Source of the DNA: Chamaelirium japonicum
Taxonomy: Eukaryota > Streptophyta > Magnoliopsida > Liliales > Melanthiaceae
NCBI GenBank assembly: GCA_947650365.1
Contig: OX393550.1
Coordinates: 121,274,374-121,338,373, forward strand
DNA length: 64,000 bases
Direction of reading: 5' to 3'
Under the pieces are notes generated by a model, which ran no database searches, was not told the origin of the DNA, and worked only from the letters and a program-made list of their open reading frames with translations. This document shows, piece by piece, positions 1-64,000 of this stretch; position 1 is the first letter of the stretch; every line of letters starts with the position of its first letter. A program made the translations under genes and the position numbers.

Positions 1-854
1 TTCATTCGTACGATCCATTCTAATTCATTCGCACGATCCATTCTAATTCATTAATACGATCCAATCTAATTCATTCATACGATCCATTCTAATTCATTCG
101 TACGATCCATTAGAATGGATCGTATGAATGAATTAGAATAGATTGTGCGAATGAATTAGAATGGATCGTACGAATGAATTAGAATGGATACATTCGTGCG
201 AATGAATTACAATGGATCGTATGAATGAATTAGAATCGATCGTACGAATGAATTAGAATGGATCATGCGAATGAATTAGAATGGATCGTGCGAATGAATT
301 AGAATGGATCGTACGAATGAAATATAATGGATTGTACGAATGAATTAGAATGGATACATTCATGCTAATGAATTAGAATGGATCATACGAATGAATTAGA
401 ATGGATTCATTCGTGCGAATGAATTAGAATGGATCGTACGAATGAGTAAGAATGGATCGTACGAATGAATTAGAATGGATTGAATTAGAATGAATCGTAC
501 GAATGAATTATAATGGATCGTACGAAGGAATTAGAATGGATCATACGAAGGAATTAGAATGGATAGTACGAATGAATTAGAATGGATACCTTCGTGCAAA
601 TGAATTAGAATGGATCGTACGAATGAGTAAGAATGGATCGTACGAATGAAATAGAATGGATCGTATGAATGAATTAGAATGGATCGTGCGAATGAATTAG
701 AATGGATCGTACGAATGAATTAGAATAGATTGTGCGAATGAATTAGAATGGATCATACGAATGAATTAGAATGGATCGTACGAATGAATTAGAATGGATC
801 GTATGAATGAATTAGAATGGATCGTGCGAATGAATTAGAATGGATCGTACGAAT

Positions 855-894
855 GAAATAGAATGGATTCGCACGAATGTATCCATTCTAATTC
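855..894 (+). repeat. type-1 switch junction
   Basis: Type-1 form: reverse monomer ending GAAATAGAATGG, then ATTCGCACGAATGTATCC, then forward ATTCTAATTC, 40 bp in all. This is the reference copy. Confidence 0.92.
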
Positions 895-2055
895 ATTCGT
901 ACGATCCATTCTAATTCATTCGTACAATCCATTCTAATTCATTCGCACGATCCATTCTTACTCATTCGTACGATCCATTCTAATTCATTCGCACGATCCA
1001 TTCTAATTCATTAATACGATCCATTCTAATTCATTCGCACGATCCATTCTAATTCATTCACACTCATACTATCCATTCTAATTCATTCGCACGAATGTAT
1101 CCTTTCTAATTCATTCGTACGATCCATTCTAATTCATTCGCACAATCTATTCTAATTCATTCGAACGATCCATTCTAAGTCATTCGTACGATCCATTCTA
1201 ATTCATTCGTACGATCCATTCTAATTCATTCGCACGATCCATTCTAATTCATTAATACGATCCAATCTAATTCATTCATACGATCCATTCTAATTCATTC
1301 GTACGATCCATTAGAATGGATCGTATGAATGAATTAGAATAGATTGTGCGAATGAATTAGAATGGATCGTACGAATGAATTAGAATGGATACATTCGTGC
1401 GAATGAATTACAATGGATCGTATGAATGAATTAGAATCGATCGTACGAATGAATTAGAATGGATCATGCGAATGAATTAGACTGGATCGTGCGAATGAAT
1501 TAGAATGGATCGTACGAATGAAATAGAATGGATTGTACGAATGAATTAGAATGGATACATTCATGCTAATGAATTAGAATGGATCATACGAATGAATTAG
1601 AATGGATTCATTCGTGCGAATGAATTAGAATGGATCGTACGAATGAGTAAGAATGGATCGTACGAATGAATTAGAATGGATTGAATTAGAATGAATCGTA
1701 CGAATGAATTACAATGGATCGTACGAAGGAATTAGAATGGATCATACGAAGGAATTAGAATGGATAGTACGAATGAATTAGAATGGATACCTTCGTGCAA
1801 ATGAATTAGAATGGATCGTACGAATGAGTAAGAATGGATCGTACGAATGAAATAGAATGGATCGTATGAATGAATTAGAATGGATCGTGCGAATGAATTA
1901 GAATGGATCGTACGAATGAATTAGAATAGATTGTGCGAATGAATTAGAATGGATCGTACGAATGAATTAGAATGGATCGTACGAATGAATTAGAATGGAT
2001 CGTATGAATGAATTAGAATGGATCGTGCGAATGAATTAGAATGGATCGTACGAAT

Positions 2056-2095
2056 GAAATAGAATGGATTCGCACGAATGTATCCATTCTAATTC
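2056..2095 (+). repeat. type-1 switch junction
   Basis: Identical to 855-894; it is the second copy made by the 1201-bp duplication. Confidence 0.92.
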
Positions 2096-4777
2096 ATTCG
2101 TACGATCTATTCTAATTCATTCGTACAATCCATTCTAATTCATTCCCACGATCCATTCGCATTCACTCAAACGATCCATTCTAATTCATTCATATGATCC
2201 ATTCTAATTCATTCGCACGAATGTATCCATTCTAATTCATTCGTACGATCCATTCTAATTCATTTGTACGAATGTATCCACTCTAATTCATTCATACGAT
2301 CCATTCTAATTCATTCGCACGAATGTATCCATTCCAATTCATTCGTACGATCCATTCTAATTCATTCGCACAATCTATTCTAATTCATTCGTACGATCTA
2401 TTCTAATTCATTAGCATGATCCATTCTAATTCATTCGTACGGTCTATTCTATTTCATTTGTACAATCCATTCTTACTCAATCGTATGATCCATTCTAATC
2501 CATTCGCACAATCTATTCTAATTCATTCGTACGATCCATTCTATTTCATTTGTACGATCCATTATAATTCATACGATCCATTCTACTTCATTCATACGAT
2601 CCGTTTTAATTCTTTCGCACGATCCATTCTAATTCATTCATACGATCCATTCTAATTCATTCGTACGATCCATTCTAATTTCTTCGTATGATCTATTCTA
2701 ATTCCTTCGTACGATCCATTCTAATTCCTTCGTACGATCCATTCAAATTCATTCGCACGAATCTATCCATTCTAATTCATTCGTACGATCCATTCTAATT
2801 CATTCGCACGATCCATTCTAATTCATTAATACGATCCAATCTAATTCATTCGTACGATCTATTCTAATTCATTCGCACGAATATATCCTTTCTAATTCAT
2901 TCGTATGATCCAAATTCATTTATCCGTACGATCTATTCTATTTCATTCGTACGATCCATTCTTATCCTACGATCCATTCTTATTCAATCTATTCTAATTC
3001 ATTCGTACGATCCATTCTAATTCATTCGTACGATCCATTCTAATTCATTCGTACGATTCATTCTAATTCAATCCATTCTAATTCATTCATACGATCCATT
3101 CTATTTCATTCGTACGATCCATTCTTACTCATTCGTACGATCCATTCGTATCCATTCTAATTCATTCGTACGATCTATTCTAATTCATTCGTACGATCCA
3201 TTCTAATTCCTTCGTACGATCCATGCTAATTCATTCGTACGATCCATTCTAATTCATTCGCACGATCCATTCTAATTCATTCGTATGATCCATTCTATTT
3301 CATTCATACGATCCATTCTAATTCATTCATACGATCTATTCTAATTCTTTCGTACGTTTCATTCTAATTCTAATTCATTCGTACGATCCATTCTAATTCC
3401 TTCGTACGATCCATTCTTACTTATTCGTACGATCCATTCTAATTCATTCGCATGAATGGATCCATTCTAATTCATTCGTATGATCCATTCTAATTCATTC
3501 GCATGAATGTATCCATTCTAATTCATTCGTACGATCCATTCTATCTCATTCGTACAATCCATTCTATTTCATTTGTATGATCCATTCTAATTCATTCGCA
3601 CGATCCATTCTAATTCATTCGCATGATCCATTCTAATTCATTCGTATGATCGATTCTAATTCATTCATACGATCCATTCTAATTCATTCGCACAAATGTA
3701 TCCATTCTAATTCATTCTTACGATCCATTCTAATTCATTCGTACGATCCATTCTTACTCATTCGTATGATCCATTCTAATTCATTCATACGATCCAATCT
3801 AATTCATTCATACGATCCATTCTAATTCATTCGCACAATCTATTCTAATTCATTCATACGATCCATTCTAATTTATTCGTACGATCCATTCTAATTCATT
3901 CATACGATCCATTCTAATTCATTCATATGATCCATTCTAATTCCTTCGTACTATCCATTCTAATTCATTCATACGATCCATTCTATTTCATTCGTACGAT
4001 CCATTCTTACTCATTCGTACGATCCATTCTAATTCATTTGCACGAAGGTATCCATTCTAATTCATTCGTACTATCCATTCTAATTCCTTCGTACGATCCA
4101 TTCTAATTGCTTCGTACGATCCATTCTAATTCATTCGTACGATCCATTCTAATTCATTCGCACGATCCATTCTAATTCATTCGCACGATCCATTCTAATT
4201 CATTAGCACGATCCATACTAATTCATTCGTACGATCCATTCTAATTCATTTATACGATCCAATCTAATTCATTCATACGATCCATTCTAATTCTTTCGCA
4301 CGAATGTATCCATTCTAATTCATTCTAATTCAATCCATTCTAATTCATTCGTACGATCCATTCTAATTCATTCGTACAATCCATTCTAATTCATTCGCAT
4401 AATCCATTCGCATTCACTCAAACGATTCATTCTAATTCATTCATATGATCCATTCTAATTCATTCGCACGAATGTATCCATTCTAATTCAGTCGTACGAT
4501 CCATTCTAATTCATTTGTACGAATGTATCCACTCTTATTCATTCATACGATCCATTATAATTCATTCGCACAAATGTATCCATTCCAATTCATTCGTACG
4601 ATCAATTCTAATTCATTCGCACAAATGTATCCATTCCAATTCATTCGTACGATCCATTCTAATTCATTCGCACGATCCATTCTAATTCATTCGTACGATC
4701 CAATCTAATTTATTCGTACGATCCATTCTAATTCATTCGTACGATCCATTCTATTTCATTCATACGATCCATTCTAA
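2068..4777 (+). repeat. forward satellite block
   Basis: 2.7 kb of uniformly forward monomers. It carries the marker monomer with GCATTCACTCAAACGATCC near 2157 and again near 4408, the GAAGGTATCC long unit near 4033, and a 240-bp stretch at 2416-2655 that recurs at 40618, 45313, 54473 and 62696. It ends near 4778 in two 10-base inverted arms, CCATTCTAAT and ATTAGAATGG, separated by two bases. Confidence 0.93.
2416..2655 (+). repeat. 240-bp dispersed satellite segment (one of about nine)
   Basis: Run of variant monomers (TTACTCAATCG, AATCCATTCGCAC and an 18-bp short unit near 2565). Copies lie near 40618, 45313, 52741, 54473 and 62696 forward, and near 37228, 60005 and 61572 reverse. It stays open in one frame because of CTATTTC cores. 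It is a useful landmark for dating copies. Confidence 0.82.
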
Positions 4778-6600
4778 TGAATTAGAATGGATTGAATTAG
4801 AATGAATCGTACGAATGAATTAGAAAGGATACATTCGTGCAAATGAATTAGAATGGATCGTATGAGTGTGAATGAATTAGAATGGATCATGCGAATGAAT
4901 TAGAATGGATCGTATTAATGAATTAGAAAGGATCGTGCGAATGAATTAGAATGGATCGTACGAATGAGTAAGAATGGATCGTGCGAATGAATTAGAATGG
5001 ATCATATGAATGAATTAGAATGGATCGTATGAATGAATTAGAATGGATCGTGCGAATAAATTAGAATGGATCGTATGAATGAATTAGAATAGATTGTGCG
5101 AATGAATTAGAATGGATCGTAAGAATGAATTAGAATAGATACATTCGTGCGAATGAATTAGAATGGATCGTATGAATGAATTAGAATCGATCGTACGAAT
5201 GAATTAGAATGGATCATGCGAATGAATTAGAATGGATCGTGCGAATGAATTAGAATGGATCGTACGAATGAAATAGAATGGATTGTACGAATGAGATAGA
5301 ATGGATCATACGAATGAATTAGAATGGATACATTCTTAGAATGGATCATACGAATGAATTAGAATGGATTCATTCGTGCGAATGAATTAGAATGGATCGT
5401 ACGAATGAGTAAGAACAGATCGTACGAATGAATTAGAATGTATTGAATTAGAATGAATCGTACGAATGAATTAGAATGGATCGTACGAATGAATTAGAAT
5501 GGATCGTATGAATGAAATAGAATGGATCGTACGAATGAATTAGAATGGATCGTACGAATGAATTAGAATGGATACATTCATGCGAATGAATTAGAATGGA
5601 TCGTATGAATGAATTAGAATCGATCGTACGAATGAATTAGAATGGATCATGCGAATGAATTAGAATGGATCGTGCGAATGAATTAGAATGGATCGTACGA
5701 ATGAAATAGAATAGATTGTACGAATGAGATAGAATGGATCGTACGAATGAATTAGAATGGATACATTCATGCGAATGAATTAGAATGGATCATACGAATG
5801 AATTAGAATGGATTCATTCGTGTGAATGAATTAGAATGGATCGTACGAATGAGTAAGAATGGATCGTACGAATGAATTAGAATGGATTGAATTAGAATGA
5901 ATCGTACGAATGAATTAGAATGGATCGTACGAATGAATTAGAATGGATCGTACGAGTGAATTAGAATGGATTGAATTAGAATGAATCGTACGAATGAATT
6001 AGAATGAATCATACCGTACGAATGAATTAGAATGGATCATACGAAAGAATTAGAATGGATCGTACGAATGAATTAGAATGGATCATACGAATGAGTAAGA
6101 ATGGATCGTACGAATGAAATAGAATGGATCGTATGAATGAATTAGAATGTATCGTGCGAATGAATTAGAATGGATACATTCGTGCGAATGAATTAGAATG
6201 GATCGTATGAATGAATTAGATTGGATCGTATGAATGAATTAGAATGGATCGTGCGAATGAATTAGAATGGATCGTACGAATGAATTAGAATGGATCGTTT
6301 GAATGAATTAGAATGGATCGTACTTATGAATTAGAATGGGTCATACGAATGAACTAGAATGGATCGTACGAAGGAATTAGAAAGGATCGTACAAATGAAT
6401 TAGAATGGATCGTATGAATGAAATAGAATAGATCGTACGAATGAATTAGAATGGATCGTATGAATGAATTAGATTGGATCGTATGAATGAATTAGAATGG
6501 ATTGTACGAATTAAATAGAATAGATCGTACGAATGAATTAGAATGGATCGTGCGAATGAATTAGAATGGGTCGTACGAATGAATTAGAATGGATACACGA
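4778..6600 (-). repeat. reverse satellite block
   Basis: 1.8 kb of reverse monomers with several 38-bp composites in which a 15-bp piece (GAATTAGAATGAATC) is joined to a full monomer. It includes one reverse copy of the GAATCATACCGTACG marker near 6006. It ends in a type-2 junction at 6587-6619. Confidence 0.93.
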
Positions 6601-6619
6601 TCCAGATCCATTCTAATTC
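6587..6619 (+). repeat. type-2 switch junction
   Basis: Reverse monomer then GGATACACGATCCAGATCC then forward core. It is preceded by the GAATGGGTC variant monomer. Confidence 0.9.
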
Positions 6620-7573
6620 ATTCACACAATCTATTCTAATTCATTCGTAGGATCCATTCTAATTCATTACTACGATCCATTCTAATTCATTCATACGATC
6701 CATTCTAATTCATTCGTACGATCCATTCTAATTCATTCGCACGATCCATTCTAATTCATTCATACGATCCATTCTAATTCATTGTATATATCCATTCTAA
6801 TTCATTCATACGATCTATTCTAATTCTACGATCCATTCTTACTCATTCGTATTATCCATTTTAATTCATTCACACGAATGTATCAACTCTAATTCATTCG
6901 TATGATCCATTCTAATTCATTCGCACGAATGTATCCATTCTAATTCATTCGTACGATCCATTCTAATTCATTCGTAATATCCATTCTAATTCATTCGTAT
7001 GATCCATTCTAATTCATTCGCACGAATGTATCCATTCTAATTCATTCGTACGATCCATTCTAATTCATTCGTACGATCCATTCTAATTCCTTCATATGAT
7101 CCATTCTAATTCATTCGCACGAATGTATCCATTCTAATTCATTCGTACGATCCATTCTAATTCATTCGTACGATCCATTCTAAATCCTTCGTATGATCCA
7201 TTCTAATTCATTCGTACGATCAATTCTAATTTATACGATCCATTCTAATTCATTCGCACAATCTATTCTAATTCATTCGTACGATCCATTCTAAATCATT
7301 CGCACGAATGTATCCATTCTAATTCATTCGTACGATCCATTCTAATTCATTCATACGATCCATTCTAATTTATTCGCATGAATGTATCCATTCTAATTCA
7401 TTCGTATGATCCATTCTAATTCATTCGCACAATCTATTCTAATTCATTCATACGATCCATCCTAATTTATTCGCATGAATGTATCCATTCTAATTCATTC
7501 GTACAATCCATTCTATTTCATTCGTACGATCCATTCTTACTCATTCGTACGATCCATTCTTACTTATTCGTAC
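6601..7573 (+). repeat. forward satellite block
   Basis: About 1 kb of forward monomers, rich in GCAC-type hinges followed by the 28-bp GAATGTATCC unit. The switch to reverse near 7573 falls at a degraded hinge (GTACAAAGG) and has no counterpart that I found elsewhere. Confidence 0.92.
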
Positions 7574-10500
7574 AAAGGAATTAGAATGGATCGTACGCAG
7601 GAATTAGAATGGTTTGTACGAAGGAATTAGAATGGATCGTACGAATGAATTAGAATGGATACATTCGTGCGAATGAATTAGAATGGATCGTACGAGTGAG
7701 TAAGAATGGATCGTACGAATAAAATAGAATGGATCGTACGGATAAATTAGAATGGATCGTGCGAATGAATTAGAATGGATCGTACGAATGAGTAAGAATG
7801 GATCGTATGAATGAATTAGAATGGATCGTGCGAATAAATTAGAATGGATCGAACGAATGAATTAGAATGGATCATACGAATGAATTAGAATGGATCGTAT
7901 GAATGAATTAGAATGGATCGTGCGAATGAATTAGAATGGTTTATATGAATGAAATAGAATGGATCATACGAATGAAATAGAATGGATCGTACGAAGGAAT
8001 TAGAATGGATCGTATGAATGAATTAGAGTGGATACATTCGTGCGAATGAATTCGAATAGATCGTGCGAATGAATTAGAATGGATTGTACAAATGAATTAG
8101 AATGGATCGTACGAATGAAATAGAATGGATCGTACGAATGAATTAGAATGGATACATTCGTGCAAAAGAAATAGAATGGATTGTATGAATGAATTAGAAT
8201 GGATCGTGTGAATGAATTAGAATGGATCATACGAATGAATTAGAATGGATACATTCGTGCGAATGAATTAGAATGGATCGTGCGAATGAATTAGGATGGA
8301 TCGTATGAATGAATTAGAATAGATTGTGCGAATGAATTAGCATGGATCGTACGAATGAATTAGAATGGATACATTCATGCGAATGAATTTGAATGGTTCG
8401 TATGAATGAATTAGAATGGATCGTATGAGTGAATTAGAATGGATACGAAGGAATTAGAATGGATCGTAAGAAGGAATTAGAATGGAGAATGAATCGTGCG
8501 AATGAATTAGAATGGATCGTGCGATAAGAATGGATCGTACGAATGAAATAGAATAGATCGTACGGATAAATGAATTTGGATCATGCTAATGAATTAGAAT
8601 GGATCGTACGAATGAATTAGAATTGATCGTACTAATGAATTAGAATAGATTGTGCGAATGAATTTGAATGGATCGTACGAATGAATTAGAAAGGATATAT
8701 TCGTGCGAATGAATTAGAATAGATCGTATGAATGAATTAGATTGGATCGTATTAATGAATTAGAATGGATCGTGCGAATGAATTAGAGTGGATCGTACGA
8801 ATGAATTAGAATGGATCGTACGAATGAGTAAGAATGGATTGTACGAATGAAACAGAATGGATCGTATGAATGAATTAGAATGGATCGTATGAATGAATTA
8901 GAATGGATCGTGCGAATGAATTAGAATAGATTGTACGAATGAATTAGAATAGATTGTGCGAATGAATTAGAATGGATCGTACGAATGAATTAGAATGGAT
9001 CGTATGAATGAATTAGAATGGATCGTGCGAATGAATTAGAATGGATCGTACGAATGAATTAGAATGGATCGAACGAATGAATTAGAATGGATACATTCGT
9101 GCAAAAGAATTAGAATGGATTGTATGAATGAATTAGAATGGATCGTGCGAATGAATTAGAATGGATCGTACGAATGAATTAGGATGGATACATTCGTGCG
9201 AATGAATTAGAATGGATCGAATGAATTAGAGTTGATACATTCGTGTGAATGAATTAAAATGGATAATACGAATGAGTAAGAATGGATCGTAGAATTAGAA
9301 TGGATCGTATGAATGAATTAGAATGGATCGTACGAATGAATTAGAATGGATACATTCGTGCGAATGAATTAGAATGGATCAAACGAATGAATTAGAATGG
9401 ATCGAACGAATGAATTAGAATGGATCATACGAATAAATTAGAATGGATCGTATGAATGAATTAGAATGGATCGTGCGAATGAATTAGAATGGATTATATG
9501 AATGAAATAGAATGGATCATACGAATGAAATAGAATGGATCGTACGAAGGAATTAGAATGGATCGTATGAATGAATTAGAGTGGATACATTGAATGAATT
9601 AGAGTGGATACATTCGTACAAATGAATTAGAATGGATCGTATGAATGAATTAGAATGGATCGTATGAATGAATTAGAATGGATCGTGCGAATGAATTAGA
9701 ATGGATCGTACGAATGAATTAGAATGGATCGAACGAATGAATTAGAATGGATACATTCGTGCAAAAGAATTAGAATGGATTGTATGAATGAATTAGAATG
9801 GATCGTGCGAATGAATTAGAATGGATCGTACGAATGAATTAGAATGGATACATTCGTGCGAATGAATTAGAATGGATCATATGAATGAAATAGAATGGAT
9901 TGTACGAATGAGATAGAATGGATCGTACGAATGAATTAGAATGGATACATTCATGCGAATGAATTAGAATGGATCATACGAATGAATTAGAATGGATTCA
10001 TTCGTGCGAATGAATTAGAATGGATCGTACGAATGAGTAAGAATGGATCGTACGAATGAATTAGAATGGATTGAATTCGAATGAATCGTACGAATGAATT
10101 AGAATGGATCGTACGAATGAATTAGAATGGATCGTATTAATGAATTAGAATGGATCGTTCGAATGAATTAGAATGGATCGTACGAATGAGTAAGAATGGA
10201 TTGTGCGAATGAATTAGAATGGATCATATGAAAGAATTAGAATGGATTGTACGAATGAATTAGAATGGATCGTACGAATGAATTAGAATGGATACATTCG
10301 TGCGAATGAATTAAAATGGATCGTATGAATGAATTAGATTGGATCATATGAATGAATTAGAATGGATCGTGCGAATGAATTAGAATGGATCGTACGAATG
10401 AATTAGAATGGATCGTACGAATGAATTAGAATGGATCGTACGAATGAATTAGAATATATCGTATGAATTAGAATGGATCGTACGAAGGAATTAGAATGGA

Positions 10501-10993
10501 TCGTATGAATGAATTAGATTGGATCGTATTAATGAATTTGAATGGATCGTATGAATAAATTAGATTGGATCGTATGAATGAATTAGAATGGATCTTGCGA
10601 ATGAATTAGAATGGATCGTACGAATGAAATAGAATGGATTGTATGAAAGAATTAGAATAGATCGTGCGAATGAATTAGAATGGATCGTACGAATGAATTA
10701 GAATGGATCATATGAATGAATTAGAATGGATCGTACGTATGAATTAGAATGGATCGTGCGAATGAATTAGATTGGATCGTATGAATGAATTAGAGTAGAT
10801 ACATTCGTACGAAGGAATTAGAATGGATCGTACGAATGAATTAGAATGGATTATATGAATGAATTAGAATGGATTGTACTAATGAATTAGAATGGATACA
10901 TTCGTGCGAATGAATTAGAATGGATTATACGAATAAATTAGAATGGATCGTACGAATCAATTAGAATAGATTGTACGAATGAATTAGAATGGA
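7574..10993 (-). repeat. longest reverse satellite block
   Basis: 3.4 kb without an orientation change. 8000-8230 is one of four copies of a distinctive 231-bp stretch (others at 24382-24612 forward, 42620-42850 reverse and 63128-63358 reverse). It leaves to forward near 10993 through GTACGTCGAATTC, the only reverse-to-forward junction in the window that is not one of the three recurrent types, although its right side resembles type 3. Confidence 0.93.
8000..8230 (-). repeat. 231-bp dispersed satellite segment (copy 1 of 4)
   Basis: Distinctive run of about ten monomers that stays open for 76 codons. Near-identical copies lie at 24382-24612 (+), 42620-42850 (-) and 63128-63358 (-). The open frame only reflects variant cores (CTATTTC) at every third monomer. 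I treat it as a landmark of block copying, not a gene. Confidence 0.85.
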
Positions 10994-12203
10994 TCGTACG
11001 TCGAATTCATTCGTACGATCCATTCTAATTCATTCATACAATCCATTCTACTTCTTTTGCACGAATGTATCCATTCTAGTTCATTCGTACGACCCATTCT
11101 AATTCATTCGCACGATCCATTCTAATTCATTCGTACGATCTATTCTATTTCATTCGTACAATCCATTCTAATTCATTCATACGATCCAATCTAATTCATT
11201 CATACGATCCACTCTAATTCATTCATACGATCTATTCTATTTCATTCATACGATCCATTCTAATTCGTTTGTACGATCCTTTCCAATTCCTTCGTACGAT
11301 CCATTCTATTTCATTCGTATGACCCATTCTAATTCATAAGTACGATCCATTCTAATTCATTCAAACGATCCATTCTAATTCATTCGTACGATCCGTTCTA
11401 ATTCATTCGCACGATCCATTCTAATTCATTCATACGATCCAATCTAATTCATTCATACGATCCATTCTAATTCATTCGCACGAATGTATCCATTCTAATT
11501 CATTCGCACGATCCATTCTAATTCATTCATACGATCCATTCTATTTCATTCGTACGATCCATTCTTACTCATTCGTACGATCCATTCTAATTCATTTGCA
11601 CGAAGGTATCCATTCTAATTCATTCGTACTATCCATTCTAATTCCTTCGTACGATCCATTCTAATTCCTTCGTACGATCCATTCTAATTCATTCGTACGA
11701 TCCATTCTAATTCCTTCGTATGATCCATTATAATTCATTCGTACGGTATGATTCATTCTAATTCATTCGTACGATTCATTCTAATTCAATCCATTCTAAT
11801 TCATTCGTACGATCCATTCTAATTCATTCGTACGATCCATTCTAATTCATTCGTACGAATGAATTAGAATGGATCGTACGAATGAATTAGAATGGATTGA
11901 ATTAGAATAAATCGTACGAATGAATTAGAATGAATCATACCGTACGAATGAATTAGAATGGATCATACGAATGAATTAGAATGGATACATTCGTACGAAT
12001 GAATTAGAATGGATCGTACGAATGAAATAGAATGGATTGTACGAATGAGATAGAATGGATCGTACAAATGAATTAGAATGGATACATTCATGCGAATGAA
12101 TTAGAATGGATCATACGAATGAATTAGAATGGATTGAATTAGAATGAATCGTACGAATGAATTAGAAAGGATCGTACGAATGAATTAGAATGGATACATT
12201 CGT
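10994..12203. repeat. inverted satellite pair with arms offset by one monomer
   Basis: Forward to 11854, then reverse to about 12203. The switch lies exactly in the hinge between 11854 and 11855 and is the centre of a perfect palindrome with 43-base arms. Beyond that the arms continue to match after a shift: the marker GGTATGATTC near 11746 on the left pairs with GAATCATACC on the right near 11932. From the centre, the left arm to the marker edge (11741) is 114 bases and the right arm (to 11945) is 91, a difference of exactly 23. This is an inverted duplication with one monomer gained or lost in one arm. Confidence 0.9.
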
Positions 12204-12221
12204 GCGAATCCATTCTATTTC
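12182..12221 (-). repeat. type-1 switch junction, inverted
   Basis: Exact reverse complement of 855-894, so the whole junction region is inverted here. Confidence 0.92.
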
Positions 12222-15200
12222 ATTCGTACGATCCATTCTAATTCATTCGCATGATCCATTCTAATTCATTCATACGATCCATTCTAATTCATTCGTACGA
12301 TCCATTCTAATTCATTCGTACGATCCATTCTAATTCATTCGCACAATCTATTCTAATTCATTTGTACGATCCATTCTAATTCATTCGCACGATCCATTCT
12401 AATTCATTCATACGATCCATTCTATTTCATTCGTACGATCCATTCTTACTCATTCGTACGATCCATTCTAATTCATTTGCACGAAGGTATCCATTCTAAT
12501 TCATTCGTACTATCCATTCTAATTCCTTCGTACGATCCATTCTAATTCATTCGTACGATCCATTCTAATTCATTTGTATGATCCATTCTAATTCCTTCGT
12601 ATGATCCATTCTAATTCATTCGGACGATTCATTCTATTTCATTCGTATGATCCATTCTAATTCATATGATCCATTCTATTTCATTCATACGATCCATTTT
12701 AATTCATTCGCACGATCCATTCTAATTCATTCATACGATCCATTCTAATTTATTCGTACGATCCATTCTAATTCCATCGTACGATCCATTCTAATTCCTT
12801 CGTATCCATTCTAATTCACTCATACGATCCATTCTAATTCATTCATACGATCCATTCTAATTCATTCGCATGAATGTATCCATTCTAATTCATTCGTACG
12901 ATCCATTCTAATTCATTCGCACAATCTATTCTAATTCATTCGTGCGAATGAATCCATTCTAATTTATTCGTATGATCCATTATAATTCATTCGCATGAAT
13001 GTATCCATTCTAATTCATTCGTACGATCCATTCTATCTCATTCGTATAATCCATTCTATTTCATTCGTATGATCCATTCTAATTCATTCGCACGATCCAT
13101 TCTAATTCATTCGCATGATCCATTCTAATTCATTCGTACGATCGATTCTACTTCATTCATACGATCCATTCTAATTCATTCGCACGAATGTATCCATTCT
13201 AATTCATTCGTACGATCCATTCTAATTCATTCGCACGATCCATTCTAATTCATTCATACGATCCATTCTATTTCATTCGTACAATCCATTCTTACTCATT
13301 CGTACGATCCATCCTAATTTATTTGCACGAAGGTATCCATTCTAATTCATTCGTACTATCCATTCTAATTCCTTCGTACGATCCATTCTAATTCCTTCGT
13401 ACGATCCATTCTAATTCATTTGTACGATCCATTCTAATTCATTCGTAAGATCCATTCTATTTCATTCATACGATCCATTTTAATTCATTCGTACGATCCA
13501 TTCTAATTCATTCGCACGATCCATTCTAATTCATTCATACGATCTATTCTAATTCATTCGTACGATCCATTCTAATTCATTCGTACGATCCATTCTAATT
13601 CATTCGTACGATCCATTCTAATTCCTTCGTATGATCCATTCTAATTCATTCGTACGGTATGATTCATTCTAATTCATTCGTACGATTCATTCTAATTCAA
13701 TCCATTCTAATTCATTCGTACGATCCATTCTAATTCATTCGTACGATCCATTCTAATTCATTTGTACGATTCATTCTAATTCAATCCATTCTAATTCAAT
13801 CCTACGATCCATTCTAATTCATTTGTACGATTCATTCTAATTCAATCCATTCTAATTCATTCGTACGATCCATTCTTACTCATTCGTACGATCCATTCTA
13901 ATTCATTCGCACGAATGAATCCATTCTAATTCATTCGTATGATCCATTCTAATTCATTCACATGAATGTATCCATTCTAATTCATTCGTACGATCCATTC
14001 TATCTCATTCGTACAATCCATTCTATTTAATTCGTACGAATCATTCTAATTCATTTGCACGATCCATTCTAATTCATTCGCATTATCCATTCTAATTCAT
14101 TCGTACGATCGATTCTAATTCATTCATACGATCCATTCTAATTCATTCGCACGAATGTATCCATTCTAATTCATTCGTACGATCCATTCTAATTCATTCG
14201 TACAATCCATTCTAATTCATTCGCATGATCCATTCTAACTCATTCATACGATCCATTCTAATTCCTTCGTACGATCCATTCTAATTCCTTCGTATCCAAT
14301 CTAATTCACTCATACGATCAATTCTAATTCATTCATACGATCCATTCTAATTCATTCGCATGAATGTATCCATTCTAATTCATTCATACGATCCATTCTA
14401 ATTCATTCGTACAATCTATTCTAATTCATTCATACGATCCATCCTAATTCATTCGCACGAATGTATCCATTCTAATTCATTCGTACAATCCATTCTATTT
14501 CATTCGTACGATCCATTCTTACTCATTCGTACGATCCATTCGTATCCATTCTAATTCATTCGTACGATCCATTCTAATTCCTTCGTATGATCCATTTTAA
14601 TTTATTCGTACGGTATGATTCATTCTAATTCATTCGTACGATTCATTCTAATTCAATCCATTCTAATTCATTCGTACGATCCATTCTAATTCATTCGTAC
14701 GATCCATTCTAATTCATTCGTACGATTCATTCTAATTCAATCCATTCTAATTCATTCGTACGATCCATTCTTACTCATTCGTACGATCAATTCTAATTCA
14801 TTCGCACGAATGAATCCATTCTAATTCATTCGTATGATCCATTCTAATTCATTCGCATGAATGTATCCATTCTAATTCATTCATACGATCCATTCTATCT
14901 CATTCGTACAATCTATTCTATTTCATTCGTACGATCCATTCTAATTCATTCACACGATCCATTCTAATTCATTCGCATGATCCATTCTAATTCATTCGTA
15001 CGATCGATTCTAATTCATTCATACGATCCATTCTATCTCATTCGTACAATCCATTCTATTTCATTCGTACAATCCATTCTAATTCATTCGCACGATCCAT
15101 TCTAATTCATTCGCATGATCCATTCTAATTCATTCGTACGATCGATTCTAATTCTTTCATACGATCCATTCTAATTCATTCGCACGAATGTATCCATTCT

Positions 15201-16043
15201 AATTCATTCGTACAATCCATTCTAATTCATTCGTACAATCCATTCTAATTCATTCGCACGATCCATTCTTACTCATTCGTACGATCTATTCTAATTCATT
15301 CGCACGATCCATTGTAATTCCTTCGTATCCATTCTAATTCACTCATACGATCCATTCTAATTCATTCATACGATCCATTCTAATTCATTCGCATGAATGT
15401 ATCCATTCTAATTCATTCATACGATCCATTCTAATTCATTCGCACAATCTATTCTAATTCATTCATACAATCCATCCTAATTCATTCGCACGAATGTATC
15501 CATTCTAATTCATTCGTACAATCCATTCTATTTCATTCGTACGATCCATTCTTACTCATTCGTATGAATAGATCATATTCATTCGCACGAATCTATCCAT
15601 TCGAAATCATTCGTACGATCCATTCTAATTCATTCGCACGATCCATTCTAATTCATTAATACGATCCAATCTAATTCATTCATACGATCTATTCTAATTA
15701 ATTCGCACGAATATATCCTTTCTAATTCATTCGTACGATCCATTCTAATTCATTCGCACAATCAATTCTAATTCATTAGTACGATCCATTCTAATTCATT
15801 CGTACGATCCATTCTAATTCATTAGCACGATCCAAATTCATTTATCCGTACGATCTATTCTATTTCATTCGTACGATCCATTCTTATCTCACGATCCATT
15901 TTAATTCATTCGCACGATCCATTCTCCATTCTAATTCCTTCGTACGATCCATTCTAATTCCTTCGTATCCATTCTAATTCACTCATACGATCCATTCTAT
16001 TTCATTCATACGATCCATTCTAATTCATTCGCATGAATGTATC
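12204..16043 (+). repeat. longest forward satellite block
   Basis: 3.8 kb of forward monomers up to the retroelement edge. It contains local higher-order repetition: the GGTATGATTC marker recurs near 13650 and 14611, and the GAAGGTATCC long unit near 12482 and 13329, each followed by a GTACTATCC monomer. The array runs directly into the LTR terminus at 16044. Confidence 0.93.
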
Positions 16044-16238
16044 TGTTTGGGGGATTTTTCACCGGTCCTTGCGAGCCACCTGCAAGATAGAAAAGAGAAC
16101 GTGAGAACGGCTGGCTCCCTTAGGAGCGCAGACCCTCCGACACTCAAGTCAGTCACGGTAGCACAACGGCGAGCTGTTGTATACCAAAGTGGTAGGGAAA
16201 GGGATTTCGAACCTGTACTTTGGAGCCTGGGGGTGTGC

Positions 16239-16248
16239 ATTTATAGAC
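16239..16248 (-). promoter_or_regulatory. probable TATA box of the LTR promoter
   Basis: The minus strand reads CTATAAATGCAC here, and the same motif lies at the matching place in the other LTR copy (about 21249-21258). It is about 200 bp from the LTR end, a reasonable place for a promoter ahead of R-U5. Motif and position only; no transcript evidence. Confidence 0.6.
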
Positions 16249-16664
16249 ATTGGCGACCTATCGGGGTGCGACGTGTGGCAGCTCTTTCCGGCACCTTCTA
16301 GGCCCCCACGTTCCGGCCCACAGTAGTCTCTGACAGTTCTTGGAACTTGGGCCCCTGACATTCTTTGTCGTCTAACCCGCCTGACGAAGTAGTGGGGGAC
16401 AGCAGCTGCTGTTCTGTTGCCGCCAGGGGAATCTTCTAGAATGTTCAAGTCTGGGAGGTCTCAAACCGACTCCGATGGGCTTCCGTGGACTGCAATCGTC
16501 CACGTAGCTTCAGTGGGGTTTCGACACCTGGCAGTTCTTTAGGCTGCTCTATACTGGGGCGATCTCAAGGGGGAAGCGAGGGCGAGCTCGCCCTCCGTTG
16601 CTCCGTCTTCTCCTCCATATCTATCAAGAGTCGGGCCTCGCAGGAGCGACCTCTTCGATAAACA

Positions 16665-16960
16665 GGGGAAGCTTGGCGAGCTTGGGCGAGCTTCTGGGCG
16701 AGCTCGGGTGAGCTTCTGGGCGAGCTCGGGTGAGCTCCTGAGCGAGCTTGGGCGAGCTCCTGCGCGAGCTGGGGGCGTTTGTGGTGCTGGTATCTTTGTA
16801 TGCATGCCGGTCTAACTCCCGCTGCCACTACAAGCGAACTCCTGCGCGAGTTTGGCGAGCTTTTGTGCGAGCTTGGGCGAGCTCCTGAGCGAGCTTGGGC
16901 GAGCTCCTGAGCGAGCTTGGGCGAGCTCCTGAGCGAGCTTGGACGAGCTCCTGAGCGAGC
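16665..16960. repeat. GAGCTC-rich minisatellite inside the LTR
   Basis: Degenerate 11- and 22-bp units built on GGGCGAGCT and CCTGAGCGAGCT, in two runs (about 16665-16770 and 16845-16960) split by a short unique stretch around 16775-16840. The repeat yields overlapping open frames on the minus strand rich in Arg, Ser, Ala and Pro. I regard these as low-complexity artefacts, not genes. Confidence 0.85.
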
Positions 16961-17106
16961 TCTTTGTCTAAGCAATTTACCGAGTTTAGATGTGTTGTAC
17001 TAAGGCCCCTTCAACCCAATGTGGATCTCGCTCCCTGATGGCCGTTCCATCGAGCTCATACGGATAAGGGTTCCAACTTCTGGACGGATTTCAGCCACCC
17101 CCAACA

Positions 17107-17122
17107 TTACCCCCTCCTGAGG
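17107..17122 (-). other. polypurine tract next to the 3' LTR
   Basis: On the minus strand AGGAGGGGGTAA directly precedes the TGTTGGGGG start of the LTR. A purine run at this exact place is the standard plus-strand primer of LTR retrotransposons and fixes the LTR boundary. Confidence 0.8.
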
Positions 17123-17176
17123 GAGCGTCCAAGGAAAACTTGACGCTTGTTCAGGAGTCTTATTGCAAACGTCGAG

Positions 17177-17769
17177 CGGGCTGATTCGAGAGCTTTGACA
17201 TTTAATATTTCACAAACGCTGGGCGGGTCGGGAGCGTCAGCCACGAGCGATCTCCTTCCGGTGCGAGCTTGTCATACGCGGTCAGGGTCTGCGTCGGGCG
17301 AGCTGCGGGCACCAGCCGTGAGCGATCTGCGTCGAGAGCTTTGACCCCCAGTATTCCACAAACGCTGGGCGGGCCGGGAGCATCAACCACGAGCGATCTC
17401 CTTCCGGTGCGAGCTTGTCACACGCGGTCAGGGTCTGCGTCGGGCGAGCTGCGGGCACCAGCCGTGAGTGATCTGCGTCGAGAGCTTTGACCCCCAGTAT
17501 TCCACAAACGCTGGGCGGGCCGGGAGCATCAGCCACGAGCGATCTCCTTCCGGTGCGAGCTTGTCACACGCGGTCAGGGACTGCGTCGGGCGAGCTGCGG
17601 ACACCAGCCGTGAGCGATCTGCGTCGAGAGCTTTGACCCCCAGTATTCCACAAACGCTGGGCGGGCCGGGAGCATCAGCCACGAGCGATCTCCTTTCGGT
17701 GCGAGCTTTGTCACACGCGGTCAGGGTCTACGTCGGGCGAGCTGCGGGCTCCTGCCGCGAGCGATTTTG
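17177..17769. repeat. four-copy 146-bp tandem repeat inside the element
   Basis: The landmark TTTGAC recurs at 17194, 17340, 17486 and 17632, a period of exactly 146 bp. Each unit holds CACAAACGCTGGGCGGG, the half CCACGAGCGATCTCC and the half GGTCAGGGTCTGCGTCGGGC. The first unit is the most diverged. A decayed fifth start lies near 17778. Open frames across this stretch on both strands only reflect the repeat. Tandem repeats between coding region and 3' LTR are known in Tat-group elements. Confidence 0.92.
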
Positions 17770-17862
17770 CGGCGTGGGCTTTGGCTCGGCGTCTCATGGG
17801 TGAGACCTCGAGGATGATGCTGCTATGTCCAAGGAACGCAGCTATCCGCTACTGCAAGCGTC

Positions 17863-17940
17863 GGGCGGGCCGGGAGCATCTTCCACGGGCGGCCTCCTTC
17901 CGGGCGGGCCGGGAGCATCTTCCACGGGCGGCCTCCTTCC
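17863..17940. repeat. two-copy 39-bp tandem repeat
   Basis: Two identical 39-bp units start at 17863 and 17902 (GGGCGGGCCGGGAGCATC then TTCCACGGGCGGCCTCCTTCC in parts). The sequence resembles the inner part of the 146-bp unit, so it is probably a local derivative of it. Confidence 0.85.
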
Positions 17941-18170
17941 GGTGCGAACTAGCCGCGCACAGTCGGGGTCCACTCCGGGCGGGCTGCAGATACCTGCCGC
18001 AAGCGACCTCGCGTAGGGTCTCCGGGCGGGTTACGAACCACAGCCACGGGTTGGTCCCAGGCGGGCTGTGAGCCATGGCCACTGGTGCTTCTTCTCTCTG
18101 CGTTCTGCTCAAACTGCCTCCCGCTACTGCCACGTGGACAACAAACTGGTGTGGCCTTGTGTCGAAAGTT
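17941..18170. other. GC-rich internal spacer of the element
   Basis: Degenerate GGGCGGGCT-type motifs recur here without a clean period. They are relatives of the neighbouring repeats. No coding domain is recognisable. Confidence 0.6.
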
Positions 18171-18995
18171 GTGCCGCGTCTGCCGTGATGTCACCAGATC
18201 GCTCAACGAGCTAAGCTGCGTGGCATCAGGCCGCGTAAGGTGTCTCCACCGCGTCTGCCCGTGATGTCACCAGATCCCTCAACGAGCTAAGCTGCGTGGC
18301 ATCAGGCCGCATAAGGTGTTTCTGCCGCGTCTGCCCGTGATATCATCAGGTCGCTCAACGAGCTAAGCTGCGTGGCATCAGGCCGCGTATGGTGTCTCTG
18401 CCGCGTCTGCCCGTGATGTCACCAGGTCGCTCAACGAGCTAAGCTGCGTGGCATCAGGCCGCGTAAGGTGTCTCTGCCGCGTCTGCCCGTGATGTCACCA
18501 GGTCGCTCAACGAGCTAAGCTGCGTGGCATCAGGCCGTGTATGGTGTCTCTGCCGCGTCTGCCCGTGATGTCACCAGGTCGCTCAACGAGCTAAGCTGCG
18601 TGGCATCAGGCCGCGTAAGGTGTCTGCCGCGTCTGCCCGTGATGCACTAGGTCGCTCAACGAGCTAAGCTGCGTGGCATCAGGCCGCGTATGGTGTCTCT
18701 GTCGCGTCTGCCCGTGATGTCACCAGGTCGCTCAACGAGCTAAGCTGCATGGCATCAGGCCGCGTATGGTGTCTCTGCCGCGTCTGCCCGTGATGTCACC
18801 AGGTCGCTCAACGAGCTAAGCTGCGTGGCATCAGGCCGCGTAAGGTGTCTGCCGCGTCTGCCCGTGATGCACCAGGTCGCTCAACGAGCTAAGCTGCGTG
18901 GCATCAGGCCGCGTATGGTGTCTCTGTCGCGTCTGCCCGTGATGTCACCAGGTCGCTCAACGAGCTAAGCTGCGTGGCATCAGGCCGCGTATGTG
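18171..18995. repeat. eleven-copy 76-bp tandem repeat inside the element
   Basis: The landmark GAGCTAAGCTGC recurs about eleven times from 18207 to 18966 with a 76-bp period; two units are 74 bp. Each unit includes GCGTCTGCCCGTGATGTCAC and GGCATCAGGCCGCGTA followed by AGG or TGG. Units alternate between GTAAGG and GTATGG endings, and the last four look like repeats of the preceding pattern, so part of the array grew in multi-unit steps. Confidence 0.93.
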
Positions 18996-19260
18996 TTCTC
19001 CCCGACGATCCGAGGACCATACCCCGGACGAGGTAGCTAATCGATAAAAAATAAATGACATCGCAAAAAGATCGATATGCATGAAAAATTCGATATGTGC
19101 GAAATAGTGGGGCCCTATAGCTCGACAAAAATACAAAACGATAGAAATCGAACCAAAACAGAGCGTAAGGGCCAAAGGGTGGAAGTCCAACGAGCGATGA
19201 AAGAATCAAAAAGCTAGCTACCCCCTGACCGGTTAAGGATCCTTAGAACCTCGGTTTAGG
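18996..19260. other. AT-richer unique spacer of the element
   Basis: About 265 bp of non-repetitive DNA between two tandem arrays, with motifs such as ATCGATAAAAAATAAATGAC. Base composition is clearly more AT than the rest of the element. Short minus-strand open frames cross it, but I recognise no domain. Confidence 0.55.
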
Positions 19261-19573
19261 ACTGCCCCGGGAAGCTCAAGGTCGCCCACTGGCTGCCTCT
19301 GAGGATCCCGGTCTTGCTTTAAGTCCGCACAACGGCGGACTACCCCGGGAAGCTCAAGGTCGCCCACTGGCTGCCTCTGAGGATCCCGGTCTTGCTTTAA
19401 GTCCGCACAACGGCGGACTGCCCCGGGAAGCTCAAGGTCGCCCACTGGCTGCCTCTGAGGATCCCGGTCTTGCTTTAAGTCCGCACAACGGCGGACTGCC
19501 CCGGGAAGCTCAAGGTCGCCCACTGGCTGCCTCTGAGGATCCCGGTCTTGCTTTAAGTCCACGCAACGGTGGA
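19261..19573 (-). repeat. four-copy 78-bp tandem repeat, open in one frame
   Basis: Unit starts at about 19262, 19340, 19418 and 19496, period exactly 78 bp, nearly identical copies. As 78 is 26 codons, one minus-strand frame (19643-19233) stays open and repeats a 26-residue unit containing ADLKQDRDPQRQ and GDLELPG. The repeat lies just downstream of gag in element order. Coding use is possible but unsupported; a period divisible by three alone would produce this. Confidence 0.9.
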
Positions 19574-19683
19574 CTGTTCTTTGAGGACACTGCATGTGAG
19601 CTGTTCGCGTGCGAGCTGTTCGCTGTAGATTACTATCGAGCACAGATTTGAACTAGTCCAAACACACTATCGCACAAAATGGT

Positions 19684-20964
19684 TTACAAGAGGGCGCCTA
19701 CGCGCAAGGTAGGGGGCTGCTGCTGCTCGGCCATCTTCCCTCGACGATCCAGCACCACATCTTCGAGCTTAATGTGTTGTTGGACCAAGGCAAAGAGCTC
19801 GATCATGGTGCGGGGATCAGAAATGACTATCGCATCATGAAGCTCACCTCCTCCGAGGAGCGCGCTCCGAAAGGCACTCACGGCCGTCCGATCTCGCCCT
19901 GCTGAGTCCTCAAGAGCGAGATAGGCATTCCGGAATCGCATCGAGAAGCACCGGAGGGTCTCCCTTGCGCCCATGGTAAGACCGAACAGTGATTCGATCT
20001 GCTTTGGAGGTCGCCGATTGCACCGGTACTGTTCCAGGAACAGCCCGGATAGAGCAGTGAAGTTCGGGACCGAGCCCGGAGGTAACTTATGAAACCAGTC
20101 GAGGGCCGAACCCGCCAAGCTGCTCGGGAAGGCGCAGCACAGAACGTGGTCCTGATCCCGAAAGAATAACAACTTTCGGTAGGCCAAGATGTGGTCCACG
20201 GGGTCTTGCGACCCGTTGAACAAAACAAACTTTGGTGGGGTCCAGTGCTGAGGGAAACCTCCCTGATGAACCTCGTTGGTGAAGGGCGAGCTCCCTCCCC
20301 GGACGGCGAGCTCTTCTAAGAGGTCGACGGGCGTGCTAAGTAGCTGCCAGCGCTCGGGGTGATTTCCCAAAGACAGCTGCGCAGGTACCAAGCAATCATG
20401 CACGCTTCCTCGAAACCGGTTCGCAGCCTTGCTACGGTTGTGCTCGGGGGCGACGTCCTCTGACTCACCCGAGTCCGCACCGAGGCTTCGTCGGCGAGGA
20501 GGGGCCATCGGCAGGGTTAACTTGTTGCTGGAGCGCTGGGTGCCGAGTTGCTGCGGCCGCTCGAGCGCGGTCCCTCTCGTCCGGCGCGCCACTGCGTCCT
20601 CCACAGGGGGCTCCTGCTGGGATGCCCGCCATGTGGGCGCCATAGTGGGCTGATGCGATGCGGGGACAAGGGGAGGTCGCACAGGGGAAACAACCCCCGC
20701 CGATACTCCTGGACGCTGGGACGGGATCACTGACTCTTCCCTCCGCGGGGTGAGCCCGGGGGAGAGATCAGTGATCCGGCTCATCGTCGGAACCTGGCGC
20801 AGTCGCACTATCTCGCCCACCATGGCCCACTGAGTGGCCAACACCTTCAAAAGGAGATGGCCGTTGAGCGGGACAGGGGGTTGTGATGCTTCAGCGAGCA
20901 GCTCGCTTTGTGCAGACTCGGCGTGGGCTTTCACCCGTTTCTGCCTCCGCGTGACCGGAGCCAT
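19684..20964 (-). CDS. gag: retrotransposon gag (capsid) reading frame, 426 residues
   Basis: Structural protein of the retrotransposon, expected to assemble the cytoplasmic particle. The N-terminal 240 residues are low complexity, rich in Pro, Arg, Ser and Gln, with a basic start (TRRQKR near 5-10). Residues about 243-405 match the plant retrotransposon gag core: PKFVLFNGSQDPVDHI at 244-259, HILAYRKLLFF at 258-268, LAGSALDWF at 283-291, LSGLFLEQY at 305-313, RETLRCFSMRFRNAY at 334-348, and AVSAFRSAL at 361-369. The spacing is that of Tat-group Ty3/Gypsy gags. No CCHC zinc knuckle is seen before the frame ends. The start ATG at 20964 is about 70 bases after the PBS, with no better upstream candidate. 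Part of the element fossil, not a host gene. Confidence 0.85.
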   Translation of the reverse strand: MAPVTRRQKRVKAHAESAQSELLAEASQPPVPLNGHLLLKVLATQWAMVGEIVRLRQVPTMSRITDLSPGLTPRREESVIPSQRPGVSAGVVSPVRPPLVPASHQPTMAPTWRASQQEPPVEDAVARRTRGTALERPQQLGTQRSSNKLTLPMAPPRRRSLGADSGESEDVAPEHNRSKAANRFRGSVHDCLVPAQLSLGNHPERWQLLSTPVDLLEELAVRGGSSPFTNEVHQGGFPQHWTPPKFVLFNGSQDPVDHILAYRKLLFFRDQDHVLCCAFPSSLAGSALDWFHKLPPGSVPNFTALSGLFLEQYRCNRRPPKQIESLFGLTMGARETLRCFSMRFRNAYLALEDSAGRDRTAVSAFRSALLGGGELHDAIVISDPRTMIELFALVQQHIKLEDVVLDRRGKMAEQQQPPTLRVGALL

Positions 20965-21034
20965 CCGGGTGTCTGGAGAAGCACGGCTTTCAACCGTGTG
21001 GTCGTGGGCGTTCTCGCAGGAACCAGTCGATAGA

Positions 21035-21051
21035 TCCCACAGACGGCGCCA
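21035..21051 (-). other. primer-binding site of the element
   Basis: The minus strand reads TGGCGCCGTCTGTGGGA two bases after the LTR end at 21054. The leading TGGCGCCGT fits the 3' end of a plant tRNA of the Asp type, while the rest pairs less well. This form is common in plant Ty3/Gypsy elements. The exact primer tRNA is not certain. Confidence 0.78.
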
Positions 21052-21053
21052 AA

Positions 21054-21403
21054 TGTTTGGGGGATTTTTTACCGGTCCTTGCGAGCCACCTGCAATATAG
21101 AAAAGAGAACGTGAGAACGACTGGCTCCCTTAGGAGCGCAGACCCTCCGACGCTCAAGTCAGTCACGGTAGCACAACGGCGAGCTGTTGTATACCAAAGT
21201 GGTAGGGAAAGGGATTTCGAACCTGTACTTTGGAGCCTGGGGGTGTGCATTTATAGACATTGGCGACCTATCGGGGTGCGACGTGTGGCAGCTCTTTCCG
21301 GCACCTTCTAGGCCCCCACGTTCCGGCCCACAGTAGTCTCTGATAGTTCTTGGAACTTGGGCCCTTGACATTCTTGGAACTTGGGCCCACAGTAGTCTCT
21401 GAC
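21054..21403 (-). mobile_element. LTR copy at the 5' end of the element
   Basis: Minus-strand end CCCCCAAACA lies next to the PBS. Positions 21054-21375 match 16044-16365 with six substitutions. The copy present is about a third the length of the other LTR. Its outer 28 bases (21376-21403) repeat short LTR pieces (GGAACTTGGGCCC and CACAGTAGTCTCTGAC) already present just inside. Satellite follows at once in reverse orientation. Confidence 0.85.
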
Positions 21404-22667
21404 GATCGTATGAATGAATTAGAATGAATCGTACGAAGGAATTAGAATAGATCATACGAAGAAATTAGAATGGATCGTACGAATGAATTAGAATGGATCG
21501 TATGAATGAATTAGAATGGATCGTGCGAATGAATTAAAATGGATCGTACGAAGGAATTAGAATGGATCATGCGAATGAATTAGAATAGATCATACGAATG
21601 AATTAGAATGGATCGTACGAATGAATTAGAATGGATACATTCGTGCAAAAGAATTAGAATGGATTGTATGAATGAATTAGAATGGATCGTTTGAGTGAAT
21701 GCGAATGGATCGTGCGAATGAATTAGAATGGATTGTACGAATGAATTAGAATGGATCGTACGAATGAATTAGAATGGATACATTCGTGCGAATGAATTAG
21801 AATGGATCGTATGAATGAATTAGAATCGATTCTTACGAATGAATTAGAATGGATCATGCGAATGAAATAGAATGGATCGTGCGAATGAATTAGAATGTAT
21901 CGTACGAATGAAATTGAATGGATTGTACGAATGAGATAGAATGGATCGTACGAATGAATTAGAATGGATACATTCATGCGAATGAATTAGAATGGATCAT
22001 ACGAATGAATTAGAATAGATTCTTTCGTGCGAATGAATTAGAATGGATCGTACGAATAAGTAAGAATGGATCGTACGAATGAATAAGAATGGATTGAATT
22101 AGAATGAATCGTACGAATGAATTAGAATGGATCGTACGAATGAATTAGAATGGATCGTACGAATGAATTATAATGGATTGAATTAGAATGAATCGTACGA
22201 ATGAATTAGAATAAATCATACCGTATGAATGAATTAGAATGGATCATACGAAGGAATTAGAATGGATCGTACGAATGAATTAGAATGGATCGTACGAATG
22301 AATTAGAATGGATCGTACGAAGGAATTAGAATGGATCGTACGAAGGAATTAGAATGGATAGTACGAATGAATTAGAATGGATACCTTCGTGCAAATGAAT
22401 TAGAATGGATCGTACGAATGAGTAAGAATGGATCGTACGAATGAAATAGAATGGATCGTATGAATGAATTAGAATGGATCGTGCGAATGAATTAGAATGG
22501 ATCGTACGAATGAATTAGAATAGATTGTGCGAATGAATTAGAATGGATCGTACGAATGAATTAGAATGGATTGTACGAATGAATTAGAATGGATCGTATG
22601 AATGAATTAGAATGGATCGTGCGAATGAATTAGAATGGATCGTACGAATGAAATAGAATGGATTCGC
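21404..22667 (-). repeat. reverse satellite block beside the element
   Basis: 1.26 kb of reverse monomers starting immediately at the element edge, while the satellite on the other side of the element is forward. It holds the GATCGTTTGAGTGAATGC marker near 21686 and a GATACCTTCGTGC cassette near 22380, and ends in a type-1 junction at 22650-22689. Confidence 0.92.
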
Positions 22668-22689
22668 ACGAATGTATCCATTCTAATTC
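22650..22689 (+). repeat. type-1 switch junction
   Basis: Identical to 855-894 and followed by the GCATTCACTCAAACG marker monomer. Confidence 0.92.
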
Positions 22690-25470
22690 ATTCGTATGAT
22701 CCATTCTAATTCATTCGTACAATCGATTCTAATTCATTCGCACGATCCATTCGCATTCACTCAAACGATCCATTCTAATTCATTCATATGATCCATTCTA
22801 ATTCATTCGCACGAATGTATCCATTCTAATTCATTCGTACGATCCATTCTAATTCATTTGTACGAATGAATTAGAATGGATCGTACGAATAAATTAGAAT
22901 GGATACATTCGTGCAAAAGAATGAATTAGAATGGATCATACGAAGGAATTAGAATAGATCGTACGAATAAATTAGAATGGATTGTACGAATGAATTAGAA
23001 TGGATCGTACGAATGAATTAGAATGGATACATTCGTGCGAATCCATTCTATTTCATTCGTACGATCCATTCTAATTCATTCGCACGATCCATTCTAATTC
23101 ATTCATACGATCCATTCTAATTCATTCGTATGATCCATTCTAATTCATTCGTACGATACATTCTAATTCATTCGTACGATCCATTCTAATTCCTTCGTAT
23201 GATCCATTCTAATTCATTCGTACGGTATGATTCATTCTAATTCATTCGTACGATTCATTCTAATTCAATCCATTCTAATTCAATCGTACGATCCATTCTA
23301 ATTCATTCGTACGATCCATTCTAATTCATTCGTACGATTCATTCTAATTCAATCCATTCTAATTCATTCGTACGATCCATTCTTACTCATTCGTACGATC
23401 CATTCTAATTTATTCGCACGAATGAATCCATTCTAATTCATTCGTATGATCTATTCTAATTCATTCGCATGAATGTATCCATTCTAATTCATTCGTACGA
23501 TCCATTCTATCTCATTCATACAATCCATTCTATTTCATTCGTACGATCCATTCTAATTCATTCGCACGATCCATTCTAATTCATTCGCATGATCCATTCT
23601 AATTCATTCGTACGATCGATTCTAATTCATTCATACAATCCATTCTATTTCATTCGTACGATCCATTCTAATTCATTCGCACGATCCATTCTAATTCATT
23701 CGCACGATCCATTCTAGTTCATTAGCACGATCCATTCTAATTCATTCGTACGATCTATTCTATTTCATTCGTACAATCCATTCTTACTCAATCGTATGAT
23801 CCATTCTAATCCATTCGCACAATCTATTCTAATTCATTCGTACGATCCATTCTATTTCATTCGTACAATCCATTCTAATTCGTACGATCCATTCTATTTC
23901 ATTCATACGATCCATTTTAATTCATTCGCACGATCCATTCTAATTCATTCATACGATCCATTCTAATTCATTCGTACGATCCATTCTAATTTCTTCGTAT
24001 GATCTATTCTAATTCCTTCGTACGATCCATTCTAATTCCTTCGTACGATCCATTCAAATTCATTCGCACGAATCTATCTGTTCTAATTCATTCGTACGAT
24101 CCATTCTAATTCATTCGCACGATCCATTCTAATTCATTAATACGATCCAATCTAATTTATTCATACGATCTATTCTAATTCATTCGCACGAATATGTCCT
24201 TTCTAATTCATTCGTACGATCCATTCTAATTCATTCGCACGATCCATTCTAATTCATTCGCACGATCCATTCTAATTCATTCGCACAATCTATTCTTATT
24301 CATTCGTATGATCCATTCTAATTCATTCGCACGATCCATTCTAATTCATTCACACGAATGTATCCATTCTAATTCATTCATATGATCCATTCTAATTCAT
24401 TCACACGATCCATTCTAATTCATTCATACAATCCATTCTATTTCTTTTGCACGAATGTATCCATTCTAATTCATTCGTACGATCCATTCTATTTCATTCG
24501 TACGATCCATTCTAATTCATTCGTACAATCCATTCTAATTCATTCGCACGATCTATTCGAATTCATTCGCACGAATGTATCCACTCTAATTCATTCATAC
24601 GATCCATTCTAATTCCTTCGTACGATTCATTCTATTTCATTCGTATGATCCATTCTATTTCATTCATATAATCCATTCTAATTCATTCGCACGATCCATT
24701 CTAATTCATTCAAACGATCCATTCTAATTCATTCGTATGATCCATTCTAATTCATTCGTTCGATCCATTCTAATTTATTCGCACGATCCATTCTAATTCA
24801 TTCATACGATCCATTCTTACTCATTCGTACGATCCATTCTAATTCATTCGCACGATCCATTCTAATTCATCCGTACGATCCATTCTATTTCATTCGTACG
24901 ATCCATTCTTACTCATTCGTACGATCAATTCTAATTCATTCACACGAATGTATCCATTCTAATTCATTCGTACGATCCATTCTAATTCCTTCGTACAAAC
25001 CATTCTAATTCTTGCGTACGATCCATTCTAATTCCTTTGTACGACCCATTATATTTCATTCGTATGATCCATTCTAATTCCTTTGTATGATCCAGTCTAA
25101 TTCATTCCCATGAATGTATCCATTCTAATTCATTTGCACGAATGTATCCATTCTAATTCATTCGTACGATCCATTCTAATTCATTGGCACAAATGTATCC
25201 ATTCTAATTCATTCGTACGATCCACTCTAATTCATTCGTACGATCCATTCCAATTCATTCTAATTCTAATTCATTCGCACGAATGTATCCATTCTAATTC
25301 ATTCGTACGATCCATTCTAATTCATTCGCACAATCTATTCTAATTCATTCGTACGATCCATTCTAATTCATTCGCACGATCCATTATAATTCATTTGCAC
25401 GATCCATTCTAATTCATTCATACAATCCATTCTAATTCTTTTGCACGAATGTATCCATTCTAATTCATTA
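22668..25470 (+). repeat. forward satellite block with a small reverse islet
   Basis: Forward except for a reverse islet at about 22864-23035, which is bounded by a hinge palindrome on the left and a type-1 junction on the right. 24382-24612 is the only forward copy of the 231-bp stretch also found at 8000, 42620 and 63128. The block holds GGTATGATTC near 23225. Confidence 0.92.
23015..23054 (-). repeat. type-1 switch junction, inverted
   Basis: Exact inverted copy, only 326 bp from the forward-type copy at 22689. The pair brackets a short inverted segment. Confidence 0.92.
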
Positions 25471-25715
25471 CGAATGCGTAAGAATGGATTGTACGAATGA
25501 ATTAGAATGGATCGTACGAATGAATTAGAATGGATCGTACTAATGAATTAGAATAGATTGTGCGAATGAATTAGAATGGATCGTACGAATGAATTAGAAA
25601 GGATATATTCGTGCGAATGAATTAGAATAGATCGTATGAATGAATTAGAATGGATTCATTCGTGCGAATGAATTAGAATGGATCGTACGAAGGAATTAGA
25701 AAGGATTGTACGAAT

Positions 25716-25741
25716 GAATTCGAATGTATCCTTTCTAATTC
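25716..25741 (+). repeat. type-3 switch junction
   Basis: Reverse GAATGAATTCGAATG joined to GTATCCTTTCTAATTC; the seam is on TTCGAA. No A-tract spacer nearby. Confidence 0.85.
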
Positions 25742-27669
25742 ATTCGTACGATCCATTCTAATTCATTCGTACGATCCATTCTAATTCATTCGTACGATCC
25801 ATTCTAATTCATTCGCACGATCCATTCTAATTCATTCGTACGATCCATTCTATTTCATTCATATGATCCATTCTAATTCATTCATACGATCTATTCTAAT
25901 TCTTTCGCACGAATGTATCCATTCTAATTCATTCGTACGATCCATTCTAATTCATTCGCACGATCCATTCTAATTCATTCATACAATCCATTCTAATTCT
26001 TTTGCACGAATGTATCCATTCTAATTCATTCTTACTATCCATTCTAATTCCTTCGTACGATCCATTCTAATTCCTTCGTACGATCCATTCTAATTCATTC
26101 GTACGATCCATTTTAATTCATTCGTACGATCCATTCTAATTCCTTCGTATGATCCATTCTAATTCATTCGTACGGTATGATTCATTCTAATTCATTCGTA
26201 CGATTCATTCTAATTCAATCCATTCTAATTCATTCGTACGATCCATTCTAATTCATTCGTACGATCCATTCTAATTCATTCTTATGATTCATTCTAATTC
26301 AATCCATTCTAATTCATTCGTACGATCTATTCTAATTCATTCGTACGATCCATTCTAATTCATTCGCACGATCCATTCTAATTCATTCATACGATCCATT
26401 CTATTTCATTCGTACGATCCATTCTTACTCATTCGTACGATCCATTCTAATTCATTTGCACGAAGGTATCCATTCTAATTCATTCGTACTATCCATTCTA
26501 ATTCCTTCGTACGATCCATTCTAATTCCTTCGTACGATCCATTCTAATTCATTCGTACGATCCATTCTAATTCCTTCGTATGATCCATTCTAATTCATTC
26601 GTACGGTATGATTCATTCTAATTCATTCGTACGATTCTTTCTAATTCAATCCATTCTAATTCATTCGTACGATCCATTCTAATTCATTTGTACGATCCAT
26701 TCTAATTCATTCGTACGATTCATTCCAAATGTATCCATTCTAATTCATTCGTACGATCCATTCTAATTCATTCGCACAATCTATTCTAATTCATTCATAC
26801 GATCCATTCTAATTTATTCGCACGATCCATTCTAATTCATTCATACGATCCATTCTAATTCATTCATATGATCCATTCTAATTCATTCGCACGATCTATT
26901 CTATCTCATTCGTACAATCCATTCTATTTCATTTGTACGATCCATTCTAATTCATTCGCACGATCCATTCTAATTCATTCGCATGATCCATTCTAATTCA
27001 TTCGTACGATCGATTCTAATTCATTCATACGATCCATTCTAATTCATTCGCACGAATGTATCCATTCTAATTCATTCGTACGATCCATTCTAATTCATTC
27101 GCACAATCTATTCTAATTCATTCATACGATCCATTCTAATTTATTCGCACGATCCATTCTAATTCATTCATACGATCCTTTCTAATTCATTCATATGATC
27201 CATTCTAATTCATTCGCACGATCCATTCTTACTCATTCGTACGATCCATTCTAATTCATTCGCACGATCCATTCTAATTCATTAATACGATCCATTCTAA
27301 TTCATTCGCACGATCCATTCTAATTCATTCATACTCATACGATCCATTCTAATTCATTCGCACGAATGTATCCTTTCTAATTCATTCGTACGATCCATTC
27401 TAATTCATTCGCACAATCTATTCTAATTCATTCGAACGATCCATTCTAATTCATTCGTACGATCCATTCTAATTCATTGGTATGATCCATTCTAATTCAT
27501 TCGCACGATCCATTCTAATTCATTCGCACGATCCATTCTATTTCATTCGTACGATCCATTCAAATTCATTTATACGATCCAATCTAATTCATTCATACGA
27601 TCCATTCTAATTCTTTCGCACGAATGTATCTATTCTAATTCATTCGTACGATCCATTCTAATTCATTAG

Positions 27670-27854
27670 CACGAAAAAACACGATCCACTCACATACGAA
27701 TAAATTAGAATGAATTAGAATGGATTGTGTGAATGAATTAGAATGGATCGTATGAATGAATTAGAATGGATCGTGCGAATGAATTAGAATATGGATCGTA
27801 CGAAGGAATTAGAATGCATCGTACGAATGAATTCGAATGTATCCTTTCTAATTC
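27670..27854 (+). repeat. A-tract spacer plus type-3 junction module, short form
   Basis: 43-bp spacer (27670-27712) reading CACGAAAAAACACGATCC then ACTCACATACGAATAAATTAG in parts, a reverse islet, then a type-3 junction (27829-27854). Spacer C to end of TTCGAA is 157 bp, one 23-bp monomer less than the 180 bp of the other modules. Confidence 0.9.
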
Positions 27855-27972
27855 ATTCGTACGATCCATTCTAATTCCTTCGTACGATCCATTCTAATTC
27901 ATTCGTACGATCCATTCTAATTCATTCGCACGATCCATTCTAATTCATTCGTACCATTCTAATTCATTCGTA

Positions 27973-30230
27973 CGAATGAATTAGAATGGATCGTACGAAT
28001 GAATTAGAATGGATACATTCGTGCGAATGAATTAGAATGGATCGTACGAATGAATTAGAATAGATTGTGCGAATGAATTAGAGTGGATCGTACGAATGAA
28101 TTAGAATGGATACATTCGTGCCAATGAATTAGAATGGATCGTACGAATGAATTAGAATGGATCTTATGAATGAATTAGAATGGATCGTGCGAATGAATTA
28201 GAATGGATCGTACGAATGAATTAGAATAGATTGTGCGAATGAATTAGAATGGATCGTACGAATGAATTAGAATGGATCGTATGAATGAATTAGAATGGAT
28301 CTTGCGAATGAATTAGAATGGATCGTACGAATGAATTAGAATGGATCGAACGATAAATTAGAATGGATACATTCGTGCAAAAGAATTAGATTGGATTGTA
28401 TGAATGAATTAGAATGGATCGTGCGAATGAATTAGAATGGATCGTACGAATGAATTAGAATGGATACATTCGTGCGAAAGAATTAGAATAGATCGTATGA
28501 ATGAATTAGAATTTATCGTATGAATGAAATAAAATGGATCGTACGAATGAATTAGAATGGATCGTGCGAATGAATTAGAATGGATCGTACGAATGAATTA
28601 GAATGGATACATTCGTGCGAATGAATTAGAATGGATCGTATGAATGAATTAGATTGGATCGTATAAATGAATTAGAATGGATCATACGAATGAATTAGAA
28701 TGGATCATGCTAATGAATTAAAATGGATCGTGCGAATGAATTAGAATGGATCGTGCGAATGAATTAGAATGGATCGTACGAATGAATTAGAATGTATCGT
28801 ATGAATGAATTAGAATGGATCGTTCGAATGAATTAGAATAGATTGTGCGAATGAATTAGAATGGATCGTACGAATGAATTATAAAGGATACATTCGTGCG
28901 AATGAATTAGAATGGATCGTATAAGTGTGAATGAATTAGAATGGATCGTGCGAATGAATTAGAATGGATCGTATTAATGAATTAGAATGGATCGTGCGAA
29001 TGAATTAGAATGGATCGTACGAATGAGTAAGAATGGATCGTGCGAATGAATTAGAATGGATCATATGAATGAATTAGAATGGATCGTATGAATGAACTAG
29101 AATGGATCGTGCGAATAAATTAGAATGGATCGTATGAATGAATTAGAATAGATTGTGCGAATGAATTAGAATGGATCGTACGAATGAATTAGAATGGATA
29201 CATTCGTGCGAATGAATTAGAATGGATCGTATGAATGAATTAGAATCGATCGTACGAATGAATTAGAATGGATCATGCGAATGAATTAGAATGGATCGTG
29301 CGAATTAATTAGAATGGATCGTACGAATGAAATAGAATGGATTGTACGAATGAGATAGAATGGATCGTACGAATGAATTAGAATGGATACATTCATGCGA
29401 ATGAATTAGAATGGATCATACGAATGAATTAGAATGGATTCATTCGTGCGAATGAATTAGAATGGATCGTACGAATGAGTAAGAATGGATCGTACGAATG
29501 AATTAGAATGGATTGAATTAGAATGAATCGTACGAATGAATTAGAATGGATCGTACGAATGAATTAGAATGGATCGTACGAATGAATTAGAATGGATTGA
29601 ATTAGAATGAATCGTACGAATGAATTAGAATGAATCATACCGTACGAATGAATTAGAATGGATCATACGAAGGAATTAGAATGGATCGTACGAATGAATT
29701 AGAATGGATCGTACGAAGGAACTAGAATGGATCGTACGAAGGAATTAGAATGGATAGTACAAATTAATTAGAATGGATACCTTCGTGCAAATGAATTAGA
29801 ATGGATCGTACGATTGAGTAAGAATGGATCGTACGAATGAAATAGAATGGATCGTATGAATGAATTAGAATGGATCGTGCGAATGAATTAGAATGGATCG
29901 TACGAAGGAATTAGAATGGATCGTACGAAGGAATTAGAATGGATAGTACGAATGAATTAGAATGGATACCTTCGTGCAAATGAATTAGAATGGATCGTAC
30001 GAATGAGTAAGAATGGATCGTACGAATGAAATAGAATGGATCGTATGAATGAATTAGAATGGATCGTGCGAATGAATTAGAATAGATCGTGCGAATGAAT
30101 TAGAATGGATCGTACGAATGAATTAGAATGGATCGTACGAATGAATTAGAATGGATCGTATGAATGAATTAGAATGGATCGTGCGAATGAATTAGAATGG
30201 ATCGTACGAATGAAATAGAATGGATTCGCA
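27973..30230 (-). repeat. reverse satellite block
   Basis: 2.26 kb of reverse monomers. The GATAGT...GATACCTTCGTGC cassette appears twice in a local tandem duplication (about 29740-29790 and 29930-29980, 190 bp apart). A GAATCATACC marker lies near 29632. It ends in a type-1 junction. Confidence 0.92.
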
Positions 30231-30251
30231 CGAATGTATCCATTCTAATTC
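30212..30251 (+). repeat. type-1 switch junction
   Basis: Identical to 855-894. Confidence 0.92.
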
Positions 30252-32108
30252 ATTCGTACGATCCATTCTAATTCATTCGTACAATCCATTCTAATTCATT
30301 CGCACGATCCATTCTAATTCATTCACGCTCATACGATCCATTCTAATTCATTCGCACGAATGTATCCTTTCAAATTCATTCGCACGATCCATTCTAATTC
30401 ATTAATACGATCCATTCTATTCATTCGCACGATCCATTCTAATTCATTCACGCTCATACGATCCATTCTAATTCATTCGCACGAATGTATCCTTTCAAAT
30501 TCATTCGTACGATCCATTCTAATTCATTCGCAAAATCTATTCTAATTCATTCGAACGATCCATTCTAAGTTATTCGTACGATCCATTCTAATTCATTCGT
30601 ACGATCCATTCTAATTCATTCGCACGATCCATTCTAATTCATTAATACGATCCAATCTAATTCAATCATACGATCCATTCTAATTCATTCGTTCGATCCA
30701 TTCTAATTCATTCGCACGATCCATTCTAATTCATTCGCACGATCCATTCTAATTCATTTGTACGAATATAGCCACTCTAATTCATTCATACGATCCATTC
30801 TAATTCATTCGCACGAATGTATCCATTCCAATTCATTCGTACGATCCATTCTATTTTATTCGTACGATCCATTCTAATTCATTCGTACGATTCATTCTAA
30901 TTCAATCCATTCTAAGGAATGGATCGTACGAATGAATTAGAATGGATCGTACGAATGAATTAGAATGGATCGTACGAAGGAATTAGAATGGATCGTACGA
31001 AGGAATTAGAATGGATAGTACGAATGAATTAGAATGGATACCTTCGTGCAAATGAATTAGAATGGATCGTACGAATGAGTAAGAATGGATCGTACGAATG
31101 AAATAGAATGGATCGTATGAATGAATTAGAATGGATCGTGCGAATGAATTAGAATGGATCGTACGAATGAATTAGAATAGATTGTGCGAATGAATTAGAA
31201 TGGATCGTACGAATGAATTAGAATGGATCGTACGAATGAATTAGAATGGATCGTGCGAATGAATTAGAATGGATCGTACGAATGAAATAGAAGGGATTCG
31301 CACGAATGTATCCATTCTAATGCATTCGTACGATCCATTCTAATTCATTCGTACAATCCATTCTAATTCATTCGCACGATCCATTTGCATTCACTCAAAC
31401 GATCCATTCTAATTCATTCATATGATCCATTCTAATTCATTCGCACGAATGTATCCATTCTAATTCATTCGTACGATCCATTCTAATTCATTTGTATGAA
31501 TGTATCCACTCTAATTCATTCATACGATCCATTCTAATTCATTTGTACGAATGTATCCACTCTAATTCATTCGTACGAATGAATTAGAATGGATCGTATG
31601 AGTGTGAATGAATTAGAATGGATCATGCGAATGAATTAGAATGGATCGTATTATTGAATTAGAATGGATCGTATGAATGAAATAGAATAGATCGTACGAA
31701 TGAATTAGAATGGATCGTATGAATGAATTAGAATGGATCGTACGAATGAATTAGAATGGATCGTACGAATGAATTAGAATGGATCGTACGAAGGAATTAG
31801 AATGGATCGTACGAAGGAATTAGAATGGATAGTACGAATGAATTAGAATGGATACCTTCGTGCAAATGAATTAGAACGGATCGTACGAATGAGTAAGAAT
31901 GGATCGTACGAATGAAATAGAATGGATCGTATGAATGAATTAGAATGGATCGTGCGAATGAATTAGAATGGATCGTATGAATGAAATAGAATGGATCGTA
32001 CGAATGAATTAGAATGGATCGTGCGAATGAATTAGAATGGATCGTTCGAATGAATTAGAATGGATCGTACGAAGGAATTAGAATGGATCGTACGAATGAA
32101 TTAGAAAG
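30231..32108. repeat. satellite mosaic of short blocks
   Basis: Forward 30231-30916, reverse 30917-31292, forward 31293-31575, reverse 31576-32108. A local forward duplication of about 120 bp is visible (GCTCATACGATCC near 30329 and again near 30450). The switch near 30916 joins CCATTCTAA to GGAATGG. Confidence 0.9.
31284..31323 (+). repeat. type-1 switch junction, two substitutions
   Basis: Same junction with GAAGGGATTC and TAATGCATTC changes. Confidence 0.88.
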
Positions 32109-32123
32109 GATACATTCGAATTC
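32098..32123 (-). repeat. type-3 switch junction, inverted
   Basis: Reverse complement of type 3 (GAAAGGATACATTCGAATTC), followed by an AATTCC monomer. Confidence 0.85.
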
Positions 32124-33597
32124 ATTCGTACGATCCATTCTAATTCCTTCGTACGATCCATTCTAATTCATTCGTACGGTATGATTCATTCTAATTCATT
32201 CGTACGATTCATTCTAATTCAATCCATTCTAATTCATTCGTACGATCCATTCTAATTCATTCGTACGATCCATTCTAATTGATTCGTACGATTCATTCTA
32301 ATTCAATCCATTCTAATTCATTCGTACGATCCATTCTTACTCATTCGTACGATCCATTCTAATTCATTCGCACGAATGAATCCATTCTAATTCATTCGTT
32401 TTATCCATTCTAATTCATTAGCATGAATGTATCCATTCTAATTCATTCGTACGATCCATTCTATCTCATTCGTACAATCTATTCTATTTCATTCGCACAA
32501 TCTATTCTAATTCATTCATACGATCCATTCTAATTTATTCGCACGATCCATTCTAATTCATTCGTATCATCCATTCTAATTCATTCGTATGATCCATTCT
32601 AATTCATTCCTACGATCCATTCTAATTCATTCGTATGATCCATTCTAATTCATTCGTACGATCCATTCTAATTCATTCCCACAATCTATTCTAATTCATT
32701 CGTACGATCCATTCTAATTCATTCGCACGATCCATTCTAATTCATTCGTACGATCCATTCTAATTCATTCGCACAATCCATTCTAATTCATTCATACGAT
32801 CCATTCTATTTCATTCGTACGATCCATTCTTACTCATTCGTACGATCCATTCTAATTCATTTGCACGAAGGTATCCATTCTAATTCATTCGTACTATCCA
32901 TTCTAATTCCTTCGTACGATCCATTCTAATTCCTTCGTACGATCCATTCTAATTCATTCGTACGATCCATTCTAATTCATTCGTACGATCCATTCTAATT
33001 CCTTCGTATGATCCATTCTAATTCATTCGTACGGTATGATTCATTCTAATTCATTCGTACGATTCATTCTAATTTAATCCATTCTAATTCATTCGTACGA
33101 TCCATTTTAATTCATTCGTACGATCCATTCTAATTCATTCGTACGATTCATTCTAATTCAATCCATTCTAATTCATTCGTACGATCCATTATTACTCATT
33201 CGTACGATCCATTCTAATTCATTCGCACGAATGAATCCATTCTAATTCATTCGTATGATCCTTCATAATTCATTCGCATGAATGTATCCATTCTAATTCA
33301 TTCGTACGATCCATTCTATCTCATTCGTACAATCCATTCTATTTCATTCGTACGATCCATTCTAATTCATTCGCACGATCCATTCTAATTCATTCGCATG
33401 ATCCATTCTAATTCATTCGTACGATCGATTCTAATTCATTCGTACGATCCATTCTAATTCATTCGCACAATCTATTCTAATTCATTCGTACGATCCATTC
33501 TAATTCATTCGCAAGATCCATTCTAATTCATTCATACGATCCATTCTATTTCATTCGTACGATCCATTCTTACTCATTCGTACGATCCATTCTAATA
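32109..33597 (+). repeat. forward satellite block with an 856-bp internal repeat
   Basis: The GGTATGATTC marker recurs near 32177 and 33033 (856 bp apart) with matching downstream order: two 15-bp pieces, TTACTC monomer, GAATGAATCC long unit, then CTATCTC monomer. This is a second higher-order unit in addition to the 1201-bp one. Confidence 0.85.
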
Positions 33598-36500
33598 CGA
33601 ATGAATTAGAATGGATCGTACGAATGAATTAGAATGGATTGAATTAGAATGAATCGTATGAATGAATTAGAACAGATCGTACGAATGAATTAGAATGGAT
33701 ACGAATGGATCGTACGAATGAGTAAGAATGGATCGTACGAATGAAATAGAATGGATTGTACGAATGAATTAGAATGGATACATTCGTGCGAATGAATTAG
33801 GATGGATCGTATGAATGGATTAGAATAGATTGTGTGAATGAATTAGAATGGATCGTACGAATGAATTAGAGTGGATACATTCATGCGAATGAATTAGAAT
33901 GGATCGTATGAATGAATTAGAATGGATCGTATGGGTGAATTAGAATGGATACGAAGGAAATAGAATGGATCGTACGAAGGAATTAGAATGGAGAATGGAT
34001 CGTGCGAATGAATTAGAATGGATCGTGCGATAAGAATGGATCGTACGAATGAAATAGAATAGATCGTACGGATAAATGAATTTGGATCGTGCTAATGAAT
34101 TAGAATGGATCGTACGAATGAATTAGAATGGAACGTACTAATGAATTAGAATAGATTGTGCGAATGAATTAGAATGGATCGTACGAATGAATTAGAAAGG
34201 ATATATTCGTGCGAATGAATTAGAATAGATCGTATGAATGAATTAGATTGGATCGTATTAATGAATTAGAATAGATCGTGTGAATGAATTAGAATGGATC
34301 GTACGAATGAATTGGAATGGATACATTCGTGCGAATGAATTAGAATGGATTGTACGAATGAATTAGAATGGATCGTACGAATGAATTAGAATGGATCGTA
34401 TGAATGAATTAGAATGGATCGTGCAAATGAATTAGAATGGATCGTACGAATGAATTAGAATTGATCGTACGAATGAATTAGAATAGATTCTGCGAATGAA
34501 TTAGAATGGATCATACGAATGAATTGGAATGGATACATTCGTGCGAATAAATTAGAATGGATCGTATGAATGAATTAGAGTGGATACATTCGTACAAATG
34601 AATTAGAATGGATCGTACGAATGAATTAGAATGGATACATTCGTGCGAATGAATTAGAATGCATCATATGAATGAATTAGAATGGATCGTTTGAGTGAAT
34701 GCGAATGGATCGTGCGAATGAATTAGAATGGATTGTACGAATGAATTAGAATGGATCGTACGAATGAATTAGAATGGATACATTCGTGTGAATCCATTCT
34801 ATTTCATTCGTACGATCCATTCTAATTCATTCGCACGATCCATTCTAATTCATTCATACGATCCATTCTAATTCATTCGTACGATCCGTTCTAATTCATT
34901 TGTACGATCCATTCTAATTCATTCGCACGAATGTATCCATTCCAATTCATTCGTACGATCCATTCTAATTCATTCGCACAATCTATCATTTCTAATTCAT
35001 TCGTACGATCCATTCTATTTCATTCGTACGATCCATTCTTACTCATTCGTACGATCCATTCGTATCCATTCTAATTCATTCGTACAATCTATTCTAATTC
35101 ATTCGTACGATCTATTCTAATTCATTAATGCGATCCAATCTAATTCATTCATACGATCCATTCTAATTCATTCGTACGATTCATTCTAATTCTATCCATT
35201 CTAATTCATTCATACGATCCATTCTAATTCATTCGTACGATCGTGCGAATGAATTAGAATGGATCGTGCGATAAGAATGGATCGTACGAATGAAATAGAA
35301 TAGATCGTACGGATAAATAAATTTGGATCGTGCTAATGAATTAAATTGGATCGTACGAATGAATTAGAATGGATCGTACTAATGAATTAGAATAGATTGT
35401 GCGAATGAATTAGAATGGATCGTACGAATAAATTAGAAAGGATATATTCGTACGAATGAATTAGAATAGATCATATGAATGAATTAGATTGGATCGTATT
35501 AATGAATTAGAATGGATCGTGCGAATGAATTAGAATGGATCGTATGAATGAATTAGAATGGATAGATTCGTGCGAATGAATTTGAATGGATTGTACGAAG
35601 GAATTAGAATGGATCGTACGAAGGAATTAGAATAGATCATACGAAGAAATTAGAATGGATCGTACGAATGAATTAGAATGGATCGTATGAATGAATTAGA
35701 ATGGATCGTGCGAATAAATTAAAATGGATCGTATGAATGAAATAGAATGGATCCTATGAATTAGAATGGATCGTACGAATGAAATAGAATGGATCGTACG
35801 AATGAATTAGAATAGATTGTGCGAATGGATTAGAATGGATCATACGATTGAGTAAGAATGGATTGTACGAATGAAATAGAATAGATCGTACGAATGAATT
35901 AGAATGGATCATGCTAATGAATTAGAATAAATCGTACGAATGAATTAGAATAGATTGTGCGAATGAATTAGAATGGATCGTACGAATGAATTGGAATGGA
36001 TACATTCGTGCGAATGAATTAGAATGGATCGTATGAATGAATTAGAGTGGATACATTCGTACAAATGAATTAGAATGGATCGTACGAATGAATTAGAATG
36101 GATACATTCGTGCGAATGAATTAGAATGGATCATAGGAATGAATTAGAATGGATCGTACGAATGAGTAAGAATGGATCATACGAATGAATTAGAATGGAT
36201 TGAATTAGAATGGATCGTATGAATGAATTAGAATTGATCGTACGAATGAATTAGAATGGATCGTATGAATGAATTAGATTGGATCGTATTAATGAATTAG
36301 AATGGATCGTACGACTGAATTAGAATAGATCATACGAATGAATTAGAAAGGATACGAATGGATCGTACGAATGAGTAAGAATGGATCGTACGAATGAAAT
36401 AGAATGGATTGTACGAATGAATTAGAATGGATACATTCGTGCGAATGAATTAGGATGGATCGTATGAATGAATTAGAATAGATTGTGCGAATGAATTAGA

Positions 36501-37766
36501 ATGGATCGTACGAATGAATTAGAATGGATACCTTCATGCGAATGAAATAGAATGGATCGTATGAATGAATTAGAATGGATCGTATGAGTGAATTAGAATG
36601 GATACGAAGGAATTAGAATGGATCGTACGAAGGAATTAGAATGGAGAATGGATCGTGCGAATGAATTAGAATGGATCGTGCGATAAGAATGGATCGTACG
36701 AATGAAATAGAATAGATCGTACGGATAAATGAATTTGGATCGTGATAATGAATTAGAATGGATCGTATTAATGAATTAGAATGGATCGTGCGAATGAATT
36801 AGAATGGATCGTACGAATGAGTACGAATGGATCGTGCGAATGAATTAGAATGGATCATATGAATGAATTAGAATGGATCGTATGAATGAATTAGAATGGA
36901 TCGTGCGAATAAATTAGAATGGATCGTATGAATGAATTAGAATGGATCGTGCGAATGAATTAGAATGGATCGTGCGAATGAATTAGAATGGATCGTACGA
37001 ATGAAATAGAATGGATTGTACGAATGAGATAGAATGGATCGTACGAATGAATTAGAATGGATACATTCATGTGAATGAATTAGAATGGATCATACGAATG
37101 AATTTGAATGGATTCATTCGTGCGAATGAATTAGAATGGATCGTACGAATGAGTATGAATGGATCGTACGAATGAATTAGAATGGATCGAACGAATGAAT
37201 TAGAATGGATACATTCGTGCACAAGAATTAGAATGGATTGTATGAATGAATTAGAATGGATCGTGCGAATGAAATAGAATGGATCGTACGAATGAAATAG
37301 AATGGATCGTACGAATGAATTAGAATAGATTGTGCGAATGGATTAGAATGGATCATACGATTGAGTAAGAAGGGATTGTACGAATGAAATAGAATAGATC
37401 GTACGAATGAATTAGAATGGATCATGCTAATGAATTAGAATTGATCGTACGAATGAATTAGAATAGATTGTGCGAATGAATTGGAATGGATCGTACGAAT
37501 GAATTGGAATGGATACATTCGTGCGAATGAATTAGAATGGATCGTATGAATGAATTAGAGTGGATATATTCGTACAAATGAATTAGAATGGATCGTACGA
37601 ATGAATTAGAATCGATACATTCGTGCGAATGAATTAGAATGGATCATATGAATGAATTAGAATGGATCGTTTGAGTGAATGCGAATGGATCGTGCGAATG
37701 AATTAGAATGGATCGTGCGAATGAATTAGAATGGGTCGTACGAATGAATTAGAATGGATACACGAT
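33598..37766. repeat. mainly reverse satellite with one forward islet
   Basis: Reverse 33598-34785, forward 34786-35239, reverse 35240-37766. A stretch with GTGCGATAAGAATGG followed by a GGATAAATGAATTTGG monomer appears near 34025, 35267 and 36678, and also near 8520, marking a shared higher-order segment. It ends in a type-2 junction. Confidence 0.9.
34766..34805 (-). repeat. type-1 switch junction, inverted, one substitution
   Basis: Inverted copy with GTGTGAATCC in place of GTGCGAATCC, a CpG-type change. Confidence 0.9.
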
Positions 37767-37784
37767 CCAGATCCATTCTAATTC
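37752..37784 (+). repeat. type-2 switch junction
   Basis: Same as 6587-6619, including the GAATGGGTC monomer before it and CACAATCTATTC after it. Confidence 0.9.
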
Positions 37785-40274
37785 ATTCGCACAATCTATT
37801 CTAATTCATTCGTAGGATCCATTCTAATTCATTACTATGATCCATTCTAATTCATTCATACGATCCATTCTAATTCATTCGTACGATCCATTCTAATTCA
37901 TTCATACGATCCATTCTAATTCATTCGTACGATCTATTCTATTTCATTCGTACAATCCATTCTTACTCAATCGTATGATCCATTCTAATCCATTCGCACA
38001 ATCTATTCTAATTCATTCGTACGATCCATTCTATTTCATTCGTACGACCTATTCTATTTCATTCGTACAATCTATTCTAATTCATTCATACGATCCAATC
38101 TAATTCATTCATACGATCCATTCTAATTCATTCGTACGATCTATTCTATTTCATTCATACGGTCCATTCTAATTCGTTTGTACGATCCTTTCTAATTCCT
38201 TCGTACGATCCATTCTATTTCATTCGTATGACCCATTCTAATTCATAAGTACGATCCATTCTAATTCATTCAAACGATCCATTCTAATTCATTCGTACAA
38301 TCCATTCTAATTCATTCATACGATCCATTCTAATTCATTCGTATGATCCATTCTAATTCATTCGTACGATCCATTCTAATTCATTCATACGATCCAATCT
38401 AATTCATTCATACGATCCATTCTAATTCATTCGCACGAATGTATCCATTCTAATTCATTCGCACGATCCATTCTAATTCATTCATACAATCCATTCTAAT
38501 TATTTTGCACGAATGTATCCATTCTAATTCATTCGTACGATCCATTCTAATTCATTCGTATGATCTATTCTAATTCATTCGCATGATCCATTATAATTCA
38601 TTCATACGATCCAATCTAATTCATTCGTACGATCCATTCTAATTCATTCGCACGAATGTATCAACTCTAATTCATTCGTACGATCCATTCTAATTCATTC
38701 ATACATGTACGAATGAATTAGAATGGATACATTCGTGCGAATGAATTAGAATGGATCGTTTGAATGAATTAGATTGGATCGTATGCATGAATTAGAATGG
38801 ATCGTGCGAATGAATTAGAATGGATCGTACGAATGAATTAGAATGGATCGAACGAATGAATTAGAATGGATACATTCATACAAAAGAATTAGAATGGATT
38901 GTATGAATGAATTAGAATGGATCGTGCGAATGAATTAGAATGGATCGTACGAATGAATTAGAATGGATACATTCGTGCGAAAGAATTAGAATAGATCGTA
39001 TGAATGAATTAGAATGGATCGTATGAATGAAATAGAATGGATCGTACGAATGAATTAGAATGGATCGTGCGAATGAATTAGAATGGACCGTACAAATGAA
39101 TTAGAATGGATCGTACGAAGGAATTATAATGGATCGTACGAATGAATTAGAAAGGATACATTCGAATTCATTCGTACGATCCATTCTAATTCCTTCGTAC
39201 GATCCATATTCTAATTCATTCGCACGATCCACTCTAATTCATTCCCACGATCCATTCTAATTCATTCATACGATCCATTCTAATTCATTCACACAATCCA
39301 TTCTAATTCATTCTAATTTATTCGTATGTGAGTGGATCGTGTTTTTTCATGCTAATGAATTAGAATGGATCGTACGAATGAATTAGAATGGATCATATGA
39401 ATGAATTAGAATGGATCGCATGAATGAATTAGAATGGATCGTGCGAATAAATTAGAATGGATCATGCGAATGAATTAGAATGGATCGTGCGAATGAATGA
39501 GAATGGATCGTACGAATGAAATAGAATGGATTGTACGAATGAGATAGAATGGATCGTACGAATGAATTAGAATGGATACATTCATGCGAATGAATTAGAA
39601 TGGATCATACGAATGAATTAGAATGGATTCATTCGTGCGAATGAATTAGAATGGATCGTACGAATGAGTAAGAATGGATTGTACGAATGAATTAGAATGG
39701 ATTGAATTAGAATGAATCGTACGAATGAATTAGAATGGATCGTACGAATGACTTAGAATGGATCGTACGAATGAATTATAATGGATTGAATTAGAATGAA
39801 TCGTACGAATGAATTAGAATGAATCATACCGTACGAATGAATTAGAATGGATCATACGAAGGAATTAGAATGGATCGTACGAATGAATTAGAATGGATCG
39901 TACGAATGAATTAGAATGGATCGTACGAAGGAATTAGAATGGATCGTACGAAGGAATTAGAATGGATAGTACGAATGAATTAGAATGGATACCTTCGTGC
40001 AAATGAATTAGAATGGATCGTACTAATGAGTAAGAATGGATCGTACGAATGAAATAGAATGGATCGTATGAATGAATTAGAATGGATCGTGTGAATGAAT
40101 TAGAATGGATCGTATGAATGAATTAGAATAGATTGTGCGAATGAATTAGAATGGATCGTACAAATGAATTAGAATGGATCGTACGAATGAATTAGAATGG
40201 ATCATATGAATTAATTAGAATGGATCATGCGAATGTATTAGAATGGATCGTACAAATGAAATAGAATGGATTCG
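37767..40274. repeat. satellite mosaic with A-tract module
   Basis: Forward 37767-38704, reverse 38705-39157, forward 39158-39330, reverse 39331-40274. The switch near 38705 is on ACATGT. The small forward islet is an inverted copy of the 180-bp A-tract/type-3 module. Confidence 0.9.
39144..39351 (-). repeat. A-tract module, inverted
   Basis: Inverted module: type-3 junction at 39144-39169 and T-tract spacer at 39309-39351 (GTATGTGAGTGGATCG then TGTTTTTTC), landmark spacing 180 bp. Confidence 0.9.
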
Positions 40275-40297
40275 CACGAATGTATCCATTCTAATTC
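40258..40297 (+). repeat. type-1 switch junction
   Basis: Identical to 855-894; the marker GCATTCACTCAAACG follows near 40370. Confidence 0.92.
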
Positions 40298-43200
40298 ATT
40301 CGTACGATCCATTCTAATTCATTCGTACAATCCATTCTAATTCATTCGCACGATCCATTCGCATTCACTCAAACGATCCATTCTAATTCATTCATATGAT
40401 CCATTCTAATTCATTCGCACGAATGTATCCATTCTAATTCATTCGTACGATCCATTCTAATTCCTTTGTACGAATGTATCCACTCTAATTCATTCATACG
40501 ATCCATTCTAATTCATTCGCACGAATGTATCCATTCCAATTCATTCGTACGATCCATTCTAATTCATTCGCACAATCTATTCTAATTCATTCGTACGATC
40601 AATTCTAATTCATTAGCATGATCCATTCTAATTCATTCGTACGATCTATTCTATTTCATTCGTACAATCCATTCTTACTCAATCGTATGATCCATTCTAA
40701 TCCATTCGCACAATCTATTCTAATTCATTCGTACGATTCATTCTATTTCATTCGTACGATCCATTCTAATTCATACGATCCATTCTATTTCATTCATACG
40801 ATCCATTTTAATTCATTCGCACGATCCATTCTAATTCATTCATACGATCCATTCTAATTCAGTCGTACGATCCATTCTAATTTCTTCGTACGATCCATTC
40901 TAATTTCTTCGTATGATCTATTCTAATTCCTTCGTACGATCCATTCTAATTCCTTCGTACGATCCATTCAAATTCATTCGCACGAATCTATCCATTCTAA
41001 TTTATTCGTACGATCCATTCTAATTCATTCGCACGATCCATGCTAATTCATTAATACGATCCAATCTAATTCATTCATACGATCTATTCTAATTCATTCG
41101 CACGAATATATCCTTTCTAATTCATTCGTACGATCCATTCTAATTCATTCGCACAATCTATTCTAATTCATTAGTACGATCCATTCTAATTAGAATAGAT
41201 TGTATGAATTAGAATGGATCGTATGAATGAATTAGAATAGATCGTACGAATGAATTAGAATGAATCGTATGAATGAATTAGATTGTGCGAATGAATTAGA
41301 ATGGATACATTCGTGCGAATGAATTAGATTGGATCGTATGCATGAATTAGAATGGATCGTGCGAATGAATTAGAATAGATTGTGCAAATGAATTAGAATG
41401 GATCGTACGAATGAATTAGAATGGATCGTACGAATGAATTAGAATGGATACATTCGTGCGAAAGAATTAGAATAGATCGTATGAATGAATTAGAATGGAT
41501 CGTATAAGTGAAATAGAATGGATCGTACGAATGAATTAGAATGGATCGTGCGAATGAATTAGAATGGATCGTACAAATGAATTAGAATGGATCGTACGAA
41601 GGAATTAGAATGGATCGTACGAATGAATTAGAATTAGAATGAATCGTACGAATGAATTAGAATGGATCGTACGAATGAATTAGAATGGATCGTACGAATG
41701 AATTAGAATGGATTGAATTAGAATCAATCGTACGAATGAATTAGAATGAATCATACCGTACGATCGTGCGAATGAATTAGAATGGATCGTACGAATGAAT
41801 TAGAATAGATTGTGCGAATGAATTAGAATGGATCGTATGAATGCATTAGAATGGATCGTACGAATGAATTAGAATGGATTGTCTGAATGAATTAGAATAG
41901 ATCGTATGAATGAATTAGAATGGATCTTACGAATGAATTAGAATGGAATGTACGAATGAATTAGAATGGATCGTACGAATGAATTAGAATGGATACATTC
42001 GTGCAAATGAATTAGAATGGATACATTCATGGGAATGAATTAGACTGGATCGTACAAAGGAATTAGAATGGATCATACGAATGAAATATAATGGGTCGTA
42101 AAAAGGAATTAGAATGGATCGTACGCAGGAATTAGAATGGTTTGTACGAAGGAATTAGAATGGATCGTACGAATGAATTAGAATGGATACATCCGTGCGA
42201 ATGAATTAGAATGGATCGTACGAATGAGTAAGAATGGATCGTACGAATGAAATAGAATGGATCGTACGGATGAATTAGAATGGATCGTGCGAATGAATTA
42301 GAATGGATCGTACGAATGAGTAAGAATGGATCGTACGAATGAAATAGAATGGATCGTACGGATGAATTAGAATGGATCGTGCGAATGAATTAGAATGGAT
42401 CGTACGAATGAGTAAGAATGGATCGTATGAATGAATTAGAATGGATCGTGCGAATAAATTAGAATGGATCGAACGAATGAATTAGAATGGATCAAACGAA
42501 TCAATTAGAATGGATCGTATGAATGAATTAGAATGGATCGTGCGAATGAATTAGAATGGATTATATGAATGAAATAGAATGGATCATACGAATGAAATAG
42601 AATGGATCGTACGAAGGAATTATAATGGATCGTATGAATGAATTAGAGTGGATACATTCGTGCGAATGAATTCGAATAGATCGTGCGAATGAATTAGAAT
42701 GGATTGTACAAATGAATTAGAATGGATCGTACGAATGAAATAGAATGGATCGTATGAATGAATTAGAATGGATACATTCATGCAAAAGAAATAGAATGGA
42801 TTGTATGAATGAATTAGAATGGATCGTGTGAATGAATTAGAATGTATCATACGAATGAATTAGAATGGATACATTCGTGCGAATGAATTAGAATGGATCA
42901 TGCGAATGAATTAGAATGGATCGTACGAATGAATTAGAATGGATCGTATGAATGAATTAGAATGGATCGTGCGAATGAATTAGAATGGATCGTGCGAATG
43001 AATTAGAATGGATCGTACGAATGAATTAGAATGGATCGTATTAATGAATTAGAATGGATCGGACGAATGAATTAGAATAGATCGTACGAATGAATTAGAA
43101 TGGATATGAATGGATCGTACGAATGAGTAAGAATGGATCGTACGAATGAAATAGAATGGATTGTACGAATGAATTAGAATGGATACATTCGTGCGAATGA

Positions 43201-43936
43201 ATTAGGATGGATCGTATGAATGAATTAGAATGGATCGTACGAATGAATTAGAATGGATACATTCGTGCGAATGAATTAGAATGGATCGTATGAATGAATT
43301 AGAATCGATCGTACGAATGAATTAGAATGGATCATGCGAATGAATTAGAATGGATCGTACGAATGAATTAGAATGGATCGTGCGAATGAATTAGAATGGA
43401 TCGTACGAAGGAATTAGAATGGATCGTACGAAGGAATTAGAATGGATAGTACGAATGAATTAGAATGGATACCTTCGTGCAAATGAATTAGAATGGATCG
43501 TACGAATGAGTAAGAATGGATCGTACGAATGAAATAGAATGGATCGTATGAATGAATTAGAATGGATCGTGCGAATGAATTAGAATGGATCGTACGAATA
43601 AATTAGAATGGATCGTACGAAAGAATTAGAATGGATCGTACGAAGGAATTAGAATGGATAGTACGAATGAATTAGAATGGATAGTACGAATGAATTAAAA
43701 TGGATACCTTCGTGCAAATGAATTAGAATGGATCGTACGAATGAGTAAGAATGGATCGTACGAATGAAATAGAGTGGATCGTATGAATGAATTAGAATGG
43801 ATCTTGCGAATGAATTAGAATTGATCGTACGAATGAATTAGAATGGATCGTAGTAATGAATTAGAATGGATCGTGCGAATGAATTAGAATATGGATCGTA
43901 CGAAGGAATTAGAATGGATCGTACGAATGAATTCGA
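40275..43936. repeat. forward then long reverse satellite block
   Basis: Forward 40275-41190, reverse 41191-43936. The switch at about 41190 is centred on the perfect palindrome TTCTAATTAGAA. 40618-40857 and 42620-42850 are members of the two dispersed open-frame families (240-bp and 231-bp). Confidence 0.92.
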
Positions 43937-43954
43937 ATGTATCCTTTCTAATTC
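43929..43954 (+). repeat. type-3 switch junction
   Basis: Same as 25716-25741. The upstream GAATATGGATCG monomer is shared with the A-tract modules, but no A-tract spacer is near. Confidence 0.85.
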
Positions 43955-46910
43955 ATTCGTACGATCCATTCTAATTCCTTCGTACGATCCATTCTAATTC
44001 ATTCATACGATCCATTCTAATTCATTCGCACGATCCATTCTAATTCATTCTTACGATCCATTCTATTTCATTCATACGATACATTCTAATTCATTCATAC
44101 GATCTATTCTAATTCTTTCGCACGAATGTATCCATTCTAATTCATTCGTACGATCCATTCTAATTCATTCGCACGATCCATTCTAATTCATTCATACAAT
44201 CCATTCTAATTCTTTTGCACGAATGTATCCATTCTAATTCATTCGTTCGATCCATTCTAATTTATTCGTACGATCCATTCTAATTTATTCGCACGATCCA
44301 TTCAAATTCATGCATACGATCCAATCTAATTCATTCATACGATCCATTCTAATTCATTCGCACGAATGTATCCATTCTAATTCATTCGTACATGTAAGAA
44401 TGAATTAGAATGGATCGTACGAATGAATTAGAGTTTATACATTCGTGCGAATGAATTAGAATAGATCGTACGAATGAATTAGATTGGATCGTATGAATGA
44501 ATTATAATAGATCATGCGAATGAATTAGAATAGATCATACGAATGAATTAGAATGGATCGTACGAATGAATTAGAATGGATACATTCGTGCAAAAGAATT
44601 AGAATGGATTGTATGAATGAATTAGAATGGATCGTGCGAATGAATTAGAATGGATACATTCGTGCGAATGAATTCGAATGGATCGTATGAATGAATTAGA
44701 TTGGGTCGTATGAATGAATTAGAATGGATCGTGCGAATGAATTAGAATGGATCATACGAATGAATTAGAATGGATCATTTGAATGAATTAGAATGGATCG
44801 TACTTATGAATTAGAATGGGTCATACGAATGAAATAGAATGGATCATACGAAGGAATTAGAAAGGATCGTACAAACGAATTCGAATGGATCGTATGAATG
44901 AAATAGAATAGATCGTACGAATGAATTAGAATGGATCGTATGAATGAATTAGATTGGATCGTATGAATGAATTAGAATGGATTGTACGAATGAAATAGAT
45001 TAGATCGTACGAATGAATTAGAATGGATCGTGCGAATGAATTAGAATGGGTCGTACGAATGAATTAGAATGGATACACGATCCAGATCCATTCTAATTCA
45101 TTCGCACAATCTATTCTAATTCATTCGTAGGATCCATTCTAATTCATTACTACGATCCATTCTAATTCATTCATACGATCCATTCTAATTCATTCGTACG
45201 ATCCATTCTAATTCATTCGCACGATCCATTCTAATTCATTCATACGATCCATTCTAATTCATTCGTATGATCTATTCTATTTCATTCGTACAATCTATTC
45301 TTACTCAATCGTATGATCCATTCTAATCCATTCGCACAATCTATTCTAATTCATTCGTACGATCCATTCTATTTCATTCGTACGATCCATTCTAATTCAT
45401 ACGATCCATTCTATTTCATTCATACGATCCATTTTAATTCATTCGCACGATCCATTCTAATTCATTCATACGATCCATTCTTACTCATTCGTACGATCCA
45501 TTCTTATTCATTCGCATGATCCATTCTAATTCATCCGTATGATCCATTCTATTTCATTCGTACGATCCATTCTAATTCATTCGCACAATCTATTCTAATT
45601 CATTTGTACGATCCATTCTAATACATTCGCACGATCCTTTCTAATTCATTCATACGATCCATTCTATTTCATTCGTACGATCCATTTTTACTCATTCGTA
45701 CGATCCATTCTAATTCATTTGCACGAAGGTATCCATTCTAATTCATTCGTACTATCCATTCTAATTCCTTCGTACGATCCATTCTAATTCCTTCGTACGA
45801 TCCATTCTAATTCATTCGTACGATCCATTCTAATTCCTTCGTATGATCCATTCTAATTCATTCGTACGGTATGATTCATTCTTATTCATTCGTACGATTC
45901 ATTCTAATTCAATCCGTTCTAATTCATTCGTACGATCCATTCTAATTCATTCGTACGATCCATTCTAATTCATTCGTACGATTCATTCTAATTCAATCCA
46001 TTCTAATTCATTCGTACGATCCATTCTTACTCATTCGTACGATCCATTCTAATTCTTTCGCACGAATGAATCCATTCTAATTCATTCGTATGATCCATTC
46101 TAATTCATTCACATTAATGTATCCATTCTAATTCATTCGTACGATCCATTCTATCTAATTCGTACAATCCATTCTATTTCATTCGTACGATCTATTCTAA
46201 TTCATTCGCACGATCCATTCTAATTCATTCGCATGATCCATTCTAATTCATTCGTACGATCGATTCTAATTCATTCATACGATCCATTCTAATTCATTCG
46301 CACGAATGTATCCATTCTAATTCATTCGTACGATCCATTCTAATTCATTCGCACAATCTATTCTAATTAATTCATACGATCCATTCTAATTTATTCGCAC
46401 GATCCATTCTAATTCATTCATACGATCCATTCTAATTCATTCATATGATCCATTCTAATTTATTCGCACGATCCATTTTTACTCATTCGTACGATCCATT
46501 CTAATTCATTCGCACGATCCATTCTAATTCATTAATACGATCCATTCTAATTCATTCGCACGATCCATTCTAATTCATTCGCACGAATGTATCCTTTCTA
46601 ATTCATTCGTACGATCCATTCTAATTCATTCGCACAATCTATTCTAATTCATTCGAACGATCCATTCTAATTCATTTGTACGATCCATTCTAATTCATTC
46701 GCACGATCCATTCTAATTCATTCGCACGATCCATTCTAATTCATTAGCACGATCCATTCTAATTCATTCGTACGATCCATTCTAATTCATTTATACGATC
46801 CAATCTAATTCATTCATACGATCCATTCTAATTCTTTTGCACGAATGTATCCATTCTAATTCATTCGTACGATCCATTCTAATTCATTAGCACGAAAAAA
46901 CACGATCGAC
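43937..46910. repeat. satellite mosaic
   Basis: Forward 43937-44394, reverse 44395-45078, forward 45079-46910. The first switch is on the perfect palindrome TACATGTA. The reverse part ends in a type-2 junction, and the final forward part ends in the A-tract spacer. Confidence 0.9.
45067..45099 (+). repeat. type-2 switch junction
   Basis: Same as 6587-6619, with matching flanks on both sides for several monomers. Confidence 0.9.
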
Positions 46911-47098
46911 TCACATACGAATAAATTAGAATGAATTAGAATGGATTATGTGAATGAATTAGAATGGATCGTATGAATGAATTAGAATGGATCGTGCGAA
47001 TGAATTAGAATGGATCATGCGAATGAATTAGAATATGGATCATATGAAGGAATTAGAATGGATCGTACGAATGAATTCGAATGTATCCTTTCTAATTC
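46891..47098 (+). repeat. A-tract spacer plus type-3 junction module
   Basis: Spacer at 46891-46933 and type-3 junction at 47073-47098, landmark spacing 180 bp. The spacer has CACGATCGAC in place of CACGATCCAC. It marks a forward-to-reverse switch followed by the return switch. Confidence 0.9.
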
Positions 47099-47539
47099 AT
47101 TCGTATGATCCATTCTAATTCCTTCGTACGATCCATTCTAATTCATTCGTACGATCCATTCTAATTCATTCGTACGATTCATTCTAATTCAATCCATTCT
47201 AATTCATTTGTACGAATGTATCCACTCTAATTCATTCATACGATCCATTCTATTTCATTCGTACGATTTATTCTAATTCATTCGCACGATCCATTCTAAT
47301 TCATTCATACGATCCATTCTAATTCATTCGTACGATCCATTCTAATTCATTCGTACGATCCATTCTAATTAATTCGTACAATCCATTCTAATTCATTCGC
47401 ACGATCCATTCGCATTCACTCAAACGATCCATTCTAATTCATTCATATGATCCATTCTAATTCATTCGCACGAATGTATACATCCTAATTCATTCGTACG
47501 ATCCATTCTAATTAATTTGTACGAATGGATCGTACGAAT

Positions 47540-47579
47540 GAATTAGAATGGATACATTCGTGCGAATCCATTCTATTTC
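47540..47579 (-). repeat. type-1 switch junction, inverted
   Basis: Exact inverted copy, flanked on its left by less than two reverse monomers. Confidence 0.92.
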
Positions 47580-48735
47580 ATTCGTACGATCCATTCTAAT
47601 TCATTCGCACGATCCATTCTAATTCATTCGCACGATCCATTCTAATTCATTCGTACGATCCATTCTAATTCACTCGTACGATCCATTCTAATTCATTCGC
47701 ACAATCTATTCAAATTCATTCGCACAATCTATTCTAATTCATTCGTACGATCCATTCTAATTCATTCGTACGATCCATTCTAATTCATTCGCACAATCTC
47801 ATCAAATTCATTCGCACAATCTATTCTAATTCATTCGCACGATCCATTCTAATTTATTCATACGATCCATTCTAATTCATTCGTACGATCCATTCTAATT
47901 CATTCGCACGATCCATTCTAATTCATTCGTACGATCCATTCTAATTCATTCGTACGATCCATTCTAATTCCTTTGTATGATCCATTCTAATTCATTCATA
48001 CGGTATGATTCATTCTAATTCATTCGTACGATTCATTCTAATTCAATCCATTCTAATTCATTCGTACGATCCATTCTAATTCATTCGTACGATCCATTCT
48101 AATTCATTCGTACGATTCATTCTAATTCATTCGCACGATCCATTCTAATTCATTCATACGATCCATTCTAATTCATTCGTACGATCCATTCTAATTCATT
48201 CGCACGAATGTATCCATTCTAATTCATTCGTACGATCCATTCTAATTCATTTATACGAATGTATCCACTCTAATTCATTCGTATGATCCATTCTAATTCA
48301 TTCGCACGAATGTATCCATTCTAAGTCATTCGTACGATCCATTCTAATTCATTCGTACGATCCATTCTAATTCCTACGTATGATCCATTCTAATTCATTC
48401 GCACGAATGTATCCATTCTAATTCATTCATACGATCCATTCTAATTCATTCGTACGATCCATATTCTAATTCATTCGCTCGATCCATTCTAATTCATTCG
48501 TACGATCTATTCTAATTCATTCGTACGATCCATTCTAATTTATTCGCACGATCCATTCTAATTCATTCGCACGATCCATTCTAATTCATTAGCACGATCC
48601 ATTCTAATTCATTCGTACGATCCATTCTAATTCATTTATACAATCTAATCTAATTCATTCATACGATCCATTCTAATTCTTTCGCACGAGTGTATCCATT
48701 CTAATTCATTCGTACGATCCATTCTAATTCATTAG

Positions 48736-48943
48736 CACGAAAAAACATGATCCACTCACATACGAATAAATTAGAATGAATTAGAATGGATTGTGTGAAT
48801 AAATTAGAATGGATCGTATGAATGAATTAGAATGGATCGTGCGAATGAATTAGAATGGATCGTGCGAATGAATTAGAATATGGATCGTACGAATGAATTA
48901 GAATGGATCGTACGAATGAATTCGAATGTATCCTTTCTAATTC
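48736..48943 (+). repeat. A-tract spacer plus type-3 junction module
   Basis: Spacer at 48736-48778 (CATGATCC variant), type-3 junction at 48918-48943, spacing again 180 bp. It lies 1845 bp after the previous module in the same orientation. Confidence 0.9.
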
Positions 48944-50226
48944 ATTCGTACGATCCATTCTAAGTCCTTCATACGATCCATTCTAATTCATTCGTACGAT
49001 CCATTCTAATTCATTCGCACGATCCATTCTAATTCATTCGTACGATCCATTCTATTTCATTCATACGATCTATTCTAATTCATTCATACGATCTATTCTA
49101 ATTCTTTCGCACGAATGTATCCATTCTAATTCATTCGTACGATCCATTCTAATTCATTTGCACGATCCATTCTAATTCATTCATACAATCCATTCTAATT
49201 CTTTTGCACGAATGTATCCATTCTAATTCATTCGTTCGATCCATTCTAATTCATTCGTACAATCCATTCTAATTCATTCGCACGATCTATTCGCATTCAT
49301 TCAAACGATCAATTCTAATTCATTCATATGATCCATTCTAATTCATTCGCACGAATGTATCCATTCTAATTCATTCGTATGATCCATTCTAATTCATTCA
49401 TACGATCCATTCTAATTCATTTGTACGATCCATTCTAATTCATTCGTACGATCCATTCTAATTCCTTCGTATGATCCATTCTAATTCATTCGTACGGTAC
49501 ATCCCATTCTAATTCATTCATACGATCCATTCTAATTCCTTCGTATGATCCATTCTAATTCATTCGTACGGTATGATTCATTCTAATTCATTCGTACGAT
49601 GCATTCTAATTCAATCCCTTCTAATTCATTCGTACGATCCATTCTAATTCATTCGTACGATCCATTCTAATTCACTAGTACGATTCATTCTAATTCAATC
49701 CATTCTAATTCATTCGTACGATCCATTCTTACTCATTCGTACGATCCATTCTAATTCATTCGCACGAATGAATCCATTCTAATTCATTCGTATGATCCAT
49801 TCTAATTCATTCGCATGAATGTATCTATTCTAATTCATTCGTACGATCCATTCTATCTCATTTGTACAATCCATTCTAATTCATTCGTACAATTAGAATG
49901 GATCATGCTAATGAATTAGAATTGATCGTACGAATGAATTAGAATAGATTGTGCGAATGAATTAGAATGGATCGTACGAATGAATTGGAATGGATACATT
50001 CATGCGAATGAATTAGAGTGGATACATTCGTACAAATGAATTAGAATGGATCGTACGAATAAATTAGAATGGATACATTCGTGCGAATGAATTAGAATGG
50101 ATCGTGCGAATGAATTAGAATGGATCGTACGAATGAATTAGAATGGATCGTATGAATGAATTAGAATGGATCGTAGTAATGAATTAGAATGGATCCTACG
50201 AATGAATTAGAATAGATTGTGCGAAT

Positions 50227-50258
50227 GAATTAGATGGATCTGGATCGTGTATCCATTC
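50227..50258 (-). repeat. type-2 switch junction, inverted
   Basis: Reads GGATCTGGATCGTGTATCC, the reverse complement of type 2, one base shorter in the AGATGG part. The forward GACCCATTC monomer now follows instead of preceding it, confirming inversion of the wider block. Confidence 0.88.
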
Positions 50259-50992
50259 TAATTCATTCGTACGACCCATTCTAATTCATTCGCACGATCT
50301 ATTCTAATTCATTCGTACGATCTAATCTATTTCATTCGTACAATCCATTCTAATTCATTCATACGATCCAATCTAATCCATTCATACGATCCATTCTAAT
50401 TCATTCGTACGATCTATTCTATTTCATTCATACGATCCATTCTAATTCGTTTGTACGATCCTTTCTAATTCCTTCGTACGATCCATTCTATTTCATTCGT
50501 ATGACCCATTCTAATTCATAAGTACGATCCATTCTAATTCATTCAAACGATCCATTCTAATTCATTCGTACGATCCATTCTAATTCATTCGCACAATCCA
50601 TTCTAATTCATTCATACGATCCAATCTAATTCATTCATACGATCCATTCTAATTCATTCATACAATCCATTCTAATTCATTCGCACGATCCATTCGCATT
50701 CACTCAAACGACACAGTCTAATTCATAAGTACGATCCATTCTAATTCATTCAAACGATCCATTCTAATTCATTCGTACGATCCATTCTAATTCGTTCGCA
50801 CGATCCATTCTAATTCATTCGCACGAATGTATCCACTCTAATTCATTCAATGTATCCACTCTAATTCATTCATACGATCCATTCTAATTCATTAATACGA
50901 TCCAATCTAATTCATTCATACGATCCATTCTAATTCTTTCGCACGAATGTATCCATTCTAATTCATTCGTACGATCCATTCTAATTCATTAG

Positions 50993-51035
50993 CACGAAAA
51001 AATACGATCCACTCACATACGAATAAATTAGAATG
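50993..51035 (+). repeat. A-tract spacer alone
   Basis: Spacer with CACGAAAAAATACG. It leads into reverse satellite, but no type-3 junction follows within the block, so this copy is a recombinant edge of the module. Confidence 0.88.
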
Positions 51036-51809
51036 GATTGTGTGAATGAATTAGAATGGATCGTACGAATGAATTAGAATGGATCGTACGAATGAATTAG
51101 AATGGATCGTTCGAATGAATAAGAATAGATTGTGCGAATGAATTAGAATGGATCGTACGAATGAATTAGAAAGGATACATTCATGCGAATGAATTAGAAT
51201 GGATCGTATGAGTGTGAATGAATTAGAATGGATCGTACGAATGAATTAGAATGGATCGTATTAATGAATTAGAATGGATCGTGCGAATGAATTAGAATGG
51301 ATCGTACGAATGAGTAAGAATGGATCGTGCGAATGAATTAGAATGGATCATATGAATGAATTAGAATGGATCGTATGAATGAATTAGAATGGATCGTGCG
51401 AATAAATTAGAATGGATCGTATGAATGAATTAGAATAGATTGTGCGAATGAATTAGAATGGATCGTACGAATGAATTAGAATAGATACATTCGTGCGAAT
51501 GAATTAGAATGGATCGTATGAATGAATTAGAATCGATCGTACGAATGAATTAGAATGGATCGTGCGAATGAATTAGAATGGATCGTACGAATGAAATTGA
51601 ATGGATTGTACGAATGAGATAGAATGGATCGTACGAATGAATTAGAATGGATACATTCAAGCGAATGAATTAGAATGGATCATACGAATGAATTAGAATG
51701 GATTCATTCGTGCGAATGAATTAGAATGGATCGTTTGAGTGAATGCGAATGGATCATGCGAATGAATTAGAATGGATTGTACGAATGAATTAGAATGGAT
51801 CGTACGAAT

Positions 51810-51849
51810 GAATTAGAATGGATACATTCGTGCGAATCCATTCTATTTC
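51810..51849 (-). repeat. type-1 switch junction, inverted
   Basis: Exact inverted copy, preceded by the GTTTGAGTGAATGCG marker. Confidence 0.92.
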
Positions 51850-53472
51850 ATTCGTACGATCCATTCTAATTCATTCGCACGATCCATTCTAATTCATTCA
51901 TACGATCCATTCTAATTCATTCGTACGATCCATTCTAATTCATTCGTACGATCCATTCTAATTCATTCGCACGAATGTATCCATTCCAATTCATTCGTAC
52001 GATCCATTCTAATTCATTCGCACAATCTATCCTTTCTAATTCATTCGTACGATCCATTCTAATTCATTCGCACAATCTATTCTAATTCATTCGACCGATC
52101 CATTCTAATTCATTAGCATGATCCATTCTAATTCATTTGTACGATCTATTCTATTTCATTCGTACGATCCATTCTAATTCATTCATACAATCCATTCTAT
52201 TTCATTCGTACGATCCATTCTTACTCATTCGTACGATCCATTCGTATCCATTCTAATTTATTCGTACGATCTATTCTAATTCATTCGTACGATCCATTCT
52301 AATTCATTAATACGATCCAATCTAATTCATTCATACGATCCATTCTAATTCATTCGTACGATCCATTCTAATTCATTCGTACGATCCATTCTATTTCATT
52401 CGTACGATCCATTCTAATTCATTCGCACGATCCATTCTAATTCATTCATACGATCCATTCTATTTCATTCGTACGATCCATTCTTACTCATTCGTACGGT
52501 CCATTCTAATTCATTTGCACGAAGGTATCCATTCTAATTCCTTCGTACGATCCATTCTAATTCCTTCGTACGATCCATTCTAATTCATTTGTAGGAATGT
52601 ATCCACTCTAATTCATTCATACGATCCATTCTAATTCATTCGCACGAATGTATCCATTCCAATTCATTCGTATGATCCATTCTATTTCATTCACACAATC
52701 TATTCTAATTCATTCGTACGATCAATTCTAATTCATTAGCATGATCCATTCTAATTCATTCGTACGATCTATTCTATTTCATTCGTACAATCGTATGATC
52801 TATTCTAATCCATTCGCACAATCTATTATAATTCATTCGTACGATCCATTCTATTTTATTCGTACGATCCATTCTAATTCATACGATCCATTCTATTTCA
52901 TTCATACGATCCATATTCTAATTCATTCGTACGATCCATTCTAATTCCTTCGTATGATCCATTCTAATTCATTCGTACGGTATGATTCATTCTAATCCAT
53001 TCATACGATTCATTCTAATTCAATCCATTCTAATTCATTCGTACGATCCATTCTAATTCATTCGTAGGATCCATTCTAATTCCTTCGTACGATCCATTCT
53101 AATTCCTTCGTACGATCCATTCTTACTCATTCGTACGATCCATTCTAATTCATTCGCACGAATGTATCCATTCTAATTCATTCGTACGATCCATTCTAAT
53201 TCATTCATACGATCCATTCTAATTCTACGATCCATTCTAATTTATTTGTACGATCCATTCTAATTCCTTCGTACGATCCATATTCTAATTCATTCGCACG
53301 ATCCATTCTAATGAATCAGAATGGATCGTATGAATGAATTAGAATGGATCGTGCGAATGAATTAGAATGGATCATATGAATGAATTAGAATGGATCGTTT
53401 GAGTGAATGCAATGGATGGTGCGAATGAATTAGAATGGATTGTACGAATGAATTAGAATGGATCGTACGAAT

Positions 53473-53512
53473 GAATTAGAATGGATACATTCGTGCGAAT
53501 CCATTCTATTTC
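53473..53512 (-). repeat. type-1 switch junction, inverted
   Basis: Exact inverted copy, 1663 bp after the previous one, with similar flanks. Confidence 0.92.
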
Positions 53513-56055
53513 ATTCGTACGATCCATTCTAATTCATTCGCACGATCCATTCTAATTCATTCATACGATCCATTCTAATTCATTCATACGATCCATTCTA
53601 ATTCATTCGTACGATCCATTCTAATTCATTCGCACGAATGTATCCATTCCAATTCATTCGTACGATCCATTCTAATTCATTCGCACAATCTATCCTTTCT
53701 AATTCATTCGTACGATCCATTCTAATTCATTCGCACAATCTATTCTAATTCATTCGAACGATCCATTCTAATTCATTAGCATGATCCATTCTAATTCATT
53801 CGTACGATCTATTCTATTTCATTCGTACGATCCATTCTAATTCATTCATACAATCCATTCTATTTCATTCGTACGATCCATTCTTACTCATTCGTACGAT
53901 CCATTCATATCCATTCTAATTCATTCGTACGAACTATTCTAATTCCTTCGTACGATCCATTCTAATTCATTAATACGATCCAATCTAATTCATTCGTACG
54001 ATCCATTCTAATTCATTCGTACGATCCATTCTAATTCATTCGTACGATCCATTCTAATTCATTCGTACGATCCATTCTAATTCATTCGCACAATCGATTC
54101 TAATTCATTCGTACGATCCATTCTAATTCATTCGCACGATCCATTCTAATTCATTCATACGATCCATTCTATTTCATTCGTACGATCCATTCTTACTCAT
54201 TCGTACGATCCATTCTAATTCATTTGCACGAAGGTATCCATTCTAATTCATTCGTATTATCCATTCTAATTGCTTCGTACGATCCATTCTAATTCCTTCG
54301 TACGATCCATTCTAATTCATTTGTACGAATGTATCCACTCTAATTCATTCATACGATCCATTCTAATTCATTCGCACGAATGTATCCATTCCAATTCATT
54401 CGTACGATCCATTCTAATTCATTCGCACAATCTATTCTAATTCATTCGTACGATCAATTCTAATTCATTAGCATGATCCATTCTAATTCATTCGTACGAT
54501 CTATTCTATTTCATTCGTACAATCCATTCTTACTCAATCGTATGATCTATTCTAATCCATTCGCACAATCTATTCTAATTCATTCGTACGATCCATTCTA
54601 TTTCATTCGTACGATCCATTCTAATTCATACGATCCATTCTATTTCATTCATACGATCCATTTTAATTCATTCGCACGATCCATTCTAATTCATTCATAC
54701 GATCCATTCTAATTCATTCGTACGATCCATTCTAATTTCTTCGTATGATCTATTCTAATTCCTTCGTACGATCCATTCTAATTCCTTCGTACGATCCATT
54801 CAAATTCATTCGCACGAATCTATCCATTCTAACCATTCTAATTCATTCGTACGGTATGATTCATTCTAATTCATTCGTACGATTCATTCTAATTCAATCC
54901 ATTCTAATTCATTCGTACGATCCATTCTAATTCATTCGTACGATCCATTCTAATTCATTCGTACGATTCATTCTAATTCAATCCATTCTAATTCATTCGT
55001 ACGATCCATTCTTACTCATTCGTACGATCCATTCTAATTCATTCGCACGAATGAATCCATTCTAATTCATTCGTATGATCCATTCTAATTCATTCGCATG
55101 AATGTATCCATTCTAATTCATTCGTACGATCCATTCTATCTCATTCATACAATCCATTCTATTTCATTCGTACGATCCATTCTAATTCATTCGTACGATC
55201 CATTCTAATTCCTTCGTATGATCCATTCTAATTCATTCGTACGGTATGATTCATTCTAATTCATTCGTACGATCCAATCTAATTCATTCGCACAATCTAT
55301 TCTTATCCATTCTAATCTATTCTATTTCATTCGTGGATCGTATGAATGAATTATAATGGATCATGCGAATGAATTAGAATAGATCATACGAATGAATTAG
55401 AATGGATCGTACGAATGAATTAGAATGGATACATTCGTGCAAAAGAATTAGAATGGATTGTATGAATGAATTAGAATGGATCGTGCGAATGAATTAGAAT
55501 GGATACATTCGTGCGAATGAATTAGAATAGATCGTATGAATGAATTAGAATGGATCGTGCGAATGAATTAGAATGGATCGTACGAATGAATTAGAATGGA
55601 TCGTACGAATGAATTAGAATGAATCATACCGTACGAATGAATTAGAATGGATCATACGAAGGAATTAGAATGGATCGTACGAATGAATTAGAATGGATCG
55701 TATGAATGAATTAGAACGGATCGTACGAACGAATTAGAATGGATCGTACGAAGGAATTAAAATGGATATTACGAATGAATTAGAATGGATACCTTCGTGC
55801 AAATGAATTAGAATGGATCGTACGAATGAGTAAGAATGGATCGTACGAATGAAATAGAATGGATCGTATGAATGAATTAGAATGGATCGTGCGAATGAAT
55901 TAGAATGGATCGTACGAATGAATTAGAATAGATTGTGCGAATGAATTAGAATGGATCGTACGAATGAATTAGAATGGATCGTACAAATGAATTAGAATGG
56001 ATCGTATGAATGAATTACAGGATCGTGCTAATGAATTAGAATGGATCGTACGAAT

Positions 56056-56095
56056 GAAATAGAATGGATTCGCACGAATCTATCCATTCTAATTC
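56056..56095 (+). repeat. type-1 switch junction, one substitution
   Basis: Same junction with GAATCTATCC in place of GAATGTATCC. Confidence 0.88.
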
Positions 56096-57535
56096 ATTCG
56101 TACGATCCATTCAAATTCATTCGCACGAATCTATCCATTCTAATTCATTCGTACGATCCATTCTAATTCATTCGCACGATCCATTCTAATTCATTAATAC
56201 GATCCAATCTAATTCTTTCATATGATCAATTCTAATTCATTCGCACGAATATATCCTTTCTAATTCATTCGTACGATCCATTCTAATTCATTCGCACAAT
56301 CTATTCTAATTCATTAGTACGATCCATTCTAATTCATTCGTACGATCCATTCTAATTCATTAGCACGATCCAAATTCATTTATCCGTACGATCTATTCTA
56401 TTTCATTCGTACGATCCATTCTTATCGCACGATCCATTCTAATTCATTCGCACGATCCATTCTCCATTCTAATTCCTTCGTACGATCCATTCTAATTCCT
56501 TCGTATCCATTCTAATTCACTCATACGATCAATTCTAATTCATTCATACGATCCATTCTAATTCATTCGTATGAATGTATCCATTCTAATTCATTCGTAC
56601 GATCCATTCTAATTCATTCGCACAATCTATTCTAATTCATTCATACGATCCATCCTAATTCATTCGCACGAATGTATCCATTCTAATTCATTCGTACAAT
56701 CCATTCTATTTCATTCGTACGATCCATTCTTACTCATTCGTACGATCCATTCGTATCCATTCTAATTCATTCGTACGATCTAATCTAATTCATTCGTACG
56801 ATCCATTCTAATTCATTAATACGATCCAATCTAATTCATTCATACGATCCATTCTAATTCAGTCGCACGATCCATTCTAATTCATTCGCACGATCCATTC
56901 TAATTCATTCGTACGATCCATTCTAATTCATTCGCACGATCCATTCTAATTCATTCGCACGAATGTATCCATTCTAATTCATTCGTATGATCCATTCTAA
57001 TTCATTCACATGATCCATTCTAATTCATTCATATAATCAATTCTATTTCTTTTGCACGAATGTATCCATTCTAATTCATTCGTACGATCCATTCTATTTC
57101 ATTCGTACGATCCATTCTAATTCATTCGTACAATCCATTCTAATTCATTCGCACGATCTATTCGAATTCATTCGCACGAATGTATCCACTCTAATTCATT
57201 CATACGATCCATTCTAATTCCTTCGTACGATCCATTCTATTTCATTCGTATCATCCATTCTATTTCATTCATATAATCCATTCTAATTCATTCGCACGAT
57301 CCATTCTAATTCATTCATACGTACGATTGAGTAAGAATGGATCGTACGAATGAATTAGAATGGATCGTACGAAGGAATTAGAATGGATCGTATGAATGAA
57401 TTAGAATGGATCGTATGAATGAAATAGAATGGATCGTACGAATGAATTAGAATGGATCGTGCGAATGAATTAGAATGGACCATACGAATGAATTAGAATG
57501 GATCGTACGAAGGAATTAGAATGGATCGTACGAAT

Positions 57536-57743
57536 GAATTAGAAAGGATACATTCGAATTCATTCGTACGATCCATTCTAATTCCTTCGTACGATCCATA
57601 TTCAAATTCATTCGCACGATCCATTCTAATTCATTCGCACGATCCATTCTAATTCATTCATAAGATCCATCCTAATTCATTCACACAGTCCATTCTAATT
57701 CATTCTAATTTATTCGTATGTGAGTGGATCGTGTTTTTTCGTA
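57536..57743 (-). repeat. A-tract module, inverted
   Basis: Second inverted module, spacing 180 bp. Together with 39144-39351 it is followed by a type-1 junction 848 bp (here) or 917 bp (there) after the T-tract, a difference of 69 bp, three monomers. Confidence 0.9.
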
Positions 57744-58580
57744 CTAATGAATTAGAATGGATCGTACGAATGAATTACAATGGATCATATGAATGAATTA
57801 GAATGGATCATATAAATGAATTAGAATGGATCGTGCGAATAAATTAGAATGGATCATGCGAATGAATTAGAATGGATCGTGCGAATGAATTAGAATGGAT
57901 CGTACGAATGAAATAGAATGGATTGTACGAATAAGATAGAATGGATCGTACGAATGAATTAGAATGGATACATTCATGCGAATGAATTAGAATGGATCAT
58001 ACGAATGAATTAGAATGGATTCATTTGTGCGAATGAAATAGAATGGATCGTACGAATTAGTAAGAATGGCTCGTACGAATGAATTAGCATGGATTGAATT
58101 AGAATGAATCGTACGAATGAATTAGAATGGATCGTACGAATGAATTAGAATGGATTGAATTAGAATGAATCGTACGAATGAATTAGAATGAATCATACCG
58201 TACGAATGAATTAGAATGGATCATACGAAGGAATTAGAATGGATCGTACGAATGAATTAGAATGGATCGTACGAAGGAATTAGAATGGATCGTACGAAAG
58301 AATTTGAATGGATAGTACGAATGAATTAGAATGGATATCTTCGTGCAAATGAATTAGAATGGATCGTATGAATGAGTAAGAATGGATCGTACGAATGAAA
58401 TAGAATAGATCGTATGAATGAATTAGAATGGATCGTGCGAATGAATTAGAATGGATCGTACGAATGAATTAGAATAGATTGTGCGAATGAATTAGAATGG
58501 ATCGTACGAATGAATTAGAATGGATCGTACGAATGAATTAGAAAGGATCGTGCGAATGAATTAGAATGTATCGTACGAAT

Positions 58581-58620
58581 GAAATAGAATGGATTCGCAC
58601 GAATGTATCCATTCTAATTC
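58581..58620 (+). repeat. type-1 switch junction
   Basis: Identical to 855-894; downstream monomer order matches 40258 onward. Confidence 0.92.
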
Positions 58621-60564
58621 ATTCGTACGATCCATTCTAATTCATTCGTACAATCCATTCTAATTCATTCGCACGATCCATTCGCATTCACTCAAACGAT
58701 CCATTCTAATTCATTCATATGATCCATTCTTATTCATTCGTACGAATGTATCCATTCTAATTCATTCGTACGATCTATTCTAATTCATTTGTACGAATGT
58801 ATCCACTCTAATTCATTCATACGATCCATTCTAATTCATTCGCACGAATGTATCCATTCCAATTCATTCGTACGATCCATTCTAATTCATTCGCATAATC
58901 TATTCTAATTCATTCGTGCGATCAATTCTAATTCATTAGCATGATCCATTCTATTTCATTCGTACGATCTATTCTATTTCATTCGTACAATCCATTCTTA
59001 CTCAATCGTATGATCCATTCTAATCCATTCGCACAATCTATTCTAATTCATTCGTACGATCCATTCTATTTCATTCGTACGAATGAATTAGAATGGATCG
59101 TACGAATGAAATAGAATGGATCGTATGAATGAATTAGAATGGATCGTGCGAATGAATTCGAATGGATCGTACGAATGAATTAGAATAGATTGTGCGAATG
59201 AATTTGAATGGATCGTACGAATGAATTAGAATGGATCGTACGAATGAATTAGAATGGATCGTACGAATGAATTAGAATGGATACATTCGTGCGAAAGAAT
59301 TAGAATGGATCGTATGAATGAATTAGATTGGATCATACGAATGAATTAGAATGGATCGTACGAATGAATTAGAATGGATCGTATGAATGAATTAGAATGG
59401 ATCGTGCGAATGAATTAGAATGGATCGTGCGAATGAATTAGAATGGATCGTACGAATGAATTAGAATGGATCGTATGAATGAATTAGAATGGATACATTC
59501 GTGCGAAAGAATTAGAATGGATCGTATGAATGAATTAGATTGGATCTTACGAATAAATTAGAATGGTACGAATGAATTAGAATGGATCGTATGAATGAAT
59601 TAGAATGGATCGTGCGAATGAATTAGAATGGATCGTGCGAATGAATTAGAATGGATCGTACGAATGAATTAGAATGGATCGTATGAATGAATTAGATTGG
59701 ATCATATTAATGAATTAGAATGGATCGTACGAATGAATTAGAATAGATCGTACGAATGAATTAGAATGGATACGAATGGATCGTACGAATGAGTAAGAAT
59801 GGATCGTACGAATGAAATAGAATAGATTGTACGAATGAATTAGAATGGATCGTACGAATGAATTAGAATGGATTGTGCGAATGAATTAGAATGGATCGTA
59901 CGAATGAATTAGAATGGATAGATTCGTGCGAATGAATTTGAATGGATCGTACGAAGGAATTAGAATGGATCATACGAAGAAATTAGAATGATCGTACGAA
60001 TGAATTAGAATGGATCGTATGAATGAATTAGAATGGATCGTGCGAATGAATTAAAATGGATCGTATGAATGAAATAGAATGGATCGTAGGAATTAGAATG
60101 GATCGTACGAATGAAATAGAATGGATCGTACGAATGAATTAGAATAGATTGTGCGAATGGATTAGAATGGATCATACGATTGAGTAAGAATGGATTGTAC
60201 AAATGAAATAGAATAGATCGTACGAATGAATTAGAATGGATTATGCTAATGAATTAGAATTGATCGTACGAATGAATTAGAATAGATTGTGCGAATGAAT
60301 TAGAATGGATCGTACGAATGAATTGGAAAGGAATCATTCGTGCGAATGAATTAGAATGGATCGTATGAATGAATTAGAGTGGATACATTCGTACAAATGA
60401 ATTAGAATGGATCGTACGAATGAATTAGAATGGATACATTCGTGCGAATGAATTAGAATGGATCATATGAATGAATTAGAATGGATCGTTTGAGTGAATG
60501 CGAATGGATCGTGCGAATGAATTAGAATGGATTGTACGAATGAATTAGAATGGATCGTACGAAT

Positions 60565-60604
60565 GAATTAGAATGGATACATTCGTGCGAATCCATTCTA
60601 TTTC
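60565..60604 (-). repeat. type-1 switch junction, inverted
   Basis: Exact inverted copy, preceded by the GTTTGAGTGAATGCG marker. Confidence 0.92.
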
Positions 60605-62089
60605 ATTCGTACGATCCATTCTAATTCATTCGCACGATCCATTCTAATTCATTCATACGATCCATTCTAATTCATTCGTACGATCCATTCTAATTCATTC
60701 GTACGATCCATTCAAATTCATTCGCACAATCTATTCTAATTCATTCGTACGATCCATTCGAATTCATTCGCACGATCCATTCTAATTCATTCATACGATC
60801 CATTCTATTTCATTCGTACGATCCATTCTTACTCATTCGTACGATCCATTCTAATTCATTTGCACGAAGGTATCCATTCTAATTCATTCGTACTATCCAT
60901 TCTAATTCCTTCGTACGATCCATTCTAATTCCTTCGTACGATCCATTCTAATTCATTCGTACGATCCATTCTAATTCATTCGTACGATCCATTCTAATTC
61001 CTTCGTATGATCCATTCTAATTCATTCGTACGGTATGATTCATTCCAATTCATTCGTACGATTCATTCTAATTCAATCCATTTTAATTCATTCGTACGAT
61101 CCATTCTATATCATTCGTACGATCCATTCTAATTCATTCGTACGATTCATTCTAATTCAATCCATTCTAATTCATTCGTACGATCCATTCTTACTCATTC
61201 GTACGATCCATTCTAATTCATTCGTACGATCCATTCTAATTCATTTGTACGAATGTATCCACTCTAATTCATTCATACGATCCATTCTAAATCATTCGCA
61301 AGAATGTATACATTCCAATTCATTCGTACGATCCATTCTAATTCATTCGCACAATCTATTCTAATTCATTCGTACGATCAATTCTAATTCATTAGCATTA
61401 TCCATTCTAATTCATTCATACTTATGAATGGATCATACGAATGAATTAGAATGGATACATTCGTGCAAAAGAAAATAGAATGGATTGTATGAATGAATTA
61501 GAATGGATCGTGTGAATGAATTAGAATGGATCATACGAATGAATTAGAATGGATACATTCGTGCGAATGAATTAGAATGGATCGTGCGAATGAATTAGAA
61601 TCGATCGTACGAATGAATTAGAATGGATCATACGAATGAAATAGAATGGATCGTACCAATGAATTAGAATAGATTGTGCGAATGGATTAGAATGGATCAT
61701 ACGATTGAGTAAGAATGGATTGTACGAATGAAATAGAATAGATCGTACGAATGAATTAGAATGGATCATGCTAATGAATTAGAATTGATCGTACGAATGA
61801 ATTAGAATAAATTGTGCGAATGAATTAGAATGGATCGTACGAATGAATTGGAATGGATACATTCATGCGAATGAATTAGAATGGATCGTATGAATGAATT
61901 AGAGTGGATACATTCGTACAAATGAATTAGAATGGATCGTACGAATGAATTACAATGGATACATTCGTGCGAATGAATTAGAATGGATCATATGAATGAA
62001 TTAGAATGGATCGTTTGAGTGAATGCGAATGGATCGTGCGAATGAATTAGAATGGATTGTACGAATGAATTAGAATGGATCGTACGAAT

Positions 62090-62129
62090 GAATTAGAATG
62101 GATATATTCGTGCGAATCCATTCTATTTC
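62090..62129 (-). repeat. type-1 switch junction, inverted, one substitution
   Basis: Inverted copy with GATATATTCG in place of GATACATTCG. Confidence 0.9.
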
Positions 62130-63650
62130 ATTCGTACGATCCATTCTAATTCATTCGCACGATCCATTCTAATTCATTCGTACGATCCATTCTAATTCAT
62201 TCGTACGATCCATTCTAATTCATTCGTACGATCCATTCTAATTCATTCGCACAATCTATTCTAATTCATTCGTACGATCCATTCTAATTCATTCGCACGA
62301 TCCATTCTATTTCATTCGTACGATCCATTCTTACTCATTCGTACGATCCATTCTTACTCATTCGTACGATCCATTCTAATTTATTTACACGAAGGTATCC
62401 ATTCTAATTCATTCGTACTATCCATTCTAATTCCTTCGTACGATCCATTCTAATTCATTCATACGATCCATTCTAATTCATTCGTACGATTCATTCTAAT
62501 TCAATCGATTCTAATTCATTAATACGATCCATTCTAATTCATTCGCACGATCCATTCTAATTCACTCACACTCATACGATCCATTCTAATTCATTCGCAC
62601 GAATGTATCCTTTCTAATTCATTCGTACGATCCATTCTAATTCATTCGCACAATCTATTCTAATTCATTCGAACGATCCATTCTAATTCATTAGCATGAT
62701 CCATTCTAATTCATTCATACGATCTATTCTATTTCATTCGTACAATCCATTCTTACTCAATCGTATGATCCATTCTAATCCATTCGCACAATCTATTCTA
62801 ATTCATTCGTACGATCCATTCTATTTCATTCGTACGATCCATTCTAATTCATACGATCCATTCTATTTCATTCATACGATCCATTTTAATTCATTCGCAC
62901 GATCCATTCTAATTCATTCATACGATCCATTCTAATTCATTCGCACGAATGAATCCATTCTAATTCATTCATATGATCCATTCTAATTCATTCGCATGAA
63001 TGTATCCATTCTAATTCATTCGTACGATCCATTCTATCTCATTCGTCGTGCGAATGAATTAGAATGGATTATATGAATGAAATAGAATGGATCATACGAA
63101 TGAAATAGAATGGATCGTACGAAGGAATTAGAATGGATCGTATGAATGAATTAGAGTGGATACATTTGTGCGAATGAATTCGAATAGATCATGCGAATGA
63201 ATTAGAATGGATTGTACGAATGAATTAGAATGGATCGTACGAATGAAATAGAATGGATCGTATGAATGAATTAGAATGGATACATTCGTGCAAAAGAAAT
63301 AGAATGGATTGTATGAATGAATTAGAATGGATCGTGTGAATGAATTAGAATGGATCATACGAATGAATTAGAATTGATACATTCGTGCGAATGAATTAGA
63401 ATGGATCGTGCGAATGAATTAAAATGGATCGTACGAATGAATTAGAATGGATCGTTTGAATGAATTAGAATGGATCGTGCGAATTAATTAGAATGGATCG
63501 TGCGAATGAATTAGAATGGATCGTACGAATGAATTAGAATGGATCATATGAATGAATTAGATTGGATCGTATTAATGAATTAGAATGAATCATACCGTAC
63601 GAATAATTTAGAATGGATCATACGAAGGAATTAGAATGGATCGTTCGAAT

Positions 63651-63690
63651 GAATTAGAATGGATACATTCGTGCGAATCCATTCTATTTC
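63651..63690 (-). repeat. type-1 switch junction, inverted
   Basis: Exact inverted copy; the left flank differs from 60565 and 62090 (a GAATCATACC marker lies close by). Confidence 0.92.
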
Positions 63691-64000
63691 ATTCGTACGA
63701 TCCATTCTAATTCATTCGCACGATCCATTCTAATTCATTCATACGATCCATTCTAATTCATTCGTACGATCCATTCTAATTCATTCGTACGATCCATTCT
63801 AATTCATTCGTACAATCTGTTCTAATTCATTCGTATGATCCCTTCTAATTCATTCGCACGATCCATTCTAATTCATTCATACGATCCATTCTATTTCATT
63901 CGTACGATCCATTCTTACTCATTCGTACGATCCATTCTAATTCATTTGCACGAAGGTATCCATTCTAATTCATTCGTACTATCCATTCTAATTCCTTCGT

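What the first reader, a model, noticed from the sequence alone, without database searches (positions are those of the whole stretch)
1..64000. Satellite array with about 59 strand switches and only three reverse-to-forward seam types
I placed 30 reverse-to-forward and 29 forward-to-reverse switches. Of the 30, 17 are type 1, 4 are type 2, 8 are type 3 and one is unique (10993). Forward-to-reverse seams are mostly one-off. A head-to-tail satellite grown by unequal crossover should not do this. The inference is that the copied unit is a self-inverted block centred on a seam, pasted in either orientation with new outer edges.
Basis: partly seen in the sequence, partly recalled or inferred. Interest (0 to 1): 0.85.

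Follow-up and report, generated by a model that had tools for sequence, protein, structure and literature searches.

The report
Copied centromere block with orientation barcode
A 23-letter repeat in what are almost certainly the centromeres of the plant Chionographis japonica flips direction about sixty times in this stretch, and the order of the flips is kept at other places on other chromosomes, so the flips mark out large blocks of centromere DNA that were copied in either direction.

Summary
In detail: 59 strand switches; 30 of one polarity (FR) fall into three types (17, 8, 4) plus one unique, while the 29 of the other (RF) are mostly unique within the window. The DNA is the Chio1/Chio2 holocentromere satellite of Chionographis japonica, whose alternating orientation is already published. 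FR copies share descent, in both orientations, with variable edges. But the seam is not a special centre: other array segments have similar copy number and similar decay of similarity. And 'one-off' RF seams recur elsewhere: one has 46 exact places genome-wide, and 10-kb loci on C3 and C10 repeat the window's seam order, inverted, at about 98% substitution identity over their first 7 kb. Landmarks spanning 28 kb are collinear at 12 places, 54 kb at seven (C2, C3, C10), in both orientations. I read the window as one copy of a large block, built by short-tract copying and later copied whole between centromere units. The FR/RF asymmetry is real in this array family (P = 6e-8), absent in the C1 sample, and not fully explained. 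No raw reads were available.

The parts
1..16043 (.). Chio1/Chio2 satellite array, alternating orientation (left part)
   Evidence: monomer matches published Chio
16044..21403 (-). LTR retroelement inserted in the array: terminal repeats at 16044-16365 and 21054-21375, gag-like ORF 19684-20964 on the minus strand
   Evidence: 6 mismatches in 322 aligned bases of the terminal repeats; Retrotrans_gag, E 4.9e-8
21404..64000 (.). Chio1/Chio2 satellite array, alternating orientation (right part). All 29 RF seams (last base of the left run): 108, 1309, 4789, 7565, 11847, 22854, 25468, 27675, 27964, 30907, 31567, 33595, 35238, 38700, 39313, 41187, 44389, 46896, 47522, 48741, 49890, 50998, 53309, 55333, 57315, 57705, 59071, 61421, 63045
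849..888 (-). FR seam type 1
2050..2089 (-). FR seam type 1
6578..6617 (+). FR seam type 2
10981..11020 (.). FR seam, unique in the window
12190..12229 (+). FR seam type 1
22644..22683 (-). FR seam type 1
23023..23062 (+). FR seam type 1
25701..25740 (-). FR seam type 3
27814..27853 (-). FR seam type 3
30206..30245 (-). FR seam type 1
31278..31317 (-). FR seam type 1
32099..32138 (+). FR seam type 3
34774..34813 (+). FR seam type 1
37743..37782 (+). FR seam type 2
39145..39184 (+). FR seam type 3
40252..40291 (-). FR seam type 1
43914..43953 (-). FR seam type 3
45058..45097 (+). FR seam type 2
47058..47097 (-). FR seam type 3
47548..47587 (+). FR seam type 1
48903..48942 (-). FR seam type 3
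50229..50268 (-). FR seam type 2
51818..51857 (+). FR seam type 1; same slot in L034 and L035
53481..53520 (+). FR seam type 1; same slot in L034 and L035
56050..56089 (-). FR seam type 1; same slot in L034 and L035
57537..57576 (+). FR seam type 3; same slot in L034 and L035
58575..58614 (-). FR seam type 1; same slot in L034 and L035
60573..60612 (+). FR seam type 1; same slot in L035
62098..62137 (+). FR seam type 1
63659..63698 (+). FR seam type 1
7546..7585 (+). RF seam used as landmark 7565 (the least specific of the four)
   Evidence: 560+633 matches genome-wide at <=3 mismatches; the only exact one is here
33576..33615 (+). RF seam used as landmark 33595
   Evidence: 286+283 matches genome-wide at <=3 mismatches
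53290..53329 (.). RF seam conserved in order in L034 and L035
55314..55353 (+). RF seam used as landmark 55333; 46 exact places of the 39-mer genome-wide, this one included
57296..57335 (.). RF seam conserved in order in L034 and L035
57706..57737 (-). 32-bp non-satellite insert in an RF seam; family also at 27676-27707, 39314-39353 (-), 46897-46928, 48742-48773, 50999-51017; type-3 FR seam 149-181 bp from the RF seam in 5 of 6
   Evidence: 1149+1086 matches genome-wide at <=3 mismatches
61402..61441 (+). RF seam used as landmark 61421
   Evidence: 14+29 matches genome-wide at <=3 mismatches
11829..11870 (.). RF seam at the natural monomer dyad TTCGTACGAA; also at 22854, 27964, 31567, 59071; flanks of the five not shared beyond background, so probably independent origins (59071 joins 108/1309 in the descent clustering)

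Best explanation
The window is one copy of a block of about 54 kb or more of Chio1/Chio2 holocentromere satellite. Stage 1 (inferred): in an ancestral array, tracts of roughly 0.1 to 1 kb were copied and re-inserted in both orientations. Three founder F-to-R junctions were carried along inside such tracts; a tract with F at one end and R at the other, joined into a one-strand stretch, must leave one new R-to-F joint, and part of those joints used the self-complementary TTCGTACGAA dyad of the monomer. Stage 2 (shown at the level of seam landmarks in the assembly, and by sequence for two 10-kb loci): the finished block, with its fixed order of seams, was copied in either orientation to other centromere units on several chromosomes. 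The seams are therefore an orientation barcode of copied blocks, not marks of a seam-centred mobile unit. Whether the block moved by interlocus gene conversion or break-induced copying between clustered centromeres, or through extrachromosomal DNA, is not shown.
For: FR copies share flanks by descent. Copy number and decay of similarity around FR seams are close to those of other segments, so copying is array-wide and short-tract (copying-model mosaic, median 185 bp at 98.1% identity with own-family sequence versus 116 bp at 95.2% with a C1 panel). RF joints: 8 of 37 (C2/C6/C9 loci) and 6 of 26 (C1 loci) independent representatives have their axis at the dyad, about 1.6 and 1.1 expected; FR 0 of 8 and 2 of 20. 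Stage 2: RF seams recur genome-wide; landmark pairs found close together keep order and strand in 26 of 26, 13 of 13, 14 of 14, 10 of 11, 14 of 16 and 16 of 18 cases; L034 and L035, both inverted, repeat the seam order of window 51.8-60.6 kb at 97-99% substitution identity per 500 bases over about the first 7 kb. Same-slot T1 arms in different block copies are more alike (96.6%, n 12) than different slots inside a copy (94.6%, n 18), which makes block copying the later event.
Against: A symmetric short-tract copy-paste process does not give the FR/RF asymmetry (0 of 3600 runs), and the C1 arrays lack it, so stage 1 needs an unexplained polarity or a limited donor pool in this family. Most landmark places are unpaired: 42 of 68 places of 55333 have no 61421 in order within 12 kb, and 53 of the 66 exact 33595 places used have no 55333 in order within 35 kb, so many copies are partial. 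Arm lengths between corresponding seams differ between block copies (1246, 1157 and 1878 bp in one case), one RF seam of L035 differs, and the tenth seam of L034 matches only as a dyad seam at a different distance. Overall identity is 97.7% (L034) and 94.8% (L035) with 1280 and 1696 gap columns, and the best BLAST piece, gaps counted, is 91.6%. L034 and L035 were chosen because they carry landmark 55333. Everything rests on one assembly; no reads.
Confidence: 0.6

Rival explanations
1. One reading: the copied unit is a short self-inverted block centred on an FR seam, pasted in either orientation, each paste making new outer edges (RF seams).
For: FR types are copies by descent in both orientations with copy-specific edges, which are RF seams on 14 of 34 type-1 arms; every such paste would add one copied FR and one new RF seam, which fits the counts and is not given by symmetric copying.
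Against: Arms are not clearly inverted copies of each other; FR seams are not a special centre; several RF seams are ordered landmarks shared by other block copies. It could still describe stage 1 in the ancestral array.
Confidence: 0.25
2. Unstable RF seams: FR and RF seams arise equally, but RF seams are fragile and are broken and rejoined often, so each looks unique, while FR seams persist.
For: Part of the RF seams lie at the dyad; exact palindromes of 12 bp or more at 7 of 37 and 9 of 26 representatives, null 6%.
Against: The median RF palindrome is 6 bp, null median 4; several RF seams are conserved in order across block copies; no asymmetry in the C1 loci.
Confidence: 0.08
3. Independent strand switching at sequence hot spots makes the same seam types again and again.
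For: Five RF seams at the monomer dyad have unrelated flanks, so this probably does happen for that one RF class.
Against: FR types share flanks above background and the chance that two FR seams are of one type is 0.39.
Confidence: 0.03
4. Assembly artefact: false inverted joins in a satellite assembly.
For: No reads could be examined; large inverted pairs such as those on C3 are the kind of structure that misassembly can mimic; the assembly is larger than the published 1C size.
Against: The same seam order occurs on different chromosomes and contigs with different arm lengths; the authors report the orientation mixture from an assembly with 58.5x HiFi coverage.
Confidence: 0.07

Closest known systems
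Chio1/Chio2 holocentromere satellite of Chionographis japonica (Kuo et al. 2023, PMC10264360: abstract, sections 8 and 14 and found passages seen)
   Same: 23- and 28-bp monomers, dyad symmetry, forward and reverse arrays mixed in each centromere unit; assembly size and contig number close to this genome
   Different: What I read does not describe seam types, conserved seam order, or block copies between units; figures and supplements not seen
Chama satellite of Chamaelirium luteum (Kuo et al. 2025, PMC12722358, passages seen)
   Same: Shares the 9-bp TTCGTACGA with Chio; centromeric satellite of the sister genus
   Different: 60-bp monomer, arrays consistently oriented with higher-order repeats over hundreds of kb
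Higher-order repeats of satellite arrays
   Same: A multi-kb unit made of diverged monomers is copied as a whole
   Different: Here the unit contains many strand switches and is copied in both orientations and between chromosomes; the only direct multi-kb pair I saw in the window is the 1201-bp one at its left end
Inversions inside human alpha, beta and HSat arrays (recalled; only the search listings seen)
   Same: Strand switches inside satellite arrays
   Different: As recalled, far fewer per Mb; not tested here

Membership tests
Chio1/Chio2 centromeric satellite | 23-bp monomer with 28-bp variant (5-bp difference) containing TTCGTACGA | tested here: met
   published description
Chio1/Chio2 centromeric satellite | Most abundant repeat, published as 16.11% of the genome | tested here: met
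   8,996,603 matches at <=2 mismatches, about 207 Mb or 13.6% of 1,518,659,071 bases, diverged monomers not counted
Chio1/Chio2 centromeric satellite | Mixed forward and reverse arrays | tested here: met
Chio1/Chio2 centromeric satellite | Binds CENH3 | not testable with these tools
   published ChIP-seq only
   3/146 FR, 4/147 RF above null 99th percentile
Higher-order repeat | Ordered multi-monomer unit repeated as a whole | tested here: met
   seam order in L034, L035 and landmark pairs
Higher-order repeat | Head-to-tail tandem arrangement of the unit | tested here: inconclusive
   copies occur in both orientations; some neighbours are direct (two on C10 146 kb apart), others opposite (C3)

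The most novel reading that the evidence does not exclude
The strand-switch order is a barcode showing that the scattered centromere units of a holocentric plant were seeded or refreshed by wholesale, orientation-independent copying of blocks of about 54 kb or more between non-homologous chromosomes, with inverted duplication at work at every scale: the monomer dyad, kb-sized seams, and opposed block copies a quarter of a megabase apart.
Probability: 0.45. Interest if true: 0.78.

Novelty: new variant of a known kind. Interest (0 to 1): 0.6.

Why it matters
How centromere units came to be distributed along Chionographis chromosomes is stated to be unknown in the 2025 paper (passage seen). Near-identical satellite monomers usually carry little usable phylogenetic signal, but rare seam landmarks and their order do: they let one ask which unit was copied from which, in what orientation and over what length. 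It also separates two processes that are usually mixed: short-tract copying inside an array and later block transfer between arrays.

Tried and rejected
Fold-back origin of seams (recent palindromes): arms tested, few above null. Edit-distance clustering of seams over all loci: single linkage merges unlike types at loose thresholds because monomers are alike, so flank identity was added; one search is still single linkage, and its large C1 clusters visibly merge different seams, so only its singletons are leaned on. A regex search for type cores returned only part of the copies and was not used. Extension lengths against an in-phase control were confounded by the array's own repeats; windowed identity was used instead. 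Phase continuity at mosaic junctions (111 of 125) is no better than at other positions (1848 of 2000), so it says nothing. My working conclusion that RF seams are fresh joints was overturned by their copies elsewhere; my note that window copies are more alike than block copies came from an identity that counts gaps and was overturned. In checking this report I withdrew a claim of palindrome arms of 0.58 Mb on C3: the landmark positions fit a tandem copy of an inverted pair equally well. Paper searches found nothing; others gave listings; passages of a mouse T2T paper (PMC12597820) were seen and not used.

Counts and selection: landmark lists are what the searches printed: 68 of 68 places for 55333, 43 of 43 for 61421, the 66 exact places of 569 for 33595 (100 printed), and 64 of the 100 printed (of 1193) for 7565; the rest were not used. 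Seams within 40 bases of a locus end were dropped before clustering. The 420 comparison segments are at regular 97-base steps from 294 to 56651, cut at 420 of 471; the 60 markers were drawn at random from those with 4-20 other copies, and its 12 FR markers are the first with at least 4. Thirteen of the 20 C1 regions were placed at exact type-1 hits; L028 held no satellite and L014 no seam. L032 and L033 were found through a type-1 variant, L034 and L035 through landmark 55333.
Full report
What it is. The window lies at C2:121274374-121338373 of a 1,518,659,071-base, 3253-contig genome. Apart from a 5.36-kb LTR retroelement at 16044-21403 it is a 23-bp satellite with a 28-bp variant. Monomer, the 9-bp TTCGTACGA, abundance and assembly size match Chio1/Chio2, the holocentromere satellite of Chionographis japonica (PMC10264360: abstract, sections 8 and 14, found passages; PMC12722358: passages). 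That Chio arrays alternate in orientation is therefore already published; the species is my identification, not a label of the genome.

The observation. Strand segmentation gives 30 F-to-R (FR) and 29 R-to-F (RF) switches. The FR seams form clusters of 17, 8, 4 and 1, both orientations pooled, at all three thresholds and by shared descent. The RF seams form 22 descent clusters with 20 singletons of 29; by edit distance alone they form 18, 14 or 9 clusters, depending on the threshold. The largest descent family, six copies, carries a 32-bp insert.

Copies or hot spots? In-phase 120-bp segments of the window are 84.2% identical on average (234 pairs, 99th percentile 92.2%). Flanks 25-125 bp from the seam are 96.4% (type 1 right), 98.5% (type 2 right) and 94.7% (type 3 left), so FR types are copies by descent; the other arms are lower on average (type 1 left 87.7%, type 2 left 92.8%, type 3 right 88.1%), as expected if some copies lost the arm close to the seam. 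Five RF seams at the monomer dyad have flanks of 71-89% and look independent, although one of them, 59071, joins 108 and 1309 in the descent clustering. Among independent RF representatives the dyad axis is used 8 of 37 times in C2/C6/C9 loci and 6 of 26 in C1 loci, against 1.6 and 1.1 expected; for FR it is 0 of 8 and 2 of 20. The shared type-1 arm ends at an RF seam on 10 of 17 left and 4 of 17 right arms.

Is the seam the centre of a unit? Sharing between copies decays to background by 400-600 bp from the seam, but nearly the same decay is seen around 60 markers away from seams (0.64, 0.45, 0.29, 0.21, 0.14, 0.10, 0.07 versus 0.66, 0.51, 0.37, 0.25, 0.19, 0.11, 0.07 for 12 FR markers). One-hundred-bp segments have a mean of 4.56 other copies in the window at <=2 edits at 420 regularly spaced places, 6.07 at 30 FR seams and 0.41 at 29 RF seams; at <=4 edits 11.3, 9.93 and 0.86. 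FR seams behave like other array sequence; RF seams are the exception. The arms of a seam are not clearly inverted copies of each other.

Elsewhere in the genome. Types 1, 2 and 3 have 17253, 5625 and 8074 matches at <=3 mismatches, with no match to the reversed control patterns. In the C1 loci, 13 of 20 of which were placed at exact type-1 hits, type 1 and other seam types recur in both polarities, with singletons 13/90 FR and 15/90 RF, P = 0.84; no exact type 2 or 3 is listed on C1. In the window plus C2, C6 and C9 loci it is 4/56 and 29/57, P = 2.5e-7. L032 and L033 were found through a type-1 variant, so their type-1 content is biased, but not their RF seams.

The turn. The 39-mer of the 'one-off' RF seam at 55333 has 68 matches at <=3 mismatches, 46 of them exact, on C2, C3, C4, C6-C12 and smaller contigs. 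Two such places, L034 on C3 and L035 on C10, both inverted relative to the window, carry the same ordered seams as window 51.8-60.6 kb: in L034 nine of ten clearly and the tenth only as a dyad seam at another distance, in L035 ten of eleven. Substitution identity is about 97-99% per 500 bases over the first 7 kb and lower beyond; overall 97.7% and 94.8% with 1280 and 1696 gap columns. Where landmarks 7565, 33595, 55333 and 61421 lie near each other (within 1.6-2 times the window distance) they keep order and strand in 26/26, 13/13, 14/14, 10/11, 14/16 and 16/18 pairs; most landmark places are unpaired, so many copies are partial. Twelve places, the window included, have the last three landmarks collinear (C2, C3, C8, C10, C150, C237), seven of them also the first (C2, five on C3, C10), in both orientations. 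Landmark 7565 is the least specific: only the window's is exact, and 1193 places match at <=3 mismatches. The span from first to last landmark is about 54 kb.

Order of events. Same-slot type-1 arms in different block copies are 96.6% identical (n 12), different slots within a copy 94.6% (n 18), different slot and copy 94.7% (n 36); RF flanks are 94-100% between copies. So the short-tract copying of FR types probably came first and block copying later. On C3 four block copies stand + - + - at 71.70, 71.95, 72.62 and 72.86 Mb, the two opposed pairs 243 and 245 kb apart and mirrored about 72.284 Mb. These are landmark positions only: a tandem copy of an inverted pair fits them as well as a larger palindrome does, and a one-base variant shared by the outer two copies is the only hint for the palindrome.

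What remains unexplained. A symmetric copy-paste simulation gives about equal fractions of unique FR and RF seams and never the observed difference in 3600 runs. Either the donor tracts of this family carried FR but hardly any RF seams, or joining was polar; the C1 loci suggest that it is not a general property of the monomer.

Novelty. Alternating orientation is known. Two papers in the library hold both 'Chio1' and the species name: PMC10264360, and PMC12295485, which I did not read. In what I read of PMC10264360 and PMC12722358 no seam types or block barcode are described. I did not see figures or supplements.

Noticed in passing
C3:71.6-73.0 Mb (landmark positions): Four block copies stand + - + -, two opposed pairs 243 and 245 kb apart, mirrored about 72.284 Mb: a tandem copy of an inverted pair, a larger palindrome, or a misassembly. 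All seven exact or near-exact 55333 places between 70.8 and 73.5 Mb alternate in strand.
   Followed up: partly
window 27676-27707, 39314-39353, 46897-46928, 48742-48773, 50999-51017, 57706-57737: A 32-bp non-satellite insert sits in an RF seam and has a type-3 FR seam 149-181 bp away in five of six places; 2235 matches genome-wide at <=3 mismatches.
   Followed up: partly
window 16044-21403: LTR retroelement with a gag-like ORF on the minus strand and internal tandem repeats of 146, 76 and 78 bp; no obvious target-site duplication at its satellite edges; terminal repeats differ at 6 of 322 bases.
   Followed up: partly
L017, L019, L025, L027 (C1): C1 loci have a seam repertoire of their own, with an ordered run of seams shared, by eye, between places at 17, 75 and 135 Mb.
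   Followed up: partly
L030:4114-7379: A direct repeat with a 2042-bp offset containing two RF and two FR seams in each copy, just left of the window.
   Followed up: no
window 1-2102: A 1201-bp direct pair at 99.5-99.6% identity with an RF and an FR seam in each copy, the most alike local duplication seen.
   Followed up: no
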